From: Prevotella sp.
GTDB lineage: Bacteria > Bacteroidota > Bacteroidia > Bacteroidales > Bacteroidaceae
Assembly: GCA_017455845.1 (NCBI GenBank)
Contig: JAFSYY010000103.1
Span: 1-61,593 of the forward strand
Reading direction: 5' to 3'
DNA: 61,593 nt
A model generated the notes under the pieces. The model did no database searches. It saw only the letters and a program-made list of their open reading frames with translations, and had not been told where the DNA came from. The translations under genes and the position numbers were made by a program. This document shows positions 1-61,593 of the stretch, in pieces (the first letter of the stretch is position 1; every line of letters starts with the position of its first letter).

Positions 1-777
1 CCAGATGTGCAACGGGAACATGGCACTCTTACCGGCACCACCGATGAACATCAGCACCAGGGCGGTGGGGATGATGCAGGCGCCGGCTGTGACGGCCTTG
101 GCCATGTTGCCCTCGATGAACGGCGTGGTGCCCTGGCCCATCACGATGTCGCCCGCAAACGAGAAACTGAACGAGTCGGTGAAGTAGCCGAAGGTCAGGA
201 TGCCGATGAGGAAGAACATATCGGCGAAGCGCGTCACGATGAATGCCTTCTTAGAGGCTGCGATGGCGGGCTTCAACGGATAGTAGAAACCGATGAGCAG
301 GTAACTGCTGACACCCACCAACTCCCAGAACATATACATTTGGAAGATGTTGGTGGCGAGCACCAAGCCCAGCATCGACATGGTGAAGAGGCTCAAGAAG
401 GCATAGTAGCGCTGGAAGCCCTTTTCGCCGTGCATGTAGCCAAAGGAATAGATGTGCACCATAAGCGACACCGTGGAGATGACGATGAGCATCATCACCG
501 AGATGGGGTCGAGCAGGATGCCCATGTCGAAATGGAGGTTGCCAAGGGGCAGCCACGTGAAGTTGTAGGGAACAATCGTCTGGAAGATGCCCTCCGCGGT
601 GCGGTCAGCCGTGAAATAGGTGAAGGCCGTCCAATAGGAGAGAATCGTGACGAGCGACAGCGAGCACGTGCCGATGAGTCCGGCAGCCTTGTGCTGCATC
701 TTCATGCCAGCCAGTCCTAACACGATGAAGGACAGAAGTGGCAGCAACAGTATTAAATAAGATAATTCGTAAACCAT
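1..777 (-). CDS. nuoL: NADH-quinone oxidoreductase subunit L, partial (N-terminal part)
   Basis: The first 259 residues of the proton-pumping membrane subunit NuoL; the gene runs off the window at base 1. Many hydrophobic membrane segments are visible. The motif WELVGVSSYLL begins near residue 151 and carries the conserved channel glutamate (E152). The visible part ends in GKSAMFPLHIW, the conserved lysine segment of this antiporter-like family. The ATG at 777 lies 5 bp after the nuoK stop, so it is the next gene of the nuo operon. NuoM and NuoN are expected beyond the edge. Identity is firm from motifs and gene order. Confidence 0.93.
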   Translation of the reverse strand, partial: MVYELSYLILLLPLLSFIVLGLAGMKMQHKAAGLIGTCSLSLVTILSYWTAFTYFTADRTAEGIFQTIVPYNFTWLPLGNLHFDMGILLDPISVMMLIVISTVSLMVHIYSFGYMHGEKGFQRYYAFLSLFTMSMLGLVLATNIFQMYMFWELVGVSSYLLIGFYYPLKPAIAASKKAFIVTRFADMFFLIGILTFGYFTDSFSFSFAGDIVMGQGTTPFIEGNMAKAVTAGACIIPTALVLMFIGGAGKSAMFPLHIW

Positions 778-782
778 AACTT

Positions 783-1094
783 CTATCCTTTTAAGTTAGT
801 TATTGCCTCGACGCTATCGCTCTTGAAGTGACGATAGACGTTGATGATGATCGCGATGGCCACGGCACTCTCGGCGGCACTGACACCGATGGAGAAGAGG
901 GTCATGAAGAATCCCTCGAGATGCCCGTCGGGGAAGAGCAGCCGGTTGAACGCGGCGAAGTTGATGTCCACGGCGTTGAGAACCAACTCAATAGAGATGA
1001 GCATGGCAATCAGGTTGCGGCGGGTGACGAAGCCGAAGACGCCGATGAAGAACAGGAGTGCTGAAAGCACGAAATAACATTCTACTGGTACCAT
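783..1094 (-). CDS. nuoK: NADH-quinone oxidoreductase subunit K
   Basis: A 103-residue protein with three membrane helices, the usual size of NuoK, a membrane-arm proton-translocating subunit of complex I. The segment LIAMLISIELVLNAVDINF carries the conserved helix-2 glutamate. It lies 3 bp after nuoJ and 5 bp before nuoL, so translation is probably coupled. Nothing unusual is seen. Confidence 0.95.
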   Translation of the reverse strand: MVPVECYFVLSALLFFIGVFGFVTRRNLIAMLISIELVLNAVDINFAAFNRLLFPDGHLEGFFMTLFSIGVSAAESAVAIAIIINVYRHFKSDSVEAITNLKG

Positions 1095-1097
1095 AGC

Positions 1098-1616
1098 CTA
1101 ATCCTCGTTTTTACGTGAAACAACCAAGCCGCCGATGATACATGCCAGCAGGAACACTGAGATGAACTCAAACGGCAACACATACTGATACTTGTCGGCA
1201 CCGACGAGGGCCTGGCCGATGCCCTCCATGGGCACCTCGGCGTCGGCCACCTCACAGGCACGATAGACAAACTGATTCTTCAGGAAGACGAAGACCACCG
1301 TGGCCAGTCCGATGAGCGCAGCCAGACCGCCCCAGAGCATCCGCGAGCATTTCACTCGCTCGATGAGTCCCTGGAGGGTGCGCTTGCTGACCAGTTGGAT
1401 GGCAAACACATAGATCATCGTCACGCCACCGGCATAGACGGCAATCTGTGCGGCTCCCAGATACGTATAGTCGAGCAGGAAGTAAAGACCTGCCACGCCA
1501 AAGAGCACGAACAACATGAATGTTGCGGCTCGCATAATCCGCTTGGTCGTCACACACATAATGGCAGAGCCGATGATGACGACGGCGAGAATACAAAACA
1601 TGATTATATTTCCCAT
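1098..1616 (-). CDS. nuoJ: NADH-quinone oxidoreductase subunit J
   Basis: A 172-residue membrane protein with five predicted hydrophobic segments. The stretch YLGAAQIAVYAGGVTMIYVFAIQL is split by short polar positions and is typical of the NuoJ third helix, which links the quinone site to the proton pumps. It sits between nuoI (5 bp) and nuoK (3 bp) in the conserved order I-J-K-L. Confidence 0.94.
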   Translation of the reverse strand: MGNIIMFCILAVVIIGSAIMCVTTKRIMRAATFMLFVLFGVAGLYFLLDYTYLGAAQIAVYAGGVTMIYVFAIQLVSKRTLQGLIERVKCSRMLWGGLAALIGLATVVFVFLKNQFVYRACEVADAEVPMEGIGQALVGADKYQYVLPFEFISVFLLACIIGGLVVSRKNED

Positions 1617-1621
1617 AATCT

Positions 1622-2167
1622 TTACTTCTTCTTAGTGTTGAACTTTCCGACTTGCCACTCGGCGCCGCCATCTAAGAGGTTGGGCAGCGAGCCACCCTGA
1701 TAGACCTCCTTGTCGAGGTGGAGCACCAGTTTGTCGCGCTTGAACGTGGCGTTCTCGAAATCGTTGGTAAACTCGATGGCATCGAAGTTGCAGGCGTTGG
1801 TACAGAGTTGGCAGAACATGCAGTCGCCCAGGTCGTACTGATAGTCGTCGAGCACCTTCTTCTTCTTGCCCGTCTCGGGATCCTCGGCCATGTGAGCCGT
1901 AATCTTGATGGTTCCGTTGGGGCATGCCTTCTCGCATAGCGTACAGGCGGTGCACTTATATGTGCCGTCGTCATTGCGCTTGAAGACCAGACGGCCACGG
2001 TGACGCTTGGCCACGTGGAGGGTGGTCTTACGGTTCTCGGGGTACTGCTCCGTGCACTTGTTGGTCCAGTAGTCCTTGGCGTATTCCTTCAAGGTGGTCT
2101 TCATGCCGACAGCCAGCGTCTTGATGCCGTGCCCGAGTTCGCTGAAATATGATTTGTTATCTTCCAT
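1622..2167 (-). CDS. nuoI: NADH-quinone oxidoreductase subunit I, 4Fe-4S ferredoxin-type
   Basis: The 181-residue iron-sulfur subunit that holds clusters N6a and N6b on the peripheral arm. Two ferredoxin motifs are visible: C72-C75-C78-C82 (CTACTLCEKACP) and C116-C119-C122-C126 (CMFCQLCTNAC). In the second motif the usual proline after the last cysteine is Asn. A lysine-rich linker joins the motifs. A 169-bp AT-rich gap separates it from nuoH upstream, the only sizeable gap in the operon. Confidence 0.95.
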   Translation of the reverse strand: MEDNKSYFSELGHGIKTLAVGMKTTLKEYAKDYWTNKCTEQYPENRKTTLHVAKRHRGRLVFKRNDDGTYKCTACTLCEKACPNGTIKITAHMAEDPETGKKKKVLDDYQYDLGDCMFCQLCTNACNFDAIEFTNDFENATFKRDKLVLHLDKEVYQGGSLPNLLDGGAEWQVGKFNTKKK

Positions 2168-2336
2168 TGAAATTATTTTTTTCTGGAAACGAATTTGTTA
2201 TTCCTTTTTTGGAAACGAATTTGAATAATTTTTTATAATTTGACCACTAATTTTTATAATCCTATTTTTTAATTATTATAATTTGTGGATGAAATTATTC
2301 TAATTATGATAATTTGTTTCCAAAAACCTTAAAAAT
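2168..2336. repeat. AT-rich gap between nuoH and nuoI with direct and inverted repeats
   Basis: This 169-bp stretch holds no credible gene. GGAAACGAATTTG occurs directly at 2185-2197 and 2211-2223, and an inverted relative (AATTTGTTTCCA) lies at 2311-2322 near the nuoH stop. The ends could therefore pair across the gap. It may be a small palindromic insertion or a processing/attenuation site inside the nuo transcript; the sequence does not decide. Confidence 0.5.
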
Positions 2337-3434
2337 TTATTTCACGTACAGGCCGAAGGCCACGATGACGGTCATCAGCACGAGGTTGATGAGGGCGAGG
2401 GGCATGAGGTACTTCCACTCTAACTTCAGAATCTGGTCGATTCGCAGACGGGGGAACGTCCACTTGATCCACATCAGCACCCAGACGAGCAGGAAAGCCT
2501 TGCCCATGAACCACACGATGCCGGGGATGTACTGCATCACCTGGTCGAAGCCGTCGACACCAATCTGGATGGGTGCCCAGCCTCCGAGGAACACCGTGGC
2601 GGCAATGCCTGCGATGATGAAGAGGTTGAGGAACTCGGCCAAATAGAAGAAACCGAAGCCCATACCCGAGTACTCCGTGTGGTGACCGGCGGTCAACTCG
2701 CTCTCGGCCTCGGCCATGTCGAAGGGGCCGCGGTTGGCCTCGGCATTACCGGCGATGAGGAACACGATGAAAGCGATGATGGCGGGCACGTGACCCTGCA
2801 CGATGAGCCAGCCCCAGGGGCCGTTCTGCGCCTCGACGATGCCAGAGACCTGCATCGTGCCCGTCAGGATGACGGCGGTGATGAGGCAGAGGCACAGCGA
2901 CATCTCGTAGGAGATCATCTGTACGGCGGCACGCATGGCCGACACCACAGAGTACTTGTTGTTTGAGGCCCATCCTGCCATGAAGATACCCACCACGCCG
3001 ATGCTGGAGATGGCCGTCAGCAGGAACACGCCCACATTGAAGTCGAGGATATGTGCGCCCTTGTTCCAAGGCAGGAAGCAGAAGGCACCCACCGAGCCGA
3101 AGATGACGAGGAACGGGGCGACGGCATAGAGCAGTTTGTCGGCCTTGTCGACGAAGAAAATCTCCTTGATGAGCATCTTCAGCACGTCGGCCACCACCTG
3201 CAGCAGTCCCCAAGGACCCACGCGGACGGGGCCTATGCGGCACTGGAAGTAGGCGCAGACCTTACGCTCCATGAAAATCAGAATCATGGCGATTACCGAA
3301 TAGGCACCCAGGATGACTGACCCTACGAGCACACACTCTATGAGAATCGCCCAGAACTCGCCAAGGCCCACCGTCTGCGTCAGCAGAGCATGGAACCAGG
3401 CGGTTACTTTCGAGAAATCAAATATATGTTCCAT
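2337..3434 (-). CDS. nuoH: NADH-quinone oxidoreductase subunit H
   Basis: A 365-residue membrane subunit forming the quinone-binding interface of complex I. Family signatures seen include MERKVCAYFQCRIGPVRVGPWGLLQ near residue 55 and a loop rich in acidic residues, NRGPFDMAEAESELTAGHHTEY, near residue 235. It follows nuoCD by 6 bp with no room for nuoE, nuoF or nuoG, which stand between them in 14-subunit operons. Confidence 0.95.
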   Translation of the reverse strand: MEHIFDFSKVTAWFHALLTQTVGLGEFWAILIECVLVGSVILGAYSVIAMILIFMERKVCAYFQCRIGPVRVGPWGLLQVVADVLKMLIKEIFFVDKADKLLYAVAPFLVIFGSVGAFCFLPWNKGAHILDFNVGVFLLTAISSIGVVGIFMAGWASNNKYSVVSAMRAAVQMISYEMSLCLCLITAVILTGTMQVSGIVEAQNGPWGWLIVQGHVPAIIAFIVFLIAGNAEANRGPFDMAEAESELTAGHHTEYSGMGFGFFYLAEFLNLFIIAGIAATVFLGGWAPIQIGVDGFDQVMQYIPGIVWFMGKAFLLVWVLMWIKWTFPRLRIDQILKLEWKYLMPLALINLVLMTVIVAFGLYVK

Positions 3435-3440
3435 AGTTAT

Positions 3441-5051
3441 TTATCTGTCGATGTCAGGTATAACAATATCGATGGCAGCACACGTAGCAATGAGGTCAGC
3501 CACCTTCTGACCGCGCAGCATCGGGTCGAAGGCACCAACGAGCGAGAGCCCCATGGGGCGCATCTTCATGCGGTAAGGGCTCTTGTCGCCACGAGAGTCG
3601 AGATATACGCCAAACTCGCCTGCCACACCCTCAACGGAGTAGTACCACTGACCCTCGGGGCACTTGATGATGGGCTTCTGCTTCACGTAGAAGTCGCCCT
3701 CGGGGATGTTGTCGATGAGTTGTTCGATGATGTTCAGGCTCTGGTACATCTCGTTGATATGGATGAGATAGCGCGCCATGGAATCGCAGGTGTTGAGCGT
3801 GCACTGTTCCCACTCCACCTTGTCGTACATGTCGTAGGGGTGATTCTTGCGCACGTCGTTCTTCCAGCCCGAGGCACGTCCGGCCGGTCCCGTCACGCCG
3901 TAGTTGATACAGTCCTCAAGACTCATCGGGCCGCAGTTCTCCAGACGGTTGTGGGTGATGATGTTGTCGCCAAACACGTCCATATACTCCTGAATCATCG
4001 GGCGCAGGTACTTCACCAGGTCCTTACAGTTCTTCACGAAGTTAGGATCGATGTCGTCCTGCAAGCCACCTATTCTATAATAGTTCTGAATGAGGCGTCC
4101 GCCCGTGGTCTCCTCCATCACGTTGAGCACGTGTTCACGGTCGCGCATGCCATAGAGCATTGCCGTCAGGGCTCCAAGATCCTGACCTACGCAAGAGGTG
4201 TAAAGCAGGTGCGAGTCGATACGCTGAAGTTCGTCCATAATGGTGCGGATGTACTTGATGCGGTCGGTCAACTCTACACCCAGGGCTTCTTCAATCACAC
4301 CAACCAGCGCATGACGGTGCTGCATGGCTCCCAGATAGTTCAGGCGGTCGGTCAGTGCCAGCGTCTGCGGGTAGGTCATCGACTCCCACATCTTCTCTAT
4401 GCCACGATGGATATAGCCCAGATGCGGATAAACGCGCTTGACGGTTTCCCCGTCAAGGACCGTCTGCAGTCGCAGCACACCGTGGGTGGCAGGGTGCTGT
4501 GGACCTATGTTTATGACGTAGTCGTCGGCAGAGAACAGTTGGTTCTGCTTCGTCTGCAGGTCACCGTTCTTGTCAATGTAGTATTCCAGTCCGTAGTCAG
4601 GCTCTACGTCATCGTCGAGTGTGTACTCGTCGGTAGCCTTGAAGTCTTTGCGCAGGGGAAGTCCCTTGAAATCGTTGCGCAAGAAGAGGCGGCGCATATC
4701 GGGATGACCCAGGAACACTATGCCGAGGAAGTCGAACACCTCGCGCTCCAGCAGGTCGGCACCCTTCCAGATACTCACAACCGACGGGAGGTAGTGGGTC
4801 AATAATCCGTCGGTATCGCCAGTGCCGTTAGAGGCCATGCCGTCGCCACACACCTTGGTACGAGCCAGCATCTTCACGCTGCAACGCTCGTGGTTCTCAG
4901 TATTCTCAAGGATATAGATACAGCCTAATCCCTCTTCGCCAAAGTCCTCACCGACGATGGTAACAAGGAAGTCGAAGTGCTTCTTGTCCTTCAAGTTCTG
5001 CATCTCCTGCGCAAACTTGTCAAAGTCAAATACAAGATGATTCAGTTTCAT
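3441..5051 (-). CDS. nuoCD: NADH-quinone oxidoreductase fused subunit C/D
   Basis: A 536-residue fusion of NuoC (about residues 1-145) and NuoD (about 175-536), peripheral-arm subunits that help form the quinone pocket. The NuoC signature EREVFDFLGIVFLGHPDMRR is at about 102-121. The NuoD part begins with NIGPQHPATHGVLRL at 181 and ends in the typical DIVIPDIDR. C/D fusion is known in several bacteria including Bacteroidota. The start overlaps the nuoB stop by 4 bp (ATGA). Confidence 0.95.
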   Translation of the reverse strand: MKLNHLVFDFDKFAQEMQNLKDKKHFDFLVTIVGEDFGEEGLGCIYILENTENHERCSVKMLARTKVCGDGMASNGTGDTDGLLTHYLPSVVSIWKGADLLEREVFDFLGIVFLGHPDMRRLFLRNDFKGLPLRKDFKATDEYTLDDDVEPDYGLEYYIDKNGDLQTKQNQLFSADDYVINIGPQHPATHGVLRLQTVLDGETVKRVYPHLGYIHRGIEKMWESMTYPQTLALTDRLNYLGAMQHRHALVGVIEEALGVELTDRIKYIRTIMDELQRIDSHLLYTSCVGQDLGALTAMLYGMRDREHVLNVMEETTGGRLIQNYYRIGGLQDDIDPNFVKNCKDLVKYLRPMIQEYMDVFGDNIITHNRLENCGPMSLEDCINYGVTGPAGRASGWKNDVRKNHPYDMYDKVEWEQCTLNTCDSMARYLIHINEMYQSLNIIEQLIDNIPEGDFYVKQKPIIKCPEGQWYYSVEGVAGEFGVYLDSRGDKSPYRMKMRPMGLSLVGAFDPMLRGQKVADLIATCAAIDIVIPDIDR

Positions 5052-5752
5052 TTCGGTTCCTCCTGTTCTTTTTTAAGCGTTTCTGTAAACTCTGCAGGCA
5101 CATCGGTCACCACGATGGGCTTCTTGCCGCCGCGACCGTAGGTCAGTTCCTCGTTAGAAACGCCCAGAGCAGCCTCCTCGGCGGTCTGCTTGTGGTTGGC
5201 ACCACCGAAGAACTTTTCTATCTTCACCTTGCGCTGCAACTGCATCATGCCATACATGATAGCCTCCGGACGCGGGGGACAGCCAGGAATAAACACATCC
5301 ACAGGCACAATCTCCTCGATGCCCTTCACTACGTGGTACGACGACTTGAACGGTCCGCCGCTGATGGCGCAGCCGCCCACGGCAACCACATACTTTGGCT
5401 CGGCCATCTCATCGTACAGGCGTTTCAGCGCCGGAGCCATCTTGTGGGTAATCGTTCCGGCACACATGATCAGGTCGGCCTGACGGGGAGAGTTTCGCGT
5501 CACCTCAAAACCGAAGCGCGAGAAATCATAACGTGCACAGCCACAGGCCATGAACTCGATACCGCAGCAACTGGTGGCAAACGTCAGCGACCACAGCGAG
5601 TTGCTGCGTCCCCAGTTAATCAGCGAGTCCAGGTTGCCTGTCAACACATTGACGCCACCCTCATGGAGTTCGTCCACAATACGCTCCAACGACTCGTTGT
5701 CCTTGAACTCGTCGTAAGGGAGCATTTTGATTTTCGGTTTTCTTACTTCCAT
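5048..5752 (-). CDS. nuoB: NADH-quinone oxidoreductase subunit B, 4Fe-4S N2 cluster
   Basis: A 234-residue subunit carrying cluster N2, the last electron donor before quinone. Cluster ligands are visible: the tandem cysteines C62-C63 in TSCCGIEF, C128 in VGGCAISGG and C158 in IPGCPPRPE. I chose the ATG at 5752 (MEVRKPKIK) rather than an upstream in-frame start, because the upstream residues do not resemble NuoB and would run deep into nuoA. The gene overlaps nuoA by 10 bp. The C-terminal tail after KVKIEKFF is about 50 residues longer than minimal NuoB. Confidence 0.95.
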   Translation of the reverse strand: MEVRKPKIKMLPYDEFKDNESLERIVDELHEGGVNVLTGNLDSLINWGRSNSLWSLTFATSCCGIEFMACGCARYDFSRFGFEVTRNSPRQADLIMCAGTITHKMAPALKRLYDEMAEPKYVVAVGGCAISGGPFKSSYHVVKGIEEIVPVDVFIPGCPPRPEAIMYGMMQLQRKVKIEKFFGGANHKQTAEEAALGVSNEELTYGRGGKKPIVVTDVPAEFTETLKKEQEEPK

Positions 5753-6093
5753 TCCAGTGCTCCTTTCCGCCAGGCGTAGGCCAGGCCAAATACTAATACT
5801 AACAAGAAGAAGCCGATGCTGAGCAATGCTGCCGCACCGAACTGCTTCACTACTACAGCCCATGGATATAGAAACACCGTTTCCACATCGAACATGAGGA
5901 AGAGGATGGCAAACAAATAATAGCCCACGTTAATGGGAATCCATGAGGTACCGCGCGTGGGTATGCCACTTTCGTATGGCTCACCCTTGATCTTAGTGTA
6001 AGATCGCGGTCCTAATAGTTTCGCCGTCACATAGGCTGCTGCCACCAGTGTAATAGCCGTCACGAGGACGGTAATTAACATTGTGAAATTCAT
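5743..6093 (-). CDS. nuoA: NADH-quinone oxidoreductase subunit A
   Basis: A 116-residue membrane subunit with three helices and the family segments KGEPYESGIPTRG and FLMFDVETVFLYPWA, the latter with acidic residues of the quinone-linked E-channel. It is the first gene of the operon. The likely promoter (-7 box TACCTTTG read on the minus strand) is at 6138-6145. Confidence 0.95.
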   Translation of the reverse strand: MNFTMLITVLVTAITLVAAAYVTAKLLGPRSYTKIKGEPYESGIPTRGTSWIPINVGYYLFAILFLMFDVETVFLYPWAVVVKQFGAAALLSIGFFLLVLVFGLAYAWRKGALEWK

Positions 6094-6137
6094 AAAAACT
6101 ATTTAATGTTATAACAATAATGTTCTTAATAGCGGTG

Positions 6138-6145
6138 CAAAGGTA
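6138..6145 (-). promoter_or_regulatory. Promoter -7 box for nuo operon
   Basis: TACCTTTG on the minus strand matches the Bacteroidota -7 consensus TAnnTTTG and lies 45 bp upstream of the nuoA start. No clear -33 box was seen, so strength is uncertain. Confidence 0.6.
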
Positions 6146-6186
6146 GTAAAAAAAATGCATTAAATAGCATATTTGCTAGGAAAAAA

Positions 6187-6218
6187 TTTGGCGGTTACAT
6201 TTTTTTTCCTTACTTTTG
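6187..6218 (+). promoter_or_regulatory. Promoter of sigma factor gene
   Basis: TTTG at 6187-6190 and TACTTTTG at 6211-6218 are separated by 20 bp, matching the Bacteroidota housekeeping promoter. The predicted leader to the ATG at 6305 is about 80 nt and very AT-rich. The promoter faces away from the nuo promoter. Confidence 0.65.
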
Positions 6219-6304
6219 CACCCGACAATTTAAAAAATAACTCATTAAACTAAATATTATTGCCTATCGAAACAAAATTTACTTCATAAAAAATATTTAA
6301 AGAT

Positions 6305-6904
6305 ATGAAGAATTTTGAAGGAGTAGCCGACGAAGCATTGGCATTACTCTATATCAATGGCGACAACCGTGCGTTCGATGAGTTATTATCACGCACCCAG
6401 GAGAAACTGTTCACATACATCATGTTCGTGGTTCGCGACCATGACGTTGCTGACGACATCTTCCAAGAGACCTTCGTCAAGGTTATCACGAAACTTCAGC
6501 AGGGTCAATACACCGACTCCGGGAAATTCCTGTTCTGGATTACGCGCATTGCCCATAACTGCATCATGGACTGGTACAGGCTGCAGCAGTCGAGCCATAT
6601 CATCGAGGTAACCGAAAACAACGACCTGCAAAACCTGAAGAGCCTCTCAGTGATGGACACCAACAAAGAGGCCGAGATGATCAACGAGCAGGTGCTCATT
6701 GATATTAAAAGGATGGTAGACACCCTGCCTACCACACAGCGTGAGGTGGTCTATATGCGCTATTATCAGCAACTGTCGTTCAAGGAGATTGCCGAGTTGA
6801 CAGGCGTGAGCATCAACACGTCGCTGGGCCGCATGCGCTACGCACTGATCAACTTGAGGAAGATGGCCAAGGAGCACCAGATAGAACTGGCACTGTGTGA
6901 GTAA
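6305..6904 (+). CDS. RNA polymerase sigma factor, ECF (sigma-70 family)
   Basis: A 199-residue alternative sigma factor. Region 2 is seen around residues 23-98 (DELLSRTQEKLFTYIMFVV; DVADDIFQETFVKV; FLFWITRIAHNCIMDWYR), binding the -10 element and core polymerase. Region 4 is around 138-190 (LPTTQREVVYMRYYQQLSFKEIAELTGVS with a helix-turn-helix). No anti-sigma or SusC/D gene follows, unlike many Bacteroidota ECF genes, and it is divergent from the nuo operon. Its stimulus cannot be told from sequence. The stop codon abuts a tandem repeat. Confidence 0.9.
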   Translation: MKNFEGVADEALALLYINGDNRAFDELLSRTQEKLFTYIMFVVRDHDVADDIFQETFVKVITKLQQGQYTDSGKFLFWITRIAHNCIMDWYRLQQSSHIIEVTENNDLQNLKSLSVMDTNKEAEMINEQVLIDIKRMVDTLPTTQREVVYMRYYQQLSFKEIAELTGVSINTSLGRMRYALINLRKMAKEHQIELALCE

Positions 6905-6996
6905 TCAAAGTGCCCGCAACTGCCTGGTCAAAGTGCCCGCAACTGCCTGATCAAAGTGCCCGCGACTGGCTGATCAAAGTGCCCGCAACTGGCTGA
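6905..6996. repeat. 23-bp tandem repeat, four copies, ending in rpe coding sequence
   Basis: Units beginning TCAAAGTGCCCGC start at 6905, 6928, 6951 and 6974, an exact 23-bp period. The first unit begins at the base after the sigma stop codon. The last is the 3' end of rpe, including its stop. Each copy repeats the rpe end (QLRAL-stop on the minus strand), so the whole convergent gap is duplicated gene end. Confidence 0.9.
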
Positions 6997-7621
6997 TGAC
7001 GGTCTCTGGTTCGGGAGCCTTGAACACGTAACTGCCACTTACCAGCACATCGACACCGGCAGCCACCAGACGGGGGGCTGTCTCACCCTGTACGCCGCCA
7101 TCGACCTCTATCAACGCCTTGCTGCCGCTCTCATCTATCAACTTGCGCAGGCGTTTCACCTTCTGTATGGTGTTCTCGATGAAGACCTGGCCGCCAAAGC
7201 CCGGGTTCACGCTCATCAGCAGCACCATGTCCACATCGCCGATAATATCTTCCAGCACAGAGACAGGTGTCGACGGATTCAGGGTGACACCAGCCTTCAT
7301 GCCAGCGCCATGAATCTCCTGCATCGTGCGATGCAGATGCACGCAGGCCTCCTGATGAACGTTCATCATCATCGCCCCCAGGCGTGCCGTCTGCTGGATG
7401 TAGCGTTCTGGTTTCTCTATCATATAATGCACGTCAAGCGGTTTGCGGCATACCTTTGCCACGGCCTCGAGCACCGGGAAGCCGAAGGAGATATTTGGCA
7501 CAAACGAGCCGTCCATCACATCCAGGTGAAGCCAGTCGGCCTCAGAGCGGTTTATCATCTGAATATCCTGGTCGAGGTGGAGGAAGTCGGCCGCAAGCAG
7601 TGAAGGTGAAACTAAAGTCAT
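6974..7621 (-). CDS. rpe: Ribulose-phosphate 3-epimerase
   Basis: A 215-residue cytoplasmic TIM-barrel enzyme of the pentose phosphate pathway interconverting ribulose 5-phosphate and xylulose 5-phosphate. Family motifs are intact: LHLDVMDGSFVPNISFG (metal ligands), VHYMIEKPERY, MSVNPGFGGQVFIE and EVDGGVQ followed by LVSGSYVF for phosphate binding. Length is normal. Its final codons are the fourth unit of a 23-bp tandem repeat. Confidence 0.95.
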   Translation of the reverse strand: MTLVSPSLLAADFLHLDQDIQMINRSEADWLHLDVMDGSFVPNISFGFPVLEAVAKVCRKPLDVHYMIEKPERYIQQTARLGAMMMNVHQEACVHLHRTMQEIHGAGMKAGVTLNPSTPVSVLEDIIGDVDMVLLMSVNPGFGGQVFIENTIQKVKRLRKLIDESGSKALIEVDGGVQGETAPRLVAAGVDVLVSGSYVFKAPEPETVISQLRAL

Positions 7622-7761
7622 GGCTATCTTTACTAATAATTTATTGATTAGTTAAGGCAGTAAGCCTGCTGGTTTGCCACACGGTACGTGTAGGCTATTT
7701 CCCTGATAAGTCTTAGCGTTCTCTCGCTGGGGTGGGTCTCTTCATAAGTAAATATCTTCAT

Positions 7762-7808
7762 AGGCATCACGTTTTGTTTGACTTATATACTTTAGTAACG
7801 TGATGCCT
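7762..7808. terminator. Stem-loop between fmt and rpe
   Basis: A 12-bp perfect stem, AGGCATCACGTT at 7762-7773 with AACGTGATGCCT at 7797-7808, closes a 23-nt loop. There is no clear T tract, so it may be a terminator, an RNA end-protector or a protein site. The rest of the 200-bp gap shows nothing recognisable. Confidence 0.4.
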
Positions 7809-7822
7809 TTCATAATATTATG

Positions 7823-8812
7823 TCAAACCACAGAATAATTTTCAATATCTTTCATGCCGTTAAGAAACGCCTGCGCATCCATGCGCTTCTTGCCTGCCAG
7901 TTGCAGTTCGTCTATCTGCAGCCAGCAGTCCGAGCAACTGACAAAGAGGTGTTTCCTGTCGGCTTTGAGCACCCCTGCCCCACCCTCTGCGGGCTGGCCG
8001 GTCTTGCTGGTACGGAATATTTTCAGCACCGTCTGCTGCCCTTTCTCGTCGCGCAGCGTTGTCCATGCACCAGGATAAGGACTCAGGCCACGGATGAAAT
8101 CGTACACTTGTTTTGCAGACTTCATCCAATCAATCTCACACGTTTCCTTAAAGATTTTCGGAGCAGCCTTCAGGTCATTGCCCGTTGCCCGTTGACCATT
8201 GACCATTGACCATTGGTCGATGGTTGAAGGATGACCGTTGGCAGCGACGATGGCCTCAAGCGTTTCCATACATATCTGCGCCCCCAGGCGCATCAGGCCG
8301 TCGTAGACATATTCCACGTTGGCATCGTCGGGTATGGTGAAGGGCTTCTGCATGATGATACGTCCCGTGTCAATATCGTGATCCAGGAAAAAGGTGGTGA
8401 CACCCGTCTCTGTCTCACCGTTGATGACCGCCCAGTTGATGGGTGCCGCACCACGATATTGCGGCAACAGGGCTGCATGCACATTGAACGTGCCGTATTC
8501 GGGCATGGCCCACACCACCTCCGGCAACATGCGGAAAGCCACCACGACCTGCAGGTTGGCCTGGTAACTGCGCAGCGACTCCACGAAGTCAGGGTCTTTC
8601 ATCTTCTCCGGCTGCAACACGGGCAGTCCCTTCTCCAGGGCATACTGCTTCACTGCCGAAGGCTGAAGCACAGAGCCGTGACGTCCCACAGGCTTATCGG
8701 GCTGCGTGACCACCGCCACCACGTTGTATGCATTGTCGACCAATGCCTTCAGGGTCTCTACCGCAAACTCCGGCGTACCCATAAACACGATTCTCAAATC
8801 ACTCTTCTTCAT
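7823..8812 (-). CDS. fmt: Methionyl-tRNA formyltransferase
   Basis: A 329-residue enzyme that formylates initiator Met-tRNA using 10-formyltetrahydrofolate. Seen: LRIVFMGTPEFAV at the N terminus, the catalytic/folate motif FNVHAALLPQYRGAAPINW around 109-127 with N110 and H112, and DHDIDTGRI around 144-152. The C-terminal tRNA-binding domain starts with APKIFKETCEIDW near 217. The ATG at 8812 is preferred over the in-frame GTG two codons upstream. Odd: residues about 197-212 are encoded by seven 7-bp repeats (8176-8224), lying in the linker between domains. Confidence 0.95.
   Translation of the reverse strand: MKKSDLRIVFMGTPEFAVETLKALVDNAYNVVAVVTQPDKPVGRHGSVLQPSAVKQYALEKGLPVLQPEKMKDPDFVESLRSYQANLQVVVAFRMLPEVVWAMPEYGTFNVHAALLPQYRGAAPINWAVINGETETGVTTFFLDHDIDTGRIIMQKPFTIPDDANVEYVYDGLMRLGAQICMETLEAIVAANGHPSTIDQWSMVNGQRATGNDLKAAPKIFKETCEIDWMKSAKQVYDFIRGLSPYPGAWTTLRDEKGQQTVLKIFRTSKTGQPAEGGAGVLKADRKHLFVSCSDCWLQIDELQLAGKKRMDAQAFLNGMKDIENYSVV
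8176..8224. repeat. Seven heptamers inside fmt, in frame
   Basis: Consecutive units CATTGCC, CGTTGCC, CGTTGAC, CATTGAC, CATTGAC, CATTGGT and CGATGGT make 49 bp with a strict 7-bp period. The last units partly reverse-complement earlier ones, so a small hairpin is possible. It encodes the linker just before the C-terminal domain of Fmt. Confidence 0.85.
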
Positions 8813-8827
8813 GACCACATCATTTTT

Positions 8828-10639
8828 TTAGTCTTCACTCATGTCGGCCACCATCTTGCGGTAATGAGTGTAGATACGCTCACGCGAGATATAGCCTTTC
8901 AGGTGATTATCCCTGTCGAGTACAGGCAGCCAGTTGGCATGTGTCTTGTCGAAGGTCTTCATCACCAGCGTCATCGGGGCCCGGTCGTTGAGCGTTGCCA
9001 GGGGCTCCTGCATCAACTGACTGGCCGTGAAGTGATGATACAACTCCGTGCGGAACACGATGTTACGGATCTTGGCAATATCTATCTCGCCCAGCAGGTT
9101 GCCGGCAGCATCGAGCACTGGGATGACGCTATTGCGCGAACGGCTTATCTTCCTCACTATTGCCGACAATTCCGTATCGGGCATCACCGACAGATAGTCG
9201 CGCTCTATAACGCTGTCCAGTTGCATCAGCGTCAGCACGGCATGGTCGGTATGATGCGTTATCAGTTTACCCTGCTTGGCCAGCCGCGAACTGTAGATGC
9301 TATGAGGTTCAAAAATAATAATTGTCAGATAGGAACAGATAGACACGATCATCAGCGGCAGAAACAGACTGTAGCCGCCGGTCAACTCGGCAATCAGGAA
9401 GATACCCGTCAGCGGTGCATGCATCACACCCGACATCACGCCGGCCATGCCCATCAGGGCAAAGTTCTTCTCCGGCACATAGACACCGATATGATTGATA
9501 TTCCACAGCCGCGAGAAAAGGAAACCGCTGAAGCAGCCAATAAACAGCGAGGGCGCAAACGTACCGCCACAACCACCGCCGCCATTGGTAGCCGACGTGG
9601 CAAACACCTTTGTCAGCAGCACCAGTGCGATGTAGGGTATAAGCATGTCTATCTGTCCGGAGAACAGCGAGTTGTTCATCACGTGCTCCCAGTCGGCCTC
9701 CGAGGCGCCGTTGAGCAACAGGTTGATGGGGCCGTAGCCCTCGCCATAGAGCGACGGGAACAGGTAGATGAGCAGGCTCAGCACCGAGCCGCCAATCATC
9801 AACTTGATATATGGCTTGTCCTTGAAACGGGCAAAGATGTCCTCACAGAATCCCATGGTACGGATGAAATACAGGCTCACCAGGCCACAGAATATGCCCA
9901 GTGCCATACACGCGGGCACACGCTCTACCGACCAGGGATTGTCCAGGTGAAACGTAAACAACGCAGCATCGCCGCTGAAGATATAGGTGAAGCAGGTGGC
10001 CGTGACACAACTGACGAGGATGGGCATCAGAGAGGCCATCGTCAGATCTATCATCAGCACCTCGATGGTGAAGACAAGGCCGGCAATAGGCGCCTTGAAG
10101 ATGCCGGCAATAGCCCCGGCAGCACCGCATCCCACCAGCAGCATCAACGTCTTGCTGTCCATCTTGAACAGTTTACCAAGGTTAGAGCCTATGGCCGAGC
10201 CCGTCAGCACGATAGGGGCCTCGGCTCCCACACTGCCGCCAAAGCCAATGGTTATGGCCGAGGCAATGACGCTCGACCATGTGTTATGCGGCTTCAGCCT
10301 GGAACGGTTCTGGCTGATGGCATAGAGGATGCGGGTAATGCCATGCGAGATATTATCCTTGACGACATGGCGCACAAAGAGCGAGGTGATATAGATACCC
10401 ACAACAGGGTAAACCAGGTACAGCCAGTTTGACGAGGAGGCATCAAAGGAACTGGTGAGTAGCAATACTATCTGGTTGATGAGCCAATGGAGCAGGAAGG
10501 CTGCCACGGCTGCAAAGAAACCCACGAGAAAAGCCAATATCAGCACAAACATCCGTTCGCTGATATGCGTCTCCCGCCACTCATGCAGGCGCCCCAGCCA
10601 TACCTTCGCTGTTGTTGGGTTGATGGTCGTTTCTGTCAT
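8828..10639 (-). CDS. ClC-type chloride channel / H+:Cl- exchanger with CBS domains
   Basis: A 603-residue membrane protein. The ClC core spans about residues 30-440. GFGGSVGAEAP near 133-142 holds the gating glutamate (E140). GIFKAPIAGLVFTIEV places an internal proton glutamate at 193, which favours exchange over channel activity. GGGGCGGTFAPSLFIG and GVMHAPLTGIFLIAELTGG are the other selectivity segments. The C-terminal 130 residues form two CBS domains that usually sense nucleotides. The ATG at 10639 is 6 bp after the upstream gene stop and precedes fmt by 15 bp. Confidence 0.93.
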   Translation of the reverse strand: MTETTINPTTAKVWLGRLHEWRETHISERMFVLILAFLVGFFAAVAAFLLHWLINQIVLLLTSSFDASSSNWLYLVYPVVGIYITSLFVRHVVKDNISHGITRILYAISQNRSRLKPHNTWSSVIASAITIGFGGSVGAEAPIVLTGSAIGSNLGKLFKMDSKTLMLLVGCGAAGAIAGIFKAPIAGLVFTIEVLMIDLTMASLMPILVSCVTATCFTYIFSGDAALFTFHLDNPWSVERVPACMALGIFCGLVSLYFIRTMGFCEDIFARFKDKPYIKLMIGGSVLSLLIYLFPSLYGEGYGPINLLLNGASEADWEHVMNNSLFSGQIDMLIPYIALVLLTKVFATSATNGGGGCGGTFAPSLFIGCFSGFLFSRLWNINHIGVYVPEKNFALMGMAGVMSGVMHAPLTGIFLIAELTGGYSLFLPLMIVSICSYLTIIIFEPHSIYSSRLAKQGKLITHHTDHAVLTLMQLDSVIERDYLSVMPDTELSAIVRKISRSRNSVIPVLDAAGNLLGEIDIAKIRNIVFRTELYHHFTASQLMQEPLATLNDRAPMTLVMKTFDKTHANWLPVLDRDNHLKGYISRERIYTHYRKMVADMSED

Positions 10640-10645
10640 CCACAA

Positions 10646-11086
10646 TCAGGATTTCAGCAGTTTCTCCAGGAAGTCATCCAGGTCTTTATCCAAACCCTCC
10701 ATCAGGTCGGGGTCCATGATCACCGTATCACCGTCGACAACATAGAGTTCGGCCACATTCTCGTGCTCGTCATCCTCCAGCACAAAGGCATACGGCTTCA
10801 GGATGGAGAGGTTGTCGGCCAGCGCGGCATTGCCCTTCAGACATTTGCGCAGCACCGACGTGACGGTCTCATAGAAATCGTCGTCCTTGTTGTCTATCCA
10901 TTCCTCCACCACACAACGCGTCAGTTCGCGGTCGTCATCATCGAGAATGGTTATCTCGCCTGTTTCCTGACTGACACGTATATGTATGTCGGTCAACAAC
11001 GAAGCCTCTTCATGGGCAGGGAATTTTTCCGCCAGTTTACGAAGTGCACGTTCAAGTGTCTGCTGTGTCTGCTCTGTCAAATTCAT
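10646..11086 (-). CDS. Acidic protein of unknown function
   Basis: I do not recognise this 146-residue protein. It has no signal peptide or membrane segment. It is strongly acidic, with clusters such as ILDDDDREL, NKDDDFYE and LEDDEHENVAELYVVDGDTVIMDPDLMEG. Helices probably lie at both ends. It is the first gene of a minus-strand operon with the ClC gene and fmt. A role linked to either is only a guess. The -7 box TACTTTTG at 11110-11117 lies 24 bp upstream. Confidence 0.75.
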   Translation of the reverse strand: MNLTEQTQQTLERALRKLAEKFPAHEEASLLTDIHIRVSQETGEITILDDDDRELTRCVVEEWIDNKDDDFYETVTSVLRKCLKGNAALADNLSILKPYAFVLEDDEHENVAELYVVDGDTVIMDPDLMEGLDKDLDDFLEKLLKS

Positions 11087-11109
11087 AATGCTTTCTCCAT
11101 TTATCCTGC

Positions 11110-11117
11110 AAAAGTAT
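11110..11117 (-). promoter_or_regulatory. Promoter -7 box for acidic protein-ClC-fmt operon
   Basis: TACTTTTG on the minus strand, 24 bp before the ATG at 11086, matches TAnnTTTG. Confidence 0.55.
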
Positions 11118-11202
11118 CAAAAAAGATTCGTATTTGCAAGCGATTATGAATATTTTTCAAAAATAAATGGAAATTCTTAATATGTTTTTCACAAAATATT
11201 CG

Positions 11203-11210
11203 TAACTTTG
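11203..11210 (+). promoter_or_regulatory. Promoter -7 box for rseC-rnf operon, possibly leaderless
   Basis: TAACTTTG ends only 8 bp before the ATG at 11219. Bacteroidota transcripts usually start several bases after this box, so the leader would be almost absent. Confidence 0.65.
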
Positions 11211-11218
11211 CACCCGCA

Positions 11219-11629
11219 ATGGAGAACTCAATACGTCATGAGGGCATTGTGGAATCTATTGACGGCGAGCATATTCGCGTCAGGATTACCCAACATTCTG
11301 CCTGTAGCGCTTGCAAGATAGCATCTCACTGCACGGCCGCGGAGTCGAAAGAAAAAGTGGTGGATGTCTTTCATGGCGCACGCAAGGACTTGAACGTGGG
11401 CGACAGTGTAGTGGTAGGCACATCGGGCCAGACGGCAGGCATGGCTCTGCTCATGGGCTTCGGGCTGCCGCTGATACTCCTTCTCGCCGTGCTGGCCGTC
11501 ATGCTCTCTGTCGGGGCCGGCGAAGGCTCTGCTGCACTGGCCGCACTATGTGCGCTCGTACCTTATTATATATTATTATGGTCACAGCGTCACCGCATTG
11601 CCAGAAAGATTGCCTTCAGCATTGAGTAG
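11219..11629 (+). CDS. rseC: RseC/MucC-family membrane protein
   Basis: A 136-residue protein with an N-terminal cytoplasmic segment holding cysteines in SACSACKIASHC (about residues 25-36), then two membrane helices (about 70-90 and 100-118). This matches the SoxR-reducing/RseC family, often encoded with Rnf genes and proposed to serve the Rnf complex or SoxR reduction. It heads the rnf operon here. The stop codon lies at the entry of a GTCCGTGC tandem array. Confidence 0.85.
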   Translation: MENSIRHEGIVESIDGEHIRVRITQHSACSACKIASHCTAAESKEKVVDVFHGARKDLNVGDSVVVGTSGQTAGMALLMGFGLPLILLLAVLAVMLSVGAGEGSAALAALCALVPYYILLWSQRHRIARKIAFSIE

Positions 11630-11881
11630 GCAGTCCGTGCAGGCGCCAGAGTAAGCAGTCCGTGCAGGCGGCTGAATATGTGTCCGTGCAGGCGGCTGAA
11701 TATGTGTCCGTGCAGGCGCCAGAATATGTGTCCGTGCAGGCGCCAGAATAGGCAGTCCGTGCAGGCGCCAGAATAGGCAGTCCGTGCAGGCGCCAGAATA
11801 GGCAGTCCGTGCAGGCGCCAGAATAGGCAGTCCGTGCAGGCGCCAGAATAGGCAGTCCGTGCAGGCGGGTTTCCCCCGCCT
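11630..11881. repeat. GTCCGTGC tandem array, ten copies, between rseC and rnfB
   Basis: GTCCGTGCAGGCG starts at 11633, 11658, 11682, 11706, 11730, 11755, 11780, 11805, 11830 and 11855, a 24-25 bp period. The first nine copies continue with a short GCC or GCT. Only the last carries a full hairpin, AGGCGGG (11863-11869) with CCCGCCT (11875-11881). The nine look like derivatives that lost the loop. The rseC stop sits in the repeat-like junction. The array would be in the operon mRNA. Confidence 0.92.
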
Positions 11882-11942
11882 GAAAGCAAAGAAACAAACT
11901 AAAAGAACAAATAAAACAAATACAACAACAACAATTATTATT

Positions 11943-12815
11943 ATGAATTTCATCTTGATTGCAGTCATTGTGCTTGGAGGCATCGGACTCATCGCAGCCA
12001 TCGTGCTGTTTGTCTGCTCCAAGAAATTTGCTGTTTTCGAAGATCCACGCATTGCACAGGTCAACGAACTGCTGCCCGGTGCCAACTGCGGTGGATGTGG
12101 TTTTGCCGGTTGTGGCGGTATGGCCGACGCACTGGTGAAAGGAGCCGACAACGGCAGCATCGAGGGGCTTAACTGTCCTGTGGGCGGTGCCGAAGTGATG
12201 GGCCAGGTGGCCAGCCTCCTGGACATGGCCATTGCCAATGGCGAGCCGAAGGTAGCCGTCGTCAGATGCAACGGCACCTGTGCCCTGCGGCCTAAAGTGG
12301 CCGAGTATGTAGGTCTTCGCACCTGTGCGGCCATGAACGCATGCAGCGCCGGCGAGACGGCCTGCGGCTTCGGTTGCCTGGGCTGTGGCGACTGTGTGGC
12401 AGCCTGTCAGTTTGATGCCATCCACATGAACCCCGAGACGGGGCTTCCTGAGGTTGACGAGGAGAAGTGCACGGCATGCGGTGCCTGTGTGAAGGCTTGT
12501 CCGCGAAACATCATCGAACTGCGGAAGAAGGGTCCCAAGGGCCGCCGTGTGTTCGTGTCGTGCGTCAACAAAGACAAGGGTGCAGCAGCCATGAAGGCCT
12601 GCAAGGCAGCCTGTATCGGTTGCGGCAAGTGCGAGAAGGAGTGCCCGTTTGGTGCCATCACCATCGAGAACAATGTCTCTTACATCGATTTCACCAAGTG
12701 CCGCCTGTGCAAGAAGTGCGTCGCCGTATGTCCTACCAAGGCCATCCACGCCGTCAACTTCCCTGCACCAAAGCCGGCAGAAACTATTAAAGAAGAAAAG
12801 GAGGCTGAAGCATGA
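11943..12815 (+). CDS. rnfB: Electron transport complex subunit RnfB, iron-sulfur
   Basis: A 290-residue peripheral subunit of the Rnf complex, which couples ferredoxin oxidation with NAD+ reduction to ion pumping. An N-terminal membrane helix (FILIAVIVLGGIGLIAAIVL) is followed by the cluster motif CGGCGFAGCGG near residue 53. Several ferredoxin motifs follow, such as CLGCGDCVAACQFDAI, CTACGACVKACPRNI, CIGCGKCEKECPFGAI and CRLCKKCVAVCPTKAI. I chose the ATG at 11943 because it starts the membrane helix; upstream in-frame codons run into the tandem array. It overlaps rnfC by 4 bp. Confidence 0.95.
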   Translation: MNFILIAVIVLGGIGLIAAIVLFVCSKKFAVFEDPRIAQVNELLPGANCGGCGFAGCGGMADALVKGADNGSIEGLNCPVGGAEVMGQVASLLDMAIANGEPKVAVVRCNGTCALRPKVAEYVGLRTCAAMNACSAGETACGFGCLGCGDCVAACQFDAIHMNPETGLPEVDEEKCTACGACVKACPRNIIELRKKGPKGRRVFVSCVNKDKGAAAMKACKAACIGCGKCEKECPFGAITIENNVSYIDFTKCRLCKKCVAVCPTKAIHAVNFPAPKPAETIKEEKEAEA

Positions 12816-14182
12816 AGATCAAGACTTTTCGCATAGGTGGCATACACCCGGAGGAGAACAAACTGACCCATGAGGTGGCTACACAGGTGGCCCCACTGCC
12901 CAAGCAGGCCATCTTCCCACTGTCGCAACACATTGGTGCACCCGCCAAGCCCGTGGTCCAGAAAGGCGACAAGGTGAAGGTGGGCACGCTGCTGGCCGAG
13001 GCCGGTGGCTTCGTATCGGCACCTATCTATTCATCCGTCAGCGGCACGGTGTTCAAGATTGACACCGCCATCGATGCCACTGGCTATCGCAAGCCCGTCA
13101 TCATCATCAACGTGGAAGGCGATGAATGGGAAGAGAGCATCGACCGCTCCGACAAACTGGAGCAGGTGAAAGACCACCCCGAACTCACGCCCGAGGAAAT
13201 CGTGGAGCGTATCAAGACGGCAGGTGTAGTGGGTATGGGCGGTGCCTGTTTCCCCACCTTTATTAAATTATGTCCGCCACCCACGGCCAAGGCCGAATGT
13301 GTCATCATCAATGCCGTGGAGTGCGAGCCCTATATCACCGCCGACTACCGTCTGATGATGGAGCATGCCGACGAGATACTCGTGGGCCTGGAACTGCTGA
13401 TGAAGGGTGCCAAGGTGACGAAGGGCTACATAGGCATCGAGACCAACAAGCCCGCCGCCATCGACCTGCTCACCGGCAAGTGTGCCGAAGCGTTTTCCGC
13501 TTCGGAATACCAGGTAGAGGTGGTGCCCTTGAAGCAGCGTTATCCGCAGGGTGGTGAGAAGCAACTGGTCGATGCCGTCATCCGCCGTCAGGTGCCTGCA
13601 CCACCCGCCATCCCTGTCAATGTGGGCGCCATCGTGCAGAACGTTGGCACAGCCTTCGCCGTCTATCAGGCAGTGATGAAGCATAAGCCGCTGTTTGAGC
13701 GCTACACCACCGTCACCGGCAAACGGCTGCAGAAGCCCGGCAACTTCCTGGTACGCATGGGCACGCCGATGCAGGACCTGATAGACCTCTGCGGCGGCAT
13801 GCCCGAGGGCGACAACAAACTGCTGGCCGGCGGCCCGATGATGGGCAAGGCTCTGATGTCGACGGAAGTGCCCATCTGCAAGGGCACTAACTCGGTGACC
13901 ATCCTCAGCGACGATGATGCCCGCCGCAAGGAGCCCCAGGCCTGCATACGCTGCGCCAAGTGCGTGGGTGCCTGTCCTATGGGCCTCGAACCTTATCTGC
14001 TGGCCAAACTCTCGGCTTTCAAGAACTGGGAGCGTGCCGAGAAGGAGGACATCGTCAGTTGCATTGAGTGCGGCTCGTGCCAGTTCACCTGCCCCGCCCA
14101 CCGTCCGCTGCTCGACAATATCCGCCAGGGCAAGCAGACCGTGATGGGGATCATCCGCAGCCGTGCGGCTAAAAAGAACTAA
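12812..14182 (+). CDS. rnfC: Electron transport complex subunit RnfC
   Basis: A 456-residue NADH-side subunit of Rnf. The FMN/NAD-binding central fold includes GVVGMGGACFPTFIKL near 140-155 and VIINAVECEPYITADYRLM near 165. Two 4Fe-4S motifs lie near the end, CIRCAKCVGACPMGLEP and CIECGSCQFTCPAHRPL. The length is near the shorter RnfC forms, without the long alanine-rich tail of E. coli RsxC. Heptamer repeats start right after its stop. Confidence 0.95.
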   Translation: MKIKTFRIGGIHPEENKLTHEVATQVAPLPKQAIFPLSQHIGAPAKPVVQKGDKVKVGTLLAEAGGFVSAPIYSSVSGTVFKIDTAIDATGYRKPVIIINVEGDEWEESIDRSDKLEQVKDHPELTPEEIVERIKTAGVVGMGGACFPTFIKLCPPPTAKAECVIINAVECEPYITADYRLMMEHADEILVGLELLMKGAKVTKGYIGIETNKPAAIDLLTGKCAEAFSASEYQVEVVPLKQRYPQGGEKQLVDAVIRRQVPAPPAIPVNVGAIVQNVGTAFAVYQAVMKHKPLFERYTTVTGKRLQKPGNFLVRMGTPMQDLIDLCGGMPEGDNKLLAGGPMMGKALMSTEVPICKGTNSVTILSDDDARRKEPQACIRCAKCVGACPMGLEPYLLAKLSAFKNWERAEKEDIVSCIECGSCQFTCPAHRPLLDNIRQGKQTVMGIIRSRAAKKN

Positions 14183-14210
14183 GAGTTAAGAATTAAGAAT
14201 TAAGAAAAAT
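14183..14210. repeat. Heptamer array between rnfC and rnfD
   Basis: GAGTTAA, GAATTAA, GAATTAA and GAAAAAT follow the rnfC stop codon (14180-14182) without a gap. Only a few bases separate the array from the rnfD ATG at 14214. Confidence 0.85.
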
Positions 14211-14213
14211 ACA

Positions 14214-15218
14214 ATGGGAAAATTAATTGTATCACTTTCGCCTCACGCCCACGGCACCGACTCTGTGGAACGCAACATGTATGGCGTTATCATTGCACTG
14301 ATACCCGCCCTGCTCGTCTCGTTCTTCTACTTCGGAATCGGCTCGGCCATCGTATGCCTTACCAGCGTTCTGGCTTGCGTGCTGTTCGAGTGGGCCATCA
14401 ACAAGTTTATCCTCGGACGCGAGGAATGTACCGTCCTCGACGGCTCTGCTGCCCTGACGGGTCTGCTACTGGGCATGAACCTGCCATCCAACCTCCCCGT
14501 ATGGATCATCATCATCGGTGCCCTCTTCGCCATCGGCGTGGGCAAGATGACCTTCGGCGGACTGGGCAACAACATCTTCAACCCGGCATTGGTAGGCCGC
14601 TGCGTGCTGTTGGTTGCCTTCCCTGCACAGATGACCAGTTGGCCGCTGCCAGGACATCTGCTCGACTATACCGACGCCACCACAGGCGCTACACCACTTG
14701 CTGTCATGAAACAAGCCATCCAGAACCATGACCCCAACGCCCTGAACCAACTGCCCGATGCCTTCAGCCTCCTGCTGGGCGATTATTCCTTAGGCGGAGG
14801 TGCCGGCACCATCGGCGAGATCTGCGGCCTGGCACTGCTGGCGGGCTTTGCCTTCATGCTCTGGCGCAAGATTATCACCTGGCACATCCCCGTGAGCATC
14901 ATCGCAACGGTGTTTGTCTTCAGCGCCGTCATGCACCTCATCGACCCCATCTATGCCGACCCCACCACTGTCATCCTAAGCGGCGGACTGCTGCTGGGTG
15001 CCATCTTCATGGCAACTGACTATGTCACCTCCCCCATGACCGGCAAGGGTCAGATTATCTATGGTGTCTGCATCGGTCTGCTCACCATCATCATCCGTAA
15101 TTGGGGTGCCTATCCGGAAGGCATGTCGTTTGCCATCTTGATTATGAATGCGTTCACACCGCTCATTAATAACTATGTGAAACCCAAGCGCTTCGGAGAA
15201 GTGCCGGCAAAGCAATAA
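14214..15218 (+). CDS. rnfD: Electron transport complex subunit RnfD
   Basis: A 334-residue membrane subunit with about ten helices. The segment DATTGATPLAV near residue 155-165 matches the threonine site where RnfD/NqrB carry covalent FMN. ATDYVTSPMTGKGQIIYG near 265-283 is a conserved C-terminal loop. It lies 13 bp before rnfG. Confidence 0.94.
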   Translation: MGKLIVSLSPHAHGTDSVERNMYGVIIALIPALLVSFFYFGIGSAIVCLTSVLACVLFEWAINKFILGREECTVLDGSAALTGLLLGMNLPSNLPVWIIIIGALFAIGVGKMTFGGLGNNIFNPALVGRCVLLVAFPAQMTSWPLPGHLLDYTDATTGATPLAVMKQAIQNHDPNALNQLPDAFSLLLGDYSLGGGAGTIGEICGLALLAGFAFMLWRKIITWHIPVSIIATVFVFSAVMHLIDPIYADPTTVILSGGLLLGAIFMATDYVTSPMTGKGQIIYGVCIGLLTIIIRNWGAYPEGMSFAILIMNAFTPLINNYVKPKRFGEVPAKQ

Positions 15219-15231
15219 GGAGGGCTTAATT

Positions 15232-15849
15232 ATGAAGAAGTTAGAATCATCTTTATTGAATATGGTGCTGGTACTCACTGGCGTGGCTGTCATCATGGGA
15301 GCCATCCTGGCTTGGGTAAACAGCATTACAAGCGGACCTATCGCCGAACAGAAAGACAAGACCCTTTCTGAAGGCATCAAGGCCGTCATGGTATGCAACG
15401 ACCTCACGGTGGCACGCGTAGACACCGTGAAAAACACGAATGCGAAAGGCAAGGAACTGACATATATTGTCTATCAGACCGTCGATGCCAAGGAACAGGT
15501 ACTGGGTGCAGCAGTAGAGAGCACCAGCGACGGCTTCGGAGGCAAACTGCGCGTGCTGGTGGGATTCAACCCCGAAGGCCAGATCCTGGGCTATACCCTC
15601 CTGGAGCACGCAGAAACGCCCGGCCTGGGTGCCAAAGCCGACAAATGGTTTCAGAAAGGCGAGAAGGGCTGTATCATCGGCCTCAACCCCCAAGAGCCTC
15701 TCACGGTGTCAAAGGACGGCGGCCAGGTAGATGCTATTACGGCCTCAACGATAACAAGCCGTGCCTTCCTGCTGGCCGTCAACAATGCCTATCTGGCCTA
15801 TAAGTCGAAACCTGTTGACGCTGCCACCGGTGCCACTAAGCAGCAATAA
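15232..15849 (+). CDS. rnfG: Electron transport complex subunit RnfG
   Basis: A 205-residue subunit with one N-terminal membrane helix and an extracytoplasmic FMN-binding domain. AVESTSDGFGGKLRVLVGF and HAETPGLGAKAD are family signatures. DAITASTITSRAFLLAVN near 163-180 contains the threonine expected to bind FMN covalently. A good Shine-Dalgarno-like AAGGAGGG precedes the ATG. The stop is followed at once by AT-rich heptamers. Confidence 0.94.
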   Translation: MKKLESSLLNMVLVLTGVAVIMGAILAWVNSITSGPIAEQKDKTLSEGIKAVMVCNDLTVARVDTVKNTNAKGKELTYIVYQTVDAKEQVLGAAVESTSDGFGGKLRVLVGFNPEGQILGYTLLEHAETPGLGAKADKWFQKGEKGCIIGLNPQEPLTVSKDGGQVDAITASTITSRAFLLAVNNAYLAYKSKPVDAATGATKQQ

Positions 15850-15853
15850 TTAT

Positions 15854-15888
15854 TAATTGTGAATTGTGAATTATTAATTATGAATTAT
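15854..15888. repeat. Heptamer array that forms the rnfE start codon
   Basis: TAATTGT, GAATTGT, GAATTAT, TAATTAT and GAATTAT run in strict 7-bp register. The ATG of rnfE (15880-15882) straddles the last two units (TAATTA-TG-AATTAT). The array begins a few bases after the rnfG stop. Confidence 0.85.
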
Positions 15889-16464
15889 ATAAGTATTATC
15901 AAGAACGGCATCATCAAGGACAACCCAACGTTCGTCCTGATGCTTGGTATGTGTCCTACGCTGGCCACTACCACATCCGCGTCCAACGGTATGGCCATGG
16001 GACTGGCCACTATGGCTGTGCTCATCTGCACAAACTTCGTGATTTCATGCATCAAGAGTATCACCCCCGACAAAGTGCGCATACCCGTGTTCATCGTGGT
16101 TATTGCCGCCTTCGTCACACTGCTGCAGATGGTCATCAAGGCCTATCTGCCCGATGTGGACAAGTCGCTGGGACTTTTCATCCCCCTGATTGTGGTCAAC
16201 TGTATCATCCTCGGGCGTGCCGAGGCCTTTGCTGCCAAGAACTCACCTGTGGCCTCGCTCTTCGACGGCATAGGCATAGGTCTTGGATTCACCATGGCCC
16301 TCACCCTGCTGGGCATCGTCCGCGAGATACTGGGGTCGGGAGCCATCTTCGGCTATGTCTTCATCCCCGAGAACTACAACATCCTGCTCTTCGTCTTGGC
16401 CCCAGGAGCATTCATCACCCTGGGTTACCTCATTGCACTGGTAAACAGAATGAGAAATGAGTAA
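15880..16464 (+). CDS. rnfE: Electron transport complex subunit RnfE
   Basis: A 194-residue membrane subunit with six helices. NPTFVLMLGMCPTLATTTSASNGMAMGLA near the N terminus and VVNCIILGRAEAFAAKNSP near residue 100 are family signatures. I chose MNYISIIKNG at 15880; an upstream in-frame ATG at 15859 would be entirely within the repeat array. The final codons (MRNE-stop) also resemble the repeat that follows, so both ends abut short repeats. Confidence 0.94.
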   Translation: MNYISIIKNGIIKDNPTFVLMLGMCPTLATTTSASNGMAMGLATMAVLICTNFVISCIKSITPDKVRIPVFIVVIAAFVTLLQMVIKAYLPDVDKSLGLFIPLIVVNCIILGRAEAFAAKNSPVASLFDGIGIGLGFTMALTLLGIVREILGSGAIFGYVFIPENYNILLFVLAPGAFITLGYLIALVNRMRNE

Positions 16465-16602
16465 TTAGAAATGAGTAATTAGTAATGAGTAATTATGATT
16501 ACCTTGTCACGCATACTCCCCGCAACGGACACTCTGCAAAACAGACGGACTGTCATGCAGGGTAGTCATAATTATTAATTACTAATTACTAATTAATCAT
16601 TA
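16457..16602. mobile_element. Palindromic repeat-armed element between rnfE and rnfA
   Basis: The left arm has three 14-bp units (ATGAGTAATTAGAA and variants, 16457-16498). The right arm has ACTAATT units near 16581-16594. Segments 16479-16504 and 16561-16586 are reverse complements with 23 of 26 matches and enclose a GC-richer core of about 56 bp. The rnfE stop codon (16462-16464) lies in the left arm. No gene is encoded. Confidence 0.6.
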
Positions 16603-16608
16603 AAAGAT

Positions 16609-17211
16609 ATGGAATACCTGTTAATATTCATCAGCGCCATCTTCGTCAACAACATCGTGCTGGCGCAGTTCCTGGGCATCTGCCCCTTCCTGGGCGTATC
16701 AAAGAAGATCGACACCTCGCTGGGCATGTCGGCAGCCGTGGCCTTCGTCATGGTGCTGGCAACACTGGTAACATGGCTGGTGCAGACATACGTGCTCGTG
16801 CCCGCAGGCCTGGAATACCTGCAAACCATCGCCTTCATCCTGGTCATTGCCTCACTAGTTCAGATGGTGGAGATCATCCTGAAGAAGGTCTCCCCTGCCC
16901 TCTATCAGGCACTGGGCATCTTCCTGCCGCTCATCACCACCAACTGTGCCGTGCTCGGCGTGGCCATCCTCGTCATCCAGAAAGAGATGGACCTGGGCCA
17001 GAGCATCATGTATGCCCTCTCCACGGCTATTGGCTTCGGTCTTGCACTCACCGTCTTTGCCGGCATGCGCGAGCAACTGGAACTGACCAACGTGCCCAAG
17101 GGCATGCGCGGCATGGCCATCGTGCTGGTATCCGCCGGCCTGCTCAGCCTGGCCTTCATGGGTTTCTCGGGTGTTGACAACGGCCTGCGCACCCTGTTCG
17201 GGCTGAACTAA
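16609..17211 (+). CDS. rnfA: Electron transport complex subunit RnfA
   Basis: A 200-residue six-helix membrane subunit that pairs with RnfE, inverted in topology. Signatures seen: NNIVLAQFLGICPFLGVSKK near residue 14 and PLITTNCAVLGVAILVIQKE near 105. It is the last gene of the rnf operon; a convergent region with a palindromic array follows. Confidence 0.95.
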   Translation: MEYLLIFISAIFVNNIVLAQFLGICPFLGVSKKIDTSLGMSAAVAFVMVLATLVTWLVQTYVLVPAGLEYLQTIAFILVIASLVQMVEIILKKVSPALYQALGIFLPLITTNCAVLGVAILVIQKEMDLGQSIMYALSTAIGFGLALTVFAGMREQLELTNVPKGMRGMAIVLVSAGLLSLAFMGFSGVDNGLRTLFGLN

Positions 17212-17620
17212 CATTCAACGGTTACTGGAATACAAGTCAATGGAGGCTGTTTGCCAGGTCAAAACATACTCCTTGCAAACTCAAAACATGCTCCTTTGAA
17301 AGTTGTTGACCTAGGTCAATCGTTCTGTTGACCTAGGTCGATCGATCTGTTGACCTAGGTCGATCGATCTGTTGACCTAGGTCGATCGATCTGTTGACCT
17401 AGGTCACCAGGTCGCGTGACAGCCGTCAACAGCATTTGTAAAAGTAAGCAGCCTCCGCACTCTCATGCGGTAGCCGCTCCCCTCCCCCTCATTTAAGGAA
17501 GAGTTTTGTTTTTATTTGTTTTTTGGTGTTTATTTGTTTTTTGAAAGACGCGTAGCGTTCCAAGTATAAGGTATGAATAATGCAGGCCAAATACGTGGAG
17601 TTCGTGGAATACGCGACTGA
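17212..17620. other. Gene-free stretch between convergent rnfA and mfd
   Basis: No credible gene is present in these 409 bp. It contains a five-copy 22-bp palindromic array (17306-17415), flanked by copies of AGGTC-like text and followed by T-rich direct repeats (TTTATTTGTTTTTTG) near 17510-17545. Both neighbours end here, so a promoter function is unlikely. Confidence 0.7.
17306..17415. repeat. 22-bp palindromic tandem array, five copies
   Basis: TTGACCTAGGTC starts at 17306, 17328, 17350, 17372 and 17394, an exact 22-bp period. Each unit centres on the palindrome GACCTAGGTC. The spacer in three units is the second palindrome GATCGATC. The spacing is close to two helical turns, so dimeric proteins would bind one DNA face. 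Confidence 0.92.
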
Positions 17621-20600
17621 CTATATTTGCGACATCACTTGCACGGCATCGCCCACGGTGGGCACCTCGGCAATCACCATGGAGCGCTTGCCGTTCTGCT
17701 CCCGGAGGTTGCAGCGACGCACGTTGGTAGTGGCGTAGGTGAGGATGCGGTCGAAGGTGTCGCTCTGGTAGAAGGGACTGTTAGCATTGCTGACAAAGTA
17801 GAGGAACATGCGCCCCTGCTTGAGCATGATCTTTTCGCAACCCAACTGCTTGCCCAAACGGCGCAGGGGCACCACATGCAGCAGTTCCTCGGCCTGCGGG
17901 GGCAGCGGCCCGAAGCGGTCGATAAGCCGCTGGCGATAGGCCTCCAGTTCCTGGTCGTTGCGGGTGTTGTCGAGTTCACGATAGAGCAGCATACGCTCGG
18001 AGTCGCTGGGCACATACTGGTCGGGGAAGTACATTTCAAGATCGGACTCGAGGGTGCAGTCACTTACAAATGGGGAATGAGAAATGAGAAATGAGGAATG
18101 AGGATGTTTAAATGAAGAAATGCCCTCATCAGAATCATTTCTCTTTTCATTTCTCATTTTTTCATTTACATTTCTCATTTCTAATTCCTCATTGCTAATT
18201 TCACTATGGAGTTCCGCCATCGCCTCGTTGAGAATCTTCTGGTAAGTCTCGTAGCCGAGGTCGGAGATGAAGCCGGACTGCTCGGCTCCGAGCAGGTTGC
18301 CGGCACCACGGATGTCGAGGTCCTGCATGGCGATGTTGATGCCGCTGCCCAAGTCGGCGAAGTTTTCGAGGGCCTCCAGACGGCGGCGGCTGGGAGCGGG
18401 CAGTGCCGACAGCGGCGGCGCCAGCAGATAGCAGAAGGCCTTGCGGTTGCCGCGGCCCACACGTCCACGCATCTGGTGCAGGTCGGAGAGTCCGAAATAC
18501 TGCGCGCTATTAATAATAATGGTGTTGGCGTTGGGAATGTCGATGCCGTTTTCAACAATGGTGGTAGAAAGCAACACGTCGTAGTCGTAGTTGGAGAAGT
18601 CGAGCACGATTTTCTCCAATTCGTCGGGCTTCATCTGTCCGTGGCCGATGGCGATGCGACAGTCGGGGATGTACTTCTTGATCATCTCGGCAATGTGGGG
18701 CAGTTCGCTGACACGGTTGTTGACGAAGAACACCTGTCCGTTGCGGCTCATCTCGAAGTTGATAGCCTCGGTGATAATCTCTGCCGAGAAGGTATGTATC
18801 TCTGTCTGAATGGGATAGCGGTTGGGTGGGGGTGTCTGGATGACGCTCAGGTCGCGAGCCCCCACGAGCGAGAACTGCAGGGTGCGGGGAATAGGTGTGG
18901 CACTCATGGTGAGTGTATCGACATTGGTCTTCATCTGGCGCAGTTTCTCCTTGGTGGAGACGCCAAACTTCTGTTCCTCGTCGATAATCAGCAAGCCCAA
19001 GTCCTTGAACTTCACATTCTTGCCTATGAGTTTATGCGTACCAACCAGGATGTCTATCTTACCATCCTCAAGGTCTTTCAAGAGAGCCGTGGTCTGCTTT
19101 GTGGTTCGGGCACGGGTCAGGTAATCCACACGCACGGGCATGTCTTTCAAACGTGATGAGAAGGTGCGATAGTGCTGATAGGCCAGCACCGTAGTGGGTA
19201 CCATGACTGCCACCTGCTTGCCATCGACGGCAGCCTTGAAGGCAGCGCGCACTGCCACCTCCGTCTTGCCGAAGCCCACATCGCCACAGACCAGACGGTC
19301 CATGGGCTTCTGCATCTCCATGTCGGCCTTCACATCCTGTGTCGCCTTGAGTTGGTCGGGGGTGTCCTCATAGAGGAACGAGGCCTCGAGTTCATGCTGC
19401 AGGTAGGTGTCGTGACTGAATGCGAAACCACGCTGATGGCGACGGGCGGCATAGAGACGGATAAGGTCGCGGGCAATGTCCTTGATGTGCTTCTTGGTGC
19501 GCTCTTTCAACCGCTCCCACTGTCCCGTGCCCAGCGTGGACATTCGCGGCTGCTGGCCGTCGTCCTGCGACTTGTATTTCGACACCTTGTATAAAGAATG
19601 GATGCTCACGTAGATGGCATCGCCCCGCTGGTAGATAATCTTTATCATCTCCTGAAAGCCGCCATCCTGCAGGGGCATACGTACCAGCCCGCCAAACTTG
19701 CCGATGCCATGATCCACATGCACCACGTAGTCGCCCACCTCAAACTGCTGAATCTCCTTCAGCGTCAGCGCGACCTTGCCGCTGCGGGCCTTGTCGCTCT
19801 TCAGATTGTATTTATGGAAACGGTCGAAGATCTGATGGTCGGTGAAGAGGCACACCTTCAGGTCGTTGTCCACAAAACCCTCGTGCAGGGTCTTGTCAAC
19901 ACCTTCGAACGTCAGGCTCGACTTTTCTGCTAAGATGTCCTTCAGGCGTTCTATCTGCTTGGCGCTGTCTGCCAGGATATAGAGTTTGTAGCCCTTGAGG
20001 ATATAGTCTTCGAAGGCCTGTGTGAGCAGGTCGAAGTTCTTGTGGAACAGGGGCTGAATGTTGATGTTGAACTTTATGGAAGCATCTGTCCTCTCACCTC
20101 TCACCTCTCCACTCTCACCTCTCCACTCTCCCCTCTCACCTCTCAGCACAATCTTCCTGAAAGGCTCTGCGTCGGCTGCAAACTGCGTGCCCGTGATGAT
20201 CTGACTGTCGCGCTGCATCTCCTTCTCTATCTGGCGTTGCTCCATCTCGGTGGCCTCGGCCAGACGCTCCTGCATGGCCTGCTGCGAAAAGCCCTCCTGG
20301 AAGGTATGCTCTATCGATTCACGCAGAAACAGAAGGTCCTTCATCACCAGCAGCGTGTGGGCGGGCAGGAACTTGAGGATCGACTCTTTCTCTTCTATGG
20401 CAGTCAGTTCGGGCACGATGTCTACATGCTCGCACCGTTCTTTAGACAACTGGTTTTCTACCTCGAAAGTACGCAGCGAGTCTATCTCGTCGCCGAAGAA
20501 GTCGATACGGAAGGGATATTCATGACTGAAGGAAAAGATGTCGAGGATAGAGCCACGCAGGGCAAACTGACCGGGCTCGTACACATAATCGACCTCGCGG

Positions 20601-21112
20601 AACCCGAACTCACGAAGCGTCTTGCAGACAGCGTCCACGCTGACGGTCTGTCCTTTCTCCAGCAAGAGATGACGGGCATCCAACTGCTTGCGCGTCACCA
20701 CCTTCTCGGCCACTGCCTCCGGGAAGGTCACTATGTAACAGCACTTCTCTCCGCCCGCTTCTGTCCTGTCACTTAGACGCGTGAGGACCTCCGTGCGCAG
20801 GATCTCGCTGGCCGGGTCTTTCTGGCCGTACTTGATGGCTCGCTTATAACTTGACGGAAAGAAGAACACCGTTTTATCGCCCATCACCTGACAGAGGTCG
20901 TGGTAGAAATAGCCCGCCTCCTCGGCATCCTGCATGATGATAAAAAAAACGCCGCTTGTCTTCAGCGACAGGGCGCTGAAGACAAACGGCGCAGAAGAGG
21001 CCAGAAGGCCTTGGGCCGAGATGGTTTTCAACGTCGGCTGGCCAATGGCCTTTGCCAATGCCGCTACCTGGGGCAGTTTGGCATATAGTTTCTGTAGTTC
21101 CTGAATATTCAT
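17621..21112 (-). CDS. mfd: Transcription-repair coupling factor
   Basis: A 1163-residue ATP-dependent translocase that removes stalled RNA polymerase and recruits UvrA. The UvrB-like N-terminal module is followed by the polymerase-binding domain (QFEVGDYVVHVDHGIGKFGGL near 445). The RecG-like motor has Walker A GDVGFGKTEV near 609 and the DEEQ box (LLIIDEEQKFGV). Two oddities: residues about 323-339 are heptamer-encoded (GERGEWRGESGEVRGER), and about 971-1013 are a palindromic repeat insertion before the C-terminal domain. Both fall in variable linkers, so function is probably kept. It overlaps the next gene by 4 bp. Confidence 0.96.
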   Translation of the reverse strand: MNIQELQKLYAKLPQVAALAKAIGQPTLKTISAQGLLASSAPFVFSALSLKTSGVFFIIMQDAEEAGYFYHDLCQVMGDKTVFFFPSSYKRAIKYGQKDPASEILRTEVLTRLSDRTEAGGEKCCYIVTFPEAVAEKVVTRKQLDARHLLLEKGQTVSVDAVCKTLREFGFREVDYVYEPGQFALRGSILDIFSFSHEYPFRIDFFGDEIDSLRTFEVENQLSKERCEHVDIVPELTAIEEKESILKFLPAHTLLVMKDLLFLRESIEHTFQEGFSQQAMQERLAEATEMEQRQIEKEMQRDSQIITGTQFAADAEPFRKIVLRGERGEWRGESGEVRGERTDASIKFNINIQPLFHKNFDLLTQAFEDYILKGYKLYILADSAKQIERLKDILAEKSSLTFEGVDKTLHEGFVDNDLKVCLFTDHQIFDRFHKYNLKSDKARSGKVALTLKEIQQFEVGDYVVHVDHGIGKFGGLVRMPLQDGGFQEMIKIIYQRGDAIYVSIHSLYKVSKYKSQDDGQQPRMSTLGTGQWERLKERTKKHIKDIARDLIRLYAARRHQRGFAFSHDTYLQHELEASFLYEDTPDQLKATQDVKADMEMQKPMDRLVCGDVGFGKTEVAVRAAFKAAVDGKQVAVMVPTTVLAYQHYRTFSSRLKDMPVRVDYLTRARTTKQTTALLKDLEDGKIDILVGTHKLIGKNVKFKDLGLLIIDEEQKFGVSTKEKLRQMKTNVDTLTMSATPIPRTLQFSLVGARDLSVIQTPPPNRYPIQTEIHTFSAEIITEAINFEMSRNGQVFFVNNRVSELPHIAEMIKKYIPDCRIAIGHGQMKPDELEKIVLDFSNYDYDVLLSTTIVENGIDIPNANTIIINSAQYFGLSDLHQMRGRVGRGNRKAFCYLLAPPLSALPAPSRRRLEALENFADLGSGINIAMQDLDIRGAGNLLGAEQSGFISDLGYETYQKILNEAMAELHSEISNEELEMRNVNEKMRNEKRNDSDEGISSFKHPHSSFLISHSPFVSDCTLESDLEMYFPDQYVPSDSERMLLYRELDNTRNDQELEAYRQRLIDRFGPLPPQAEELLHVVPLRRLGKQLGCEKIMLKQGRMFLYFVSNANSPFYQSDTFDRILTYATTNVRRCNLREQNGKRSMVIAEVPTVGDAVQVMSQI
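18074..18189. mobile_element. Palindromic repeat-armed element inside mfd, in frame
   Basis: The left arm, GAAATGA-type heptamers at 18074-18104, is mirrored by an inverted arm of CATTTCT/CTCATTT text at about 18139-18189, enclosing a core of about 35 bp. The reading frame stays open and encodes an asparagine, glutamate, serine and histidine-rich stretch in place of a linker before CTLESDLEMYFP. Confidence 0.65.
20095..20143. repeat. Seven heptamers inside mfd, in frame
   Basis: CACCTCT, CACCTCT, CCACTCT, CACCTCT, CCACTCT, CCCCTCT and CACCTCT make 49 bp of pyrimidine-rich repeat, purine-rich on the coding strand. It encodes alternating Gly, Glu, Arg, Ser and Trp residues near Mfd residues 323-339. 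Confidence 0.9.
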
Positions 21113-21966
21113 TGCTTGTTTTTCACCAAGTTGTCCTCGGAATCTTCATAGTGGTCGGTCTTGTGGAAGATGCGGGTGATACCCTTCATCTGAACCTTGA
21201 CATGGTCAACGAAACTGCGCCACATAGACTGGTTGCCGATAGTGCCGTAGCCCGTGATGGCACGGCAGCGACGGTCGCGCACAAACTTGATCCGGCCATA
21301 TTTCTTCAGGTTCAACGCCATAGAGCCGTCCTCGCCACGGATAATATCCACGCGGTAAGGCTCCTGGCGGCCATAGTCGGCATTATAGGCAAAGACAAGT
21401 CCGCGCACCGACAGTTCGGGTCGCTTGAAATGCTGGATCCAGAGGAAGAGGTCGCGGGCCATCTCAAACATCTTGAGCCCCAGGGCCGAATGGTTGGCAT
21501 CGGGAAAATAACTCCACGTGGCCGACACACACGACACGCCGGGCTGCAACAGGTGGTTGAGCATAATCTCATAGTATTGCGGCGGATAGAGCGTATCGCT
21601 GTCGACATCGAAATAGAAACGGCCCCTGGCATGCTGCAAACCGCAGCGGCGGGCGTAGCCGCAGGAATGTTGGTACTCGGTATAATAAGGGATGCCCGAC
21701 TTCTCGTAGATCTCGGCCGTGCGGTCTTTCGAGTCGTTGTCAACGCCGATAATCTCCACCGGATACTTGCATTTGATCTCGCTGATAGCCCATAGGCAGG
21801 CCTGTAGATGGGTCTCCTCGTTATAGCCGATGACCACGATGGAGGCCAGTGGCTCCGGGCTCTGCAGGGCGGCCAGGCGCTGGCGTGTCTCGTCGATAAT
21901 ATGCTGCGGCACCTCACTGAACGGTTTGCCGTATATTGACATGTATTTATCGTACCATTTTGACAT
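21109..21966 (-). CDS. Glycosyltransferase family 2
   Basis: A 285-residue GT-A fold enzyme, cytoplasmic, likely adding sugars to a surface polysaccharide or lipid. ASIVVIGYNEETHLQACLWAI opens the fold near residue 42, and VDNDSKDRT and FDVDSDTLYPPQYYE (DxD-type metal site) follow. I chose MSKWYDKYMSIYG at 21966; longer starts add residues encoded by promoter-like DNA. The -7 box TAATTTTG at 21984-21991 lies just upstream. It overlaps mfd by 4 bp. Confidence 0.85.
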   Translation of the reverse strand: MSKWYDKYMSIYGKPFSEVPQHIIDETRQRLAALQSPEPLASIVVIGYNEETHLQACLWAISEIKCKYPVEIIGVDNDSKDRTAEIYEKSGIPYYTEYQHSCGYARRCGLQHARGRFYFDVDSDTLYPPQYYEIMLNHLLQPGVSCVSATWSYFPDANHSALGLKMFEMARDLFLWIQHFKRPELSVRGLVFAYNADYGRQEPYRVDIIRGEDGSMALNLKKYGRIKFVRDRRCRAITGYGTIGNQSMWRSFVDHVKVQMKGITRIFHKTDHYEDSEDNLVKNKQ

Positions 21967-21983
21967 ATTATTCAAGTTTCCTG

Positions 21984-21991
21984 CAAAATTA
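21984..21991 (-). promoter_or_regulatory. Promoter -7 box for the family 2 glycosyltransferase and mfd
   Basis: TAATTTTG on the minus strand, 17 bp upstream of the ATG at 21966, fits TAnnTTTG with a very short leader. Confidence 0.5.
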
Positions 21992-22001
21992 GCAAAAATA
22001 T

Positions 22002-22032
22002 TTTGAAATATCAACTTTTCTGCGTATTTTTG
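22002..22032 (+). promoter_or_regulatory. Promoter of sugar transferase gene, likely leaderless
   Basis: TTTG at 22002-22005 and TATTTTTG at 22025-22032 are 19 bp apart. The ATG at 22037 is only 5 bp after the -7 box, so the mRNA probably starts at or within a few bases of the start codon. Confidence 0.65.
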
Positions 22033-22036
22033 CATC

Positions 22037-22798
22037 ATGATTCCAAAAAAGTTACATCTGTGCTGGCTCAGCGGCGATGCCTATCCTGCAAAAATAGCGC
22101 GTTGCATTGACTCGTGGAAGAAGGTGCTGCCCGACTACGAGATAGTGCTGTGGGACACCAAACGCTTCGACCTGAGCCAGTCGCCATGGGTGCGCGAGGC
22201 CTTCGAAAACAAGAAATACGCCTTCGCGGCCGACTTTATCCGCTTCTACGCCCTCTACCACGAGGGCGGCATCTATCTGGACAGCGACGTGGAGGTGCTG
22301 AAACGCTTCGACGACCTGCTGGACCTGCCCTATTTCATGGGAGTCGAGAAGGCTGGCACGCCCGAGGCCGCCATCATCGGTGCCGAGAAGGGCTGCGACT
22401 GGATTAAGCAGTGCCTGGACTACTACGACGGCCGACATTTCGCAAAGGCCGACGGCTCGCTGGATATACGTAAGTTGCCAGAGATCATGGACGAGCAGAT
22501 ACGCCAACTGAAGCCGCTGCGTGTTCTCTCTTTAGATGAGAGCCGGCAGATTCGGAAACTGGACTTCCAGAAAGAGGTCCTCGTGATGAACGATGCATTC
22601 TTCTCGCCAAAGGTCTTTGACTCGCGTGAGGTGGAACTGACACCCTATACCTACGCCATCCACCACTACCAGAACTCCTGGTTCTCGCCCAAGGCCAAGG
22701 CTTATTATCGCACGCGCACATGCCTCATCCGGCTCTTCGGCTATCAATTCATCAGCAAGGCAGAACGAATCATCATGCCATGGAGGTTTAAGAGTTGA
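22037..22798 (+). CDS. Glycosyltransferase, sugar-binding DXD family (GT32-like)
   Basis: A 253-residue enzyme beginning IPKKLHLCWLSGDAYPAKIARCIDSW. The motif FAADFIRFYALYHEGGIYLDSDVEVLKRFDDL near 67-98 is typical of capsule and lipopolysaccharide transferases with a DxD metal site. The donor and acceptor are unknown. The last codons (AAG AGT TGA) lie in a heptamer array that also contains the next start codon. Confidence 0.88.
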   Translation: MIPKKLHLCWLSGDAYPAKIARCIDSWKKVLPDYEIVLWDTKRFDLSQSPWVREAFENKKYAFAADFIRFYALYHEGGIYLDSDVEVLKRFDDLLDLPYFMGVEKAGTPEAAIIGAEKGCDWIKQCLDYYDGRHFAKADGSLDIRKLPEIMDEQIRQLKPLRVLSLDESRQIRKLDFQKEVLVMNDAFFSPKVFDSREVELTPYTYAIHHYQNSWFSPKAKAYYRTRTCLIRLFGYQFISKAERIIMPWRFKS

Positions 22799-22827
22799 GA
22801 GTTGAGAGTTGAGAGACTTTAGTTGAG
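22791..22827. repeat. Heptamer array spanning a stop codon and a TTG start
   Basis: AGAGTTG three times, AGAGACT, then TTAGTTG. The upstream stop TGA (22796-22798) and the downstream start TTG (22823-22825) both lie inside. The 17-bp text GAGAGACTTTAGTTGAG (22811-22827) recurs exactly at 30743-30759 before aroC. Confidence 0.88.
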
Positions 22828-23941
22828 TTTGAGAGAATTGAAACAATTGAGTATCATAGTACCTGTATATCAGGTAGAGCAGTATATCAGGGCTTGTGTG
22901 GAGAGTATTTTCATGCAAGCACTGAGCGATGATGAGTTTGAGGTGATACTGGTAAACGACGGCACACGTGACAACAGTTTCAGTCGTATAGCCGACATCA
23001 TTAAGCAGCACTCAAACATCATCGTCATGGAGCAAGAGAACCAAGGACTCTCTGCCGCCCGCAACACAGGACTGACAAAGGCTACCGGACAATATGTCCT
23101 GTTTCTCGACTCCGACGACGTGCTAGTGCCAGACAGCATTAAGCCCTTGGTCAGCCAGGCCATGGAAAAAGATGCAGACCTCCTGATTGCCGGCTTTGAA
23201 AAGGTTTCCGACAAGGAACTGCAGGCAGAAAGTCCGTGCCGACGGGTTTTCCCCGTCGGGTCCGTCGCCCCCGATAGTCCGTGCCGACGGGTTTTCCCCG
23301 TCGGGTCCGTCGCCACCGATAGTCCGTGCCGACGGGTTTTCCCCGTCGGGTCCGTCGCCCCCGTCGCCCCCTTCACCGAGAAAACCGGCCACGAAGCCTT
23401 CCTCCACGACCTCGTCTCCCGCGAGTGCTACGTCTGGCGTACGTTTTACAAGAAAGCCTTCCTCGATGCCAACAACCTGCGCTTCATTCCCGGCATCTAT
23501 TTCGAAGACGTGCCGTTTACCACCGAGTGTTACCTCAAGGCCGGCAGATGCCTCAAGACCGACAGCGTGTTCTACCTCTACCGGCAGCGCGAACAGTCTA
23601 TCTGTTCTTCCCTCGACGCCCGGAAGATCTACGACCTTAACACGGTGATGGCCTGCCTCTGGGACATGCGCGAGCACCTGCACCTTAGCAATGAGTTGGA
23701 TGCAAAGTATATGGATGTCATCTTTACCACCTTCTCTATCACACAGTGGTATATCATCCAGTACGACAACCTTTTTCATGAAAGACGGCAACTCATAGCC
23801 GACCTCAAGAAAAAGGTGCCCAACCTGCAATTCACCCACACCAGGAAACAGAGGGTCGTCTCTCTTCTGTTCCGTCTGATGCCCTGCAACTATATTTGGT
23901 TACGACGGACTGCCAACAGATTTATTACCCTCTTCAAGTAA
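22823..23941 (+). CDS. Glycosyltransferase family 2 with in-frame hairpin repeats
   Basis: A 372-residue GT-A enzyme: LSIIVPVYQVEQYIRACVESI near the N terminus, ILVNDGTRDNSF, and the metal site LFLDSDDVLVP near 94. The start is TTG; an in-frame TAG lies directly before it and no ATG precedes the fold, so the 5' end appears reshaped by the repeat. Residues about 136-181 are three copies of SPCRRVFPVGSVAPD encoded by GTCCGTGC repeats, placed between the catalytic half and the acceptor half (EAFLHDLVSRECYVW). The 3' end overlaps the convergent next gene by 42 bp. Confidence 0.85.
   Translation: MSLRELKQLSIIVPVYQVEQYIRACVESIFMQALSDDEFEVILVNDGTRDNSFSRIADIIKQHSNIIVMEQENQGLSAARNTGLTKATGQYVLFLDSDDVLVPDSIKPLVSQAMEKDADLLIAGFEKVSDKELQAESPCRRVFPVGSVAPDSPCRRVFPVGSVATDSPCRRVFPVGSVAPVAPFTEKTGHEAFLHDLVSRECYVWRTFYKKAFLDANNLRFIPGIYFEDVPFTTECYLKAGRCLKTDSVFYLYRQREQSICSSLDARKIYDLNTVMACLWDMREHLHLSNELDAKYMDVIFTTFSITQWYIIQYDNLFHERRQLIADLKKKVPNLQFTHTRKQRVVSLLFRLMPCNYIWLRRTANRFITLFK
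23232..23366. repeat. GTCCGTGC hairpin array in a glycosyltransferase, three copies
   Basis: GTCCGTGCC begins at 23232, 23277 and 23322, a 45-bp period (15 codons). Each unit carries the hairpin CCGACGGG with CCCGTCGG around a TTTTC loop. It is translated in frame three times. Confidence 0.92.
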
Positions 23942-25063
23942 ATCCTTCCACTGCTGCATCACGGTATCGACGTCAAAGACTCGGGCCCGCTCAACCGAGG
24001 CTGCCGAGAACTGCTGCCTCAGTTTCTGGTCCTCTATCAGCCTCAAGAGACACTCGGCAAAGCGCTCCACGTCGCCATCGGGTACAACAAAGCCGTTCTT
24101 CCCGTCTTTCACTACATCGGAAGGACCAAAAGGACAGTCGAACGTAACGCAGGGCAACCCCGCCTGCATGGCCTCGAGAAGCACCAGCCCGAAGCCCTCG
24201 AAGCGCGAACTCAACGCAAAGACGGCACTCTGCCCGTACTCGTCGGCAATAGTTGGCGTAAACGGATGTATGCTGACAGTTTTTAGCGACCTGTCCATTA
24301 TCAGCCGTTGCAAGTCGCCTTCCAGTGTGCCCGAGCCGAAAATGGTCAGCGACCAGTCGGGGTGCCGTTGCTCCACCGTCTGCCATGCCTCTATCAGGCG
24401 GTCGAAGCCTTTCTGCCATTCCAGCCGTCCCACGGCGATGACACGCTTTGTCATCACGTCACTCAGACGACTGACAGCCATCACCGTGAAGTTAGGAATC
24501 ACCTCCACCCTTCGTGCCCGCTGCCACTCCTTGGCATCGCCCGTTGTCAGCGTCACCACTACGTCGGCCTGACGCTCCACACGCCGGAAATAGCGTTTCT
24601 TATAATAGCGCATAAACAGGCGCGAAGGCAGCGAACGGCTCAAACCACGGTCGGACATGGTGAAGATACGGGCCTCATGGCTCTCCACAATCTTCTTGGC
24701 CCTACAGGGTATGCCACTCACCAGGTCGGCATTGAAATAGCCCAGGCCTATCAATACGTCGGGGTCAATGCGCTGGATGGTCTCTGTCAGCCCATGAAGC
24801 AACCGCTGATAAAGTTGATGCTTCACCCACAGCCGCTTGGGATAGCCGTATTTATACTGCGAATAATAGGGAATGTTCAGGTTTATCTGTGTCACCTGGT
24901 CAGACAGATAATAGGCGTTGGGCATCGTAGCAAAGTCCTGATAGCAGGTCACCACATAAACCTCATAGCCATAATGGGCGGCCATGTAGTTCATCTTGTC
25001 GCTCAGAATACGCTCCGCGCCTCCTTTGCTCGCCAGTGAGTCAATAACATATACTATTTTCAT
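23900..25063 (-). CDS. Glycosyltransferase family 4 (GT-B)
   Basis: A 387-residue GT-B enzyme. The N-terminal half begins KIVYVIDSLASKGGAERILSD. The donor-binding half has VIAVGRLEWQKGFDRLIEAW near 220 and ALSSRFEGFGLVLLEAMQAGLPCVTFDCPFGPSDVV near 295-330, with the catalytic E-x7-E pattern. It is most like O-antigen or capsule mannosyl/galactosyl-type transferases; specificity is unknown. Its last 14 codons overlap the 3' end of the convergent glycosyltransferase. Confidence 0.9.
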   Translation of the reverse strand: MKIVYVIDSLASKGGAERILSDKMNYMAAHYGYEVYVVTCYQDFATMPNAYYLSDQVTQINLNIPYYSQYKYGYPKRLWVKHQLYQRLLHGLTETIQRIDPDVLIGLGYFNADLVSGIPCRAKKIVESHEARIFTMSDRGLSRSLPSRLFMRYYKKRYFRRVERQADVVVTLTTGDAKEWQRARRVEVIPNFTVMAVSRLSDVMTKRVIAVGRLEWQKGFDRLIEAWQTVEQRHPDWSLTIFGSGTLEGDLQRLIMDRSLKTVSIHPFTPTIADEYGQSAVFALSSRFEGFGLVLLEAMQAGLPCVTFDCPFGPSDVVKDGKNGFVVPDGDVERFAECLLRLIEDQKLRQQFSAASVERARVFDVDTVMQQWKDLLEEGNKSVGSPS

Positions 25064-25081
25064 ATCTCCATATAATATATC

Positions 25082-25116
25082 CTCCTTACTCCTTTCTCCT
25101 TACTCCTTCCTCCTCA
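25082..25116. repeat. Heptamer array at the 3' end of a glycosyltransferase
   Basis: CTCCTTA, CTCCTTT, CTCCTTA, CTCCTTC and CTCCTCA. On the minus strand they encode the charged C-terminal tail and the stop codon TAA of the gene ending at 25086. Confidence 0.85.
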
Positions 25117-26246
25117 ACCACACGTCCCATCTGTACTTTCCACGACAGATGCTCTACCGAACGTCGTATCTCCGAAGGATTGAAATGATGATTGTCGATA
25201 AAGTCTAACACCTGCTGAATGTCGATGGGCGACTCATCGGCCGGTGCCTTCAGCACGTAAGGCTGATGATCGAAGTCGGAATCGCATTCAGAATAGATAA
25301 AGGGTATGCCACGACTGGCATACTCACGGTTCTTCAGCGTCTTGATATGCGTGATGCCACTGCGATGACGCCCCAGACTACCCACGGCAAAGACACACTG
25401 ATTAAAGACCCGGTCGAGTCCTTCGCCAAACAGTTTCCCATGAAAGATGACGTATGGCTCTATACCATATTTATTTATATAGGTGGCAAAGCCGGGCGCA
25501 CGGCTGGAGCCGTTCATCTCCGGGTCCCATACGTCGCCCACGATATGGAAGTACACCTTTTTTAATTTTTTATTTTTACATTCTTCATAGTATTTCCCCA
25601 TGCCGTGGATGAAGCGGTCGAAGCCATGCCACGTATGCACCTCCGCTACTGCTATGACATGGATGTCGTCACCGCCAGAGCCGTCATAGCGGTGCAGCGG
25701 TATGGCATCGAAGTCCACACCATTGCTGATATTGATGGTACGTTGGCCGAATATCTGCTTCGCCTCTGAGAAGGTGACCACCGCATCCATCTGCCGGGCC
25801 AGTGCGTTGCGGAACATCTTATCCACATAAAGCCCTATCTTCTTGTCCCACGGATAGCCCCTGAACTCACCATCGTATGGATAGGTGGGAATCTCCTGCA
25901 AACAGTGTATGCCGTTTTTCCTCAACCTGCGGAACAGGCTTACCAGCCAAGGCGTGGCATTCTGGTAGTTACGCGAATAGACCATCTCTATCTCATGGTC
26001 TATGCAGTAGTCGGCTATACAGCCATAACTCATGCGCTGACGGATGGCTGCCAGCGCCCCGTGACCGTAGTTCTTGATAGGTCTGTCGTCGATAAAGCGG
26101 CACAGGTTACGCTTAGAGTCATAGTCATACGAGCAGACATGCACCTCATGTCCGCCCTGCCGCAAGCCTTTTATCTGGGCGAGCATCTTCTTGCTGATGC
26201 CGCTGCCTGGGTCAAAGCCATGATATGTAAGGAACAGAATCTTCAT
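25086..26246 (-). CDS. Glycosyltransferase family 1/4 (GT-B)
   Basis: A 386-residue enzyme starting MKILFLTYHGFDPGSGISKKMLAQIKGL, typical of GT-B sugar transferases. VIAVAEVHTWHGFDRFIHG marks the start of the second domain near 207, and VFAVGSLGRHRSGI lies in the nucleotide-sugar site. The C-terminal EEEGVRRKE is encoded by a heptamer array and is probably not ancestral. The likely -7 box is at 26267-26274. Confidence 0.85.
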   Translation of the reverse strand: MKILFLTYHGFDPGSGISKKMLAQIKGLRQGGHEVHVCSYDYDSKRNLCRFIDDRPIKNYGHGALAAIRQRMSYGCIADYCIDHEIEMVYSRNYQNATPWLVSLFRRLRKNGIHCLQEIPTYPYDGEFRGYPWDKKIGLYVDKMFRNALARQMDAVVTFSEAKQIFGQRTINISNGVDFDAIPLHRYDGSGGDDIHVIAVAEVHTWHGFDRFIHGMGKYYEECKNKKLKKVYFHIVGDVWDPEMNGSSRAPGFATYINKYGIEPYVIFHGKLFGEGLDRVFNQCVFAVGSLGRHRSGITHIKTLKNREYASRGIPFIYSECDSDFDHQPYVLKAPADESPIDIQQVLDFIDNHHFNPSEIRRSVEHLSWKVQMGRVVEEEGVRRKE

Positions 26247-26266
26247 GATGTCCAGGTTTTGAAGGG

Positions 26267-26274
26267 CAAAGATA
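26267..26274 (-). promoter_or_regulatory. Promoter -7 box for the GT-B gene ending at 25086
   Basis: TATCTTTG on the minus strand, about 20 bp before the ATG at 26246. Confidence 0.55.
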
Positions 26275-26303
26275 AAGATTTTTCATGAAATATGCAAATA
26301 TCA

Positions 26304-26335
26304 TTTGGTTTTTATCATGATTTGCATTATCTTTG
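26304..26335 (+). promoter_or_regulatory. Promoter of GT4 gene
   Basis: TTTG at 26304-26307 and TATCTTTG at 26328-26335, spaced 20 bp, before the ATG at 26353. Confidence 0.65.
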
Positions 26336-26352
26336 CAGAAAAATTTGAAGAT

Positions 26353-27651
26353 ATGAACGTTTGTTTCGTGGCTGAATCCATTTTCTCCTTCGGAGGCGTG
26401 CAAAGGGTGACGGCCGTCATTGCCAAAGAACTGTCGAAGACAGCCAAGGTTACCATCATGACCTTCGACAGTCCGGAAAGCAAGGACACCAGCCTCTATG
26501 CACTGGACGAGACCAACATCGGCTATGAGTTTCTGGCCTATCCCGAAGTAGGCACGCTGAAGCAGAAATGGTGCAAGGCATACAGTTTCCTCTACCGCAG
26601 GCTGTTGCCACAGACAGCGCTCACCTCTGCACTCTATGCCCACAGTTCATTCCCCAGCGAACGGCGGCAGGTGCTCATCAACCGTCTGAACGCTTACGAC
26701 TATGATGCTATCATTGCCGTTCACGCTCCTATTGCCACACGCCTGGCAGCCATCCGCAACAGCCTGAAGTGCAAGAACCTGATAGGATGGATTCACAACT
26801 CCTTCGAGGCCATGTTTTCTGAAGGCTCTTGGTATGCCGGCCCCGAACTGGAGAAATATTTCGTCTATCAGTTCCGTCGTCTTACCCACGCCGTGGTGCT
26901 CTGCCACTGCGACGTGGCTCCCTACCAGAAAAGGCATGCTTTCACCCCCGAAGTGATCTACAACCCCCTAACCCTTGTGCCCCAAGTCCGTGCGGGCGGG
27001 TTTCCCCCGCCCGGTCAAGCAGGCGTCCGTGCGGGCGGGTTTTCCCCGCCTGGTCAAGCAGGCGTCCGTGCGGGCGGGTTTCCCCCGCCTGGTCAAGCAG
27101 GCGTCCGTGCGGGCGGGTTTTCCCCGCCCGATAAGTTCCTGGCCGTGGGCCGTTTCTCCCACCGCCATAAAGGCTTCGACCTGCTCATTGAAGCCTTTGC
27201 CCTGTTTGCCAAAACCAACCAGCACTGGACGCTCGACATCGTTGGCGAGGGTCCGGAAGAGCCCCTCTACCGCCGCCTTATCGCAGAGCATCATCTGGAA
27301 GAGCGCATACATCTGCACCCCTTCACCAACAACATACAAGCCTACTACGCCGAGGCCCAGGTCTACGTACTCTCTTCCCGATGGGAGGGCTTTGGACTGG
27401 TGCTTGTCGAAGCCATGGCCCACGGGTTGCCCGTCGTCTCTTCCGACCTGCCCACGAGCAAGGAAATCATGGGCGACTTCGCCCTTTACTTCCCCAACGG
27501 CAACGTCGCAGCCCTGGCTCAGCGACTTAAGGAGGCCACGCAAATCGACAGGGAAGAGAAAGCAAAAGAAGCCCTGCAGATAGCAGAGCGATTCAATATA
27601 AAAACCATCATCAAGCAATGGCAACGACTCATCCAGAACAACCCCGCCTGA
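26353..27651 (+). CDS. Glycosyltransferase family 4 with four in-frame hairpin repeats
   Basis: A 432-residue GT-B enzyme. [20 protein letters not shown] begins domain one. The donor domain begins [21 protein letters not shown], and [29 protein letters not shown] is the conserved donor site. Between VIYNPL and DKFLAVGRF, residues about 211-259 are four units of [13 protein letters not shown] or [13 protein letters not shown] encoded by GTCCGTGC repeats, exactly at the interdomain linker. The ATG at 26353 is preferred over an upstream in-frame codon inside the promoter. Its last codons and stop resemble the next repeat array. Confidence 0.9.
26986..27130. repeat. GTCCGTGC hairpin array in a GT4 gene, four copies
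   Basis: GTCCGTGCGGGCGGG begins at 26986, 27025, 27064 and 27103, a 39-bp period (13 codons). Hairpins pair GGGCGGG with CCCGCCC or CCCGCCT around TTTCC/TTTTC loops. All are translated in the same frame. Confidence 0.93.
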
Positions 27652-28337
27652 ATAGCGTCCGTGCCCAGCGGTTTTCCCGCCTGAATAGCGTCCGTGCCCA
27701 GCGGTTTTCCCGCTGGAATCCAGGCGTCCGTGCCCAGCGGTTTTCCCGCTGGGATTTACGTCAGCACCTTTCATCCGCCCCATGCCTGAAGCGCTGGCTC
27801 GACTATATCATCATGAACCAGCGCGATGCCCGTCCCCGCTGGTACATCCGCCTGCTGGCACCCCTCTATCAGCACCGTGCGCGGGGCTCAAAGATCTATC
27901 CAAGCGTCAGGATGGACACCCCACCCTACCGCCGCTTCTCGCTGGGCAGGCATAGCGTGGTGGAGTCCTTCTGCTGCATCAATAACGCCGTGGGCGACGT
28001 CATCATCGGCGATTACACCCGCATCGGCATCCATAACACCGTCATCGGCCCGGTGACCATAGGCAGTCACGTCAACCTAGCACAGGGCATCACCGTAACG
28101 GCACTAAACCATAATTTCTCAGATACCACCAAGAGAATTGACGAGCAGGGGATAACCACGAAGCCCGTCATCATCAGCGACGATGTGTGGATAGGTGCCA
28201 ATGCCGTCATCCTGCCTGGCGTCACCATTGGCCGCCATTGCGTTGTTGCCGCAGGTGCCGTCGTCACAACCGACGTGCCCGACCATACAATAGTCGGCGG
28301 CGTACCCGCCAAGATAATAAAACATTTAAAAGGATGA
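27618..28337 (+). CDS. Hexapeptide-repeat acyltransferase (LbetaH, WcaF/maltose acetyltransferase type)
   Basis: Up to 239 residues. The left-handed beta-helix is clear: [36 protein letters not shown], then the catalytic-region histidine in [12 protein letters not shown], then [29 protein letters not shown]. It probably O-acetylates a polysaccharide sugar. The start is uncertain: ATG 27618 overlaps the previous gene and gives 60 residues from three GTCCGTGC repeats, whereas ATG 27813 skips them but also drops [10 protein letters not shown], which looks ancestral. It overlaps pyrK by 4 bp. Confidence 0.85.
27657..27751. repeat. GTCCGTGC hairpin array at the acyltransferase 5' end, three copies
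   Basis: GTCCGTGCCCAGCGG starts at 27657, 27690 and 27726. Hairpins pair CAGCGG with CCGCTG around TTTTC; the first copy ends in CCGCCTG instead. Translated units read VRAQRFSR. The upstream GT4 stop codon lies in CCCGCCTGA, which matches the end of a repeat copy. Confidence 0.9.
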
Positions 28338-29128
28338 AGAAATACATTATAGACTTAACAGTAAAAGCCTTGCAGCACGTGCACGAACGCTATGTGCTGA
28401 TACGGCTTACCGATGAACAGCCACTGCCGGAGATGCTGCCGGGACAGTTTGTAGAGGTACGCGTCGACGGGTCGGCGACCACATTCCTGCGCCGCCCAGT
28501 ATCCATCAACCTTGTAGACTATGATGCCAACGAGTTGTGGCTCCTCGTAGCGACCGTGGGCGACGGCACCCGACGGATGGGCACATTACAAGCGGGCGAC
28601 CGCCTGAACTGCGTGCTCCCGCTGGGCAACGGATGGACGCTCCCCCTACCCCTCTCGCAGAGACAGGGAGAGGGGCGCCATCTTCTGATTGGCGGCGGCG
28701 TGGGTGTTGCCCCACTGCTCTACCTGGGTGCCACATTACATAAAGGAGGCATCACACCGACGTTTCTCCTGGGCGCACGCAGCAAGCAAGACCTGCTGCT
28801 GCTCAACGAGTTCGAGAAATACGGACGTGTGCTGCTGACCACCGAGGACGGCAGTGAAGGCGAACGCGGCTTTGTGACCAGCCACAGCATCCTGCAGAAG
28901 GAGCACTTCGACATGATACAGTGTTGCGGCCCAACACCCATGATGAAAGCCGTGGCACGCTATGCCAGAGAGAAAGGCATCGACTGCGAGGTGTCGCTGG
29001 AAAACCTGATGGCCTGCGGACTGGGAGCCTGCCTCTGCTGCGTAGAAAAGACCACGGAAGGGAACCTATGCGTATGCAAAGAAGGGCCCGTGTTCAATAT
29101 CAACCGCCTGCTATGGAATAATGAATAA
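28334..29128 (+). CDS. pyrK: Dihydroorotate dehydrogenase electron transfer subunit
   Basis: A 264-residue FAD and 2Fe-2S protein passing electrons from PyrD to NAD+ in pyrimidine synthesis. [12 protein letters not shown] (FAD), [16 protein letters not shown] (NAD/FAD) and [27 protein letters not shown] (2Fe-2S cysteines near the C terminus) are intact. Between LPLGNGWTL and the glycine motif, a short CCCCTCTC/GAGAGGGG hairpin (28650-28676) encodes PLSQRQGEG in a loop. The start is ATG 28334 overlapping the previous stop. Confidence 0.94.
28650..28676. repeat. Small hairpin repeat within pyrK
   Basis: CCCCTCTC pairs with GAGAGGGG across an 11-nt purine-rich loop. It is in frame and sits in a surface-loop position of PyrK. 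Whether it is an inserted element or chance sequence cannot be told here. Confidence 0.45.
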
Positions 29129-29139
29129 AGATAAAAAAG

Positions 29140-30048
29140 ATGGCAAAGTTAGAAGTAAACATAGGTGCACTACAACTGAAGAACCCCGTCATGACGGCTT
29201 CGGGCACGTTTGGCTATGGCCTTGAGTTCCAAGATTTCGTGCCACTCTCAGAGATTGGCGGCATCATTGTGAAGGGCACCACCCTGAAGCCACGCGAGGG
29301 TAACGACTACCCGCGCATGGCCGAGACAGCGATGGGCATGCTCAACTGCGTGGGCCTGCAGAACAAGGGCGCGGACTATTTTTGTGAGCATATATACCCG
29401 CAACTGCCACCCACGGGCGGCACATATATCGTCAACGTCAGCGGCTCGTCGCCAGAGGACTATGCCGCCTGCGCAGCACGCATCGATGCACTGGAAGGCA
29501 TCCCCGCCATCGAACTGAACATCTCGTGTCCCAATGTGAAGGATGGCGGCATGGCCTTCGGCGTGACCTGCGCCGGAGCCGCCAGCGTGGTACGTGCCGT
29601 ACGCCAGGCGTACCATAAGACACTGATTGTGAAACTCTCGCCCAACGTCACCGACATCACAGAGATTGCACGCGCTGTCGAGGCCGAGGGTGCCGATGCC
29701 GTATCGCTCATCAACACGCTGATGGGCATGGCCGTGGACATAGAGAAACGCCAGAAGACACTCTCCATCGGCACCGGAGGTCTCAGCGGCCCCTGCATCA
29801 AACCTGTTGCCCTGCGCATGGTTTATCAGGTGGCACATAGCGTCGCCATACCTGTTATCGGCCTGGGTGGCATCACCACAGCCCGCGATGCCTTGGAATT
29901 CCTGATGTGCGGTGCACGCGCCATAGAGATAGGCACTGCCAACTTCCTTGATCCTGCCGTCACCATCCGTGTGCGTGACGGCATCAACGACTGGCTCGAC
30001 AGCCACGGCATTGCCGATGTGAACGACATCGTGGGGACTATTGCTTAA
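29140..30048 (+). CDS. pyrD: Dihydroorotate dehydrogenase, class 1B catalytic subunit
   Basis: A 302-residue FMN TIM barrel that oxidises dihydroorotate to orotate with Pyr[14 protein letters not shown] opens the barrel. The catalytic cysteine is in [14 protein letters not shown] near 129, and [31 protein letters not shown] binds FMN phosphate. It lies 11 bp after pyrK, so a heterotetramer of the two is expected. Confidence 0.95.
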
Positions 30049-30090
30049 TTAAATAATATGAAAAAAGTTGTTTATGTTCAAGATTCTTGC

Positions 30091-30098
30091 TACCTTTG
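30091..30098 (+). promoter_or_regulatory. Promoter -7 box for FKBP gene
   Basis: TACCTTTG, with a GTTG -33-like sequence 20 bp upstream. The predicted leader to the ATG at 30138 is about 33 nt. Confidence 0.6.
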
Positions 30099-30137
30099 CA
30101 GCACCAAACCGATTAAACAACAAATAACAGATAAAAT

Positions 30138-30713
30138 ATGGGCAACAAACAAAACAAGTACATCTCCGTTAGTTATCAACTCTTCTCCATCAACGAAAAA
30201 GGCGAGAAGCACCTGGAAGAACAGACCGAGCAGGGCCGTCCCTTTAAGTTTATCAGCGGTTTCGGCTTCTCACACGATGCCTTTGAGCAGCAGATAGTGG
30301 GACTGGAACCTGGTTCGAAGTTCGACTTCACACTGAAGCCCGCCGAGGCTTTTGGCGAATATTATGAGGAGGGCGTTAACAAGATGCCACGTGAGGCATT
30401 TGAAATCGACGGCAAGTTTGACGGCGAGCATATCTTCCCCGGGGCCGTGATTACCCTGATGGGCGAGGATGACAAACGCGTGATGGCACGGGTCATGAAG
30501 GTTGAGGCCGACGGCGTGACAGTCGATGCCAACCATCCGCTGGCTGGCATGACGCTACAGTTCATAGGCGTGGTGCTGGAGAACCGCGAAGCCACCACCG
30601 AGGAGATACAACAGTTGCTCAACCACATGAGCCATGAATGTGGTGGCTGCGGCGGCGACTGTGAAGGTGGTTGCGGCGGCGGCTGCGAAGGCGGCTGCGG
30701 AGGATGCCGTTGA
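30138..30713 (+). CDS. slyD: SlyD-like FKBP-type peptidyl-prolyl isomerase with Cys-rich tail
   Basis: A 191-residue cytoplasmic prolyl isomerase/chaperone. GFSHDAFEQQIVGLEPGSKFDFTLKPAEAFGEYYEEGV is the FKBP flap and IF-domain entry typical of SlyD. The last 26 residues (HECGGCGGDC... to GCR) hold seven cysteines among glycines, a metal-binding tail analogous to the His/Cys tail of E. coli SlyD, so nickel or zinc binding is plausible. The stop codon TGA opens a heptamer array. Confidence 0.88.
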   Translation: MGNKQNKYISVSYQLFSINEKGEKHLEEQTEQGRPFKFISGFGFSHDAFEQQIVGLEPGSKFDFTLKPAEAFGEYYEEGVNKMPREAFEIDGKFDGEHIFPGAVITLMGEDDKRVMARVMKVEADGVTVDANHPLAGMTLQFIGVVLENREATTEEIQQLLNHMSHECGGCGGDCEGGCGGGCEGGCGGCR

Positions 30714-30771
30714 GAGTAGTTGAGAGTCTTTAGTTGAGAGTTGAGAGACTTTAGTTGAGAGTTGAGAGTTG
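30711..30771. repeat. Heptamer array from FKBP stop codon to aroC TTG start
   Basis: GAGAGTT and TTAGTTG-type units fill the whole gap. The FKBP stop (30711-30713) and the aroC start TTG (30769-30771) are both part of the repeats. It shares the 17-bp GAGAGACTTTAGTTGAG with the array at 22811. Confidence 0.88.
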
Positions 30772-31878
30772 AAAAATACTATTGGACATCTGTTTACGCT
30801 GACCACGTTCGGCGAGAGCCACGGAGCAGCCATCGGCGGCGTCGTTGACGGCATGCCGGCCGGCATTGAGGTTGACATGGCCTTTATCCAAAGTGAACTG
30901 AACCGCCGCAGACCCGGGCAGAGCCAGATAACAACATCACGGCAGGAGCCCGACCAGGTGGAACTGCTCAGTGGCGTGTTTGAAGGCAAGACCACGGGCT
31001 GCCCCATCGGCTTCATCGTGCGCAACCAGAACCAGCACCCGCAGGACTATGAGAACCTGCGCACGCTGTTCCGTCCATCGCATGCCGACTATACCTATTA
31101 TTATAAATATGGTACACGTGACCATCGCGGCGGCGGCCGTTCCTCCGCACGCATCACCATCAGTCGCGTGGTGGCTGGCGCACTGGCCAAACTGGTGCTC
31201 CGCAAACTGGGCATCACCATACAGGCCTTTACCTCGCAGGTGGGTGCTATCGCCCTGGAGCGCGACTATCACCTTTACGACCTCTCGCTGACTGAGACGA
31301 ATGTAGTGCGCTGCCCCGATGCCGAGAAAGCCCGTGAGATGGAAGCCCTCATTCAGCAGGTGAAGGCCGAGGGCGACACCATCGGCGGTGTCATCACCTG
31401 CGTCGTCAAGGGATGTCCCGCAGGCCTGGGCGACCCGGAGTTCGATAAACTGCACGCCCAACTGGGCAGTGCCATGCTGAGCATCAACGCCGTGAAGGGC
31501 TTTGAATATGGCGAGGGCTTTGCCGGTGTCACCCAAAGAGGCTCAGAACAGAACGACATCTTTGTGCCCCATGATTCCCATGAAACCCATGAGGTCCATG
31601 AGGCCCATACCCCCCATAGCACCCTCACCAACCACAGCGGCGGCATACAGGGCGGCATCAGCAACGGGCAGGACATCTATTTCCGCGTGGCTTTCAAGCC
31701 CGTGGCCACCTTACTCCGCCCACAGCAAACCATTGACCTGGAAGGCAATGCCACCACCTTTACAGCCCGCGGCCGTCATGACCCGTGCGTGCTGCCGAGA
31801 GCCGTTCCCGTAGTCGAAGCAATGGCAGCCATGGTCATCCTTGACAACTATTTATCGCTTTCAGCGTACAAAATTTAA
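30769..31878 (+). CDS. aroC: Chorismate synthase
   Basis: A 369-residue flavin-dependent enzyme making chorismate from EPSP, the last shikimate step. All signatures are present: [60 protein letters not shown] and [19 protein letters not shown]. The start codon is TTG, where the family begins M-K-N-T-I-G-H; the first base appears replaced by the heptamer array. A loop near residues 264-281 ([13 protein letters not shown]) comes from 9-bp tandem repeats. Confidence 0.96.
31568..31620. repeat. 9-bp tandem repeats inside aroC
   Basis: CCCATGATT, CCCATGAAA, CCCATGAGG, TCCATGAGG and CCCATACCC follow in a 9-bp period and encode a His/Glu/Thr/Val-rich loop. The period is three codons, so expansions keep frame. 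Confidence 0.8.
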
Positions 31879-31910
31879 AAAATATTCGGTAAAAATGCAA
31901 AATAAACAGA

Positions 31911-31937
31911 AAAATCCATTGCCGAATGGATTTTTTT
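31911..31937 (+). terminator. Terminator after aroC
   Basis: AAATCCATT (31912-31920) pairs with AATGGATTT (31925-31933) around GCCG, followed by a T run. Confidence 0.8.
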
Positions 31938-31940
31938 GTT

Positions 31941-31948
31941 TATCTTTG
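31941..31948 (+). promoter_or_regulatory. Orphan promoter -7 box after aroC
   Basis: TATCTTTG directly follows the aroC terminator and faces no protein gene, suggesting a non-coding transcript. Confidence 0.5.
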
Positions 31949-31954
31949 CAATCG

Positions 31955-32047
31955 CTATTAAGGGTTTGTGAAAATCCTAATATGCTTTAGTTAAGTCTAG
32001 TTTAGTTTTTGTGTTGGTTGAGGGCTGCCATTTGGCAGCCCTCATTT
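31955..32047 (+). ncRNA. Candidate small RNA
   Basis: A predicted transcript of about 90 nt begins after the -7 box at 31941-31948 and ends in the strong hairpin at 32020-32043 (GAGGGCTGCCA with TGGCAGCCCTC) and ATTTTATT. No ribosome-binding site plus reading frame is apparent. Start and end are estimates. Confidence 0.35.
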
Positions 32048-32096
32048 TATTATGGTTTCGCTCAAAGAGCGGCTGCCATTTGGCAGCCCTCATTTT
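32020..32096. repeat. Two direct copies of a terminator-like hairpin
   Basis: GGCTGCCATTTGGCAGCC plus CTCATTTT occurs at 32024-32049 and again at 32071-32096. Each has a 7-11 bp stem and a T-rich end, so each could stop plus-strand transcription. Confidence 0.75.
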
Positions 32097-32180
32097 TTGC
32101 AATGAAATGTGAGTTTTCTGATAAGAAGAGATTATGTTTGAAAAAATAGAGGATTTGGAAGGGATGACGTGGATGAAAAT

Positions 32181-32215
32181 AAGGACATCCTATTCAGTTA
32201 AGATAGGATGTCCTT
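32181..32215. terminator. Bidirectional terminator hairpin
   Basis: AAGGACATCCTAT (32181-32193) and ATAGGATGTCCTT (32203-32215) form a 13-bp perfect stem with T-rich text on both sides. It probably ends the minus-strand pectate lyase transcript. Confidence 0.75.
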
Positions 32216-32299
32216 TAGTAAAATCAAGATGCAATAACCTTTAACTTCTTTTTCCCCAAATTCTCTAATTCGTGATAAAAATAAGGTGGAAAACTTTAG

Positions 32300-35200
32300 T
32301 TACTTCATCACAACCTTTCGCGATGTCACCTTGCCGCTGGCAGTAGTTGCGCGTAAGATATACATGCCCTTGCCTGGCGTAGTGACACGCTCACCGGAAG
32401 GTGTGAAATACTCAACACGTACAGGTGTGCCGTCAAGCGTGCTGCTGATGCCGGTCTCGGCGCCGCCGAAATGGTATTCTATATAGAGAATGACACACTG
32501 CTGCTCGCCGGTATTGGTAAATGTGAACTTGTCAAGGACATTGTCCAAGGCAAACGTCACGGCATTGGGATCATCGCGCGGAGCATCGAGGTCGAGAACG
32601 GTAGTGGTCTCGGCAGTGTAGTTTACGCCGGCCACCTCCTTCCAATAACTGGTGCGGTTGCTGCTGTTAGTACCTGTAATGCTGTAGATAATCAGTTTGG
32701 TTGCCTTGGCACCTTCGGGCATGAATACAGTGTTCTGTGCACCGTTCGAGCACTTGATGGCGGTACGCTCCAAGATTTCATCCTTATAGGGAACCTTGAG
32801 TTTCGGTGTGCCGGCACTGCTGTATGCCTTGGCCAGATTGCCGGTGCACACAAGCGAGAAGCCGTAGGCCTCATCGTTCTCTGCGCCCACCATCATATTG
32901 TTCACGCCGCTGTTGTCGTAACTCGTAGCCTTCATGTTGCCCCATGCCAGGAGAGCCGTCTTGGTCTCGCCCACAGGCTCCACGGGCGTGGGCTCATCGG
33001 GTTTCTCCTCACCGCCTACAACCTTCAGCACACCCTTGGTATAAAGTTCTGAGGTGTCCCATGTCTGGTTTTCGCCTGGCGTGGCAGGTATGATCTGTGC
33101 GAATGTTCCCGTCACGCTGCCCGTGAAGCACTGTATCTCGTCGCCGGCATAGTGTTTGGCCTCGGCCATGGCATCATTGAGTTTCAGGATGGCAGCACTA
33201 CCCAGTTTCAGTCCGCCGTTGAATTTCAGGGCCTTGTCAGTGGCCAGCGTGTCGCCCACCTGCAGTGTGCCGTTCACGGTGACGGCAGCGGCCAGGGTGC
33301 CCTTGCCAGCCAGCGTTGCACCGACGGCCACGGTGACGGCACCTGTTCCCGTATGTGTGCCGTTGACAATCAGTGCTCCCTGCTGCACCTTTGTGGTGCC
33401 GCTATAGACGTTGCTGCCCGTCAGTCGCCAGTCGCCCGTACCCTGTTTCTCAATGCTCGTCTTGCCTTGCTGTCCGCCCTGTGCGCGGTTGTCGATGACG
33501 CCACGGAACGTCTCGTCGGTGTTGGCCGTTCCCACAATCCATGTGCCGCTGCCATTGGCCGACTTCACGTCGAAGCCCGACAGATAGGTTCCGCTTACGC
33601 CGGATAGTCCGCCCAGGATGCGGGTGGTGCTGTTCTTGCCGCCACACACCTGCGCATTGCCCTTCAGTTCCAGGCGTGCATTGCGGATGCCATAGTCGGC
33701 ACTGCCCTTGCTCATGGCCAGTTGGCTCTGTCCGGCCTTGCCCGTGCCGTTGACGATGAGCGTGCCGGTAAAGCCGTCCCAGTTGCCTTCCAGGTATTCG
33801 CGCAGATAGTGCACGTTCCACTGCAGTGTGCCTGCCCCCGAGACGGTGCACTTATTGCTGTTCCACAGGTCGAAGTCAACGGTACTGGTGGTGCCGGCTT
33901 CAGCCACGATGGGGAAATTGTAAGTCACTTCCGACTCGTTCTTGCCTACGGTGACAAAGGTGCCGCCGGCCATGACGAGGCGCGAAGCCTTGCCTATGCC
34001 GGCATCGCTGACATCCTTGGAGGCGAGTTTCACGGTGCCGCTCTCTATGCGCAGGTCGCCGTCATAGTTGAAGAACGATGCGGTGTTGACAGCCATCGTG
34101 CCCTCACCGCCTATGCTGAGGTTGCCCTGTCCCTCGAAACTGCCGTTCATTGTCACCACGGCACTGCTGTTGGCAATGTCCAGTTGGGTGTCGTTATAGA
34201 GTCTGGCCGAGCGGTTAGTAGCCGTTGTAGCACCCGTGTACCTATACACGCCACCGTCGAAGACCCAGTTCTGTGCAAACTCCTGACTCTTGCCCAGTCC
34301 GCTGGCCACACCGCCGTTCTTCAGGCTGGAAAACTCGTAGATGCCGTCGTGCAGCACGGTGGCACCCTCATACTGCTGGTCGCTCTGAATGGTCAGCGTG
34401 CCTTTGCCCGCCTTGTTCATCGAGGCCGAGCCGCTGACATAGCCTGTGCCGGCGAGGGTGACATGGGCATCCGAGCGCACCACCACGGCCGTCTTCGGCG
34501 TAGCCTCGGTCAGGGTGATGGTCTCGTCGCTGGTCGGATTGATGAGCCATTCGCCGTCGCCAGTACCTGTAAATGTCTCACAGTCGATGATGTCGGCCTG
34601 TTCGGGGCGCGTCTTCACGGTCAGTTCTGCAGTATAGGCCGACTTGCTGTCGCCCTGATAGGCGCAGACACGTACGACGTATGCCTTCCCCGGCTCCAAC
34701 TCTGCATCCTGAATGGTAAACGGTGCACTCTCCGTGCGTCCCATCTCCACAAACGTGTCGCCCTGCTGCATCTCTACGATAAAGCCGTCCTCGTTGTCCG
34801 AGTAGTCGGCCCACGAGAGCGTCAGGCTGTTGGTTGTGGCAGATGCCAGTTCCAGCATCAAGGGTGCACGCAGGAAGAACTGGCGGTCGTCCTTGGTGAT
34901 AGAGTTGATATAGTTCTCGATATTGGCATAGCCATTGTCGGCAATGGTCATGGCATCGTTCTTGGTCTTGTCGGTGCCGTTGGCCTCTTCCCATGCGTCG
35001 GGCATGCCGTCACCGTCGGTGTCAGTGCGTTTTGTGCCGGCAAACATTGTCCAGGTGGTAGGCACGCCGATGGGCAGTTCGTTCTCGTTGGTGATGAGTT
35101 TGCCCTTGGTGCCGAACGACAGCACCTCGTCTACCATGTAGCAGTCGGCAATGTCGCGGTAAGGCAGTGATGCCCCCACCTCTGGCAGCAGTTTCTCCAC

Positions 35201-36160
35201 AAGGTCCTGGGCGGCCCATTTCTCCAGTTCGGGATAGGCGTATGGTGTGGCCTGGCGGTCGCCGCCGCCGTTGCCAGTGAACTCCGTGGGGTTATACACG
35301 CCGTCGCGGTTCTTGTCCTGCCAGTTGTCGATGCCATAGAAATGGAAGTCGGAGTTACCACCCGTCAGGGCATCGCCACCCACGGCAGGTCCGTTGATAA
35401 ACATATTTCCCTCTATGTTCACATAACTCGTGCCCTCAGAGTCGCCACCCATGTTATAGGCAGCGTTTTTCCAGTTGTACACCAGATTGTTCACATACTG
35501 GTTCACGCCCTTCACCTTGAAGTTACGTGTCGAGTTGTCCACGAGCAGTATGCGGTAGAGCGTGATATTGTCGGCCTGCATCAGTCCGCCGGCCGAGTGG
35601 GTCATCAGGCCCTGGCCCACGATAGAGTTCATCAGCGTGATGTCCTGTGGTGCCGTGCCCTTGTTGTCCCAGTTGATGGAGAAGTTCTCGTCCTGTCCCC
35701 ACGAGAAGGAGCAGTGGTCGAAGATCATGTTCCGTCCGTTGGCAATGCCGGCAGCGTCTTTGTCCTTTGTGCCCACGGCCCCCATGCGGAAGCGCATGTA
35801 GCGCACGATGATATTGTCGGAGCCCGAGAACGACACGCCGTCGCCATAGACGGTGACACCCTCGCCGGGCGCCGTCTGTCCGGCCACGTAGAGGTTCTTG
35901 GCAAACACAATGCGCGAGTTGATGCGTATGACACCCGCCACGTCGAACACCACGATGCGGTTCGGCTGGCTCACGGCATCGCGCAGCGAGCCTGTTCCCG
36001 AGTCATTCAGGTTTGTCACATGGTACACCGTACCCGTACGTCCGCCCGTGGCAAAGCGGCCCCATCCCTGTGCGCCGGGGAAGGCCAGTTGCTGGGCACT
36101 TGCTGCCATGCTGCACAACGACAAGGCAAGGCACGCAAAATACTTCCTAAAGTTCTTCAT
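32300..36160 (-). CDS. Secreted multidomain pectate lyase (PL1-like) with autotransporter-type repeats and T9SS-like tail
   Basis: A 1286-residue secreted protein. Signal peptide 1-22 (ends ASAQQ). The lyase beta-helix spans about 24-420: FPGAQGWGRFATGGRTG, FDHCSFSWGQDENFS, and NSTRNFKVKG with a conserved arginine. A calcium-type segment DTDGDGMPDAWEEANGTDKTKND follows near 380. A fibronectin type III-like domain (about 430-520) and a long Gly/Thr-rich region with autotransporter-associated repeats (about 540-1040, e.g. NVYSGTTKVQQGALIVNGTHTG) come next. The last 50 residues (VEYFTPSGERVTTPGKGMYILRA...) look like a type IX secretion sorting domain. Pectin is the inferred substrate. Confidence 0.85.
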   Translation of the reverse strand: MKNFRKYFACLALSLCSMAASAQQLAFPGAQGWGRFATGGRTGTVYHVTNLNDSGTGSLRDAVSQPNRIVVFDVAGVIRINSRIVFAKNLYVAGQTAPGEGVTVYGDGVSFSGSDNIIVRYMRFRMGAVGTKDKDAAGIANGRNMIFDHCSFSWGQDENFSINWDNKGTAPQDITLMNSIVGQGLMTHSAGGLMQADNITLYRILLVDNSTRNFKVKGVNQYVNNLVYNWKNAAYNMGGDSEGTSYVNIEGNMFINGPAVGGDALTGGNSDFHFYGIDNWQDKNRDGVYNPTEFTGNGGGDRQATPYAYPELEKWAAQDLVEKLLPEVGASLPYRDIADCYMVDEVLSFGTKGKLITNENELPIGVPTTWTMFAGTKRTDTDGDGMPDAWEEANGTDKTKNDAMTIADNGYANIENYINSITKDDRQFFLRAPLMLELASATTNSLTLSWADYSDNEDGFIVEMQQGDTFVEMGRTESAPFTIQDAELEPGKAYVVRVCAYQGDSKSAYTAELTVKTRPEQADIIDCETFTGTGDGEWLINPTSDETITLTEATPKTAVVVRSDAHVTLAGTGYVSGSASMNKAGKGTLTIQSDQQYEGATVLHDGIYEFSSLKNGGVASGLGKSQEFAQNWVFDGGVYRYTGATTATNRSARLYNDTQLDIANSSAVVTMNGSFEGQGNLSIGGEGTMAVNTASFFNYDGDLRIESGTVKLASKDVSDAGIGKASRLVMAGGTFVTVGKNESEVTYNFPIVAEAGTTSTVDFDLWNSNKCTVSGAGTLQWNVHYLREYLEGNWDGFTGTLIVNGTGKAGQSQLAMSKGSADYGIRNARLELKGNAQVCGGKNSTTRILGGLSGVSGTYLSGFDVKSANGSGTWIVGTANTDETFRGVIDNRAQGGQQGKTSIEKQGTGDWRLTGSNVYSGTTKVQQGALIVNGTHTGTGAVTVAVGATLAGKGTLAAAVTVNGTLQVGDTLATDKALKFNGGLKLGSAAILKLNDAMAEAKHYAGDEIQCFTGSVTGTFAQIIPATPGENQTWDTSELYTKGVLKVVGGEEKPDEPTPVEPVGETKTALLAWGNMKATSYDNSGVNNMMVGAENDEAYGFSLVCTGNLAKAYSSAGTPKLKVPYKDEILERTAIKCSNGAQNTVFMPEGAKATKLIIYSITGTNSSNRTSYWKEVAGVNYTAETTTVLDLDAPRDDPNAVTFALDNVLDKFTFTNTGEQQCVILYIEYHFGGAETGISSTLDGTPVRVEYFTPSGERVTTPGKGMYILRATTASGKVTSRKVVMK

Positions 36161-36198
36161 TCTATTTGATATTTGTTAGTTTTAGTCGAATTTGGTTG

Positions 36199-36206
36199 CA
36201 AATTTA
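36199..36206 (-). promoter_or_regulatory. Promoter -7 box for pectate lyase
   Basis: TAAATTTG on the minus strand, 39 bp upstream of the ATG at 36160, matches TAnnTTTG. Confidence 0.5.
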
Positions 36207-36283
36207 CGACTATTTTTCCAAATACCTCTTTTATTTTAGGAAAAAAAACTATAATCTTTGACAAGTAACCGATAAATAGACAG

Positions 36284-37402
36284 TCAGTCCATGCGGTCGC
36301 GATAGTCTTCGTAGGTGAAGCGGCGCAGTATTTCGAGGCTTCCGTCCTCATGCAGCATGCCGATAGCGGGATGGCCGATGCCGTTGAACATACAGGTCTT
36401 TACGGTGGTGTAGTGGATCATATCCTCGAAGATTACCTCTTCGCCCACCTGCAGTTCATGGTCGAAGCGCCAAGCGCCCATGAAGTCGCCACTCAGACAA
36501 CTGTTGCCGCCCAGCCTGTAGACACTGCCGGAGGTTGAATGGTCAACGACCTCAGCACCACGCACCTCTGGCATATACGGCATCTCGAGGCAGTCGGGCA
36601 TGTGGCAGGTAAAACTCACATCGAGGATGGCCGTGCGTATGCCCTTGTCCTCCACGATATCGACAACATGGCTCACCAACGGGCCTGTCTGCCAGGCAAA
36701 GGCACTGCCTGGCTCCAGGATGATTTTCAGCCACGGATAACGCTTGTGCAGCCCATTCAAAAGATTGACAAGGAGGGGGATGTCGTAGTCCTTGCGTGTC
36801 ATCAGATGACCACCGCCCAGGTTGAGCCATCTCAACTGAGGGAACCACTTGGCAAACTTCTCATCGATATACACCAGCGTGCGTTCCAGCACATCGGCCC
36901 CGCTCTCGCAGTGGCAGTGACAATGGAAGCCCTCGATGTCGGCTGGCAACACATCCGGCAGTTTGTCGGAGGTTACGCCGAAGCGGGTGCCGGGAGCGCA
37001 GGGGTTATACAGCAGCGTGCCCACCTCGGAATACTCGGGATTGACGCGCAGGCCGATGCTGGCCCTGCCCCTGACCCGCTCATGGAAGCGGTTATACTGC
37101 GACAGGGAGTTGAATGTGAGATGACTGCTGCACGCCACGATCTGGTCTATCTCGTTGTCGGTATAGGCAGGCGAATAGGTGTGGGCCTTGGCCCCAAACT
37201 CCTCCAGTGCCAGCCGCGCCTCGCTGAGGCTGCTGGCCGTGGTGCTGCTGATATACTCGCGAAAGACGGGAAACGTCTTCCACAGTGCAAAGGCCTTGAA
37301 AGCCAGGATAATCTCCACGTCGGCCTGACGGGCCACGTCGGCTATCAGCCGCAGGTTACGGCGCAGCCGCTTTTCCTCAATAATATAAATAGGAGCGTTC
37401 AT
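36284..37402 (-). CDS. nspC: Carboxynorspermidine decarboxylase
   Basis: A 372-residue PLP enzyme of the alanine racemase-fold decarboxylases, making norspermidine or spermidine from the carboxy form. ILAFKAFALWK near 30-40 holds the PLP lysine. FHCHCHCESGADVLERTL, LNLGGGHLMTRKDYD and EPGSAFAWQTGPLV are typical of NspC. The catalytic cysteine segment is FEDMIHYTTVKTCMFNGI. The partner carboxynorspermidine dehydrogenase is not in the window. Its leader consists of heptamer repeats. Confidence 0.94.
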   Translation of the reverse strand: MNAPIYIIEEKRLRRNLRLIADVARQADVEIILAFKAFALWKTFPVFREYISSTTASSLSEARLALEEFGAKAHTYSPAYTDNEIDQIVACSSHLTFNSLSQYNRFHERVRGRASIGLRVNPEYSEVGTLLYNPCAPGTRFGVTSDKLPDVLPADIEGFHCHCHCESGADVLERTLVYIDEKFAKWFPQLRWLNLGGGHLMTRKDYDIPLLVNLLNGLHKRYPWLKIILEPGSAFAWQTGPLVSHVVDIVEDKGIRTAILDVSFTCHMPDCLEMPYMPEVRGAEVVDHSTSGSVYRLGGNSCLSGDFMGAWRFDHELQVGEEVIFEDMIHYTTVKTCMFNGIGHPAIGMLHEDGSLEILRRFTYEDYRDRMD

Positions 37403-37451
37403 AGTTCAGAGTTTAGAGTTCAGAGTTTAGAGTTCAGAGTTTAGAGTTTAG
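37403..37451. repeat. Seven heptamers forming the nspC leader
   Basis: AGTTCAG and AGTTTAG alternate for 49 bp, starting at the base next to the nspC ATG and ending four bases before the -7 box. The 5' untranslated region would be almost entirely repeat. Confidence 0.9.
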
Positions 37452-37455
37452 AGTG

Positions 37456-37463
37456 CAAAAGTA
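37456..37463 (-). promoter_or_regulatory. Promoter -7 box for nspC
   Basis: TACTTTTG on the minus strand, followed directly by the heptamer leader. Confidence 0.65.
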
Positions 37464-37555
37464 ACTATAATTTTTGAAATAATATAGTTTTGCCCGGAAA
37501 AATGTGAGGCGTCCCACACTTTTCCGGGCAAAATGACAGATGACGGTTGTTTTTG

Positions 37556-39391
37556 TTAGTTTCTGCCGCCAGGACCGCCCCCCATGCCGCCAGGGTTGCC
37601 ACCCATGCCGTAGCCACCCGAATAGGATGAGAGGCTGACGGTGGAGCCGCCACTGACGGTGCCGTCGGCAATGGCTATGCCGCCGAAGTAGGTGGTGCCG
37701 CCACTGACGCTGACACCCGACAGCAGTGCTGGCTGAGAGGCTCCTGAGACCACGAGGCCCGAGCCACCGCTCGACGGGGTCTGGAAGGAGAAGGTGCTGT
37801 TGTCCACCGTCAGCGTGTACCAGGTGCTGGCCGACCATGAGGAAGCCTGATAGCAGGCCTGTGTCATGCTGGAGCCGCTCTCCAGTCCTCCCACGGCAAC
37901 GATAGTGCCGCCTTCCACATAGAGTTTGTAGCCGCCCTCGGTATTGGCATCGATGGCCACCTCCGGAGAGCCGTAGGTGATGGCATAGACGGTGCCGCCC
38001 TTGATGTAGCAGTTGCCGTTGGCATCCAGGCCGTCGTTACGCTGGCCCTGCGCATAGACATAGCCGCCGCTGATGGTCATCGTGCTCTTCGAGTTGATGG
38101 CATCGTCGTAGGCATAACTGGCCACCTCGCCGCCCGTGATGCTGAGCGTGCTCTTGGTCTCAATGCCCTCACCGTTATAGCCGCTGGTGCGCACCCATAT
38201 CTTGCCGCCGCTGACGGTGATGCTGCCGTCGGCCTTGATGCCCTTCGGCGACGAGGTGTCGTTGTTGCTCTTATACTGCCCGCCTGTGGTGACGACATAG
38301 ACGCTGCCGCCGTTGAAGTTGGCCGCCATGTCGACGTTGATGCCCTTGCCGCCCGAGCCCGTGCTCTTCAGCCTCAGTTCACCGCCGTTGACCGTCAGCA
38401 CGGAGTCGGCCTTCACGCCTGCCGCACCCTTGGCCTCAAGGTCGTCGCTGTCGTAGGTGCCTTCGCCCGTGGTCAGCACGGTGGTACGGCCGCCGTTCAC
38501 GATGATGTTGCTCTCGCAGTTGATGCCCTTGGCAGCGGCTGCCGACACCTCAACGTTCAGTATGCCGCCATTGACAATCACACCGTCGTTGGCCTTGATG
38601 CCATGGTTGGCCGTTGACTTCACGTAGACATTGTTGCCGCTATTGAAAATAATGTAGTCGGCCGAGTGTATGCCGTTGTTGGTGTTGCCCGTCACGCTGA
38701 GCGAGCCACTGCCGTTGAAGAGCAGTTTGCCCTTGCAGTAGAGTGCCCCCTTATGACTGCCTCCCGTACCGTCGGCCAGCGTGTTTGTGGTGCCCTCGGC
38801 CAGGATGATGAACGCCCGCTTGCCACTGAGCAGGTTCAGCGCTGCCGAGTCGGGGTTGGTGATGCTCACGCCATTGAGTTTCACGGCATACTTCTTGTCG
38901 CCCACCACGGTGAAAGAGCCGTTGGTGGTTGTACCGCTCAACACGTAGCACACGTTTTTCTCCGTGCCGTGATTAGCCGTCAGGTGACCGCCGTTGACCG
39001 TCACCTCCACGCCGTTCTCCGTCTTGGCCACGGGATTCGACAGGTCGATGCTCACCTCTGTGGTAAAGGTGTTGTTGGCCAGGGCATCCTCCTCGTCAAA
39101 ATATGACGCGGCGGCGGCCTCTGCCGGCTCTGCCGTTGTCTTGTCAATGGCAATGTCGAAGGTGGCCAGTTCGCCCGTCATCGATGAACTGCCGCCGCTG
39201 TTGCCGCCGCCGCTGTTCCATTCACTATTATTGTTGCTATAGTACTCCTCGAGGGGGTCGTCCGTCGAGCAACACGTCATCATGAAAACCGATGTTGAGA
39301 GAATGGTAAAAAACAAGCCCTTGGACAGCATGGACCACGTAGCGTCATTCATTATTCTTTCACTTGTCGTCTTAATTTTTTTGTACTTCAT
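37556..39391 (-). CDS. Lipoprotein with Cthe_2159-like carbohydrate-binding beta-helix
   Basis: A 611-residue protein. A hydrophobic N-terminal segment ends at the lipobox-like VFMMTCCSTDD, so a lipid-anchored surface or periplasmic protein is likely. The body is repeated short strands such as GVSITNPDSAALNLLSGKRAFIILAEGTTN, HSADYIIFNSGNNVYV and KGIKADGSITVSGGKIWVRTSG, matching the Cthe_2159 carbohydrate-binding family, a member of which binds pectin-like polygalacturonate. The tail is Gly/Met-rich (GYGMGGNPGGMGGG). A start at 39352 (MNDATWS) is an alternative. Confidence 0.82.
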   Translation of the reverse strand: MKYKKIKTTSERIMNDATWSMLSKGLFFTILSTSVFMMTCCSTDDPLEEYYSNNNSEWNSGGGNSGGSSSMTGELATFDIAIDKTTAEPAEAAAASYFDEEDALANNTFTTEVSIDLSNPVAKTENGVEVTVNGGHLTANHGTEKNVCYVLSGTTTNGSFTVVGDKKYAVKLNGVSITNPDSAALNLLSGKRAFIILAEGTTNTLADGTGGSHKGALYCKGKLLFNGSGSLSVTGNTNNGIHSADYIIFNSGNNVYVKSTANHGIKANDGVIVNGGILNVEVSAAAAKGINCESNIIVNGGRTTVLTTGEGTYDSDDLEAKGAAGVKADSVLTVNGGELRLKSTGSGGKGINVDMAANFNGGSVYVVTTGGQYKSNNDTSSPKGIKADGSITVSGGKIWVRTSGYNGEGIETKSTLSITGGEVASYAYDDAINSKSTMTISGGYVYAQGQRNDGLDANGNCYIKGGTVYAITYGSPEVAIDANTEGGYKLYVEGGTIVAVGGLESGSSMTQACYQASSWSASTWYTLTVDNSTFSFQTPSSGGSGLVVSGASQPALLSGVSVSGGTTYFGGIAIADGTVSGGSTVSLSSYSGGYGMGGNPGGMGGGPGGRN

Positions 39392-39419
39392 AATCTTTCC
39401 GTTTTTATAATTATATGTT

Positions 39420-39502
39420 CAAGTTTCGCATTCGCTCAACTTCAGTAGTTAAAAGGAATAACTCCTTCTAACTCCTTTTAACTCCTCAACTTGAAAAAGT
39501 TG
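39420..39502. mobile_element. Palindromic element copy 1 with 11-bp flanking direct repeat
   Basis: The left arm (CAAGTTTCGCATTCGCTCAAC, then AGTTAAAAGGA) is mirrored by TCCTTTTAACTCCTCAACTTG on the right. AATTATATGTT occurs on both sides, at 39409-39419 and 39503-39513, as a target-site duplication would. Confidence 0.6.
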
Positions 39503-39533
39503 AATTATATGTTATTTTGGGTTCAAAGATACA

Positions 39534-39541
39534 ACCTTTTG
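39534..39541 (-). promoter_or_regulatory. Promoter -7 box for the beta-helix lipoprotein
   Basis: TATCTTTG on the minus strand, about 143 bp before the ATG at 39391. If used, the whole palindromic element copy 1 would be in the leader. Confidence 0.5.
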
Positions 39542-39593
39542 CCACATCAGGCCAAAATTTTTCAACGAATCCCCCGATTTGAAAAGTAAAATC

Positions 39594-39761
39594 GTTCAAG
39601 TTTCACATTCGCTCAACTTTTTGGTAGTTAAAGTAGTTAAGGGAGTTAAAGTAGTTAAAGACAATAGTCTTATCCCTTGAATATCCCTTCGGAACATGGA
39701 ATCTGAAGCAGCAAATCTAACGTCTTTAACTACTTTAACTCCACAACTAGAGAAAGTTGAA
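39594..39761. mobile_element. Palindromic element copy 2 with 7-bp flanking direct repeat
   Basis: The left arm has GCTCAACTTTTTGGTAG plus repeated AGTTAAAGT units (39612-39660). The right arm (39721-39761) is its inverted form, CTTTAACTACTTTAACTCC then AAAGTTGAA. TAAAATC flanks the element at 39587-39593 and 39762-39768. The core of about 60 bp encodes nothing. A related single arm occurs at 45701-45755. Confidence 0.65.
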
Positions 39762-39842
39762 TAAAATCAGATTCTGGTCGAAATTTTTCAGCAAAGGAAT
39801 CATTTTTTTCAAAACATGTTACCATTATTCAGAAACTTTTAT

Positions 39843-39850
39843 TACTTTTG
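39843..39850 (+). promoter_or_regulatory. Promoter -7 box for the NMT1/THI5 remnant
   Basis: TACTTTTG, 30 bp before the ATG at 39881. Confidence 0.5.
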
Positions 39851-39880
39851 CACCATGATTGGCATTTAAACACTGAGGTT

Positions 39881-40216
39881 ATGCAAAGAAACAGGATACA
39901 AAGACTGACCATCGCCACACTGATGATGCTGACAGCCATGAGCGCATGGCCGCAGAAACATTTTGTGTTCACGCCACAGTGGAAGGCACAGGCACAGTTC
40001 GCCGGCTACTATGTGGCCCAGGAGAAAGGCTTTTACAAGGATGAAGGCCTCAGCGTGCAGACATCTATGAACAATGCGCTGGTCATCGTGTCGCGACGCG
40101 GCAAGAGCCCCATGCAGCAGAAAGGGGCGCGTGTGGGCATCTGGCGTGCCGACTTCGGAGAGATGGCGGTGTGTATGAGCCGCAAAGAGGGGCTTGGCTA
40201 CGAGTGGATACACTAG
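39881..40216 (+). pseudogene. Remnant of an NMT1/THI5-like substrate-binding or sensor protein
   Basis: 111 codons. A signal peptide (LTIATLMMLTAMSAWPQ) is followed by KHFVFTPQWKAQAQFAGYYVAQEKGFYKDEGLSV, the start of an NMT1/THI5 domain. The text then jumps to QTSMNNALVIVSRRGKSPMQQKGARVGIWRADFGE and stops after GLGYEWI. In family members these blocks are separated by roughly 45 more residues and followed by several hundred. I infer an internal deletion plus C-terminal loss. The promoter is intact, and heptamers begin at the stop codon. Confidence 0.7.
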
Positions 40217-40237
40217 TGAAGAATGAAGAATGAAGAA
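40217..40237. repeat. Heptamer array after the NMT1/THI5 remnant
   Basis: TGAAGAA three times, beginning at the base after the stop codon TAG (40214-40216), upstream of the M48 protease. Confidence 0.85.
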
Positions 40238-40259
40238 CTCATAAATTAAATAACATATT

Positions 40260-41141
40260 ATGAAAGCAGTAAGAATTATTATCATGTCGCTGGTGGCCAC
40301 CATCCTGGTGGGCTGCGGCACCACATCGACAGTACCCATCACAGGGCGCAAACAAACATTATTGGTTAACGACGGCGAAGTGCTGAGCCTCGCCAACCAA
40401 CAGTATCAGCAGTACATGCAATCGGCCAAGGCCTCGAGCAATGCCACGAATACGGCCATGGTGAAGCGCGTTGGCCAGAACCTGGCCAATGCCGTGGTGA
40501 GTTACCTCAATGCCAACGGCCTGGGTGCCGAGGTCCAGAACTACGCATGGGAGTTTAACCTGGTGCAGGATAATCAGGTCAACGCCTGGTGCATGCCTGG
40601 CGGTAAGATCGTGGTCTACGAGGGTCTGCTGCCTGTCACGCAGAACGAGGCATCGCTGGCCATCGTGCTGGGCCATGAGATAGCACATGCCGTGGCCAAG
40701 CACTCGGCCGAGCGTCTGAGCAACGAGTATAAGAACCAGTATGGTACGGCCGTGCTCGGCGCTGTTCTTCAGGGTAGCGGCATGAGCGAGGGCACGCAGC
40801 AGTTGATAGCCCTCGGCCAGTCGCTCGGCGGCTCACTATGGACGTCGGGCTTCTCGCGCAGCCAGGAGAGCGAGGCCGACCACATGGGTCTCATCTTTGC
40901 AGCCATGGCCGGCTACGACCCGCAGGTGGCAGTGACGTTCTGGCAGCGCATGGCAGCCCAGAGTTCCGGCAGCAGCAGTATCTTCAGCGACCACCCGTCG
41001 GACGCGAAACGTATCAAGGACATCCAAGGCTGGATGCCCGAGGCTCTGAAGTATTACAAGCCTGCCGCCACAGCCACCACCTCTGGCAAGTCAACGACGA
41101 AGGCAACGAAGACCCTCAAGGTGACGTCGAAGAAGAAATAA
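40260..41141 (+). CDS. M48-family metalloprotease lipoprotein
   Basis: A 293-residue zinc protease. A signal peptide with lipobox (ATILVGCGT) anchors it to a membrane facing the periplasm. The zinc motif HEIAH is in VLGHEIAHAVAKHS near residue 139. The third ligand is the glutamate in SQESEADHMGLIFAAMAGYDP. It resembles the LoiP/BepA-related M48 proteins that handle envelope proteins. A basic C-terminal tail is present. Its 3' end overlaps the convergent aat by 26 bp. Confidence 0.92.
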   Translation: MKAVRIIIMSLVATILVGCGTTSTVPITGRKQTLLVNDGEVLSLANQQYQQYMQSAKASSNATNTAMVKRVGQNLANAVVSYLNANGLGAEVQNYAWEFNLVQDNQVNAWCMPGGKIVVYEGLLPVTQNEASLAIVLGHEIAHAVAKHSAERLSNEYKNQYGTAVLGAVLQGSGMSEGTQQLIALGQSLGGSLWTSGFSRSQESEADHMGLIFAAMAGYDPQVAVTFWQRMAAQSSGSSSIFSDHPSDAKRIKDIQGWMPEALKYYKPAATATTSGKSTTKATKTLKVTSKKK

Positions 41142-41787
41142 GTGTCATGTATTCATCGTAACTGATATAGCGACCGCCCATCGATTCCAGATGGGCGGTT
41201 TTTAGTTGGCAGTCGATGATGGTGCCACCCAGTTGTTCCATGGTCTTGGCCAGGAAGATGAGGGCCAGTTTGGAGGCGCTGGGCACCAGTGAGAACATGC
41301 TCTCGCCAAAGAATGCCGGGCCGATGTTCACACCATAGAGGCCGCCAACCAGCCGCCGGCTCTCTTCCGCATCCGTCTTCTCCCACACCTCCACGCTGGC
41401 GGCGAAGCCCTGCCGGTGCAGTTCGGTGTAGGCGCGTATGATGTCTTCGCCCAGCCATGCCCCCTCCTCGTCTATGCGCAGTTGGCTGCAGTGGCGTATC
41501 ACGCCTTCAAAGTCTCTATTGAGCGAGAACAGGTATTTCTGCTTGTTAAGCAGCGTGCGCATGGAATGGGAGATATGTATTTCACTGGGAAAGATGACAA
41601 AGCGCTCGTGGGGGCAATACCATGCAGGCTCTTTCTGGTCGCGAAACGAGTACCAGGGGAAGATGCCATACTGATAGGCCAGCAGCAGACGGTCTGTGCT
41701 GAGGTCGCCTCCAATGGCCAGGCAACCGTCGTCGTCGGCCAGGCGGGGGTCAGGGAACCAGAGTTCTTTGTCGAGTTTGAAAACCAC
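41116..41787 (-). CDS. aat: Leucyl/phenylalanyl-tRNA-protein transferase
   Basis: A 223-residue enzyme that adds Leu or Phe to N-terminal Arg/Lys, marking proteins for ClpS. LWFPDPRLADDDGCLAIGGDLS, YQYGIFPWYS, WYCPHERFVIFP and GGLYGVNIGPAFFGESMFS are the family signatures. The start is GTG at 41787. It follows clpA across five heptamer units and belongs to the same N-degron operon. Confidence 0.95.
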   Translation of the reverse strand: MVFKLDKELWFPDPRLADDDGCLAIGGDLSTDRLLLAYQYGIFPWYSFRDQKEPAWYCPHERFVIFPSEIHISHSMRTLLNKQKYLFSLNRDFEGVIRHCSQLRIDEEGAWLGEDIIRAYTELHRQGFAASVEVWEKTDAEESRRLVGGLYGVNIGPAFFGESMFSLVPSASKLALIFLAKTMEQLGGTIIDCQLKTAHLESMGGRYISYDEYMTLISSSTSP

Positions 41788-41789
41788 GA

Positions 41790-41824
41790 TAGAAGATTGA
41801 GAATTGAGAATTGAAGATTGAAGA
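41790..41824. repeat. Heptamer array between clpA and aat
   Basis: On the minus strand TCTTCAA, TCTTCAA, TTCTCAA, TTCTCAA and TCTTCTA follow the clpA stop codon without a gap. Two bases later the aat GTG begins. Confidence 0.85.
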
Positions 41825-44038
41825 TTATAAAGCCACGTCTCCTCCGTCTTTCAGGCTACCGAAGAGTATCTCGCGCACCAGCCGGGGCTTGAGCCGCTGG
41901 TTGATGACGCGATCCATCTCGCGGGCACCGTATTCGGGAGTGAAGCCCTCGTTGAGCAGGCTCTCAAAGGTGTCGTCGCTCAGGGTCATGGTAATCTTCT
42001 TCAACGTGAGTTTCGCCTGCAGTTCGCGCAGTTTCTTACGGAGGATGAGCGCAGCCATCTGCCGGTCCATATCGTTGAACACCACCGTGCCGCTCAGACG
42101 GTTGATAAACTCCGGCTTGAAGGTCTTCTTCACCTGACGGAGCATTGCCTCGCCACGCGACACGCCGCCCTGGAAGCCTATGGAAGCCTGACCCGCATAC
42201 TGTGCGCCGGCGTTGGAGGTCATGATGAGTATCACGTTGCGGAAGTCGGCCTTGCGCCCCTTGTTGTCGGTCAGTCGGGCATAGTCCATCACCTGCAGCA
42301 GGATGTTGTAGATGTCCTGGTGGGCCTTCTCTATCTCGTCGAGCAGCAGCACGCAGTGGGGACGCTTGCGGATAGCATCGGTCAGCAAGCCGCCGTCCTC
42401 ATAGCCCACATAGCCGGCAGGCGAGCCTATCAGTTTGGCCACGGCATGCTTCTCGGTATATTCGCTCATGTCGAAGCGCACCAGTTCGATGCCCAGTTGG
42501 CGGGCCAGCACACGCGCCACCTCTGTCTTGCCCACGCCCGTAGGCCCTACGAAGAGCAGCGACGCCGTGGGCTTGTCGTCGTCCAGCAGGCCGGCCTTGG
42601 CCATCTGCACAGCCTCCGTCACCTGGTGTATGGCCTCGTCCTGACCGTAGATCTGCTCCAGCAGGCGGGGCTCCAGCATCTGTAGCCGCTCGGTGTCGTC
42701 GTCCTTGGCTGCCATGGCATCCACCTTGCAGGTCTGTGCCAGCACCTCCGCAATGTCGGCCTTGGTAACAGTCTCCCCTGCGGCTCCCGAGGCTGCTTCC
42801 GCTGCCGCACCTGCCTCGTCGATGAGGTCGATGGCCTTGTCGGGCAGGAAGCGGTCGTTCACGTATTTCGCACTGGCTTCCACGGCGAAGTCAATGGCAT
42901 CGCCGGCATATTTCACCCCGTGAAACTCCTCATACCTGGGCAGCAACTGCCGCAGGATTGTCTTGGCCTCTTCGACGGTAGGCTCGTTGATGTCGATCTG
43001 CTGAAAGCGTCTTATCATGCCTTTCGAACGGGCAAAATGGCGGTTGTATTCCTCGTAGGTCGTAGAGCCGATGAAGCGTATGGCACCAGACTCCAGATAA
43101 GGCTTGAGCATGTTCGACGCATCCAGGGCACTGTCGCTGGTGGCACCCGCCCCCACAAGGGTGTGAATCTCGTCGATATACACAATGTTGGCAACCGGCT
43201 CGTCGGGGTTTGTCTGCTCGGCCGCGACGCCTTCCATCACCTGCTTGATGCGGTTCTCGAAGTCGCCGCGATACTGCGTTCCTGCGAGAAGGGTGCCCAT
43301 GTCGAGTTGGTAGACCTTGCAGCCAGCGAGACTCTTTGGCACCTGGCCCTCCTCTATCATCCGTGCCAGCCCCCATACGAGAGCCGTCTTGCCCACGCCA
43401 GGCTCGCCCACATGCAGCGGGTTGTTCTTGTCCCTGCGACATAGCACCTGTATGGTGCGCTTCAGTTCCTGTTCCCTGCCTATGAGCGGGTTCTGCTGTT
43501 TGTAATGGTCGTTCATGCAGGTCACCAGCCGCTTCCATGCCGACTTGCTGTCGGCCTCATCGCCAAACAGGTCGTCGCCCTCATAGTTATAGTAGTCATA
43601 GTAGTCGCAGTTGATTATCAAATGACTGATGAAGTCGGCCTCACGGTCGCCGAGGCACTCCTTCAGCATGAAGGAAGCCCAGGAGTCTTCCAGTGCGAGA
43701 AGCCCCCTGGTCAGGTGCGGGGCGTCCAAGGCTTCCGCACTGCTCGATGCCACCGACTGTACTGCCGACTCTATCACCTTGGACATCTGCACCGACACCT
43801 CCGGCACATAATCCTTACCCTCGGGCACACGCTCTATGGTCTTCAGGTATTCCCTGATGCGATTTTCCAACTGATTTGTGTCATGGAAACTGTTCAGTGC
43901 ATCATAGAAGTAGAATTCCTGAGTCATCGCCAGCAGCAGATGCTCGGGCATGATAAACTCATGTCTGTACTCCTTGCTCAATTCCAGAGCCTGATTCAGT
44001 ATCTTCGATGCACGGTCTGTCTGTTTTATCTCTGGCAT
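41825..44038 (-). CDS. clpA: ATP-dependent Clp protease ATP-binding subunit ClpA
   Basis: A 737-residue AAA+ unfoldase that feeds substrates to ClpP and accepts ClpS cargo. The N domain has MPEHLLLAMTQEFYF. The first AAA module has Walker A GEPGVGKTALVWG and Walker B IVYIDEIHTLVGAG. The second has GPTGVGKTEVARVLA and VLLLDEIEKAHQDIYN. The C-terminal domain has GFTPEYGAREMDRVI. No ClpB-type coiled-coil M domain is present, which supports ClpA. clpP is not in the window. Confidence 0.94.
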   Translation of the reverse strand: MPEIKQTDRASKILNQALELSKEYRHEFIMPEHLLLAMTQEFYFYDALNSFHDTNQLENRIREYLKTIERVPEGKDYVPEVSVQMSKVIESAVQSVASSSAEALDAPHLTRGLLALEDSWASFMLKECLGDREADFISHLIINCDYYDYYNYEGDDLFGDEADSKSAWKRLVTCMNDHYKQQNPLIGREQELKRTIQVLCRRDKNNPLHVGEPGVGKTALVWGLARMIEEGQVPKSLAGCKVYQLDMGTLLAGTQYRGDFENRIKQVMEGVAAEQTNPDEPVANIVYIDEIHTLVGAGATSDSALDASNMLKPYLESGAIRFIGSTTYEEYNRHFARSKGMIRRFQQIDINEPTVEEAKTILRQLLPRYEEFHGVKYAGDAIDFAVEASAKYVNDRFLPDKAIDLIDEAGAAAEAASGAAGETVTKADIAEVLAQTCKVDAMAAKDDDTERLQMLEPRLLEQIYGQDEAIHQVTEAVQMAKAGLLDDDKPTASLLFVGPTGVGKTEVARVLARQLGIELVRFDMSEYTEKHAVAKLIGSPAGYVGYEDGGLLTDAIRKRPHCVLLLDEIEKAHQDIYNILLQVMDYARLTDNKGRKADFRNVILIMTSNAGAQYAGQASIGFQGGVSRGEAMLRQVKKTFKPEFINRLSGTVVFNDMDRQMAALILRKKLRELQAKLTLKKITMTLSDDTFESLLNEGFTPEYGAREMDRVINQRLKPRLVREILFGSLKDGGDVAL

Positions 44039-44042
44039 AATA

Positions 44043-44091
44043 TTTCAATCTTCATTTTCAAGTTGATTCATTTTTCAATTTTCAATCTTCC
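44043..44091. repeat. Imperfect heptamer array between clpS and clpA
   Basis: Degenerate TTTTCAA/ATCTTCA-type units fill the gap. The clpS stop TGA lies inside (44082-44084). Less regular than other arrays. Confidence 0.55.
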
Positions 44092-44423
44092 TCCGGTTCA
44101 ACGGTCAGCCGCAGCGGATAGTTCTGCTCACGCGCCATATCAGTGGCCTTGCGGACTTTTGACACAGCAATATCGTAACTGTAGATGCCCACCACGGCCT
44201 GGTCGGAGTGGTGCACCTGCAACATCAGCGCATTGGCCTCAGCCTCGCTCTTCAAAAACACCTGCACCAGGATCATCACAACAAACTCCATCGTGGTGAA
44301 GTCGTCGTTGTAGATGACGACCTTGTAGCGTCGAGGCTCCTTCAGGTCTATACGCTGCCTCATGACTGGCTTTGCCATGCCTGTACGCTCCCTTTCCTTT
44401 ACCCGTGACTGTTCTTTTGCCAT
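44082..44423 (-). CDS. clpS: ClpS adaptor (N-recognin)
   Basis: A 113-residue adaptor binding N-terminal Leu, Phe, Trp and Tyr and handing proteins to ClpA. RYKVVIYNDDFTTMEFVVMILVQVF near 33-57 holds the conserved Asn-Asp of the degron pocket, and MLQVHHSDQAVVGIYSYDIAVSKV is the second signature. It heads the clpS-clpA-aat operon; the -7 box TAACTTTG is at 44453-44460. Confidence 0.94.
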   Translation of the reverse strand: MAKEQSRVKERERTGMAKPVMRQRIDLKEPRRYKVVIYNDDFTTMEFVVMILVQVFLKSEAEANALMLQVHHSDQAVVGIYSYDIAVSKVRKATDMAREQNYPLRLTVEPEED

Positions 44424-44452
44424 ATTATCTCAACTTGTAGGATTTGAGGGTG

Positions 44453-44460
44453 CAAAGTTA
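44453..44460 (-). promoter_or_regulatory. Promoter -7 box for clpS-clpA-aat
   Basis: TAACTTTG on the minus strand, 29 bp before the clpS ATG. Confidence 0.65.
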
Positions 44461-44536
44461 ATCATTTTCTTGCAATCTTGTATCGTTTATAGCCAAAAAG
44501 TGAAGAGAGAATATACTAACTGAATCAACTTGAAAA

Positions 44537-44730
44537 AGGGGGCAGTCGATATTTCCGGTGCATGACGCCGCATGGCACTCCCCTCCCTTGTAGGGGAGGG
44601 GCAGGGGTGGGGTGACTAACCTCTTCAGTGACAGTAAGATACAGACCCCACCCCAACCCCTCCCCTTGAAGGGAGGGGAGCGGCTGCGCACTATTTAGAC
44701 TGTATGCACCGGAAATATCGACTGCCCCCT
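44537..44730. mobile_element. MITE-like element with 27-bp perfect terminal inverted repeats
   Basis: Bases 44537-44563 and 44704-44730 are exact reverse complements (outer text AGGGGGCAGTCGATATTTCC). Inside are two GC-rich hairpins, CCCCTCCCTTGTAGGGGAGGGG near 44580 and its counterpart near 44662-44682, and inverted GGGGTGGGGT/ACCCCACCCC. It encodes no transposase, so any movement would be in trans. No clear target duplication was seen. Confidence 0.75.
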
Positions 44731-44774
44731 AATTATGTTCACTTACTTAATAGGCTATGCCAGCGCATAAAAAA

Positions 44775-44808
44775 AACGGATTAAAACGACATTCCGTTTT
44801 AATCCGTT
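44775..44808 (-). terminator. Terminator of the small exported protein gene
   Basis: AACGGATTAAAACG and CGTTTTAATCCGTT form a 14-bp perfect stem with a 6-nt loop. On the minus strand it runs into a T tract. Confidence 0.85.
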
Positions 44809-44839
44809 GATTTTGAAAGTGATTAAACTATGCTCTCTC

Positions 44840-45199
44840 TTACTTCAGGCCACGGTTCACCAGAGTGGCATTGAGCAGCATGAGGTACTTCTTGTACTGC
44901 TTGTCGTTCAGAATATAGTGCATATAGCGCACATCCTTCTTCACGGCCTGGTCCAACAGAGCCTCGCGCTCGTCGTTTTGTGCATGGGCAGCCAGCATCA
45001 TCTCGTTGCAGAAAGCGGTGTGGATGTCCTGCACGGCTTCCATCTGGTCGGTGGTCAGACCCAGTGCGACGGCCAGTTTACGCATATTGACTGTCATGTC
45101 GTAGGCCGCAACATTGTTCACTGCGTTGTTGTTCTCGTTCTCAGCAAATGACGTGGTCATCGTGAAAATTGCAACTACCATCAAAACAATCTTTTTCAT
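44840..45199 (-). CDS. Small exported protein of unknown function
   Basis: I do not recognise a family with certainty. 119 residues with a signal peptide (MKKIVLMVVAIFTMTTSFA). The mature part is helical: MRKLAVALGLTTDQMEAVQDIHTAFCNEMM and YMHYILNDKQYKKYLMLLNATLVNRGLK. The LTTDQ and LNDKQYKKYL pattern recalls periplasmic Spy/CpxP-like helical proteins; this is only a resemblance. It is monocistronic, with a long leader and a strong terminator. Confidence 0.75.
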   Translation of the reverse strand: MKKIVLMVVAIFTMTTSFAENENNNAVNNVAAYDMTVNMRKLAVALGLTTDQMEAVQDIHTAFCNEMMLAAHAQNDEREALLDQAVKKDVRYMHYILNDKQYKKYLMLLNATLVNRGLK

Positions 45200-45401
45200 A
45201 CTTTTTTTTCCTTTCTTTACTTTACTCGGGACCTTCGGTTCTTTTTTGTTATCCTGTACTTTTTAAATTTTAAATATTAAACTTTCTGATTTTTTAATTC
45301 CTAATTCTTTAATTCTTAATTTTTCAATCTCCTCAGGTCCCTACCTTAATAAATGTGTTTTGTTATCCTTGTCGCCAGGCTTTTTGTTCCTTTTGACGGT
45401 G

Positions 45402-45409
45402 CAAAGTTA
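45402..45409 (-). promoter_or_regulatory. Promoter -7 box for the small exported protein
   Basis: TAACTTTG on the minus strand, giving a leader of nearly 200 nt before the ATG at 45199. Confidence 0.5.
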
Positions 45410-45562
45410 CGGCGATTTTTTTTACTGGCAATGGATTTTTCCATATTGTGTGCGATAACAGGCCGTTTTGTTGACGAATATCAAAAAAGCGCCATGATTC
45501 TTCCAATTGGCCGACATCAGGCCAACAGCACGCCGAATCATACCTTGCACTCTGGAAGGTTT

Positions 45563-45683
45563 TTGTATTCCGGCCGAATACAACTTGTATTCAGGCTGTA
45601 TACAAAATGTATTCCGGCTGAATACAAACTGTATTCGGCCTGAATACAAGTTGTATGCGGCAGGAATACGAGTTGTATACACT
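45563..45683. repeat. 22-bp palindromic tandem array upstream of glycogen operon
   Basis: Five 21-bp palindromes of the form TTGTATTC-5 bp-GAATACAA start at 45563, 45585, 45607, 45629 and 45651, and a sixth half unit at 45673. The period is exactly 22 bp. The central five bases vary (CGGCC, AGGCT, CGGCT, GGCCT, GGCAG) while the arms are kept. Confidence 0.9.
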
Positions 45684-45700
45684 TTCGATACTCCGGCGGT

Positions 45701-45755
45701 ATTGTCTTTAACTACTTTAACTCCCAAAAAGTTGAGCACTTGCGAAACTTGAATC
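45701..45755. repeat. Dispersed repeat arm, third copy
   Basis: Read on the minus strand this is CAAGTTTCGCA..GCTCAACTTTTTGGGAG followed by TTAAAGTAGTTAAAGACAAT, nearly the same as the left arm at 39598-39665. No matching opposite arm was found next to it. Confidence 0.75.
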
Positions 45756-45845
45756 AATGATAAGTGAATTTTTGAAAAAAAGATGGCCTAAAAGTCGTCT
45801 TTTTTACTTTTTTCATCCAAAAAAACAAAATAATTGGATAAATGT

Positions 45846-45876
45846 TTTGTCATGCCAAGAAAAAGTTGTACTTTTG
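45846..45876 (+). promoter_or_regulatory. Promoter of the glycogen operon
   Basis: TTTG at 45846-45849 and TACTTTTG at 45869-45876, spaced 19 bp, 55 bp before the ATG at 45932. Confidence 0.7.
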
Positions 45877-45931
45877 GAAAATCAAAATCTAAAACGACTA
45901 TTATCAAATAAAAAACCTTAAAAAAGGAACT

Positions 45932-47881
45932 ATGAGTTATTTACGATTCGAGAAAGCCGTGATGACTAACCTGGAGGAAAGTCTGCGTCGTGAATTGCTC
46001 CGTACCAACCGAAGTGGTGCCTACAGTGCGTCAACGCTCGTTGACTGCAACACACGCAAGTACCACGGCCTGTTGGTTGTGCCTGTACCTGAGATCGACG
46101 ACGAGAACCATGTGCTCTTGTCGTCGTTCGACTGTACAGTAGTGCAGCATGGAGCGGAATTCAACCTGGGCCTCCACAAGTATCAGGGCAACAATTTCAG
46201 TCCCAAGGGACACAAGTACATCCGTGAGTTTGATGCCAGCCTCGTGCCCACCACCGTCTATAGGGTGGGCGGCGTGGTGCTGAAACGTGAGACCATCTTC
46301 CAGGCCTACGAAGACCGTATCCTGATACGCTACACGCTGGAAGATGCCCACTCGGCCACGCTGCTGCGCTTCCGTCCGTTCCTGGCCTTCCGCTCCGTGA
46401 GGCAGTTCACCCACGAGAACTCAGTGGCCAGCCGTGAGTATCAGGTCATCGACAACGGCATCAAGACCTGCATGTACAAGGGCTATCCCGACCTGTTCAT
46501 GCAGTTTAACAAGAAAAACGAGTTCGTGTTCCAGCCCGACTGGTATCGCGGCATCGAGTATCCCAAGGAGCAGGAGCGCGGCTATGCGTCGAACGAGGAC
46601 CTCTACGTGCCCGGCTATTTCGAGGTGCCCATCAAGAAGGGCGAGAGCATCATCTTCTCGGCATCGACGTCGCAAATCAAGACCAACACACTGAAGTCGC
46701 TCTTCCAGAAAGAGATAGACGTGCGCGTGCCCCGCGACAATTTCTATCACTGCCTGGTGACCGCCGCCCATCAGTTCCACAACCGCCAGGCCGACGACAC
46801 ACGCTACCTGCTGGCCGGCTATCCGTGGTTCAAGTGTCGTGCGCGCGATACCTTTATATCATTGCCGGGCCTGACGCTGGCCATCGACGAGGCCGACTAC
46901 TTCGAACTGGTGATGAACACGGCCGAGCACGGCCTGCGTGAGTTTATGGCAGGCGAGCCGCTGACGGTGAAGATCTATGAGATGGACCAGCCCGACGTTC
47001 CCCTCTGGGCCGTGTGGGCCATCCAGCAGTATGCCAAGTATGCCGGCCGCGACAAGGCTTTCGAGAAATACGGCAAACTGCTACAGGATATTGTGAAGTA
47101 TATTGAGGAGGACGGACATCCCAACCTTCGCCTTGACGATAACGGGCTGCTCTATGCCAACGGGCGCGACAAGTGTATCACCTGGATGAACTCCAGGGCC
47201 AACGGCAAGCCCGTGGTGCCCCGTTCCGGCTATATCGTAGAGTTCAACGCCCTGTGGTACAACGCCTTGAAGTTCTGTGCATCGATGGCAGCAGAGAAAA
47301 ACGATGCCAAGTCGGCCGAACACCTGGAGGCACTGGCACTGAAGACAAAGACATCGTTTGTTGACACCTTCGTCAACGAATACGGCTATCTGCTCGACTA
47401 TGTCGACGGCAACATGATGGACTGGAGCGTACGCCCGAACCAGATCTTCGCCGTGGCAGTAGACTATTCGCCACTGTCGCAGCAGCAGATGAAGAGCGTA
47501 GTAGATATATGTACGCGCGAACTGCTCACACCGAAGGGTCTGCGCTCGCTGTCGCCCAAGAGTGGCGGCTACAACCCCATGTATGTGGGCCCGCAGACGC
47601 AGCGCGACTATGCCTACCACCAGGGCACGGCATGGCCATGGCTGGGCGGCTTCTATATGGAGGCCTGCCTGAAGGTGTACAAACGCTCGCGCCTGTCGTT
47701 CATCGAGCGTCAGATGGTGGGCTATGAGGATGAGATCGACTATCATGCCATTGGCACCATCTCTGAGTTGTTCGACGGCAACCCGCCCTTCCACGGCCGC
47801 GGTGCCATGTCGTTTGCCATGAACGTGGCCGAGATTCTGCGCACCATGAAGTTACTCGAAAAGTATTCATACCAAAAATAA
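45932..47881 (+). CDS. Glycogen debranching enzyme (amylo-alpha-1,6-glucosidase type)
   Basis: A 649-residue cytoplasmic enzyme with an N-terminal GDE domain (LLRTNRSGAYSASTLVDCNTRKYHGLLVVPVP near 22-53) and a C-terminal alpha/alpha barrel. FKCRARDTFISLPGL near 304 and VRPNQIFAVAVDYSPL near 503, with RDYAYHQGTAWPWL near 563, mark the catalytic half. It hydrolyses alpha-1,6 branch points. It is first in an operon with a glycosyltransferase and GH57, so a glycogen or storage glucan is the likely substrate. Confidence 0.92.
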   Translation: MSYLRFEKAVMTNLEESLRRELLRTNRSGAYSASTLVDCNTRKYHGLLVVPVPEIDDENHVLLSSFDCTVVQHGAEFNLGLHKYQGNNFSPKGHKYIREFDASLVPTTVYRVGGVVLKRETIFQAYEDRILIRYTLEDAHSATLLRFRPFLAFRSVRQFTHENSVASREYQVIDNGIKTCMYKGYPDLFMQFNKKNEFVFQPDWYRGIEYPKEQERGYASNEDLYVPGYFEVPIKKGESIIFSASTSQIKTNTLKSLFQKEIDVRVPRDNFYHCLVTAAHQFHNRQADDTRYLLAGYPWFKCRARDTFISLPGLTLAIDEADYFELVMNTAEHGLREFMAGEPLTVKIYEMDQPDVPLWAVWAIQQYAKYAGRDKAFEKYGKLLQDIVKYIEEDGHPNLRLDDNGLLYANGRDKCITWMNSRANGKPVVPRSGYIVEFNALWYNALKFCASMAAEKNDAKSAEHLEALALKTKTSFVDTFVNEYGYLLDYVDGNMMDWSVRPNQIFAVAVDYSPLSQQQMKSVVDICTRELLTPKGLRSLSPKSGGYNPMYVGPQTQRDYAYHQGTAWPWLGGFYMEACLKVYKRSRLSFIERQMVGYEDEIDYHAIGTISELFDGNPPFHGRGAMSFAMNVAEILRTMKLLEKYSYQK

Positions 47882-47893
47882 GGAGGAACAACT

Positions 47894-49168
47894 ATGAAAG
47901 TACTAATGTTTGGATGGGAGTATCCTCCTCACGTGTTCGGTGGACTTGCCACCGCTAACTACGGTATTTCAGAGGGACTGAAGGCACAGGGCGACATCGA
48001 GACGGTGCTCTGCCTGCCGCATCCCTTTGGAGATGAGAGTCAGCATGCATGCCGCATCGTTGCCATGAACGCCGTGCCCATTGCCTGGCGCGACGTGAAC
48101 TACGACTACGTGAAACAGCGCGTGGGCAATATCATGGACCCCGACTATTACTTCAAATGCCGGGAGCATATCTATGCCGACTTCAACTATATGCATGTCA
48201 ACGACCTCGGTGCCATGGAGTTTGCCGGAGGCTATCCGGGCAACCTGCACGAGGAAATCAACAACTACTCGATCATTGCAGGCGTGGTGGCCCGCACCGA
48301 AGAGTTTGACATTATACATGCCCACGACTGGCTCACCTTCCCCGCCGGCATCCATGCCAAGCAGGTGAGCGGCAAGCCACTGTGCATACACGTCCACGCC
48401 ACCGACTTCGACCGCAGCCGCGGCAAGGTGAACCCCACCGTCTACTCGATAGAGAAGAACGGTATGGACAATGCCGACTGCATCATGTGCGTATCGGAAC
48501 TGACACGCCAGACGGTCATCAACCAGTATCATCAGGATCCGCGCAAGTGCTTCACCGTGCACAACGCCGTCTATCCCCTGCCCCAGGAGTATCAGGACAT
48601 ACCACGCCCCGACCATACGGGCAAGGAGAAGGTGGTCACCTTCCTCGGACGCATCACCATGCAGAAAGGCCCCGAATACTTCGTCGATGCCGCCACGATG
48701 GTGCTCCACCGCACCCGCAACGTGCGCTTCTGCATGGCCGGCTCGGGCGACATGATGGACGCGATGATCTACATGGCGGCCGAACGCGGCATAGCCGACC
48801 GCTTCCACTTCCCTGGCTTCATGCGAGGCAAACAGGTGTACGAGTGCCTCAAGGCCTCCGACGTCTATGTCATGCCCTCGGTATCGGAGCCCTTCGGCAT
48901 CTCGCCGCTGGAGGCCATGCAGTGCGGCACGCCTTCCATCATCTCGAAGCAGAGCGGCTGCGCAGAGATCCTGGACAACTGCATCAAGGTGGACTACTGG
49001 GACGTGCACGCCCTGGCCGACGCCATCTACAGCATCTGCGTCAACGACTCGCTGTTCAACTACCTCAAGGAAGAGGGCAAGAAAGAGGTGGACCAGATTA
49101 CCTGGGAAAAGGTGGGCCGCTGGATACGCACCCTGTACAGGAGAACACTCGGGTGGGAAACCGCTTGA
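47894..49168 (+). CDS. Glycosyltransferase family 4/5, likely glycogen synthase-like
   Basis: A 424-residue GT-B enzyme. MKVLMFGWEYPPHVFGGLATANYGISEGLK resembles starch/glycogen synthase N termini. FDIIHAHDWLTFPAGIHAK, VVTFLGRITMQKGPEYFVDAA and VMPSVSEPFGISPLEAMQCGTPSIISKQSG are the donor-site signatures. A strong AGGAGGA ribosome-binding sequence precedes the ATG, unusual for this phylum. Glucan chain extension is inferred from its neighbours. Confidence 0.88.
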   Translation: MKVLMFGWEYPPHVFGGLATANYGISEGLKAQGDIETVLCLPHPFGDESQHACRIVAMNAVPIAWRDVNYDYVKQRVGNIMDPDYYFKCREHIYADFNYMHVNDLGAMEFAGGYPGNLHEEINNYSIIAGVVARTEEFDIIHAHDWLTFPAGIHAKQVSGKPLCIHVHATDFDRSRGKVNPTVYSIEKNGMDNADCIMCVSELTRQTVINQYHQDPRKCFTVHNAVYPLPQEYQDIPRPDHTGKEKVVTFLGRITMQKGPEYFVDAATMVLHRTRNVRFCMAGSGDMMDAMIYMAAERGIADRFHFPGFMRGKQVYECLKASDVYVMPSVSEPFGISPLEAMQCGTPSIISKQSGCAEILDNCIKVDYWDVHALADAIYSICVNDSLFNYLKEEGKKEVDQITWEKVGRWIRTLYRRTLGWETA

Positions 49169-49394
49169 AATGAAGAATGAAGAATGAAGAATGAAGCGCT
49201 CGACCTCTGGTCGCTTGCTTCCGAAGGGACGCAAGAATTTGCTACCGCTAACAGGTGCTATCCCCACTTTCCATTCGATTTCTTCAAGAGCAATAATTAT
49301 TAACAGTTTAACATTTTAACAAACGAGTGTCGTCTGGAGCAAAGAAAGAAGATGCGGCAGCAAATTCTTCACTCTTCACTCTTCACACTTCACT
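49169..49394. mobile_element. Repeat-armed inverted element between glycosyltransferase and GH57 genes
   Basis: AATGAAG four times (49169-49196, flush with the upstream stop codon) is mirrored by CTTCACT four times (49367-49394; one base differs per unit after inversion, with one CTTCACA). Inside, AAGAATTTGCT (49233-49243) and AGCAAATTCTT (49359-49369) are exact inverted repeats. It encodes nothing and would be in the operon transcript. Confidence 0.6.
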
Positions 49395-49403
49395 TAAAAA
49401 GAT

Positions 49404-50780
49404 ATGAAAACAATTTGTTTATATTTTGAGATACATCAGATTATTCATCTGAAGAGATACCGTTTCTTCGATATCGGTACCGACCATTATTACTATGATG
49501 ACTACGAGAACGAGCGTAGTATCAGCGACATTGCCGAGCGCTCGTATATGCCCGCACTGAACACGCTGCAACAGATGATTCAGGAAAACGGCAAGTATTT
49601 CAAGGTGGCCTTCTCGCTCTCGGGCACTGGCATAGAGCAACTGGAGATGCACGCCCCGCAGGTGCTGGAGAAACTGCAGCAACTCAACGAGACAGGCTGC
49701 GTGGAGTTCCTCGCAGAGCCTTATAGCCACGGACTCTCGTCGCTGGCCAACCCCGAGGCCTTTGCACGCGACATGAAGAAGCAGGTGGCCAAGATGGAGG
49801 AATACTTCGGCAAGAAGCCCACCGTGGCCCGCAACTCGTCGCTCATCTACAGCGACGACATCGGCGCACAGATAGCAGCACTGGGCTTCAAAGGCATGCT
49901 CACCGAGGGTGCCAAGCACGTGCTCGGATGGAAGTCGCCCCACTATGTGTACAACTGCAACATGGCGCCGAGCCTGAAGTTGCTGCTGCGCGACGTGGAA
50001 CTTAGCGACGACATCTCACTGCGCTTCAACAACGCCGAATGGGAAGGCTATCCCCTCTTTGCCGACGCCTATATCGACCGCATCGCACGCCTGCCGGAGG
50101 AAGAGCAGATTATCAACATCTTCATGGAACTCTCGGCCCTGGGCATCGCACAGCCCCTCAGCAGCAACATCCTCGACTTCATCAAGGCATTGCCAGTATG
50201 CGCCAAGGAAAAGGGCATCACCTTCTCTACGCCTACGGAGATCTGCATGAGGGTGAAGAGCGTGGGAGCACTCGACGTGCCCGACACCCTATCGTGGGTC
50301 GACGAAGAGCGCGACGTCAGTTGCTGGCTGGGTAACCCCATGCAGCGCGAGGCCTTCAACAAACTCTACAGCGTGGCCGACCGCCTGCTCATTGCCAACG
50401 ACCCGCGCATCAACCAGGACTGGGACTACCTGCAGGCCTCCAACAACTTCCGCTTCATGACCACCAAGCCCTCGAACGTGGGACTGGACCGCGGCATCTA
50501 CAGCGGACCGTTTGATGCCTTCACCAACTACATGAACATTCTGGGCGACTTCATCAACCGCGTCAACGCCCTCTATCCAGAGGAAATAGACAACGAGCAA
50601 CTCAACTCGCTGCTGACCACCATCAAGAACCAGGGCGACGAGATTGTGATGAAGGACATCGAGATAGAGCGCCTGAAGACGAAGTTGGCCAAACTGCAGC
50701 CTGCAGAAGAGAAGAAAGAGAAAAAGCCTGCCAGAAAGGCTGCCGCCCCCAGAAAGAAGGCTGCAAAGAAGGCAGAATGA
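49404..50780 (+). CDS. Glycoside hydrolase family 57 alpha-amylase-like
   Basis: A 458-residue cytoplasmic GH57 enzyme. CLYFEIHQIIHLKRYRFFDIG is the family N terminus. EFLAEPYSHGLSSL near 103-116 is the conserved block after the first barrel strands, and KGMLTEGAKHVLGWKSPHYVYN follows. It probably cleaves or transfers alpha-glucan chains. The last 25 residues (EEKKEKKPARKAAAPRKKAAKKAE) form a basic Lys/Ala tail like that of histone H1 or HU-type proteins, unusual for the family. Confidence 0.9.
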   Translation: MKTICLYFEIHQIIHLKRYRFFDIGTDHYYYDDYENERSISDIAERSYMPALNTLQQMIQENGKYFKVAFSLSGTGIEQLEMHAPQVLEKLQQLNETGCVEFLAEPYSHGLSSLANPEAFARDMKKQVAKMEEYFGKKPTVARNSSLIYSDDIGAQIAALGFKGMLTEGAKHVLGWKSPHYVYNCNMAPSLKLLLRDVELSDDISLRFNNAEWEGYPLFADAYIDRIARLPEEEQIINIFMELSALGIAQPLSSNILDFIKALPVCAKEKGITFSTPTEICMRVKSVGALDVPDTLSWVDEERDVSCWLGNPMQREAFNKLYSVADRLLIANDPRINQDWDYLQASNNFRFMTTKPSNVGLDRGIYSGPFDAFTNYMNILGDFINRVNALYPEEIDNEQLNSLLTTIKNQGDEIVMKDIEIERLKTKLAKLQPAEEKKEKKPARKAAAPRKKAAKKAE

Positions 50781-50811
50781 TTTCACTCAAAACTTACCCA
50801 TACATGAATAG

Positions 50812-50851
50812 AGTCATCCCTGTCTGGGCTGTGTGCCCGACAGGGATGACT
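50812..50851. terminator. Long hairpin after GH57
   Basis: AGTCATCCCTGTC-T-GGGC (50812-50829) pairs with GCCC-GACAGGGATGACT (50835-50851), a 17-bp stem with one bulge and a short loop. No T tract follows, so terminator function is likely but unproven. Confidence 0.6.
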
Positions 50852-50895
50852 ATATGAGAAGAAGAAATACATACCAGTTAATCTTTGTCAAACCG

Positions 50896-50935
50896 ACAAA
50901 TAGAGACAAATAGCAACAAATAGAGACAAATATAG
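50896..50935. repeat. 10-bp phased repeat upstream of infC promoter
   Basis: ACAAATAGAG-type units start at 50896, 50906, 50916 and 50926, an exact 10-bp period. They end 31 bp before the -33 box of infC. Phased A runs can bend DNA or act like an UP element. Confidence 0.7.
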
Positions 50936-50965
50936 CGGATTTAAAGTAAAAAAAGGCGAAAATAT

Positions 50966-50996
50966 TTTGCTAATTCACTGAATTTGTGTACCTTTG
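50966..50996 (+). promoter_or_regulatory. Promoter of infC-rpmI-rplT
   Basis: TTTG at 50966-50969 and TACCTTTG at 50989-50996 with a 19-bp spacer; the leader to the ATG at 51022 is about 20 nt. Confidence 0.75.
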
Positions 50997-51021
50997 CAGC
51001 CGATTTGACCAAAACTAGTTG

Positions 51022-51720
51022 ATGAAGACAGACAAAAAACAGAACCAATACCGCGTTAACGAACAGATTCGTGTACGTGAGGTCCGCATTGTTAGCGAGA
51101 GCGGATCAACAGTGATGCCTACGAGAGAAGCGCAGGAAATGGCACGTCAGCAGGGTGTAGACCTTGTGGAAATTTCACCGAACGCCAATCCACCTGTTTG
51201 TCGGCTCATCGACTATTCCAAGTTCCTCTACCAGCAGAAAAAACGTGCCAAGGAAATGAAAGCCAAGCAGGTGAAGGTAGAGGTGAAGGAGATACGCTTC
51301 GGCCCACAGACCGACGAGCACGACTACCAGTTTAAACTGAAGCACGCACGCGAGTTTCTGGAGGAAGGCAACAAGGTACGTGCCTACGTGTTCTTCCGTG
51401 GCCGCAGCATCCTGTTCAAGGAGCAAGGCGAAGTGCTGTTGCTGCGCTTTGCCAACGACCTGGAGGAGGTAGGCAAGGTAGAGTCGATGCCCTCGCTCGA
51501 AGGCAAGAAGATGTTCCTCTATCTGGCACCCAAGAAAGCCGGCGTGGCCAAGAAGAGCCAACAGGCCCGCGACCGTGAAGCCAGCGAATTGGAGATGAAA
51601 GAGACAAGGAAGCCTCAGATAGACGACATCGACGTTGACACGCCGGCCAACGGCGGCCTACTGGCCAATGCGAAGATCAGTGCTGATGCACTGAAGAAGT
51701 TGACGGAGAGCGAGGATTAA
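51022..51720 (+). CDS. infC: Translation initiation factor IF-3
   Basis: A 232-residue factor that keeps 30S subunits free and checks start codons. [56 protein letters not shown] and [40 protein letters not shown] are the two-domain signatures. The tail after about residue 175 is some 50 residues longer than in E. coli. A TTG codon sits directly before the ATG; ATG 51022 is the simplest start. Confidence 0.96.
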
Positions 51721-51832
51721 TCCTCAATTCTCAATCGTCTATTCTTGATTAGAAAGAAAAGGTGGCGCGCCCGGTATATGCGTAGCCGCCGCATTATAAA
51801 AATCAAAGTTAAAAAATTAAAACATTAAAAAA

Positions 51833-52030
51833 ATGCCAAAAGTAAAGACAAACTCCGGTGCAAAGAAGAGATTCTCATTCACCGGTACAGGTAAGGTTAA
51901 GAGACATCACGCTTACCACAGCCACATCCTCACGAAGAAGACCAAGAAGCAGAAGCGCAATCTGCAGGGCTACACCATTGTTGACAACAGCAACATGAAG
52001 CAGGTTCGTGACCTGTTGCGTCTCCGTTAA
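51833..52030 (+). CDS. rpmI: 50S ribosomal protein L35
   Basis: 65 residues, basic, with [35 protein letters not shown], the L35 signature. It sits between infC and rplT in the order conserved across bacteria. Confidence 0.97.
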
Positions 52031-52066
52031 TTAACCCTATTGTCTAACATTTAAAGTACAGAAATT

Positions 52067-52414
52067 ATGCCAAGATCAGTAAATCACGTTGCATCAAGAG
52101 CAAAACGTAAGAGAATCCTGAAACTTACCCGTGGCTACTTTGGAGCCCGTAAGAATGTCTGGACAGTAGCGAAGAACACCTGGGAGAAGGGTCTGACATA
52201 CGCCTACCGCGACCGTCGTAACAAGAAGCGCAACTTCCGCGCCCTGTGGATTCAGCGTATCAATGCTGCTGCCCGCCTGGAGGGTATGAGTTACTCCAAG
52301 TTGATGGGTGCCCTGTCAAAGGCTGGTATCGAGATCAACCGCAAGGTGCTCGCCGACCTCGCCATGAACAACCCCGAGGCTTTCAAGGCCATCGTGGAAA
52401 AAGTAAAAGACTAA
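52067..52414 (+). CDS. rplT: 50S ribosomal protein L20
   Basis: 115 residues. [36 protein letters not shown] and [35 protein letters not shown] are the L20 signatures. L20 represses its own operon in several bacteria by binding leader RNA; no such site is evident here. Confidence 0.97.
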
Positions 52415-52431
52415 ACAGGTGAAAAGGTAAT

Positions 52432-52468
52432 AAAAAGGCTGCCAGTCGATTCGACTGGCAGCCTTTTT
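52432..52468 (+). terminator. Terminator after rplT
   Basis: AAAAAGGCTGCCAGTCGA and TCGACTGGCAGCCTTTTT form a long perfect stem ending in a T run. It may work in both directions. Confidence 0.9.
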
Positions 52469-52525
52469 CTTGCCTTTATGCTTTCTTGCCTTTATGCTTT
52501 CTAACCTTTACACCTTCTTACCTTT

Positions 52526-52969
52526 TCACAACTTCCACCATGGCTTTTTCTTCTTGGGGTGCTCTTCTTCGTATGAAGACATTTTGTAGTGGCGCACCTC
52601 CTCGTCAATGATGTCGTTCCAGGTCTTGTTGCCGCTGATCATCCGATAGATGGTGCCCCAGTCGGGCAGGCCACCCAGGTTGCGGTCGTCAATCCATACA
52701 TCAACTTTCAGTTTGCGACTGAAGTGCTGATTGTTGTCGGTGGTCTCCTCAGGATAGTCGCGGTTGACGGCATAGAACTCCACGCCACGCTCCCGGCACC
52801 AGTTGATGGCATCATCCAGCAGTTTGCCTTCGCGAACCGACCACAGTATCAGCCTGTGGTGGTCCTTGATAAGCATTTTCAGTGTTTCAGTGGCAAATGG
52901 CAGTTCCTCGCCGATTTCCGGATAACGGTGCTCAACGATGGTTCCGTCAAAATCTACTGCTATGGTCAT
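52526..52969 (-). CDS. HAD-like hydrolase of unknown substrate
   Basis: A 147-residue protein with the HAD motif DFDGTIVEHRYPEIG at residues 6-20 and DVWIDDRNLGG near 89 as a likely motif IV. The C-terminal tail is basic (HPKKKKPWWKL). Similar short HAD-like proteins are common in Bacteroidota, but I know of no assigned substrate. The ATG abuts a heptamer array. Confidence 0.8.
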   Translation of the reverse strand: MTIAVDFDGTIVEHRYPEIGEELPFATETLKMLIKDHHRLILWSVREGKLLDDAINWCRERGVEFYAVNRDYPEETTDNNQHFSRKLKVDVWIDDRNLGGLPDWGTIYRMISGNKTWNDIIDEEVRHYKMSSYEEEHPKKKKPWWKL

Positions 52970-53059
52970 AACTATGAACTATGAACTATGTAAGAACTAT
53001 GAACTAGAACTATGTAAGAACTATGAACTAGAACTATGTAAGAACTATGAACTATGAAC
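52970..53059. repeat. Heptamer array between wzc-like and HAD-like genes
   Basis: AACTATG units with inserted TAAG or AGAACTATG variants run for 90 bp from the base next to the HAD-like start codon to near the kinase stop. A longer unit, AACTAGAACTATGTAAG, is itself repeated. Confidence 0.85.
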
Positions 53060-53067
53060 TAAAACGA

Positions 53068-55632
53068 CTATCTCTTGATAGAGTCGTCCTCCTGATCCTT
53101 ACCATACTGGCTGTTGGCATAGTTGCCGTAAGAGCCGTATGAGCCGTAACTGCCAGCACCATAGTTGGCACGTCCGTAGCGGCCATAGCCGTAGCCATAG
53201 CCAAAGCGTCCGTACTTGCCATAGCGTCCATAGCCGTAGTAATAGCCATACTTCTTCCTCGACATGTCGATACCGTTGATCACAATACACATGTTGGGAA
53301 GTTTCTCCTCCTCCTTGATAGAGTTGATCAGGCCGAAACTGGTCTTCGGCGTATAGTCTGCACGGCAAACGAAGCAGGTCACGTCGGCATAGCGGCCAAT
53401 CTGCAACGTATCGGTCACCAGTCCTACAGGAGCGGTGTCGAGGATGATGTAGTCGTAGTTATTACGCAGAATATCAATAATAGTACCCATGTTATCGCGT
53501 GCCAGCAACTCCGTGGGGTTGGGAGGTGTAGGACCGGCCAGCAGCAGGTCGAGGTTGGCATTGACACCAGAAGGCTTGATTTGCGCCTTCAAGTCGCTTT
53601 CGGTCACATGGTCCTTGGTCAGCAGCATGGTGGTGATACCAGCCTGGCGGTCCTTGATATCGAACAGACGGCCCAAGGCCGGCTTACGGATGTCGAGACC
53701 CAGCAGTATGACCTTCTTGCCCAGCAAGGCGAAACTGACTGCCAGGTTGGCTGCGTTGAACGTCTTACCTTCACCCGACGTTGTCGAAGTAAACATGATG
53801 ACCTTCTGGTTTTCTTTCAGCATAAACTGTATATTCGTTCGCATAGAGCGGAATATCTCGTCTATCTGGTTGTTCTTGTTCTCGTGAACCACGATACCAG
53901 CAGCCGACTTCACCTTGTCGCTGGCCACGGCCACATCGGCCACAATAGGCAGTGTGGTCAGTTTAGCCACATCCTCATGACCCTCAATCTTGTAGCGCAG
54001 TATCTGCAGCAGGTAGGTGATGAGCAACGGCAGTGCGAAGCCCAGCACGATGGCCACCAAGAGTATGATAGCACTCTTTGGACTTACCTTTCCTCCGAAG
54101 GCAGGCTCATCAATGAGGCGGCCCTTGTCGGCAGTGGCAGCCAGCGAGATAGAGTTCTCCTCACGTTTCTGCAACAGCATCAGATAAAGGCCTGACTTCA
54201 CATCCTGCTGACGACCAATCTGCGTGAGCACGCGCTCCTGTTCCGGTGCGTTCTCCACCTTTCCCTGGAACTCGCGGTATTTTCTCTCAACACCCTGTCG
54301 CTCGATGTCGGCCGTGCGGCGGGCCTGCTTCAAGGCCTCCTTGATACTCACTTCCAGTTGCTGCAGCATGTCGGTCTGTGTCTGCACCAGAGGTGAGTTT
54401 TCTGAAGCAGAGGCGAGCAGGCGGTTACGTGTGAGCACCGTATTGTTATACTGTACAATGAGTGCATTTGACGCACCGTCTTTCATACCGACATTAGAAG
54501 GTATCAACTGAAATTTGTTTTCGGGGTTGTCAACATATTTGCGCAGGTCGTCCAGAATCTGGATCTGCGTGGATGCCTCAACCAACTGGCTGTAGTATTG
54601 GTTCACCTGGTTCATGGTCTGGCTTGCATCCATCTTCAACTGCACGAGGTTGTTGTTGCGCTTGTAGGCTTCCAACTGGCTCTCGGTAGCACCCAGTTCA
54701 TCGCTGATCTTCTGCAAACGGGTATTGATAAACTCCTCGGTCTTATAGGCAATCTCGTTCTTGTCGGCATTGGCCTGACGGTTGTAGCACACGGCCAGAT
54801 GCTTCAGGTAGTCGAAGCCACGGTCGGGGTTCTGGTCGTTGAGGGTCAGTTCGGCTATCGACGTGAGTTTAGAGGTTGGAGCCACCGACAATGCATTGGC
54901 ATAGCGCGAAGCGACAGACTTAGGCGAGGTGATGGTTATAATATAACTCATTGATTTCTGGTCAACAGGTTCCTTCTCCTCACCATTATTAACGCTGGGC
55001 TGATGCTTCAGATGTGGTATGGCCTCGTTTTCAGTAAACGTCAGCGTACCGTAGGGAGTCTCAACAGTGGCTGGCAGTGTGGTGAAGGAGCCTTTAAACT
55101 CGTTCTTTGTACCAACCACATGGTAGGTGTTTCCCTCCTTGGTCAACTTCATGGAGAATTGTCCAAACCACATGTCGAGGTCGTCCAAGTCCTCTGCCGT
55201 CATATCTACAATAATGGGGTTGGTCTTGTAGACAAGCACCTTGGTGATGCGGCCCTCACTGCGATACTCCGTATAGAGTTTCAGGTCTTTGACGACCTCC
55301 TGCGCGAGGATGCGCGATTTCAAGATCTCCACCTCATTGTCGATACCCGCCGAGTTGGAAATGAAACCAAGATCCTGCATGTTCGACAGCATCTGGTTGC
55401 TGGGGCGGCGGTTGCTGGTCTCCTCCTTGATCAGCATCTTTGCTGATACCTGATAGACAGGTGCAGTGTAGCGCAGATAAATCAAAGCGCCACACACACA
55501 GATAAACATGGAGAGCAGGAACCATGGCCAGTTAAGCACAAACAAGGTAAAAATGGTTCTAATATCAAATGAAGAAGCCTCTTCCTGAATACCATTTTCT
55601 AATGTAGCATCAATTTTCTTGTTTTCTTCCAT
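53068..55632 (-). CDS. Wzz/Wzc-like polysaccharide co-polymerase with tyrosine autokinase
   Basis: An 854-residue inner-membrane protein controlling capsule or exopolysaccharide chain length and export. A Wzz domain with membrane helices (near 28-48 and around 520-540) encloses a coiled-coil periplasmic part. The cytoplasmic BY-kinase has Walker A STTSGEGKTFNAANLAVSFALLG near 614, Walker A' VILLGLDIRKPALG and Walker B YDYIILDTAPVGLV. The C-terminal tail from about residue 793 carries 17 tyrosines in YG-rich repeats, the autophosphorylation cluster. A wza-like export gene is not adjacent. Confidence 0.93.
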   Translation of the reverse strand: MEENKKIDATLENGIQEEASSFDIRTIFTLFVLNWPWFLLSMFICVCGALIYLRYTAPVYQVSAKMLIKEETSNRRPSNQMLSNMQDLGFISNSAGIDNEVEILKSRILAQEVVKDLKLYTEYRSEGRITKVLVYKTNPIIVDMTAEDLDDLDMWFGQFSMKLTKEGNTYHVVGTKNEFKGSFTTLPATVETPYGTLTFTENEAIPHLKHQPSVNNGEEKEPVDQKSMSYIITITSPKSVASRYANALSVAPTSKLTSIAELTLNDQNPDRGFDYLKHLAVCYNRQANADKNEIAYKTEEFINTRLQKISDELGATESQLEAYKRNNNLVQLKMDASQTMNQVNQYYSQLVEASTQIQILDDLRKYVDNPENKFQLIPSNVGMKDGASNALIVQYNNTVLTRNRLLASASENSPLVQTQTDMLQQLEVSIKEALKQARRTADIERQGVERKYREFQGKVENAPEQERVLTQIGRQQDVKSGLYLMLLQKREENSISLAATADKGRLIDEPAFGGKVSPKSAIILLVAIVLGFALPLLITYLLQILRYKIEGHEDVAKLTTLPIVADVAVASDKVKSAAGIVVHENKNNQIDEIFRSMRTNIQFMLKENQKVIMFTSTTSGEGKTFNAANLAVSFALLGKKVILLGLDIRKPALGRLFDIKDRQAGITTMLLTKDHVTESDLKAQIKPSGVNANLDLLLAGPTPPNPTELLARDNMGTIIDILRNNYDYIILDTAPVGLVTDTLQIGRYADVTCFVCRADYTPKTSFGLINSIKEEEKLPNMCIVINGIDMSRKKYGYYYGYGRYGKYGRFGYGYGYGRYGRANYGAGSYGSYGSYGNYANSQYGKDQEDDSIKR

Positions 55633-55671
55633 TGTTTTTTAAAATATTTATTCTTCTATTTTTTGTTTCTG

Positions 55672-55727
55672 TACCTTATTATATATTATATACACATTCT
55701 CTACCTTATTATATATTTATATACACA
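55672..55727. repeat. 30-bp-spaced direct repeat duplicating the rmlA 3' end
   Basis: TACCTTATTATATATTATAT plus ACACA at 55672-55696 recurs with one extra base at 55702-55727. The second copy covers the rmlA stop codon (55717-55719), so the gene end has been duplicated downstream. Confidence 0.8.
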
Positions 55728-56589
55728 ATTGATCCAGATACTGACCGTAGCCGTTCTTCAGCATGGGCTTAGCCAGTTCGCGCAGTTGCTCCTTGCTGAT
55801 CCAGCCGCGCTTAAAGGCAATCTCTTCCAGACAAGCCACCTTCAGGCCTTGGCGTTTCTCAATGACTTCAATAAAGGTGCTAGCCTCGGCCAGTGAGTCG
55901 TGGGTGCCGGTGTCGAGCCACGCAAAGCCGCGCTGCAAGGTCTGCACCTTCAGTTTCTTCTGAGCCAGATACTCCTGGTTGACGGTCGTAATCTCCAGTT
56001 CGCCTCGTGCGCTGGGCTTGATATTCTTCGCAATATTGACTACGCTGTTGGGATAGAAATAGAGGCCGACGACGGCATAGTTCGACTTCGGGTGCTCGGG
56101 TTTCTCCTCAATGCTGAGACAGTTGCCTTCCGCGTCGAACTCGGCCACGCCGTAGCGCTCGGGGTCGTTGACATAATAGCCGAACACGGTGGCAAGGCCA
56201 TGCTTCTCGGCGTTCTCCACGCTCTGACGCAGCAGGCCGCTAAAGCCGGAGCCGTAGAATATATTGTCGCCGAGCACCAGACAGGCGCTGTCGTCGCCAA
56301 TAAACTGCTCACCGATGATGAAAGCCTGCGCCAGTCCGTCGGGCGACGGTTGCTCGGCATATTCGAAATGCACGCCCAACTCACTGCCGTCGCCCAGCAG
56401 CCGCCGGAAGGCAGGCAGGTCGTAAGGTGTGGAGATAATGAGTATCTCGCGTATGCCCGCGAGCATCAGTGCCGATATGGGATAATAAATCATCGGCTTG
56501 TCGAAAATAGGTATCAACTGCTTGCTGATGCCTTTCGTTATCGGGTAGAGGCGTGTACCGCTTCCACCTGCTAAAACAATTCCTTTCAT
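55717..56589 (-). CDS. rmlA: Glucose-1-phosphate thymidylyltransferase
   Basis: A 290-residue enzyme making dTDP-glucose, the first step to dTDP-rhamnose and related sugars. [37 protein letters not shown] is the nucleotide-binding signature; [20 protein letters not shown] and [15 protein letters not shown] follow. I chose ATG 56589; earlier codons lie in promoter-like DNA. It sits upstream of the Wzc-like gene, so it probably supplies sugar precursor to the same polysaccharide. Confidence 0.96.
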
Positions 56590-56612
56590 AAATATAACGT
56601 TATATTGGGCTG

Positions 56613-56620
56613 CAAAGTTA
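56613..56620 (-). promoter_or_regulatory. Promoter -7 box for rmlA
   Basis: TAACTTTG on the minus strand, 23 bp before the ATG at 56589. Confidence 0.65.
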
Positions 56621-56684
56621 CACTTTTTTTTTTGAATTTTTCTCTTTTTGCACAAAAAAATACGCTATTATCAATAAAAAAGTG

Positions 56685-56692
56685 TAACTTTG
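56685..56692 (+). promoter_or_regulatory. Promoter -7 box for the unknown protein-peptidase operon
   Basis: TAACTTTG, 21 bp before the ATG at 56714, divergent from rmlA. Confidence 0.65.
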
Positions 56693-56713
56693 CACCCAAA
56701 TTAATGTATAACT

Positions 56714-57334
56714 ATGGGATTACTATCAAAAATATTCGGCCAGAAGTCGGCCGATAATGAGACAAAAGTGGGTGGCATGGAGGATTTCATGACACTTATC
56801 AGGGTTTATTTCCAGGCAGTGATGGCGGCCGACTTGGGTATCACCAACCTGAATGCGCTGCCCGACCTGCGTGTGTTCAAGACCACGCTGCGCATACCCA
56901 CCCAGGGCGGCAAACTGGGCATTGGCGAGAAGGCGCGTTGCAAGAAGATGCTGAAAGATCTCTACGAGATGGACGACGACTTCCTTAAAGAGATAGACCA
57001 GAGCATCCGTCGCCGCTGCAAGAAAGTGCAGGACGTGCAGACCTATCTGCTTCAGTTCCAGGCCTACGTGCAGGACATTATGATGCTCTCCGGCAACCTG
57101 ATGAAGTTTAAGTTGCGCCTGCCCAGTTTCTTCAAGGGTGCCATCCGCACGGCAACGGAGAAGACCGTTCACGACATCTTCAACAAGAACGACTACAAGG
57201 ATGCCAGTGTGCTGAAGACGGTGGTGTCTGTCCGTGAACTCAACAAGCGCCTGGGCTTTACCGAGAAATGGACCACCGATTTCGTGTATCGCGTGGTCAT
57301 GTTAGCCAAGAAAGAAAAACAGCCGCAGCAGTAA
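56714..57334 (+). CDS. Conserved-looking cytoplasmic protein of unknown function
   Basis: I do not recognise this 206-residue protein. It has no signal peptide; the N terminus MGLLSKIFGQKSADNETK is amphipathic. The rest is mostly helical and basic, e.g. GEKARCKKMLKDLYEMDDDFLKEIDQSIRRRCKKVQDVQTYLLQFQ. It ends in KKEKQPQQ. It precedes a peptidase gene by 27 bp and may share its transcript. Confidence 0.75.
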   Translation: MGLLSKIFGQKSADNETKVGGMEDFMTLIRVYFQAVMAADLGITNLNALPDLRVFKTTLRIPTQGGKLGIGEKARCKKMLKDLYEMDDDFLKEIDQSIRRRCKKVQDVQTYLLQFQAYVQDIMMLSGNLMKFKLRLPSFFKGAIRTATEKTVHDIFNKNDYKDASVLKTVVSVRELNKRLGFTEKWTTDFVYRVVMLAKKEKQPQQ

Positions 57335-57361
57335 CGAAGCCAAACAAAGACAAGACACATC

Positions 57362-58759
57362 ATGAGAAAAGAACTATTATGGATGACCGTGTGTCTGGCA
57401 CTGACGGCCCAGGCACAGCAAAATAGCGGGGGCATCAGCAACAAGATGCTCAGCGAGATTCAGAGTGAGAACAAGTTGCAGGCCGCCGACCGCGCCTTGG
57501 TGAACGCCATTGCCGCAAACGCTATCGACGACCTGGCCAAGAACAGGCAGAACGCCGGTGCACTGGACACACACTTCAGCATCGAGACGAAGAAGCAGAC
57601 CATCACCGACCAGAAGCAGAGCGGCCGCTGCTGGATGTTCAGCGGGCTCAACGTGCTGCGCTCCGACTACAACCTGCGCACCGACTCGCTCTGTGTGGAG
57701 TTCTCGCAGGCTTATCTCTTCTTCTGGGACCAGTTGGAGAAGGCCAACCTGATGCTGCAAGGATGCATAGACACGGGCAAGAAACCTATCGACGACCAGC
57801 GGGTGCAGTTTTTCTTCCACTACCCCATCAACGACGGCGGCACCTTCTGCGGCGTGGCCGACCTGACGGAGAAATACGGACTGGTGCCTGCAGAGGTGAT
57901 GCCTGAGTCGTTTGCGAGCGACAACACGTCGAAGGCACGTGCACTGATTGCCTCTAAACTGCGCGAGTATGGGCTGCAACTGCGCGAGATGGTGCAGAAG
58001 GACAAGAAGCCCGGTGCCATAGAAAAAGCCAAGACACGCATGCTCAGCCAGATATACCACATGCTGCAGTACACCATTGGCGAGCCAGTGCAGAAGTTCA
58101 CCTACGCCATGAAAAACGAGAAGGGCATCGCCGTGGGCGAGCCAAAGGAATACACCCCCCTGTCGTTCTATAAAGAGGTGGTGGGCAAGCCGCTCAACGG
58201 CACCTTCATCATGGTGATGAACGACCCGCGCCGCCCCTATTACAAGACCTACGAGGTGGAGTACGACCGCCACACCTACGACGGCCACAACTGGAAATAT
58301 GTCAACCTGCCCATGGACGACATCGAGGCTATGGCCATCAACGCGCTGAAGGCGGGCCATAAACTCTATACATCCTACGATGTGGGCAAGATGCTGGACC
58401 GCAAGCGCGGCTACTGCGACACCGAGAACTATGACTACGCCTCGCTCTTCGCCACCACCTTCGGCATGAGCAAGGCCGAGCGCATCTCTACCTTCGACAG
58501 CGGTTCCACGCATGCCATGACCTTGACGGCCGTCGACCTGGACAAGAAAGGCAAAGCCGTGAAATGGAAGGTGGAGAACTCATGGGGTGCCTCATGGGGC
58601 CAGAACGGTTGCCTGATAATGACCGACCGCTGGCTGCGTGAATACATGTTCCGTATGGTCGTTCCCAATGAGTTTGTTCCTGAAAAGGTGATGCAGGCCT
58701 ACAAGAGCGAGCCCGTCATGGTGATGCCGGAAGACCCGCTGTTCCAAGTCGACGAGTAG
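57362..58759 (+). CDS. pepC: Aminopeptidase C / bleomycin hydrolase-like cysteine peptidase (C1B)
   Basis: A 465-residue papain-fold peptidase. The catalytic cysteine is in QKQSGRCWMFSGLNVLR near 90, the histidine in GSTHAMTLTAVD near 381, and the asparagine in KVENSWGASWGQNG near 405. Unlike cytoplasmic PepC it starts with a signal peptide (LLWMTVCLALTAQAQQ), so a periplasmic site is likely. The region IDDLAKNRQNAGALDTHFSIETKKQTITDQ precedes the catalytic core. Confidence 0.92.
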   Translation: MRKELLWMTVCLALTAQAQQNSGGISNKMLSEIQSENKLQAADRALVNAIAANAIDDLAKNRQNAGALDTHFSIETKKQTITDQKQSGRCWMFSGLNVLRSDYNLRTDSLCVEFSQAYLFFWDQLEKANLMLQGCIDTGKKPIDDQRVQFFFHYPINDGGTFCGVADLTEKYGLVPAEVMPESFASDNTSKARALIASKLREYGLQLREMVQKDKKPGAIEKAKTRMLSQIYHMLQYTIGEPVQKFTYAMKNEKGIAVGEPKEYTPLSFYKEVVGKPLNGTFIMVMNDPRRPYYKTYEVEYDRHTYDGHNWKYVNLPMDDIEAMAINALKAGHKLYTSYDVGKMLDRKRGYCDTENYDYASLFATTFGMSKAERISTFDSGSTHAMTLTAVDLDKKGKAVKWKVENSWGASWGQNGCLIMTDRWLREYMFRMVVPNEFVPEKVMQAYKSEPVMVMPEDPLFQVDE

Positions 58760-58905
58760 TCGGCTCTTTTTGCAGCAGAACCTATTCGTAAAAAAAAGCA
58801 GAAAATGTTTTGAAACAAATAATATTTTTCCCCTTTCGCTGTTATAATAGAAACAGTATAATAGAAACAGTAAACACTCAATTATAAACACTAAACATTA
58901 AGACT

Positions 58906-59304
58906 ATGGGATTTATTAAAGAATTCAAGGAGTTTGCCATGAAAGGCAACGTGATGGACATGGCTGTCGGTGTCATCATCGGCGGTGCGTTTGGCAAGAT
59001 TGTCAGTTCGCTGGTCGACGATGTGCTGATGCCTCTGGTCGGCATGATTACCGGCAATGTTGACTTTACCAGCCTGGCCTTCCAGATTGGCGAGGGTGAG
59101 GGTGCTGCCGTGCTGAAGTATGGCAACTTCATCCAGAACACAGTAGACTTTATCATCGTGGCCTTCTGTATCTTCCTCATGCTGAAAGGCATCAACAAAC
59201 TGAACCGCAAGAAGGAAGAGCCCGCTCCAGAGCCCGAGGCTCCCAAGGGTCCCACGCAGGAGGAACTGCTGGCTGAGATTCGCGACCTGCTGAAGAAAAA
59301 ATAA
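58906..59304 (+). CDS. mscL: Large-conductance mechanosensitive channel
   Basis: 132 residues. [44 protein letters not shown] is the MscL N terminus and pore helix; a second helix ([20 protein letters not shown]) and an acidic, proline-rich cytoplasmic helix end the protein. It releases solutes on hypo-osmotic shock. The upstream gap holds a direct repeat TATAATAGAAACAG twice near 58850-58875. Confidence 0.96.
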
Positions 59305-59333
59305 TCCGCAAGCAAGGACCGACAACAACCGAC

Positions 59334-59376
59334 AAGACCACAGGCAGGGGTGAGAATCCCTGCCTGTGGTCTTTTT
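59334..59376 (+). terminator. Terminator after mscL
   Basis: AAGACCACAGGCAGGG and CCCTGCCTGTGGTCTT form a 16-bp perfect stem with an 8-nt loop, then a T-rich run. Confidence 0.9.
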
Positions 59377-59459
59377 CTTTATCCCGACATAAATCAAGAA
59401 AACAGGGTCTTTTTACCTGTTGTTATCGCGCACAAGCCCATTGTTTCAACATTTTTGCA

Positions 59460-59467
59460 TAACTTTG
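59460..59467 (+). promoter_or_regulatory. Promoter -7 box for the SulP transporter
   Basis: TAACTTTG with TTG about 17 bp upstream; the leader to the ATG at 59497 is about 22 nt. Confidence 0.65.
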
Positions 59468-59496
59468 CACCCGATTTTCAATAGGATAGCAAAGTA

Positions 59497-61221
59497 ATGA
59501 AGACTTTAGATTTCAGGCCGAAGATGTTTACGGCCATTAAGAATTACAACAGACAGACACTCATGGCCGACCTCATGGCCGGTGTCATCGTGGGCATCGT
59601 GGCCCTGCCGCTCGCCATTGCCTTCGGTATAGCCAGCGGCGTATCGCCAGAAAAAGGCATCATCACGGCCATCGTTGCCGGACTGGTCATCTCGGCACTG
59701 GGAGGCAGCAAAGTGCAGATTGGCGGCCCAACGGGTGCGTTCATCGTCATCGTGGCCGGCATCATCAACCAGTATGGCATGCAGGGACTCACCATCGCCA
59801 CACTCATGGCCGGCGTCTTTCTTATCGGCTTCGGACTGCTGCACCTGGGCACCATCATCAAGTATATCCCCTACCCCATCATCGTGGGATTCACCAGCGG
59901 TATCGCCGTAACCATCTTCACCACCCAGGTGAAAGACCTGCTGGGCATGCAGATAGACAACGTGCCGGCCGACTTCATCGAGAAATGGATTGCCTACGCA
60001 CAAAACCTGACGGCCATCGACCCCTGGAGCACCGGCGTAGGCCTCATCAGTGTGGCTATCATTGCCACGGCACCCAAACTGAGCAAGCGTATTCCCGGCT
60101 CGCTGATTGCCATCATCGTGATGACCATAGCAGCCCTGCTGCTGAAACAGTATGCAGGCGTCACATCGATTGAGACCATCGGCGACCGCTTCAGCATCTC
60201 GTCGCAACTGCCTGATGCCGTAGTGCCGGAGTTGACGTGGGAAACCGTCAAGGGACTGGTGCCACCCGCACTGACCATCGCCATACTAGGCGCCATAGAG
60301 AGCCTGCTCTCAGCCACTGTGTCCGACGGTGTCATCGGCGACCATCACAACTCCAACACAGAACTCATAGGTCAGGGCGTGGCCAACATCGTGTCGCCCA
60401 TCTTTGGAGGCATACCCGCCACGGGAGCCATCGCACGCACCATGACCAATATCAACAACGGCGGACGCACACCCATCGCAGGCATCATACATGCCGTGGT
60501 GCTGCTGCTCATCTTCCTCTTCCTCATGCCACTGGCACAGTATATCCCCATGGCTTGCCTGGCCGGTGTGCTGGTAGTGGTGAGTTACGGCATGAGCGGC
60601 TGGCGCTCGTTCATGGCCCTGATGCGCAACCCCAAGAGCGACATCACCGTGCTGCTGCTCACGTTCCTGCTCACCATCATCTTCGACCTCACCGTGGCTA
60701 TCGAGGTGGGCCTCGTCTGCGCCTGCCTGCTCTTCATGCGCCGCATGAGTGAGACTACGGATGTGAAGGCCGTGTACGACGAGATAGACCTTAACGAGGA
60801 TGCCGACATGCAGGCCGGCAACCTGGAGCACCTGAGCATCCCCAAGGGTGTGGAGGTCTACGAAATCAACGGCCCCTACTTCTTCGGTGCCGGCAACAAG
60901 TTCGAAGACCTGATGGGCCACTACGGCAAACGCCCCAAGGTGCGTATCATCCGCATGCGTAAGGTGCCGTTTATCGACTCCACGGGTCTGCACAACCTGG
61001 AGAACCTGTGCCTGATGAGCCAGAAGGAAGGTATCACCATTGTGCTCTCTGGCGTCAACGAGAAAGTTCAGGCCGTGCTCTTCCGCAACGGGTTCACCCA
61101 GTTGCTTGGCGAAGAGAACATCTGCAACCACATCGACCTCGCACTGGCCAGAGCACGGGAAATCATCTCGCCAATCAAACCCCACCAGGAACAAATAATA
61201 ATTGACAAAACAGCACTTTGA
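59497..61221 (+). CDS. SulP-family inorganic anion transporter with STAS domain
   Basis: A 574-residue membrane transporter for sulfate, bicarbonate or similar anions. About eleven helices occupy residues 20-430; GGSKVQIGGPTGAFIVIVAGII near 69 and GIPATGAIARTMTNINNGGRTPIAGIIHA near 307 are family signatures. A cytoplasmic STAS domain spans about 445-560 with FIDSTGLHNLENL. Which anion is carried cannot be told from sequence. Confidence 0.93.
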   Translation: MKTLDFRPKMFTAIKNYNRQTLMADLMAGVIVGIVALPLAIAFGIASGVSPEKGIITAIVAGLVISALGGSKVQIGGPTGAFIVIVAGIINQYGMQGLTIATLMAGVFLIGFGLLHLGTIIKYIPYPIIVGFTSGIAVTIFTTQVKDLLGMQIDNVPADFIEKWIAYAQNLTAIDPWSTGVGLISVAIIATAPKLSKRIPGSLIAIIVMTIAALLLKQYAGVTSIETIGDRFSISSQLPDAVVPELTWETVKGLVPPALTIAILGAIESLLSATVSDGVIGDHHNSNTELIGQGVANIVSPIFGGIPATGAIARTMTNINNGGRTPIAGIIHAVVLLLIFLFLMPLAQYIPMACLAGVLVVVSYGMSGWRSFMALMRNPKSDITVLLLTFLLTIIFDLTVAIEVGLVCACLLFMRRMSETTDVKAVYDEIDLNEDADMQAGNLEHLSIPKGVEVYEINGPYFFGAGNKFEDLMGHYGKRPKVRIIRMRKVPFIDSTGLHNLENLCLMSQKEGITIVLSGVNEKVQAVLFRNGFTQLLGEENICNHIDLALARAREIISPIKPHQEQIIIDKTAL

Positions 61222-61340
61222 GCCACGTTCAAAACAGGAGAAAAGGCAAAGAAAGGGCAAAGAAAGGGCAAATAACAGACCAAAAAACATTTTTTTAGAA
61301 AAAAAGTGACGAAAAGTTTTGGTGGTTCGGAAAAAAGTAG

Positions 61341-61348
61341 TACCTTTG
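61341..61348 (+). promoter_or_regulatory. Promoter -7 box for tRNA genes
   Basis: TACCTTTG with TTTTGG about 18 bp upstream; 42 bp before tRNA-Gly. Confidence 0.65.
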
Positions 61349-61390
61349 CATCCGCAATCGAGAGAGATGCCTTCTGATAAAGAAGAAAAG

Positions 61391-61463
61391 GCGGAAATAG
61401 CTCAGTTGGTAGAGCACAACCTTGCCAAGGTTGGGGTCGCGGGTCCGAGTCCCGTTTTCCGCT
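61391..61463 (+). tRNA. tRNA-Gly (anticodon GCC)
   Basis: A 73-nt cloverleaf. Acceptor GCGGAAA pairs with TTTCCGC, D arm GCTCAGTTGGTAGAGC, anticodon arm CAACCTTGCCAAGGTTG with loop TTGCCAA, and T arm GCGGGTCCGAGTCCCGT. The discriminator is T. CCA is not encoded. Confidence 0.97.
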
Positions 61464-61510
61464 CACAGATTGAACAAAAAGAGAGATTAGGGAAGGCCTT
61501 AATCACAAAT

Positions 61511-61592
61511 GCCCAGGTGGCGGAATTGGTAGACGCGCACGTTTCAGGTGCGTGTGCCGCGAGGCGTGCAGGTTCGAGTCCTGTTCTGGGCA
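61511..61592 (+). tRNA. tRNA-Leu (anticodon CAG)
   Basis: An 82-nt class II tRNA. Acceptor GCCCAGG pairs with TCTGGGC, D arm has GAATTGGTAGACGCG, anticodon loop TTCAGGT is closed by CACGT/GCGTG, a variable arm follows (TGCCGCGAGGCG), then T arm GCAGGTTCGAGTCCTGT. The discriminator A is one base before the window end, so it is complete except for any encoded CCA. Confidence 0.95.
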
Positions 61593-61593
61593 C

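What the first reader, a model, noticed from the sequence alone, without database searches (positions are those of the whole stretch)
11630..27760. GTCCGTGC-hairpin repeat family with covarying stems, used as coding and non-coding DNA
Four tandem arrays (11630, 23232, 26986, 27657; 20 copies) share GTCCGTGC and a centre GGTTT(T)CC, but the stem differs by locus and stays paired: AGGCGGG/CCCGCCT, CCGACGGG/CCCGTCGG, GGGCGGG/CCCGCCC, CAGCGG/CCGCTG. Compensatory change means the hairpin itself is selected or copied as a structure. Two arrays lie wholly inside glycosyltransferase genes in frame. This resembles the Rickettsia palindromic element situation in principle, but I know of no description of this family.
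Basis: partly seen in the sequence, partly recalled or inferred. Interest (0 to 1): 0.87.

Follow-up and report, generated by a model that had tools for sequence, protein, structure and literature searches.

The report
Variable-stem hairpin repeats inside genes
A rumen Prevotella-like bacterium carries about a hundred copies of a 27-28-base DNA hairpin, mostly inside its genes, whose two arms change from place to place yet stay matched, and close relatives carry the same design with a different tag and loop; it looks like a new branch of the known bacterial REP repeats.

Summary
Confirmed and much larger than reported. The unit is a rigid 27-28-nt hairpin: tag GTYCGTG, 8-bp stem NNNNNNGG/CCNNNNNN, loop TTTNC. 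The genome holds 105 strict matches, 0 for the reversed pattern. In the 317 kb read, 110 copies lie at 71 places; 85 are perfectly paired, with 35 different stems. Covariation is extreme: 98.6% of cells pair against 64% in shuffles. Sister genomes have the same architecture with other tags and loops. Of 31 comparable sites, 16 are insertions that relatives lack, 6 formed over conserved codons without length change, 2 are shared with a sister species in another tag and loop, 7 are unclear. A RAYT-like transposase ORF holds three copies and lies in the densest cluster. Best reading: a REP-type family moved by a RAYT-like HUH protein that reads tag, loop and pairing rather than stem letters; template switching keeps the arms matched; arrays grow by slippage at the hairpin. 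Movement and the RAYT's role are inferred. New variant of a known kind.

The parts
11633..11882 (+). Array 1: ten GTCCGTGC tags, 24/25-bp period, only the last copy (11855-11882) is a complete hairpin; intergenic
   Evidence: perfect 8-bp stem
23232..23363 (+). Array 2: three complete hairpins, 45-bp period, in frame in a GT2 gene (reads SPCRRVFPVGSVAPD)
26986..27130 (+). Array 3: four hairpins, 39-bp period (first and last perfect, middle two with one mismatch in the second pair from the foot), in frame in a GT4-type gene (reads [13 protein letters not shown]); homologues in G495 and G496 lack it
27657..27753 (+). Array 4: three copies, 33/36-bp period, last one perfect; overlaps the N-terminal part of a hexapeptide-transferase ORF
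11219..11629 (+). RseC/MucC-like gene upstream of array 1
   Evidence: E 8e-27
11943..12815 (+). Ferredoxin-domain gene (RnfB-like) downstream of array 1
   Evidence: for the domains; the name RnfB is from knowledge
22823..23941 (+). Glycosyltransferase family 2 gene holding array 2
26305..27651 (+). Glycosyltransferase group 1 gene holding array 3
27618..28337 (+). Hexapeptide-repeat transferase ORF whose possible N-terminus reads through array 4
   Evidence: the true start codon is not known

Best explanation
The repeats are a lineage-specific family of short mobile hairpins of REP type. The unit is about 27 nt (TCCGTG + 8-nt arm + 5-nt loop + 8-nt arm), nine codons long, so a new copy can sit in a gene without a frame shift. 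A RAYT-like HUH/Y1 protein is proposed to recognise single-stranded hairpins by the 5' foot (GTG), the T-rich loop and an unbroken stem, but not by the letters of the stem, and to copy them to new sites. Because stem letters are free, each locus drifts; template switching between the arms during replication re-matches a changed arm to its partner, and can turn near-palindromes in genes into full elements. Polymerase slippage at the hairpin then duplicates the left flank, tag and left arm, giving tandem arrays whose last (3') copy is the complete one. The preferred tag and loop shift as a dialect in each species. Shown: structure, covariation, genome-wide dispersal, empty sites, 27-nt gaps, dialects, array anatomy, in-place formation, a RAYT-like ORF with three copies. 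Inferred: that the RAYT moves them, template switching, slippage.
For: 105 strict matches, 0 reversed; 5 nt between GTCCGTGC and GGTTT in all 47 hits of a pattern that allowed 2-16, 1 hit for the reversed control. 71 places, 110 copies, 85 perfect, 35 stems; covariation score 0.844 against 0.176 in shuffles, none of 500 as high. Empty sites: PepT in 14 of 14 relatives aligned; RnpA, QueE, DusB, MetG and others; 27-nt gaps at C73 in 4 of 5 relatives and at one G495 element in 2 of 2 relatives. Of 22 arrays 19 have only spacings divisible by three; the three exceptions have no long ORF or only a 199-aa opposite-strand one. In 21 of 22 arrays the 3' copy is perfect, against 21 of 39 other copies. 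A RAYT-like ORF on C94 (HLH and YIRNNP motifs) holds three elements and lies in the densest cluster, 6 places in 7.6 kb where 0.23 per 8 kb is expected. Sister RAYT-like ORFs are rich in internal hairpins of 7 bp or more: 8 of 9 against 30% of random 1.2-kb stretches, P 4e-4. In other TnpA-REP systems loop Ts are strongly selected and a stem mismatch seriously lowers cleavage (Marinomonas), and upper-stem letters can be swapped for their complement (E. coli) (PMC8266576, passages).
Against: No transposition was observed. The C94 protein scores only 1.9e-4 with the RAYT model, under its cut-off, and has no Y1_Tnp Pfam match; a profile of ten RAYT-like proteins finds transposase structures only at E about 0.1. 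The one G495 RAYT-like ORF that I found does not carry G495's TTCTG hairpin. In G495 pairing is looser: of 19 pattern hits 6 are perfect, 10 have one mismatch, 3 have more. The canonical GT[AG]G foot is not met in most copies (GTGG in 17 of 71, counting the first stem base). REPs are mostly intergenic (PMC3733652), these lie mostly in ORFs. Six sites formed in place, not by insertion. Only 317 kb of a 68% complete draft genome was read for this.
Confidence: 0.6

Rival explanations
1. Recognition-site drive without transposition: a DNA-binding or DNA-uptake factor prefers the hairpin, and sequences that drift towards it spread by recombination, as with DNA uptake sequences and their species dialects.
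For: Formation over conserved codons without length change at SufD, a GH3 gene, C15, C33:7245 and C46:2397; dialect differences between species; at the two shared sites (ClpB, GH2) tag and loop differ while stems are nearly the same.
Against: 16 of 31 comparable sites are insertions of units absent in relatives; about 100 copies only; known uptake sequences do not depend on hairpin pairing (recalled). Uptake genes were not examined.
Confidence: 0.12
2. Functional RNA hairpin in messages (a binding site for an RNA-binding protein, or a translation or stability element), kept by selection on RNA.
For: 53 of 73 ORF-associated places are on the sense strand and 34 of these in one reading phase; in G495 15 of 16 AGTGTG copies with at most one mismatch are sense in one phase.
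Against: 20 of 73 are antisense to the longest ORF, at least three of these in genes with homologues; relatives lack most; the window has no Rfam match at the gathering threshold but two tRNAs. A phase bias is also explained by which peptide is tolerated.
Confidence: 0.08
3. Transposase-less palindromic elements like CGTC-tagged REPs and Rickettsia RPE-4/RPE-6, moved by an unknown enzyme, with the cluster at the RAYT-like ORF being coincidence.
For: Stem 8 bp and loop 5 nt as in CGTC family 2; intragenic use as in Rickettsia; CGTC repeats are not linked to RAYTs (PMC3733652). The RAYT-like call is weak.
Against: No CGTC tag and no CCA tail; the first two stem pairs are A-T in about a fifth of places; the densest cluster is at a RAYT-like ORF.
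Confidence: 0.12
4. Only neutral replication error: quasi-palindrome correction and slippage produce and multiply hairpins with no mobile unit.
For: Array anatomy, stems that occur once each at the five fully paired in-place sites, abundant microsatellites in this genome.
Against: Cannot place the same tag and loop at 71 places or make clean 27-nt gaps.
Confidence: 0.05

Closest known systems
REP/REPIN elements with RAYT (TnpA-REP)
   Same: Short dispersed hairpin with a 5' foot, fully paired 8-bp stem, 5-nt T-rich loop, lineage-specific; two inverted pairs, both on C94; a RAYT-like ORF with copies between HUH and Tyr motifs
   Different: Stem letters almost free; tag GTYCGTG, not GTAG; mostly intragenic; tandem direct arrays; loop and tag dialects between close species; in-place formation
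RAYT subclass 2.4 with REPs inserted in the transposase gene (PMC6006769, passages)
   Same: Abundant in Bacteroidetes; in-frame REP insertions between HuH and Y; YIxNNP-type motif as on C94
   Different: Their REPs are long or double-foot, here short 8-bp hairpins; their table gives NH[IFV]H, these ORFs read mostly DHxH and EHLH on C94
Rickettsia palindromic elements RPE-4/RPE-6 and CGTC-tagged repeats (PMC3733652)
   Same: Short hairpins, 8-9-bp stems, 4-5-nt loops, also inside ORFs
   Different: Tag, A-T first pairs and CCA tail absent here; CGTC repeats are not linked to RAYT
Coding palindromes of nematomorph mitochondria (PMC6649704, abstract) and template-switch hairpins (PMC8794818, abstract)
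   Same: Perfect inverted repeats in coding DNA; multi-base changes that keep arms matched
   Different: Neither abstract describes a dispersed family with a shared tag and loop

Membership tests
REP element (RAYT-associated) | High-copy, dispersed short palindrome in one genome | tested here: met
   105 strict copies, 0 reversed control
REP element (RAYT-associated) | GT[AG]G tetranucleotide at the 5' foot | tested here: not met
   GTG plus first stem base; GTGG in 17 of 71 places
REP element (RAYT-associated) | Basal stem of 7-20 fully paired nt, loop of 2-5 nt, at least three G/C in the first four stem nt | tested here: met
   8-bp stem perfect in 64 of 71 representatives, 5-nt loop, G/C rule in 63 of 71 (rule from PMC6006769)
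REP element (RAYT-associated) | Copies in or beside a RAYT gene | tested here: inconclusive
   C94 ORF holds three copies, but its RAYT match is weak; the C35 RAYT-like ORF has none and the G495 one lacks its species' hairpin
REP element (RAYT-associated) | Cleavage and strand transfer by the RAYT | not testable with these tools
   needs protein and oligonucleotides
REP element (RAYT-associated) | Mainly intergenic | tested here: not met
   73 of 76 places in open frames of 120 aa or more, some of these frames spurious
CGTC-tagged repeats / RPE-4, RPE-6 | CGTC (or TGTC, CCTC) end and CCA tail | tested here: not met
   tag and +1 to +3 composition
CGTC-tagged repeats / RPE-4, RPE-6 | A-T pairs in the first two stem positions | tested here: not met
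   A or T in 15 of 71 at each of the two positions
DNA uptake sequence | Preferential uptake of DNA bearing it | not testable with these tools
   needs a competence assay

The most novel reading that the evidence does not exclude
A genome-wide, structure-directed rewriting process: native codons that happen to resemble the hairpin are converted, without insertion, into perfect elements with the species' tag and loop, one arm being copied from the other even at the cost of amino-acid changes, so that a recognition system edits conserved protein-coding genes in place.
Probability: 0.25. Interest if true: 0.9.

Novelty: new variant of a known kind. Interest (0 to 1): 0.72.

Why it matters
How REP hairpins arise, spread and keep their pairing is an open question. 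Here stem letters are free while tag, loop and pairing are held, which separates what a recognising enzyme would read from what it would ignore, and four close genomes show gain, dialect difference and in-place formation at sites that can be compared. It also shows hairpins adding peptides to conserved proteins (RnpA, QueE, PepT and others) in a rumen bacterium, and offers natural examples in which one arm seems to have rewritten the other.

Tried and rejected
Phage origin: 10 viral contigs matched a TTTTC form of the pattern, none paired, so chance. Known RNA family: in the window only two tRNAs reach Rfam's gathering thresholds. Same dialect elsewhere: 0 of 99 other genomes in a sample of the genus, and 1 of 394 others in a phylum sample, with a single hit. 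A G495 12-mer, GTCTATGGCGG, looked like a sister tag but lies mostly in a repeat-rich coding region. The C3 element and a G495 copy share stem and 12 downstream bases, but that gene is a more distant homologue (58% against 75% for a better one, which lacks the element), so I did not count it as shared. The C35 Y1_Tnp ORF carries no element of this family. A profile of the RAYT-like proteins finds transposase structures only at E about 0.1. Papers: no description of this family in the listings (15 of 229 shown; 5 of 5; 9 of 9); some searches were for related mechanisms. Not done: orientation against replication, folding of the RAYT-like protein, search of metagenome contigs.
Full report
Observation. 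The window holds 20 copies of GTCCGTGC, all on the + strand in four arrays; shuffles gave a mean of 2.4 and a largest value of 7. The window is contig 59 of a 2.43-Mb, 68% complete genome in 124 contigs. GTCCGTGC alone is not over-represented in the genome (116 against 131 for the reversed pattern), but GTCCGTGC followed within 2-16 nt by GGTTT is: 47 against 1, in all 47 with exactly 5 nt between. A scan for perfect hairpins without any motif, in 187 kb of own sequence, showed the full design: GTYCGTG, 8-bp stem ending in GG, loop TTTNC, and the other arm. The strict pattern occurs 105 times, the reversed control 0.

Structure. In 317 kb of own sequence held, 110 copies have at least 6 of 7 tag letters and GG-TTTNCC; 85 are perfectly paired, 12 have one mismatch, 13 have two to five. 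They form 71 places. Taking the 3'-most copy of each place, 64 of 71 are perfect, and each of the six variable pairs is complementary in 96-100% of places against 35-58% expected from composition; the inner two G-C pairs are fixed by the search pattern. On the 55 distinct representatives 98.6% of cells pair against 64.3% in shuffles, and 136 cells differ on both sides against 34 in shuffles.

Where they lie. With slightly looser criteria there are 76 places; 73 lie in an open frame of at least 120 aa, 53 on the sense strand (34 in the phase reading SVxxGFPxx) and 20 on the other. Some of these frames are spurious; the one opposite the 11630 array is, by its surroundings. Of 22 arrays, 19 have only spacings divisible by three; the three others have no long frame or only a 199-aa opposite-strand one. 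The 11630 array, intergenic, has a 24/25-bp period and is not among the 22, because only its last copy has the loop.

Arrays. In 21 of 22 arrays the 3'-most copy is a perfect hairpin, against 21 of 39 of the others; several upstream copies are cut in the loop or right arm and continue with the local left flank. This is what slippage at a hairpin would leave: the dispersed unit is the single hairpin, the array is local growth.

Relatives. A PepT search in named genomes gave rumen Prevotella-type MAGs as nearest: RUG10775 (G494), RGIG7796 (G495), RUG14617 (G496), at 89-90%. The own dialect is absent from 99 other genomes sampled in the genus and met once in 394 others of the phylum. But G495 has AGTGTG + stem + TTCTG: 19 hits against 1 reversed; G494, G496, G497 and G498 have 0 to 2. 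With a common pattern (GTG-N6-GG-TTYYS-CC) the counts (control) are own 130 (5), G495 49 (3), G496 32 (2), G494 17 (4), and 0 to 8 (0 to 5) in the 22 other genomes searched. Pairing in G495 is looser than in own: of the 19 hits, 6 are perfect, 10 have one mismatch (in the outer two pairs in 9 of these), and 3 have more. None of 80 PepT loci of relatives (639 kb) had a perfect hairpin of this type.

Site comparison. I sent 42 of the 76 places to relatives (14, 27, PepT); 31 had homologous sequence. My reading of the alignments: 16 insertions absent in relatives (PepT, RnpA, QueE, DusB, MetG, C73, a peptidase of the DPP type on C14, M16 on C116, GH3 on C111, C22, C27, C34:13931, window 26993, C75:16181, two on C78); 6 formed without length change (SufD, GH3 on C75:11853, C15, C33:7245, C46:2397, and C14:19030, which is only 6/8 paired in own); 2 shared with G495 (ClpB, GH2 on C75:84521); 7 unclear (ValS, C3, C38, C46:2133, C75:39488, C81, C120); 11 without homologue. 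Gene names here are from knowledge of the sequences, not from a family search. At C73 four of five relatives have a 27-nt gap, and one G495 element is a 27-nt gap in both other relatives: nine codons.

In-place sites. At SufD, compared with L226, the right arm begins with the native CCAGC while AG in the left arm reads GC; at C46:2397 the left arm is near-native and the right arm CCGTCGAT of G494 reads CCGTCAGC, Ser for Asp. Relatives pair 2 to 6 of 8 at SufD and 4 or 5 of 8 at C46:2397, own 8 of 8. The stems at the five fully paired in-place sites occur once each in the table. One arm rewriting the other is what template switching does, and it is in print as a way to create and maintain hairpins (PMC8794818, abstract and outline seen; PMC8604942, search listing). 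The ancestral states are inferred, not reconstructed. Own PrfC has a near-palindrome (6/8) where G495 has a perfect one.

Dialects. At ClpB and GH2 own and G495 share an element with nearly the same stem (TCCGGCGG against CCCGGCGG; TCCGGTGG against TCCGGCGG) but each with its species' loop and tag; the G495 copies are 7/8 paired. G494 and G496 share a GH3 site with CTTGACGG/CCGTCAAG and CTTAGCGG/CCGCTAAG.

A transposase. One Y1_Tnp match was found in the own genome, an ORF on C35 (21.8 bits, just under the cut-off, for the ATG- or TTG-started protein). A second ORF, on C94, has an HLH motif and YIRNNP, aligns with RAYT-like ORFs of relatives with invariant HxH and Tyr, and matches the RAYT model weakly (1.9e-4; C35 7.6e-9; both under the cut-off). 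The C94 ORF holds three elements, two of them an inverted pair between the HUH and Tyr motifs, and lies in the densest cluster: 6 places in 7.6 kb, Poisson P 1.8e-7 for one window, not corrected for scanning. RAYT-like ORFs of relatives carry a hairpin of 7 bp or more in 8 of 9 cases against 30% of random 1.2-kb stretches (P 4e-4), and of 8 bp or more in 5 of 9 against 13%. G494's C6 ORF has CCCGCTGG-TTCT-CCAGCGGG, which recurs in another G494 locus. Against: the C35 ORF has no element, and the one G495 RAYT-like ORF found lacks its own species' hairpin. In-frame REP insertion between HuH and Y is described for RAYT subclass 2.4, abundant in Bacteroidetes (PMC6006769, passages).

Mechanism. 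In other TnpA-REP systems tag mutations are largely tolerated for binding (Stenotrophomonas) or cleavage (Marinomonas), specific loop bases are needed (TT and A of TTTA in Marinomonas), a stem mismatch seriously lowers cleavage, and E. coli's enzyme accepts the upper stem swapped for its complement, though it needs its GTAG tag and a bulge (PMC8266576, passages). An enzyme of that kind could hold loop and pairing and leave stem letters free, as seen here. I therefore favour a RAYT-moved hairpin with template-switch maintenance and slippage arrays at 0.6. Direct proof of movement and of the enzyme is missing.

Novelty. Intragenic REPs and RPEs are known (PMC3733652, sections 6 and 15 and passages). 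Not found in the listings: free stems with fixed tag and loop, species dialects at shared sites, and in-place formation in genes. Hence a new variant of a known kind.

Noticed in passing
window 8176, 14174, 15848, 16449, 18069, 18135, 20090, 22791, 25082, 37397, 49169, 49366, 52970: Many 7-bp tandem repeats; low-complexity repeats also lie inside conserved genes of this genome (RnpA SSQQPAA, QueE EMRNEKWEMRNE).
   Followed up: no
window 17304-17405 and 45563-45678: Two other palindromic arrays, TGTTGACCTAGGTCGATCGATC x4.6 and TTGTATTCCGGCCGAATACAAA x5.3; similar TTGTAT hairpins occur in L008 and L009.
   Followed up: no
window 4437-4457: Perfect hairpin CTTGACGG-TTTCC-CCGTCAAG without the tag (AAACGCG before it); the same stem occurs in G494 and G495 elements.
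   Followed up: partly
L131 (own C35) near 4639: The other RAYT-like ORF has its own in-gene repeat and hairpin TGTTGTGAC-TCA-GTCACAACA, read as SVVTQAPYVH; no other full copy in the own sequence searched.
   Followed up: partly
L335 and L340 against L298 and L339: At one homologous site G495 and G494 have loop TTCTG while G496 and own have GGAAA, the reverse orientation, as if the loop had been inverted.
   Followed up: no
L262-L263 (G495 C49): Large coding repeat region with recurrent VYGGG-type codons (GTCTATGGCGG).
   Followed up: no
window 52449: 17-bp perfect hairpin AAAAAGGCTGCCAGTCG, loop ATT, next to a 16-bp tandem repeat.
   Followed up: no
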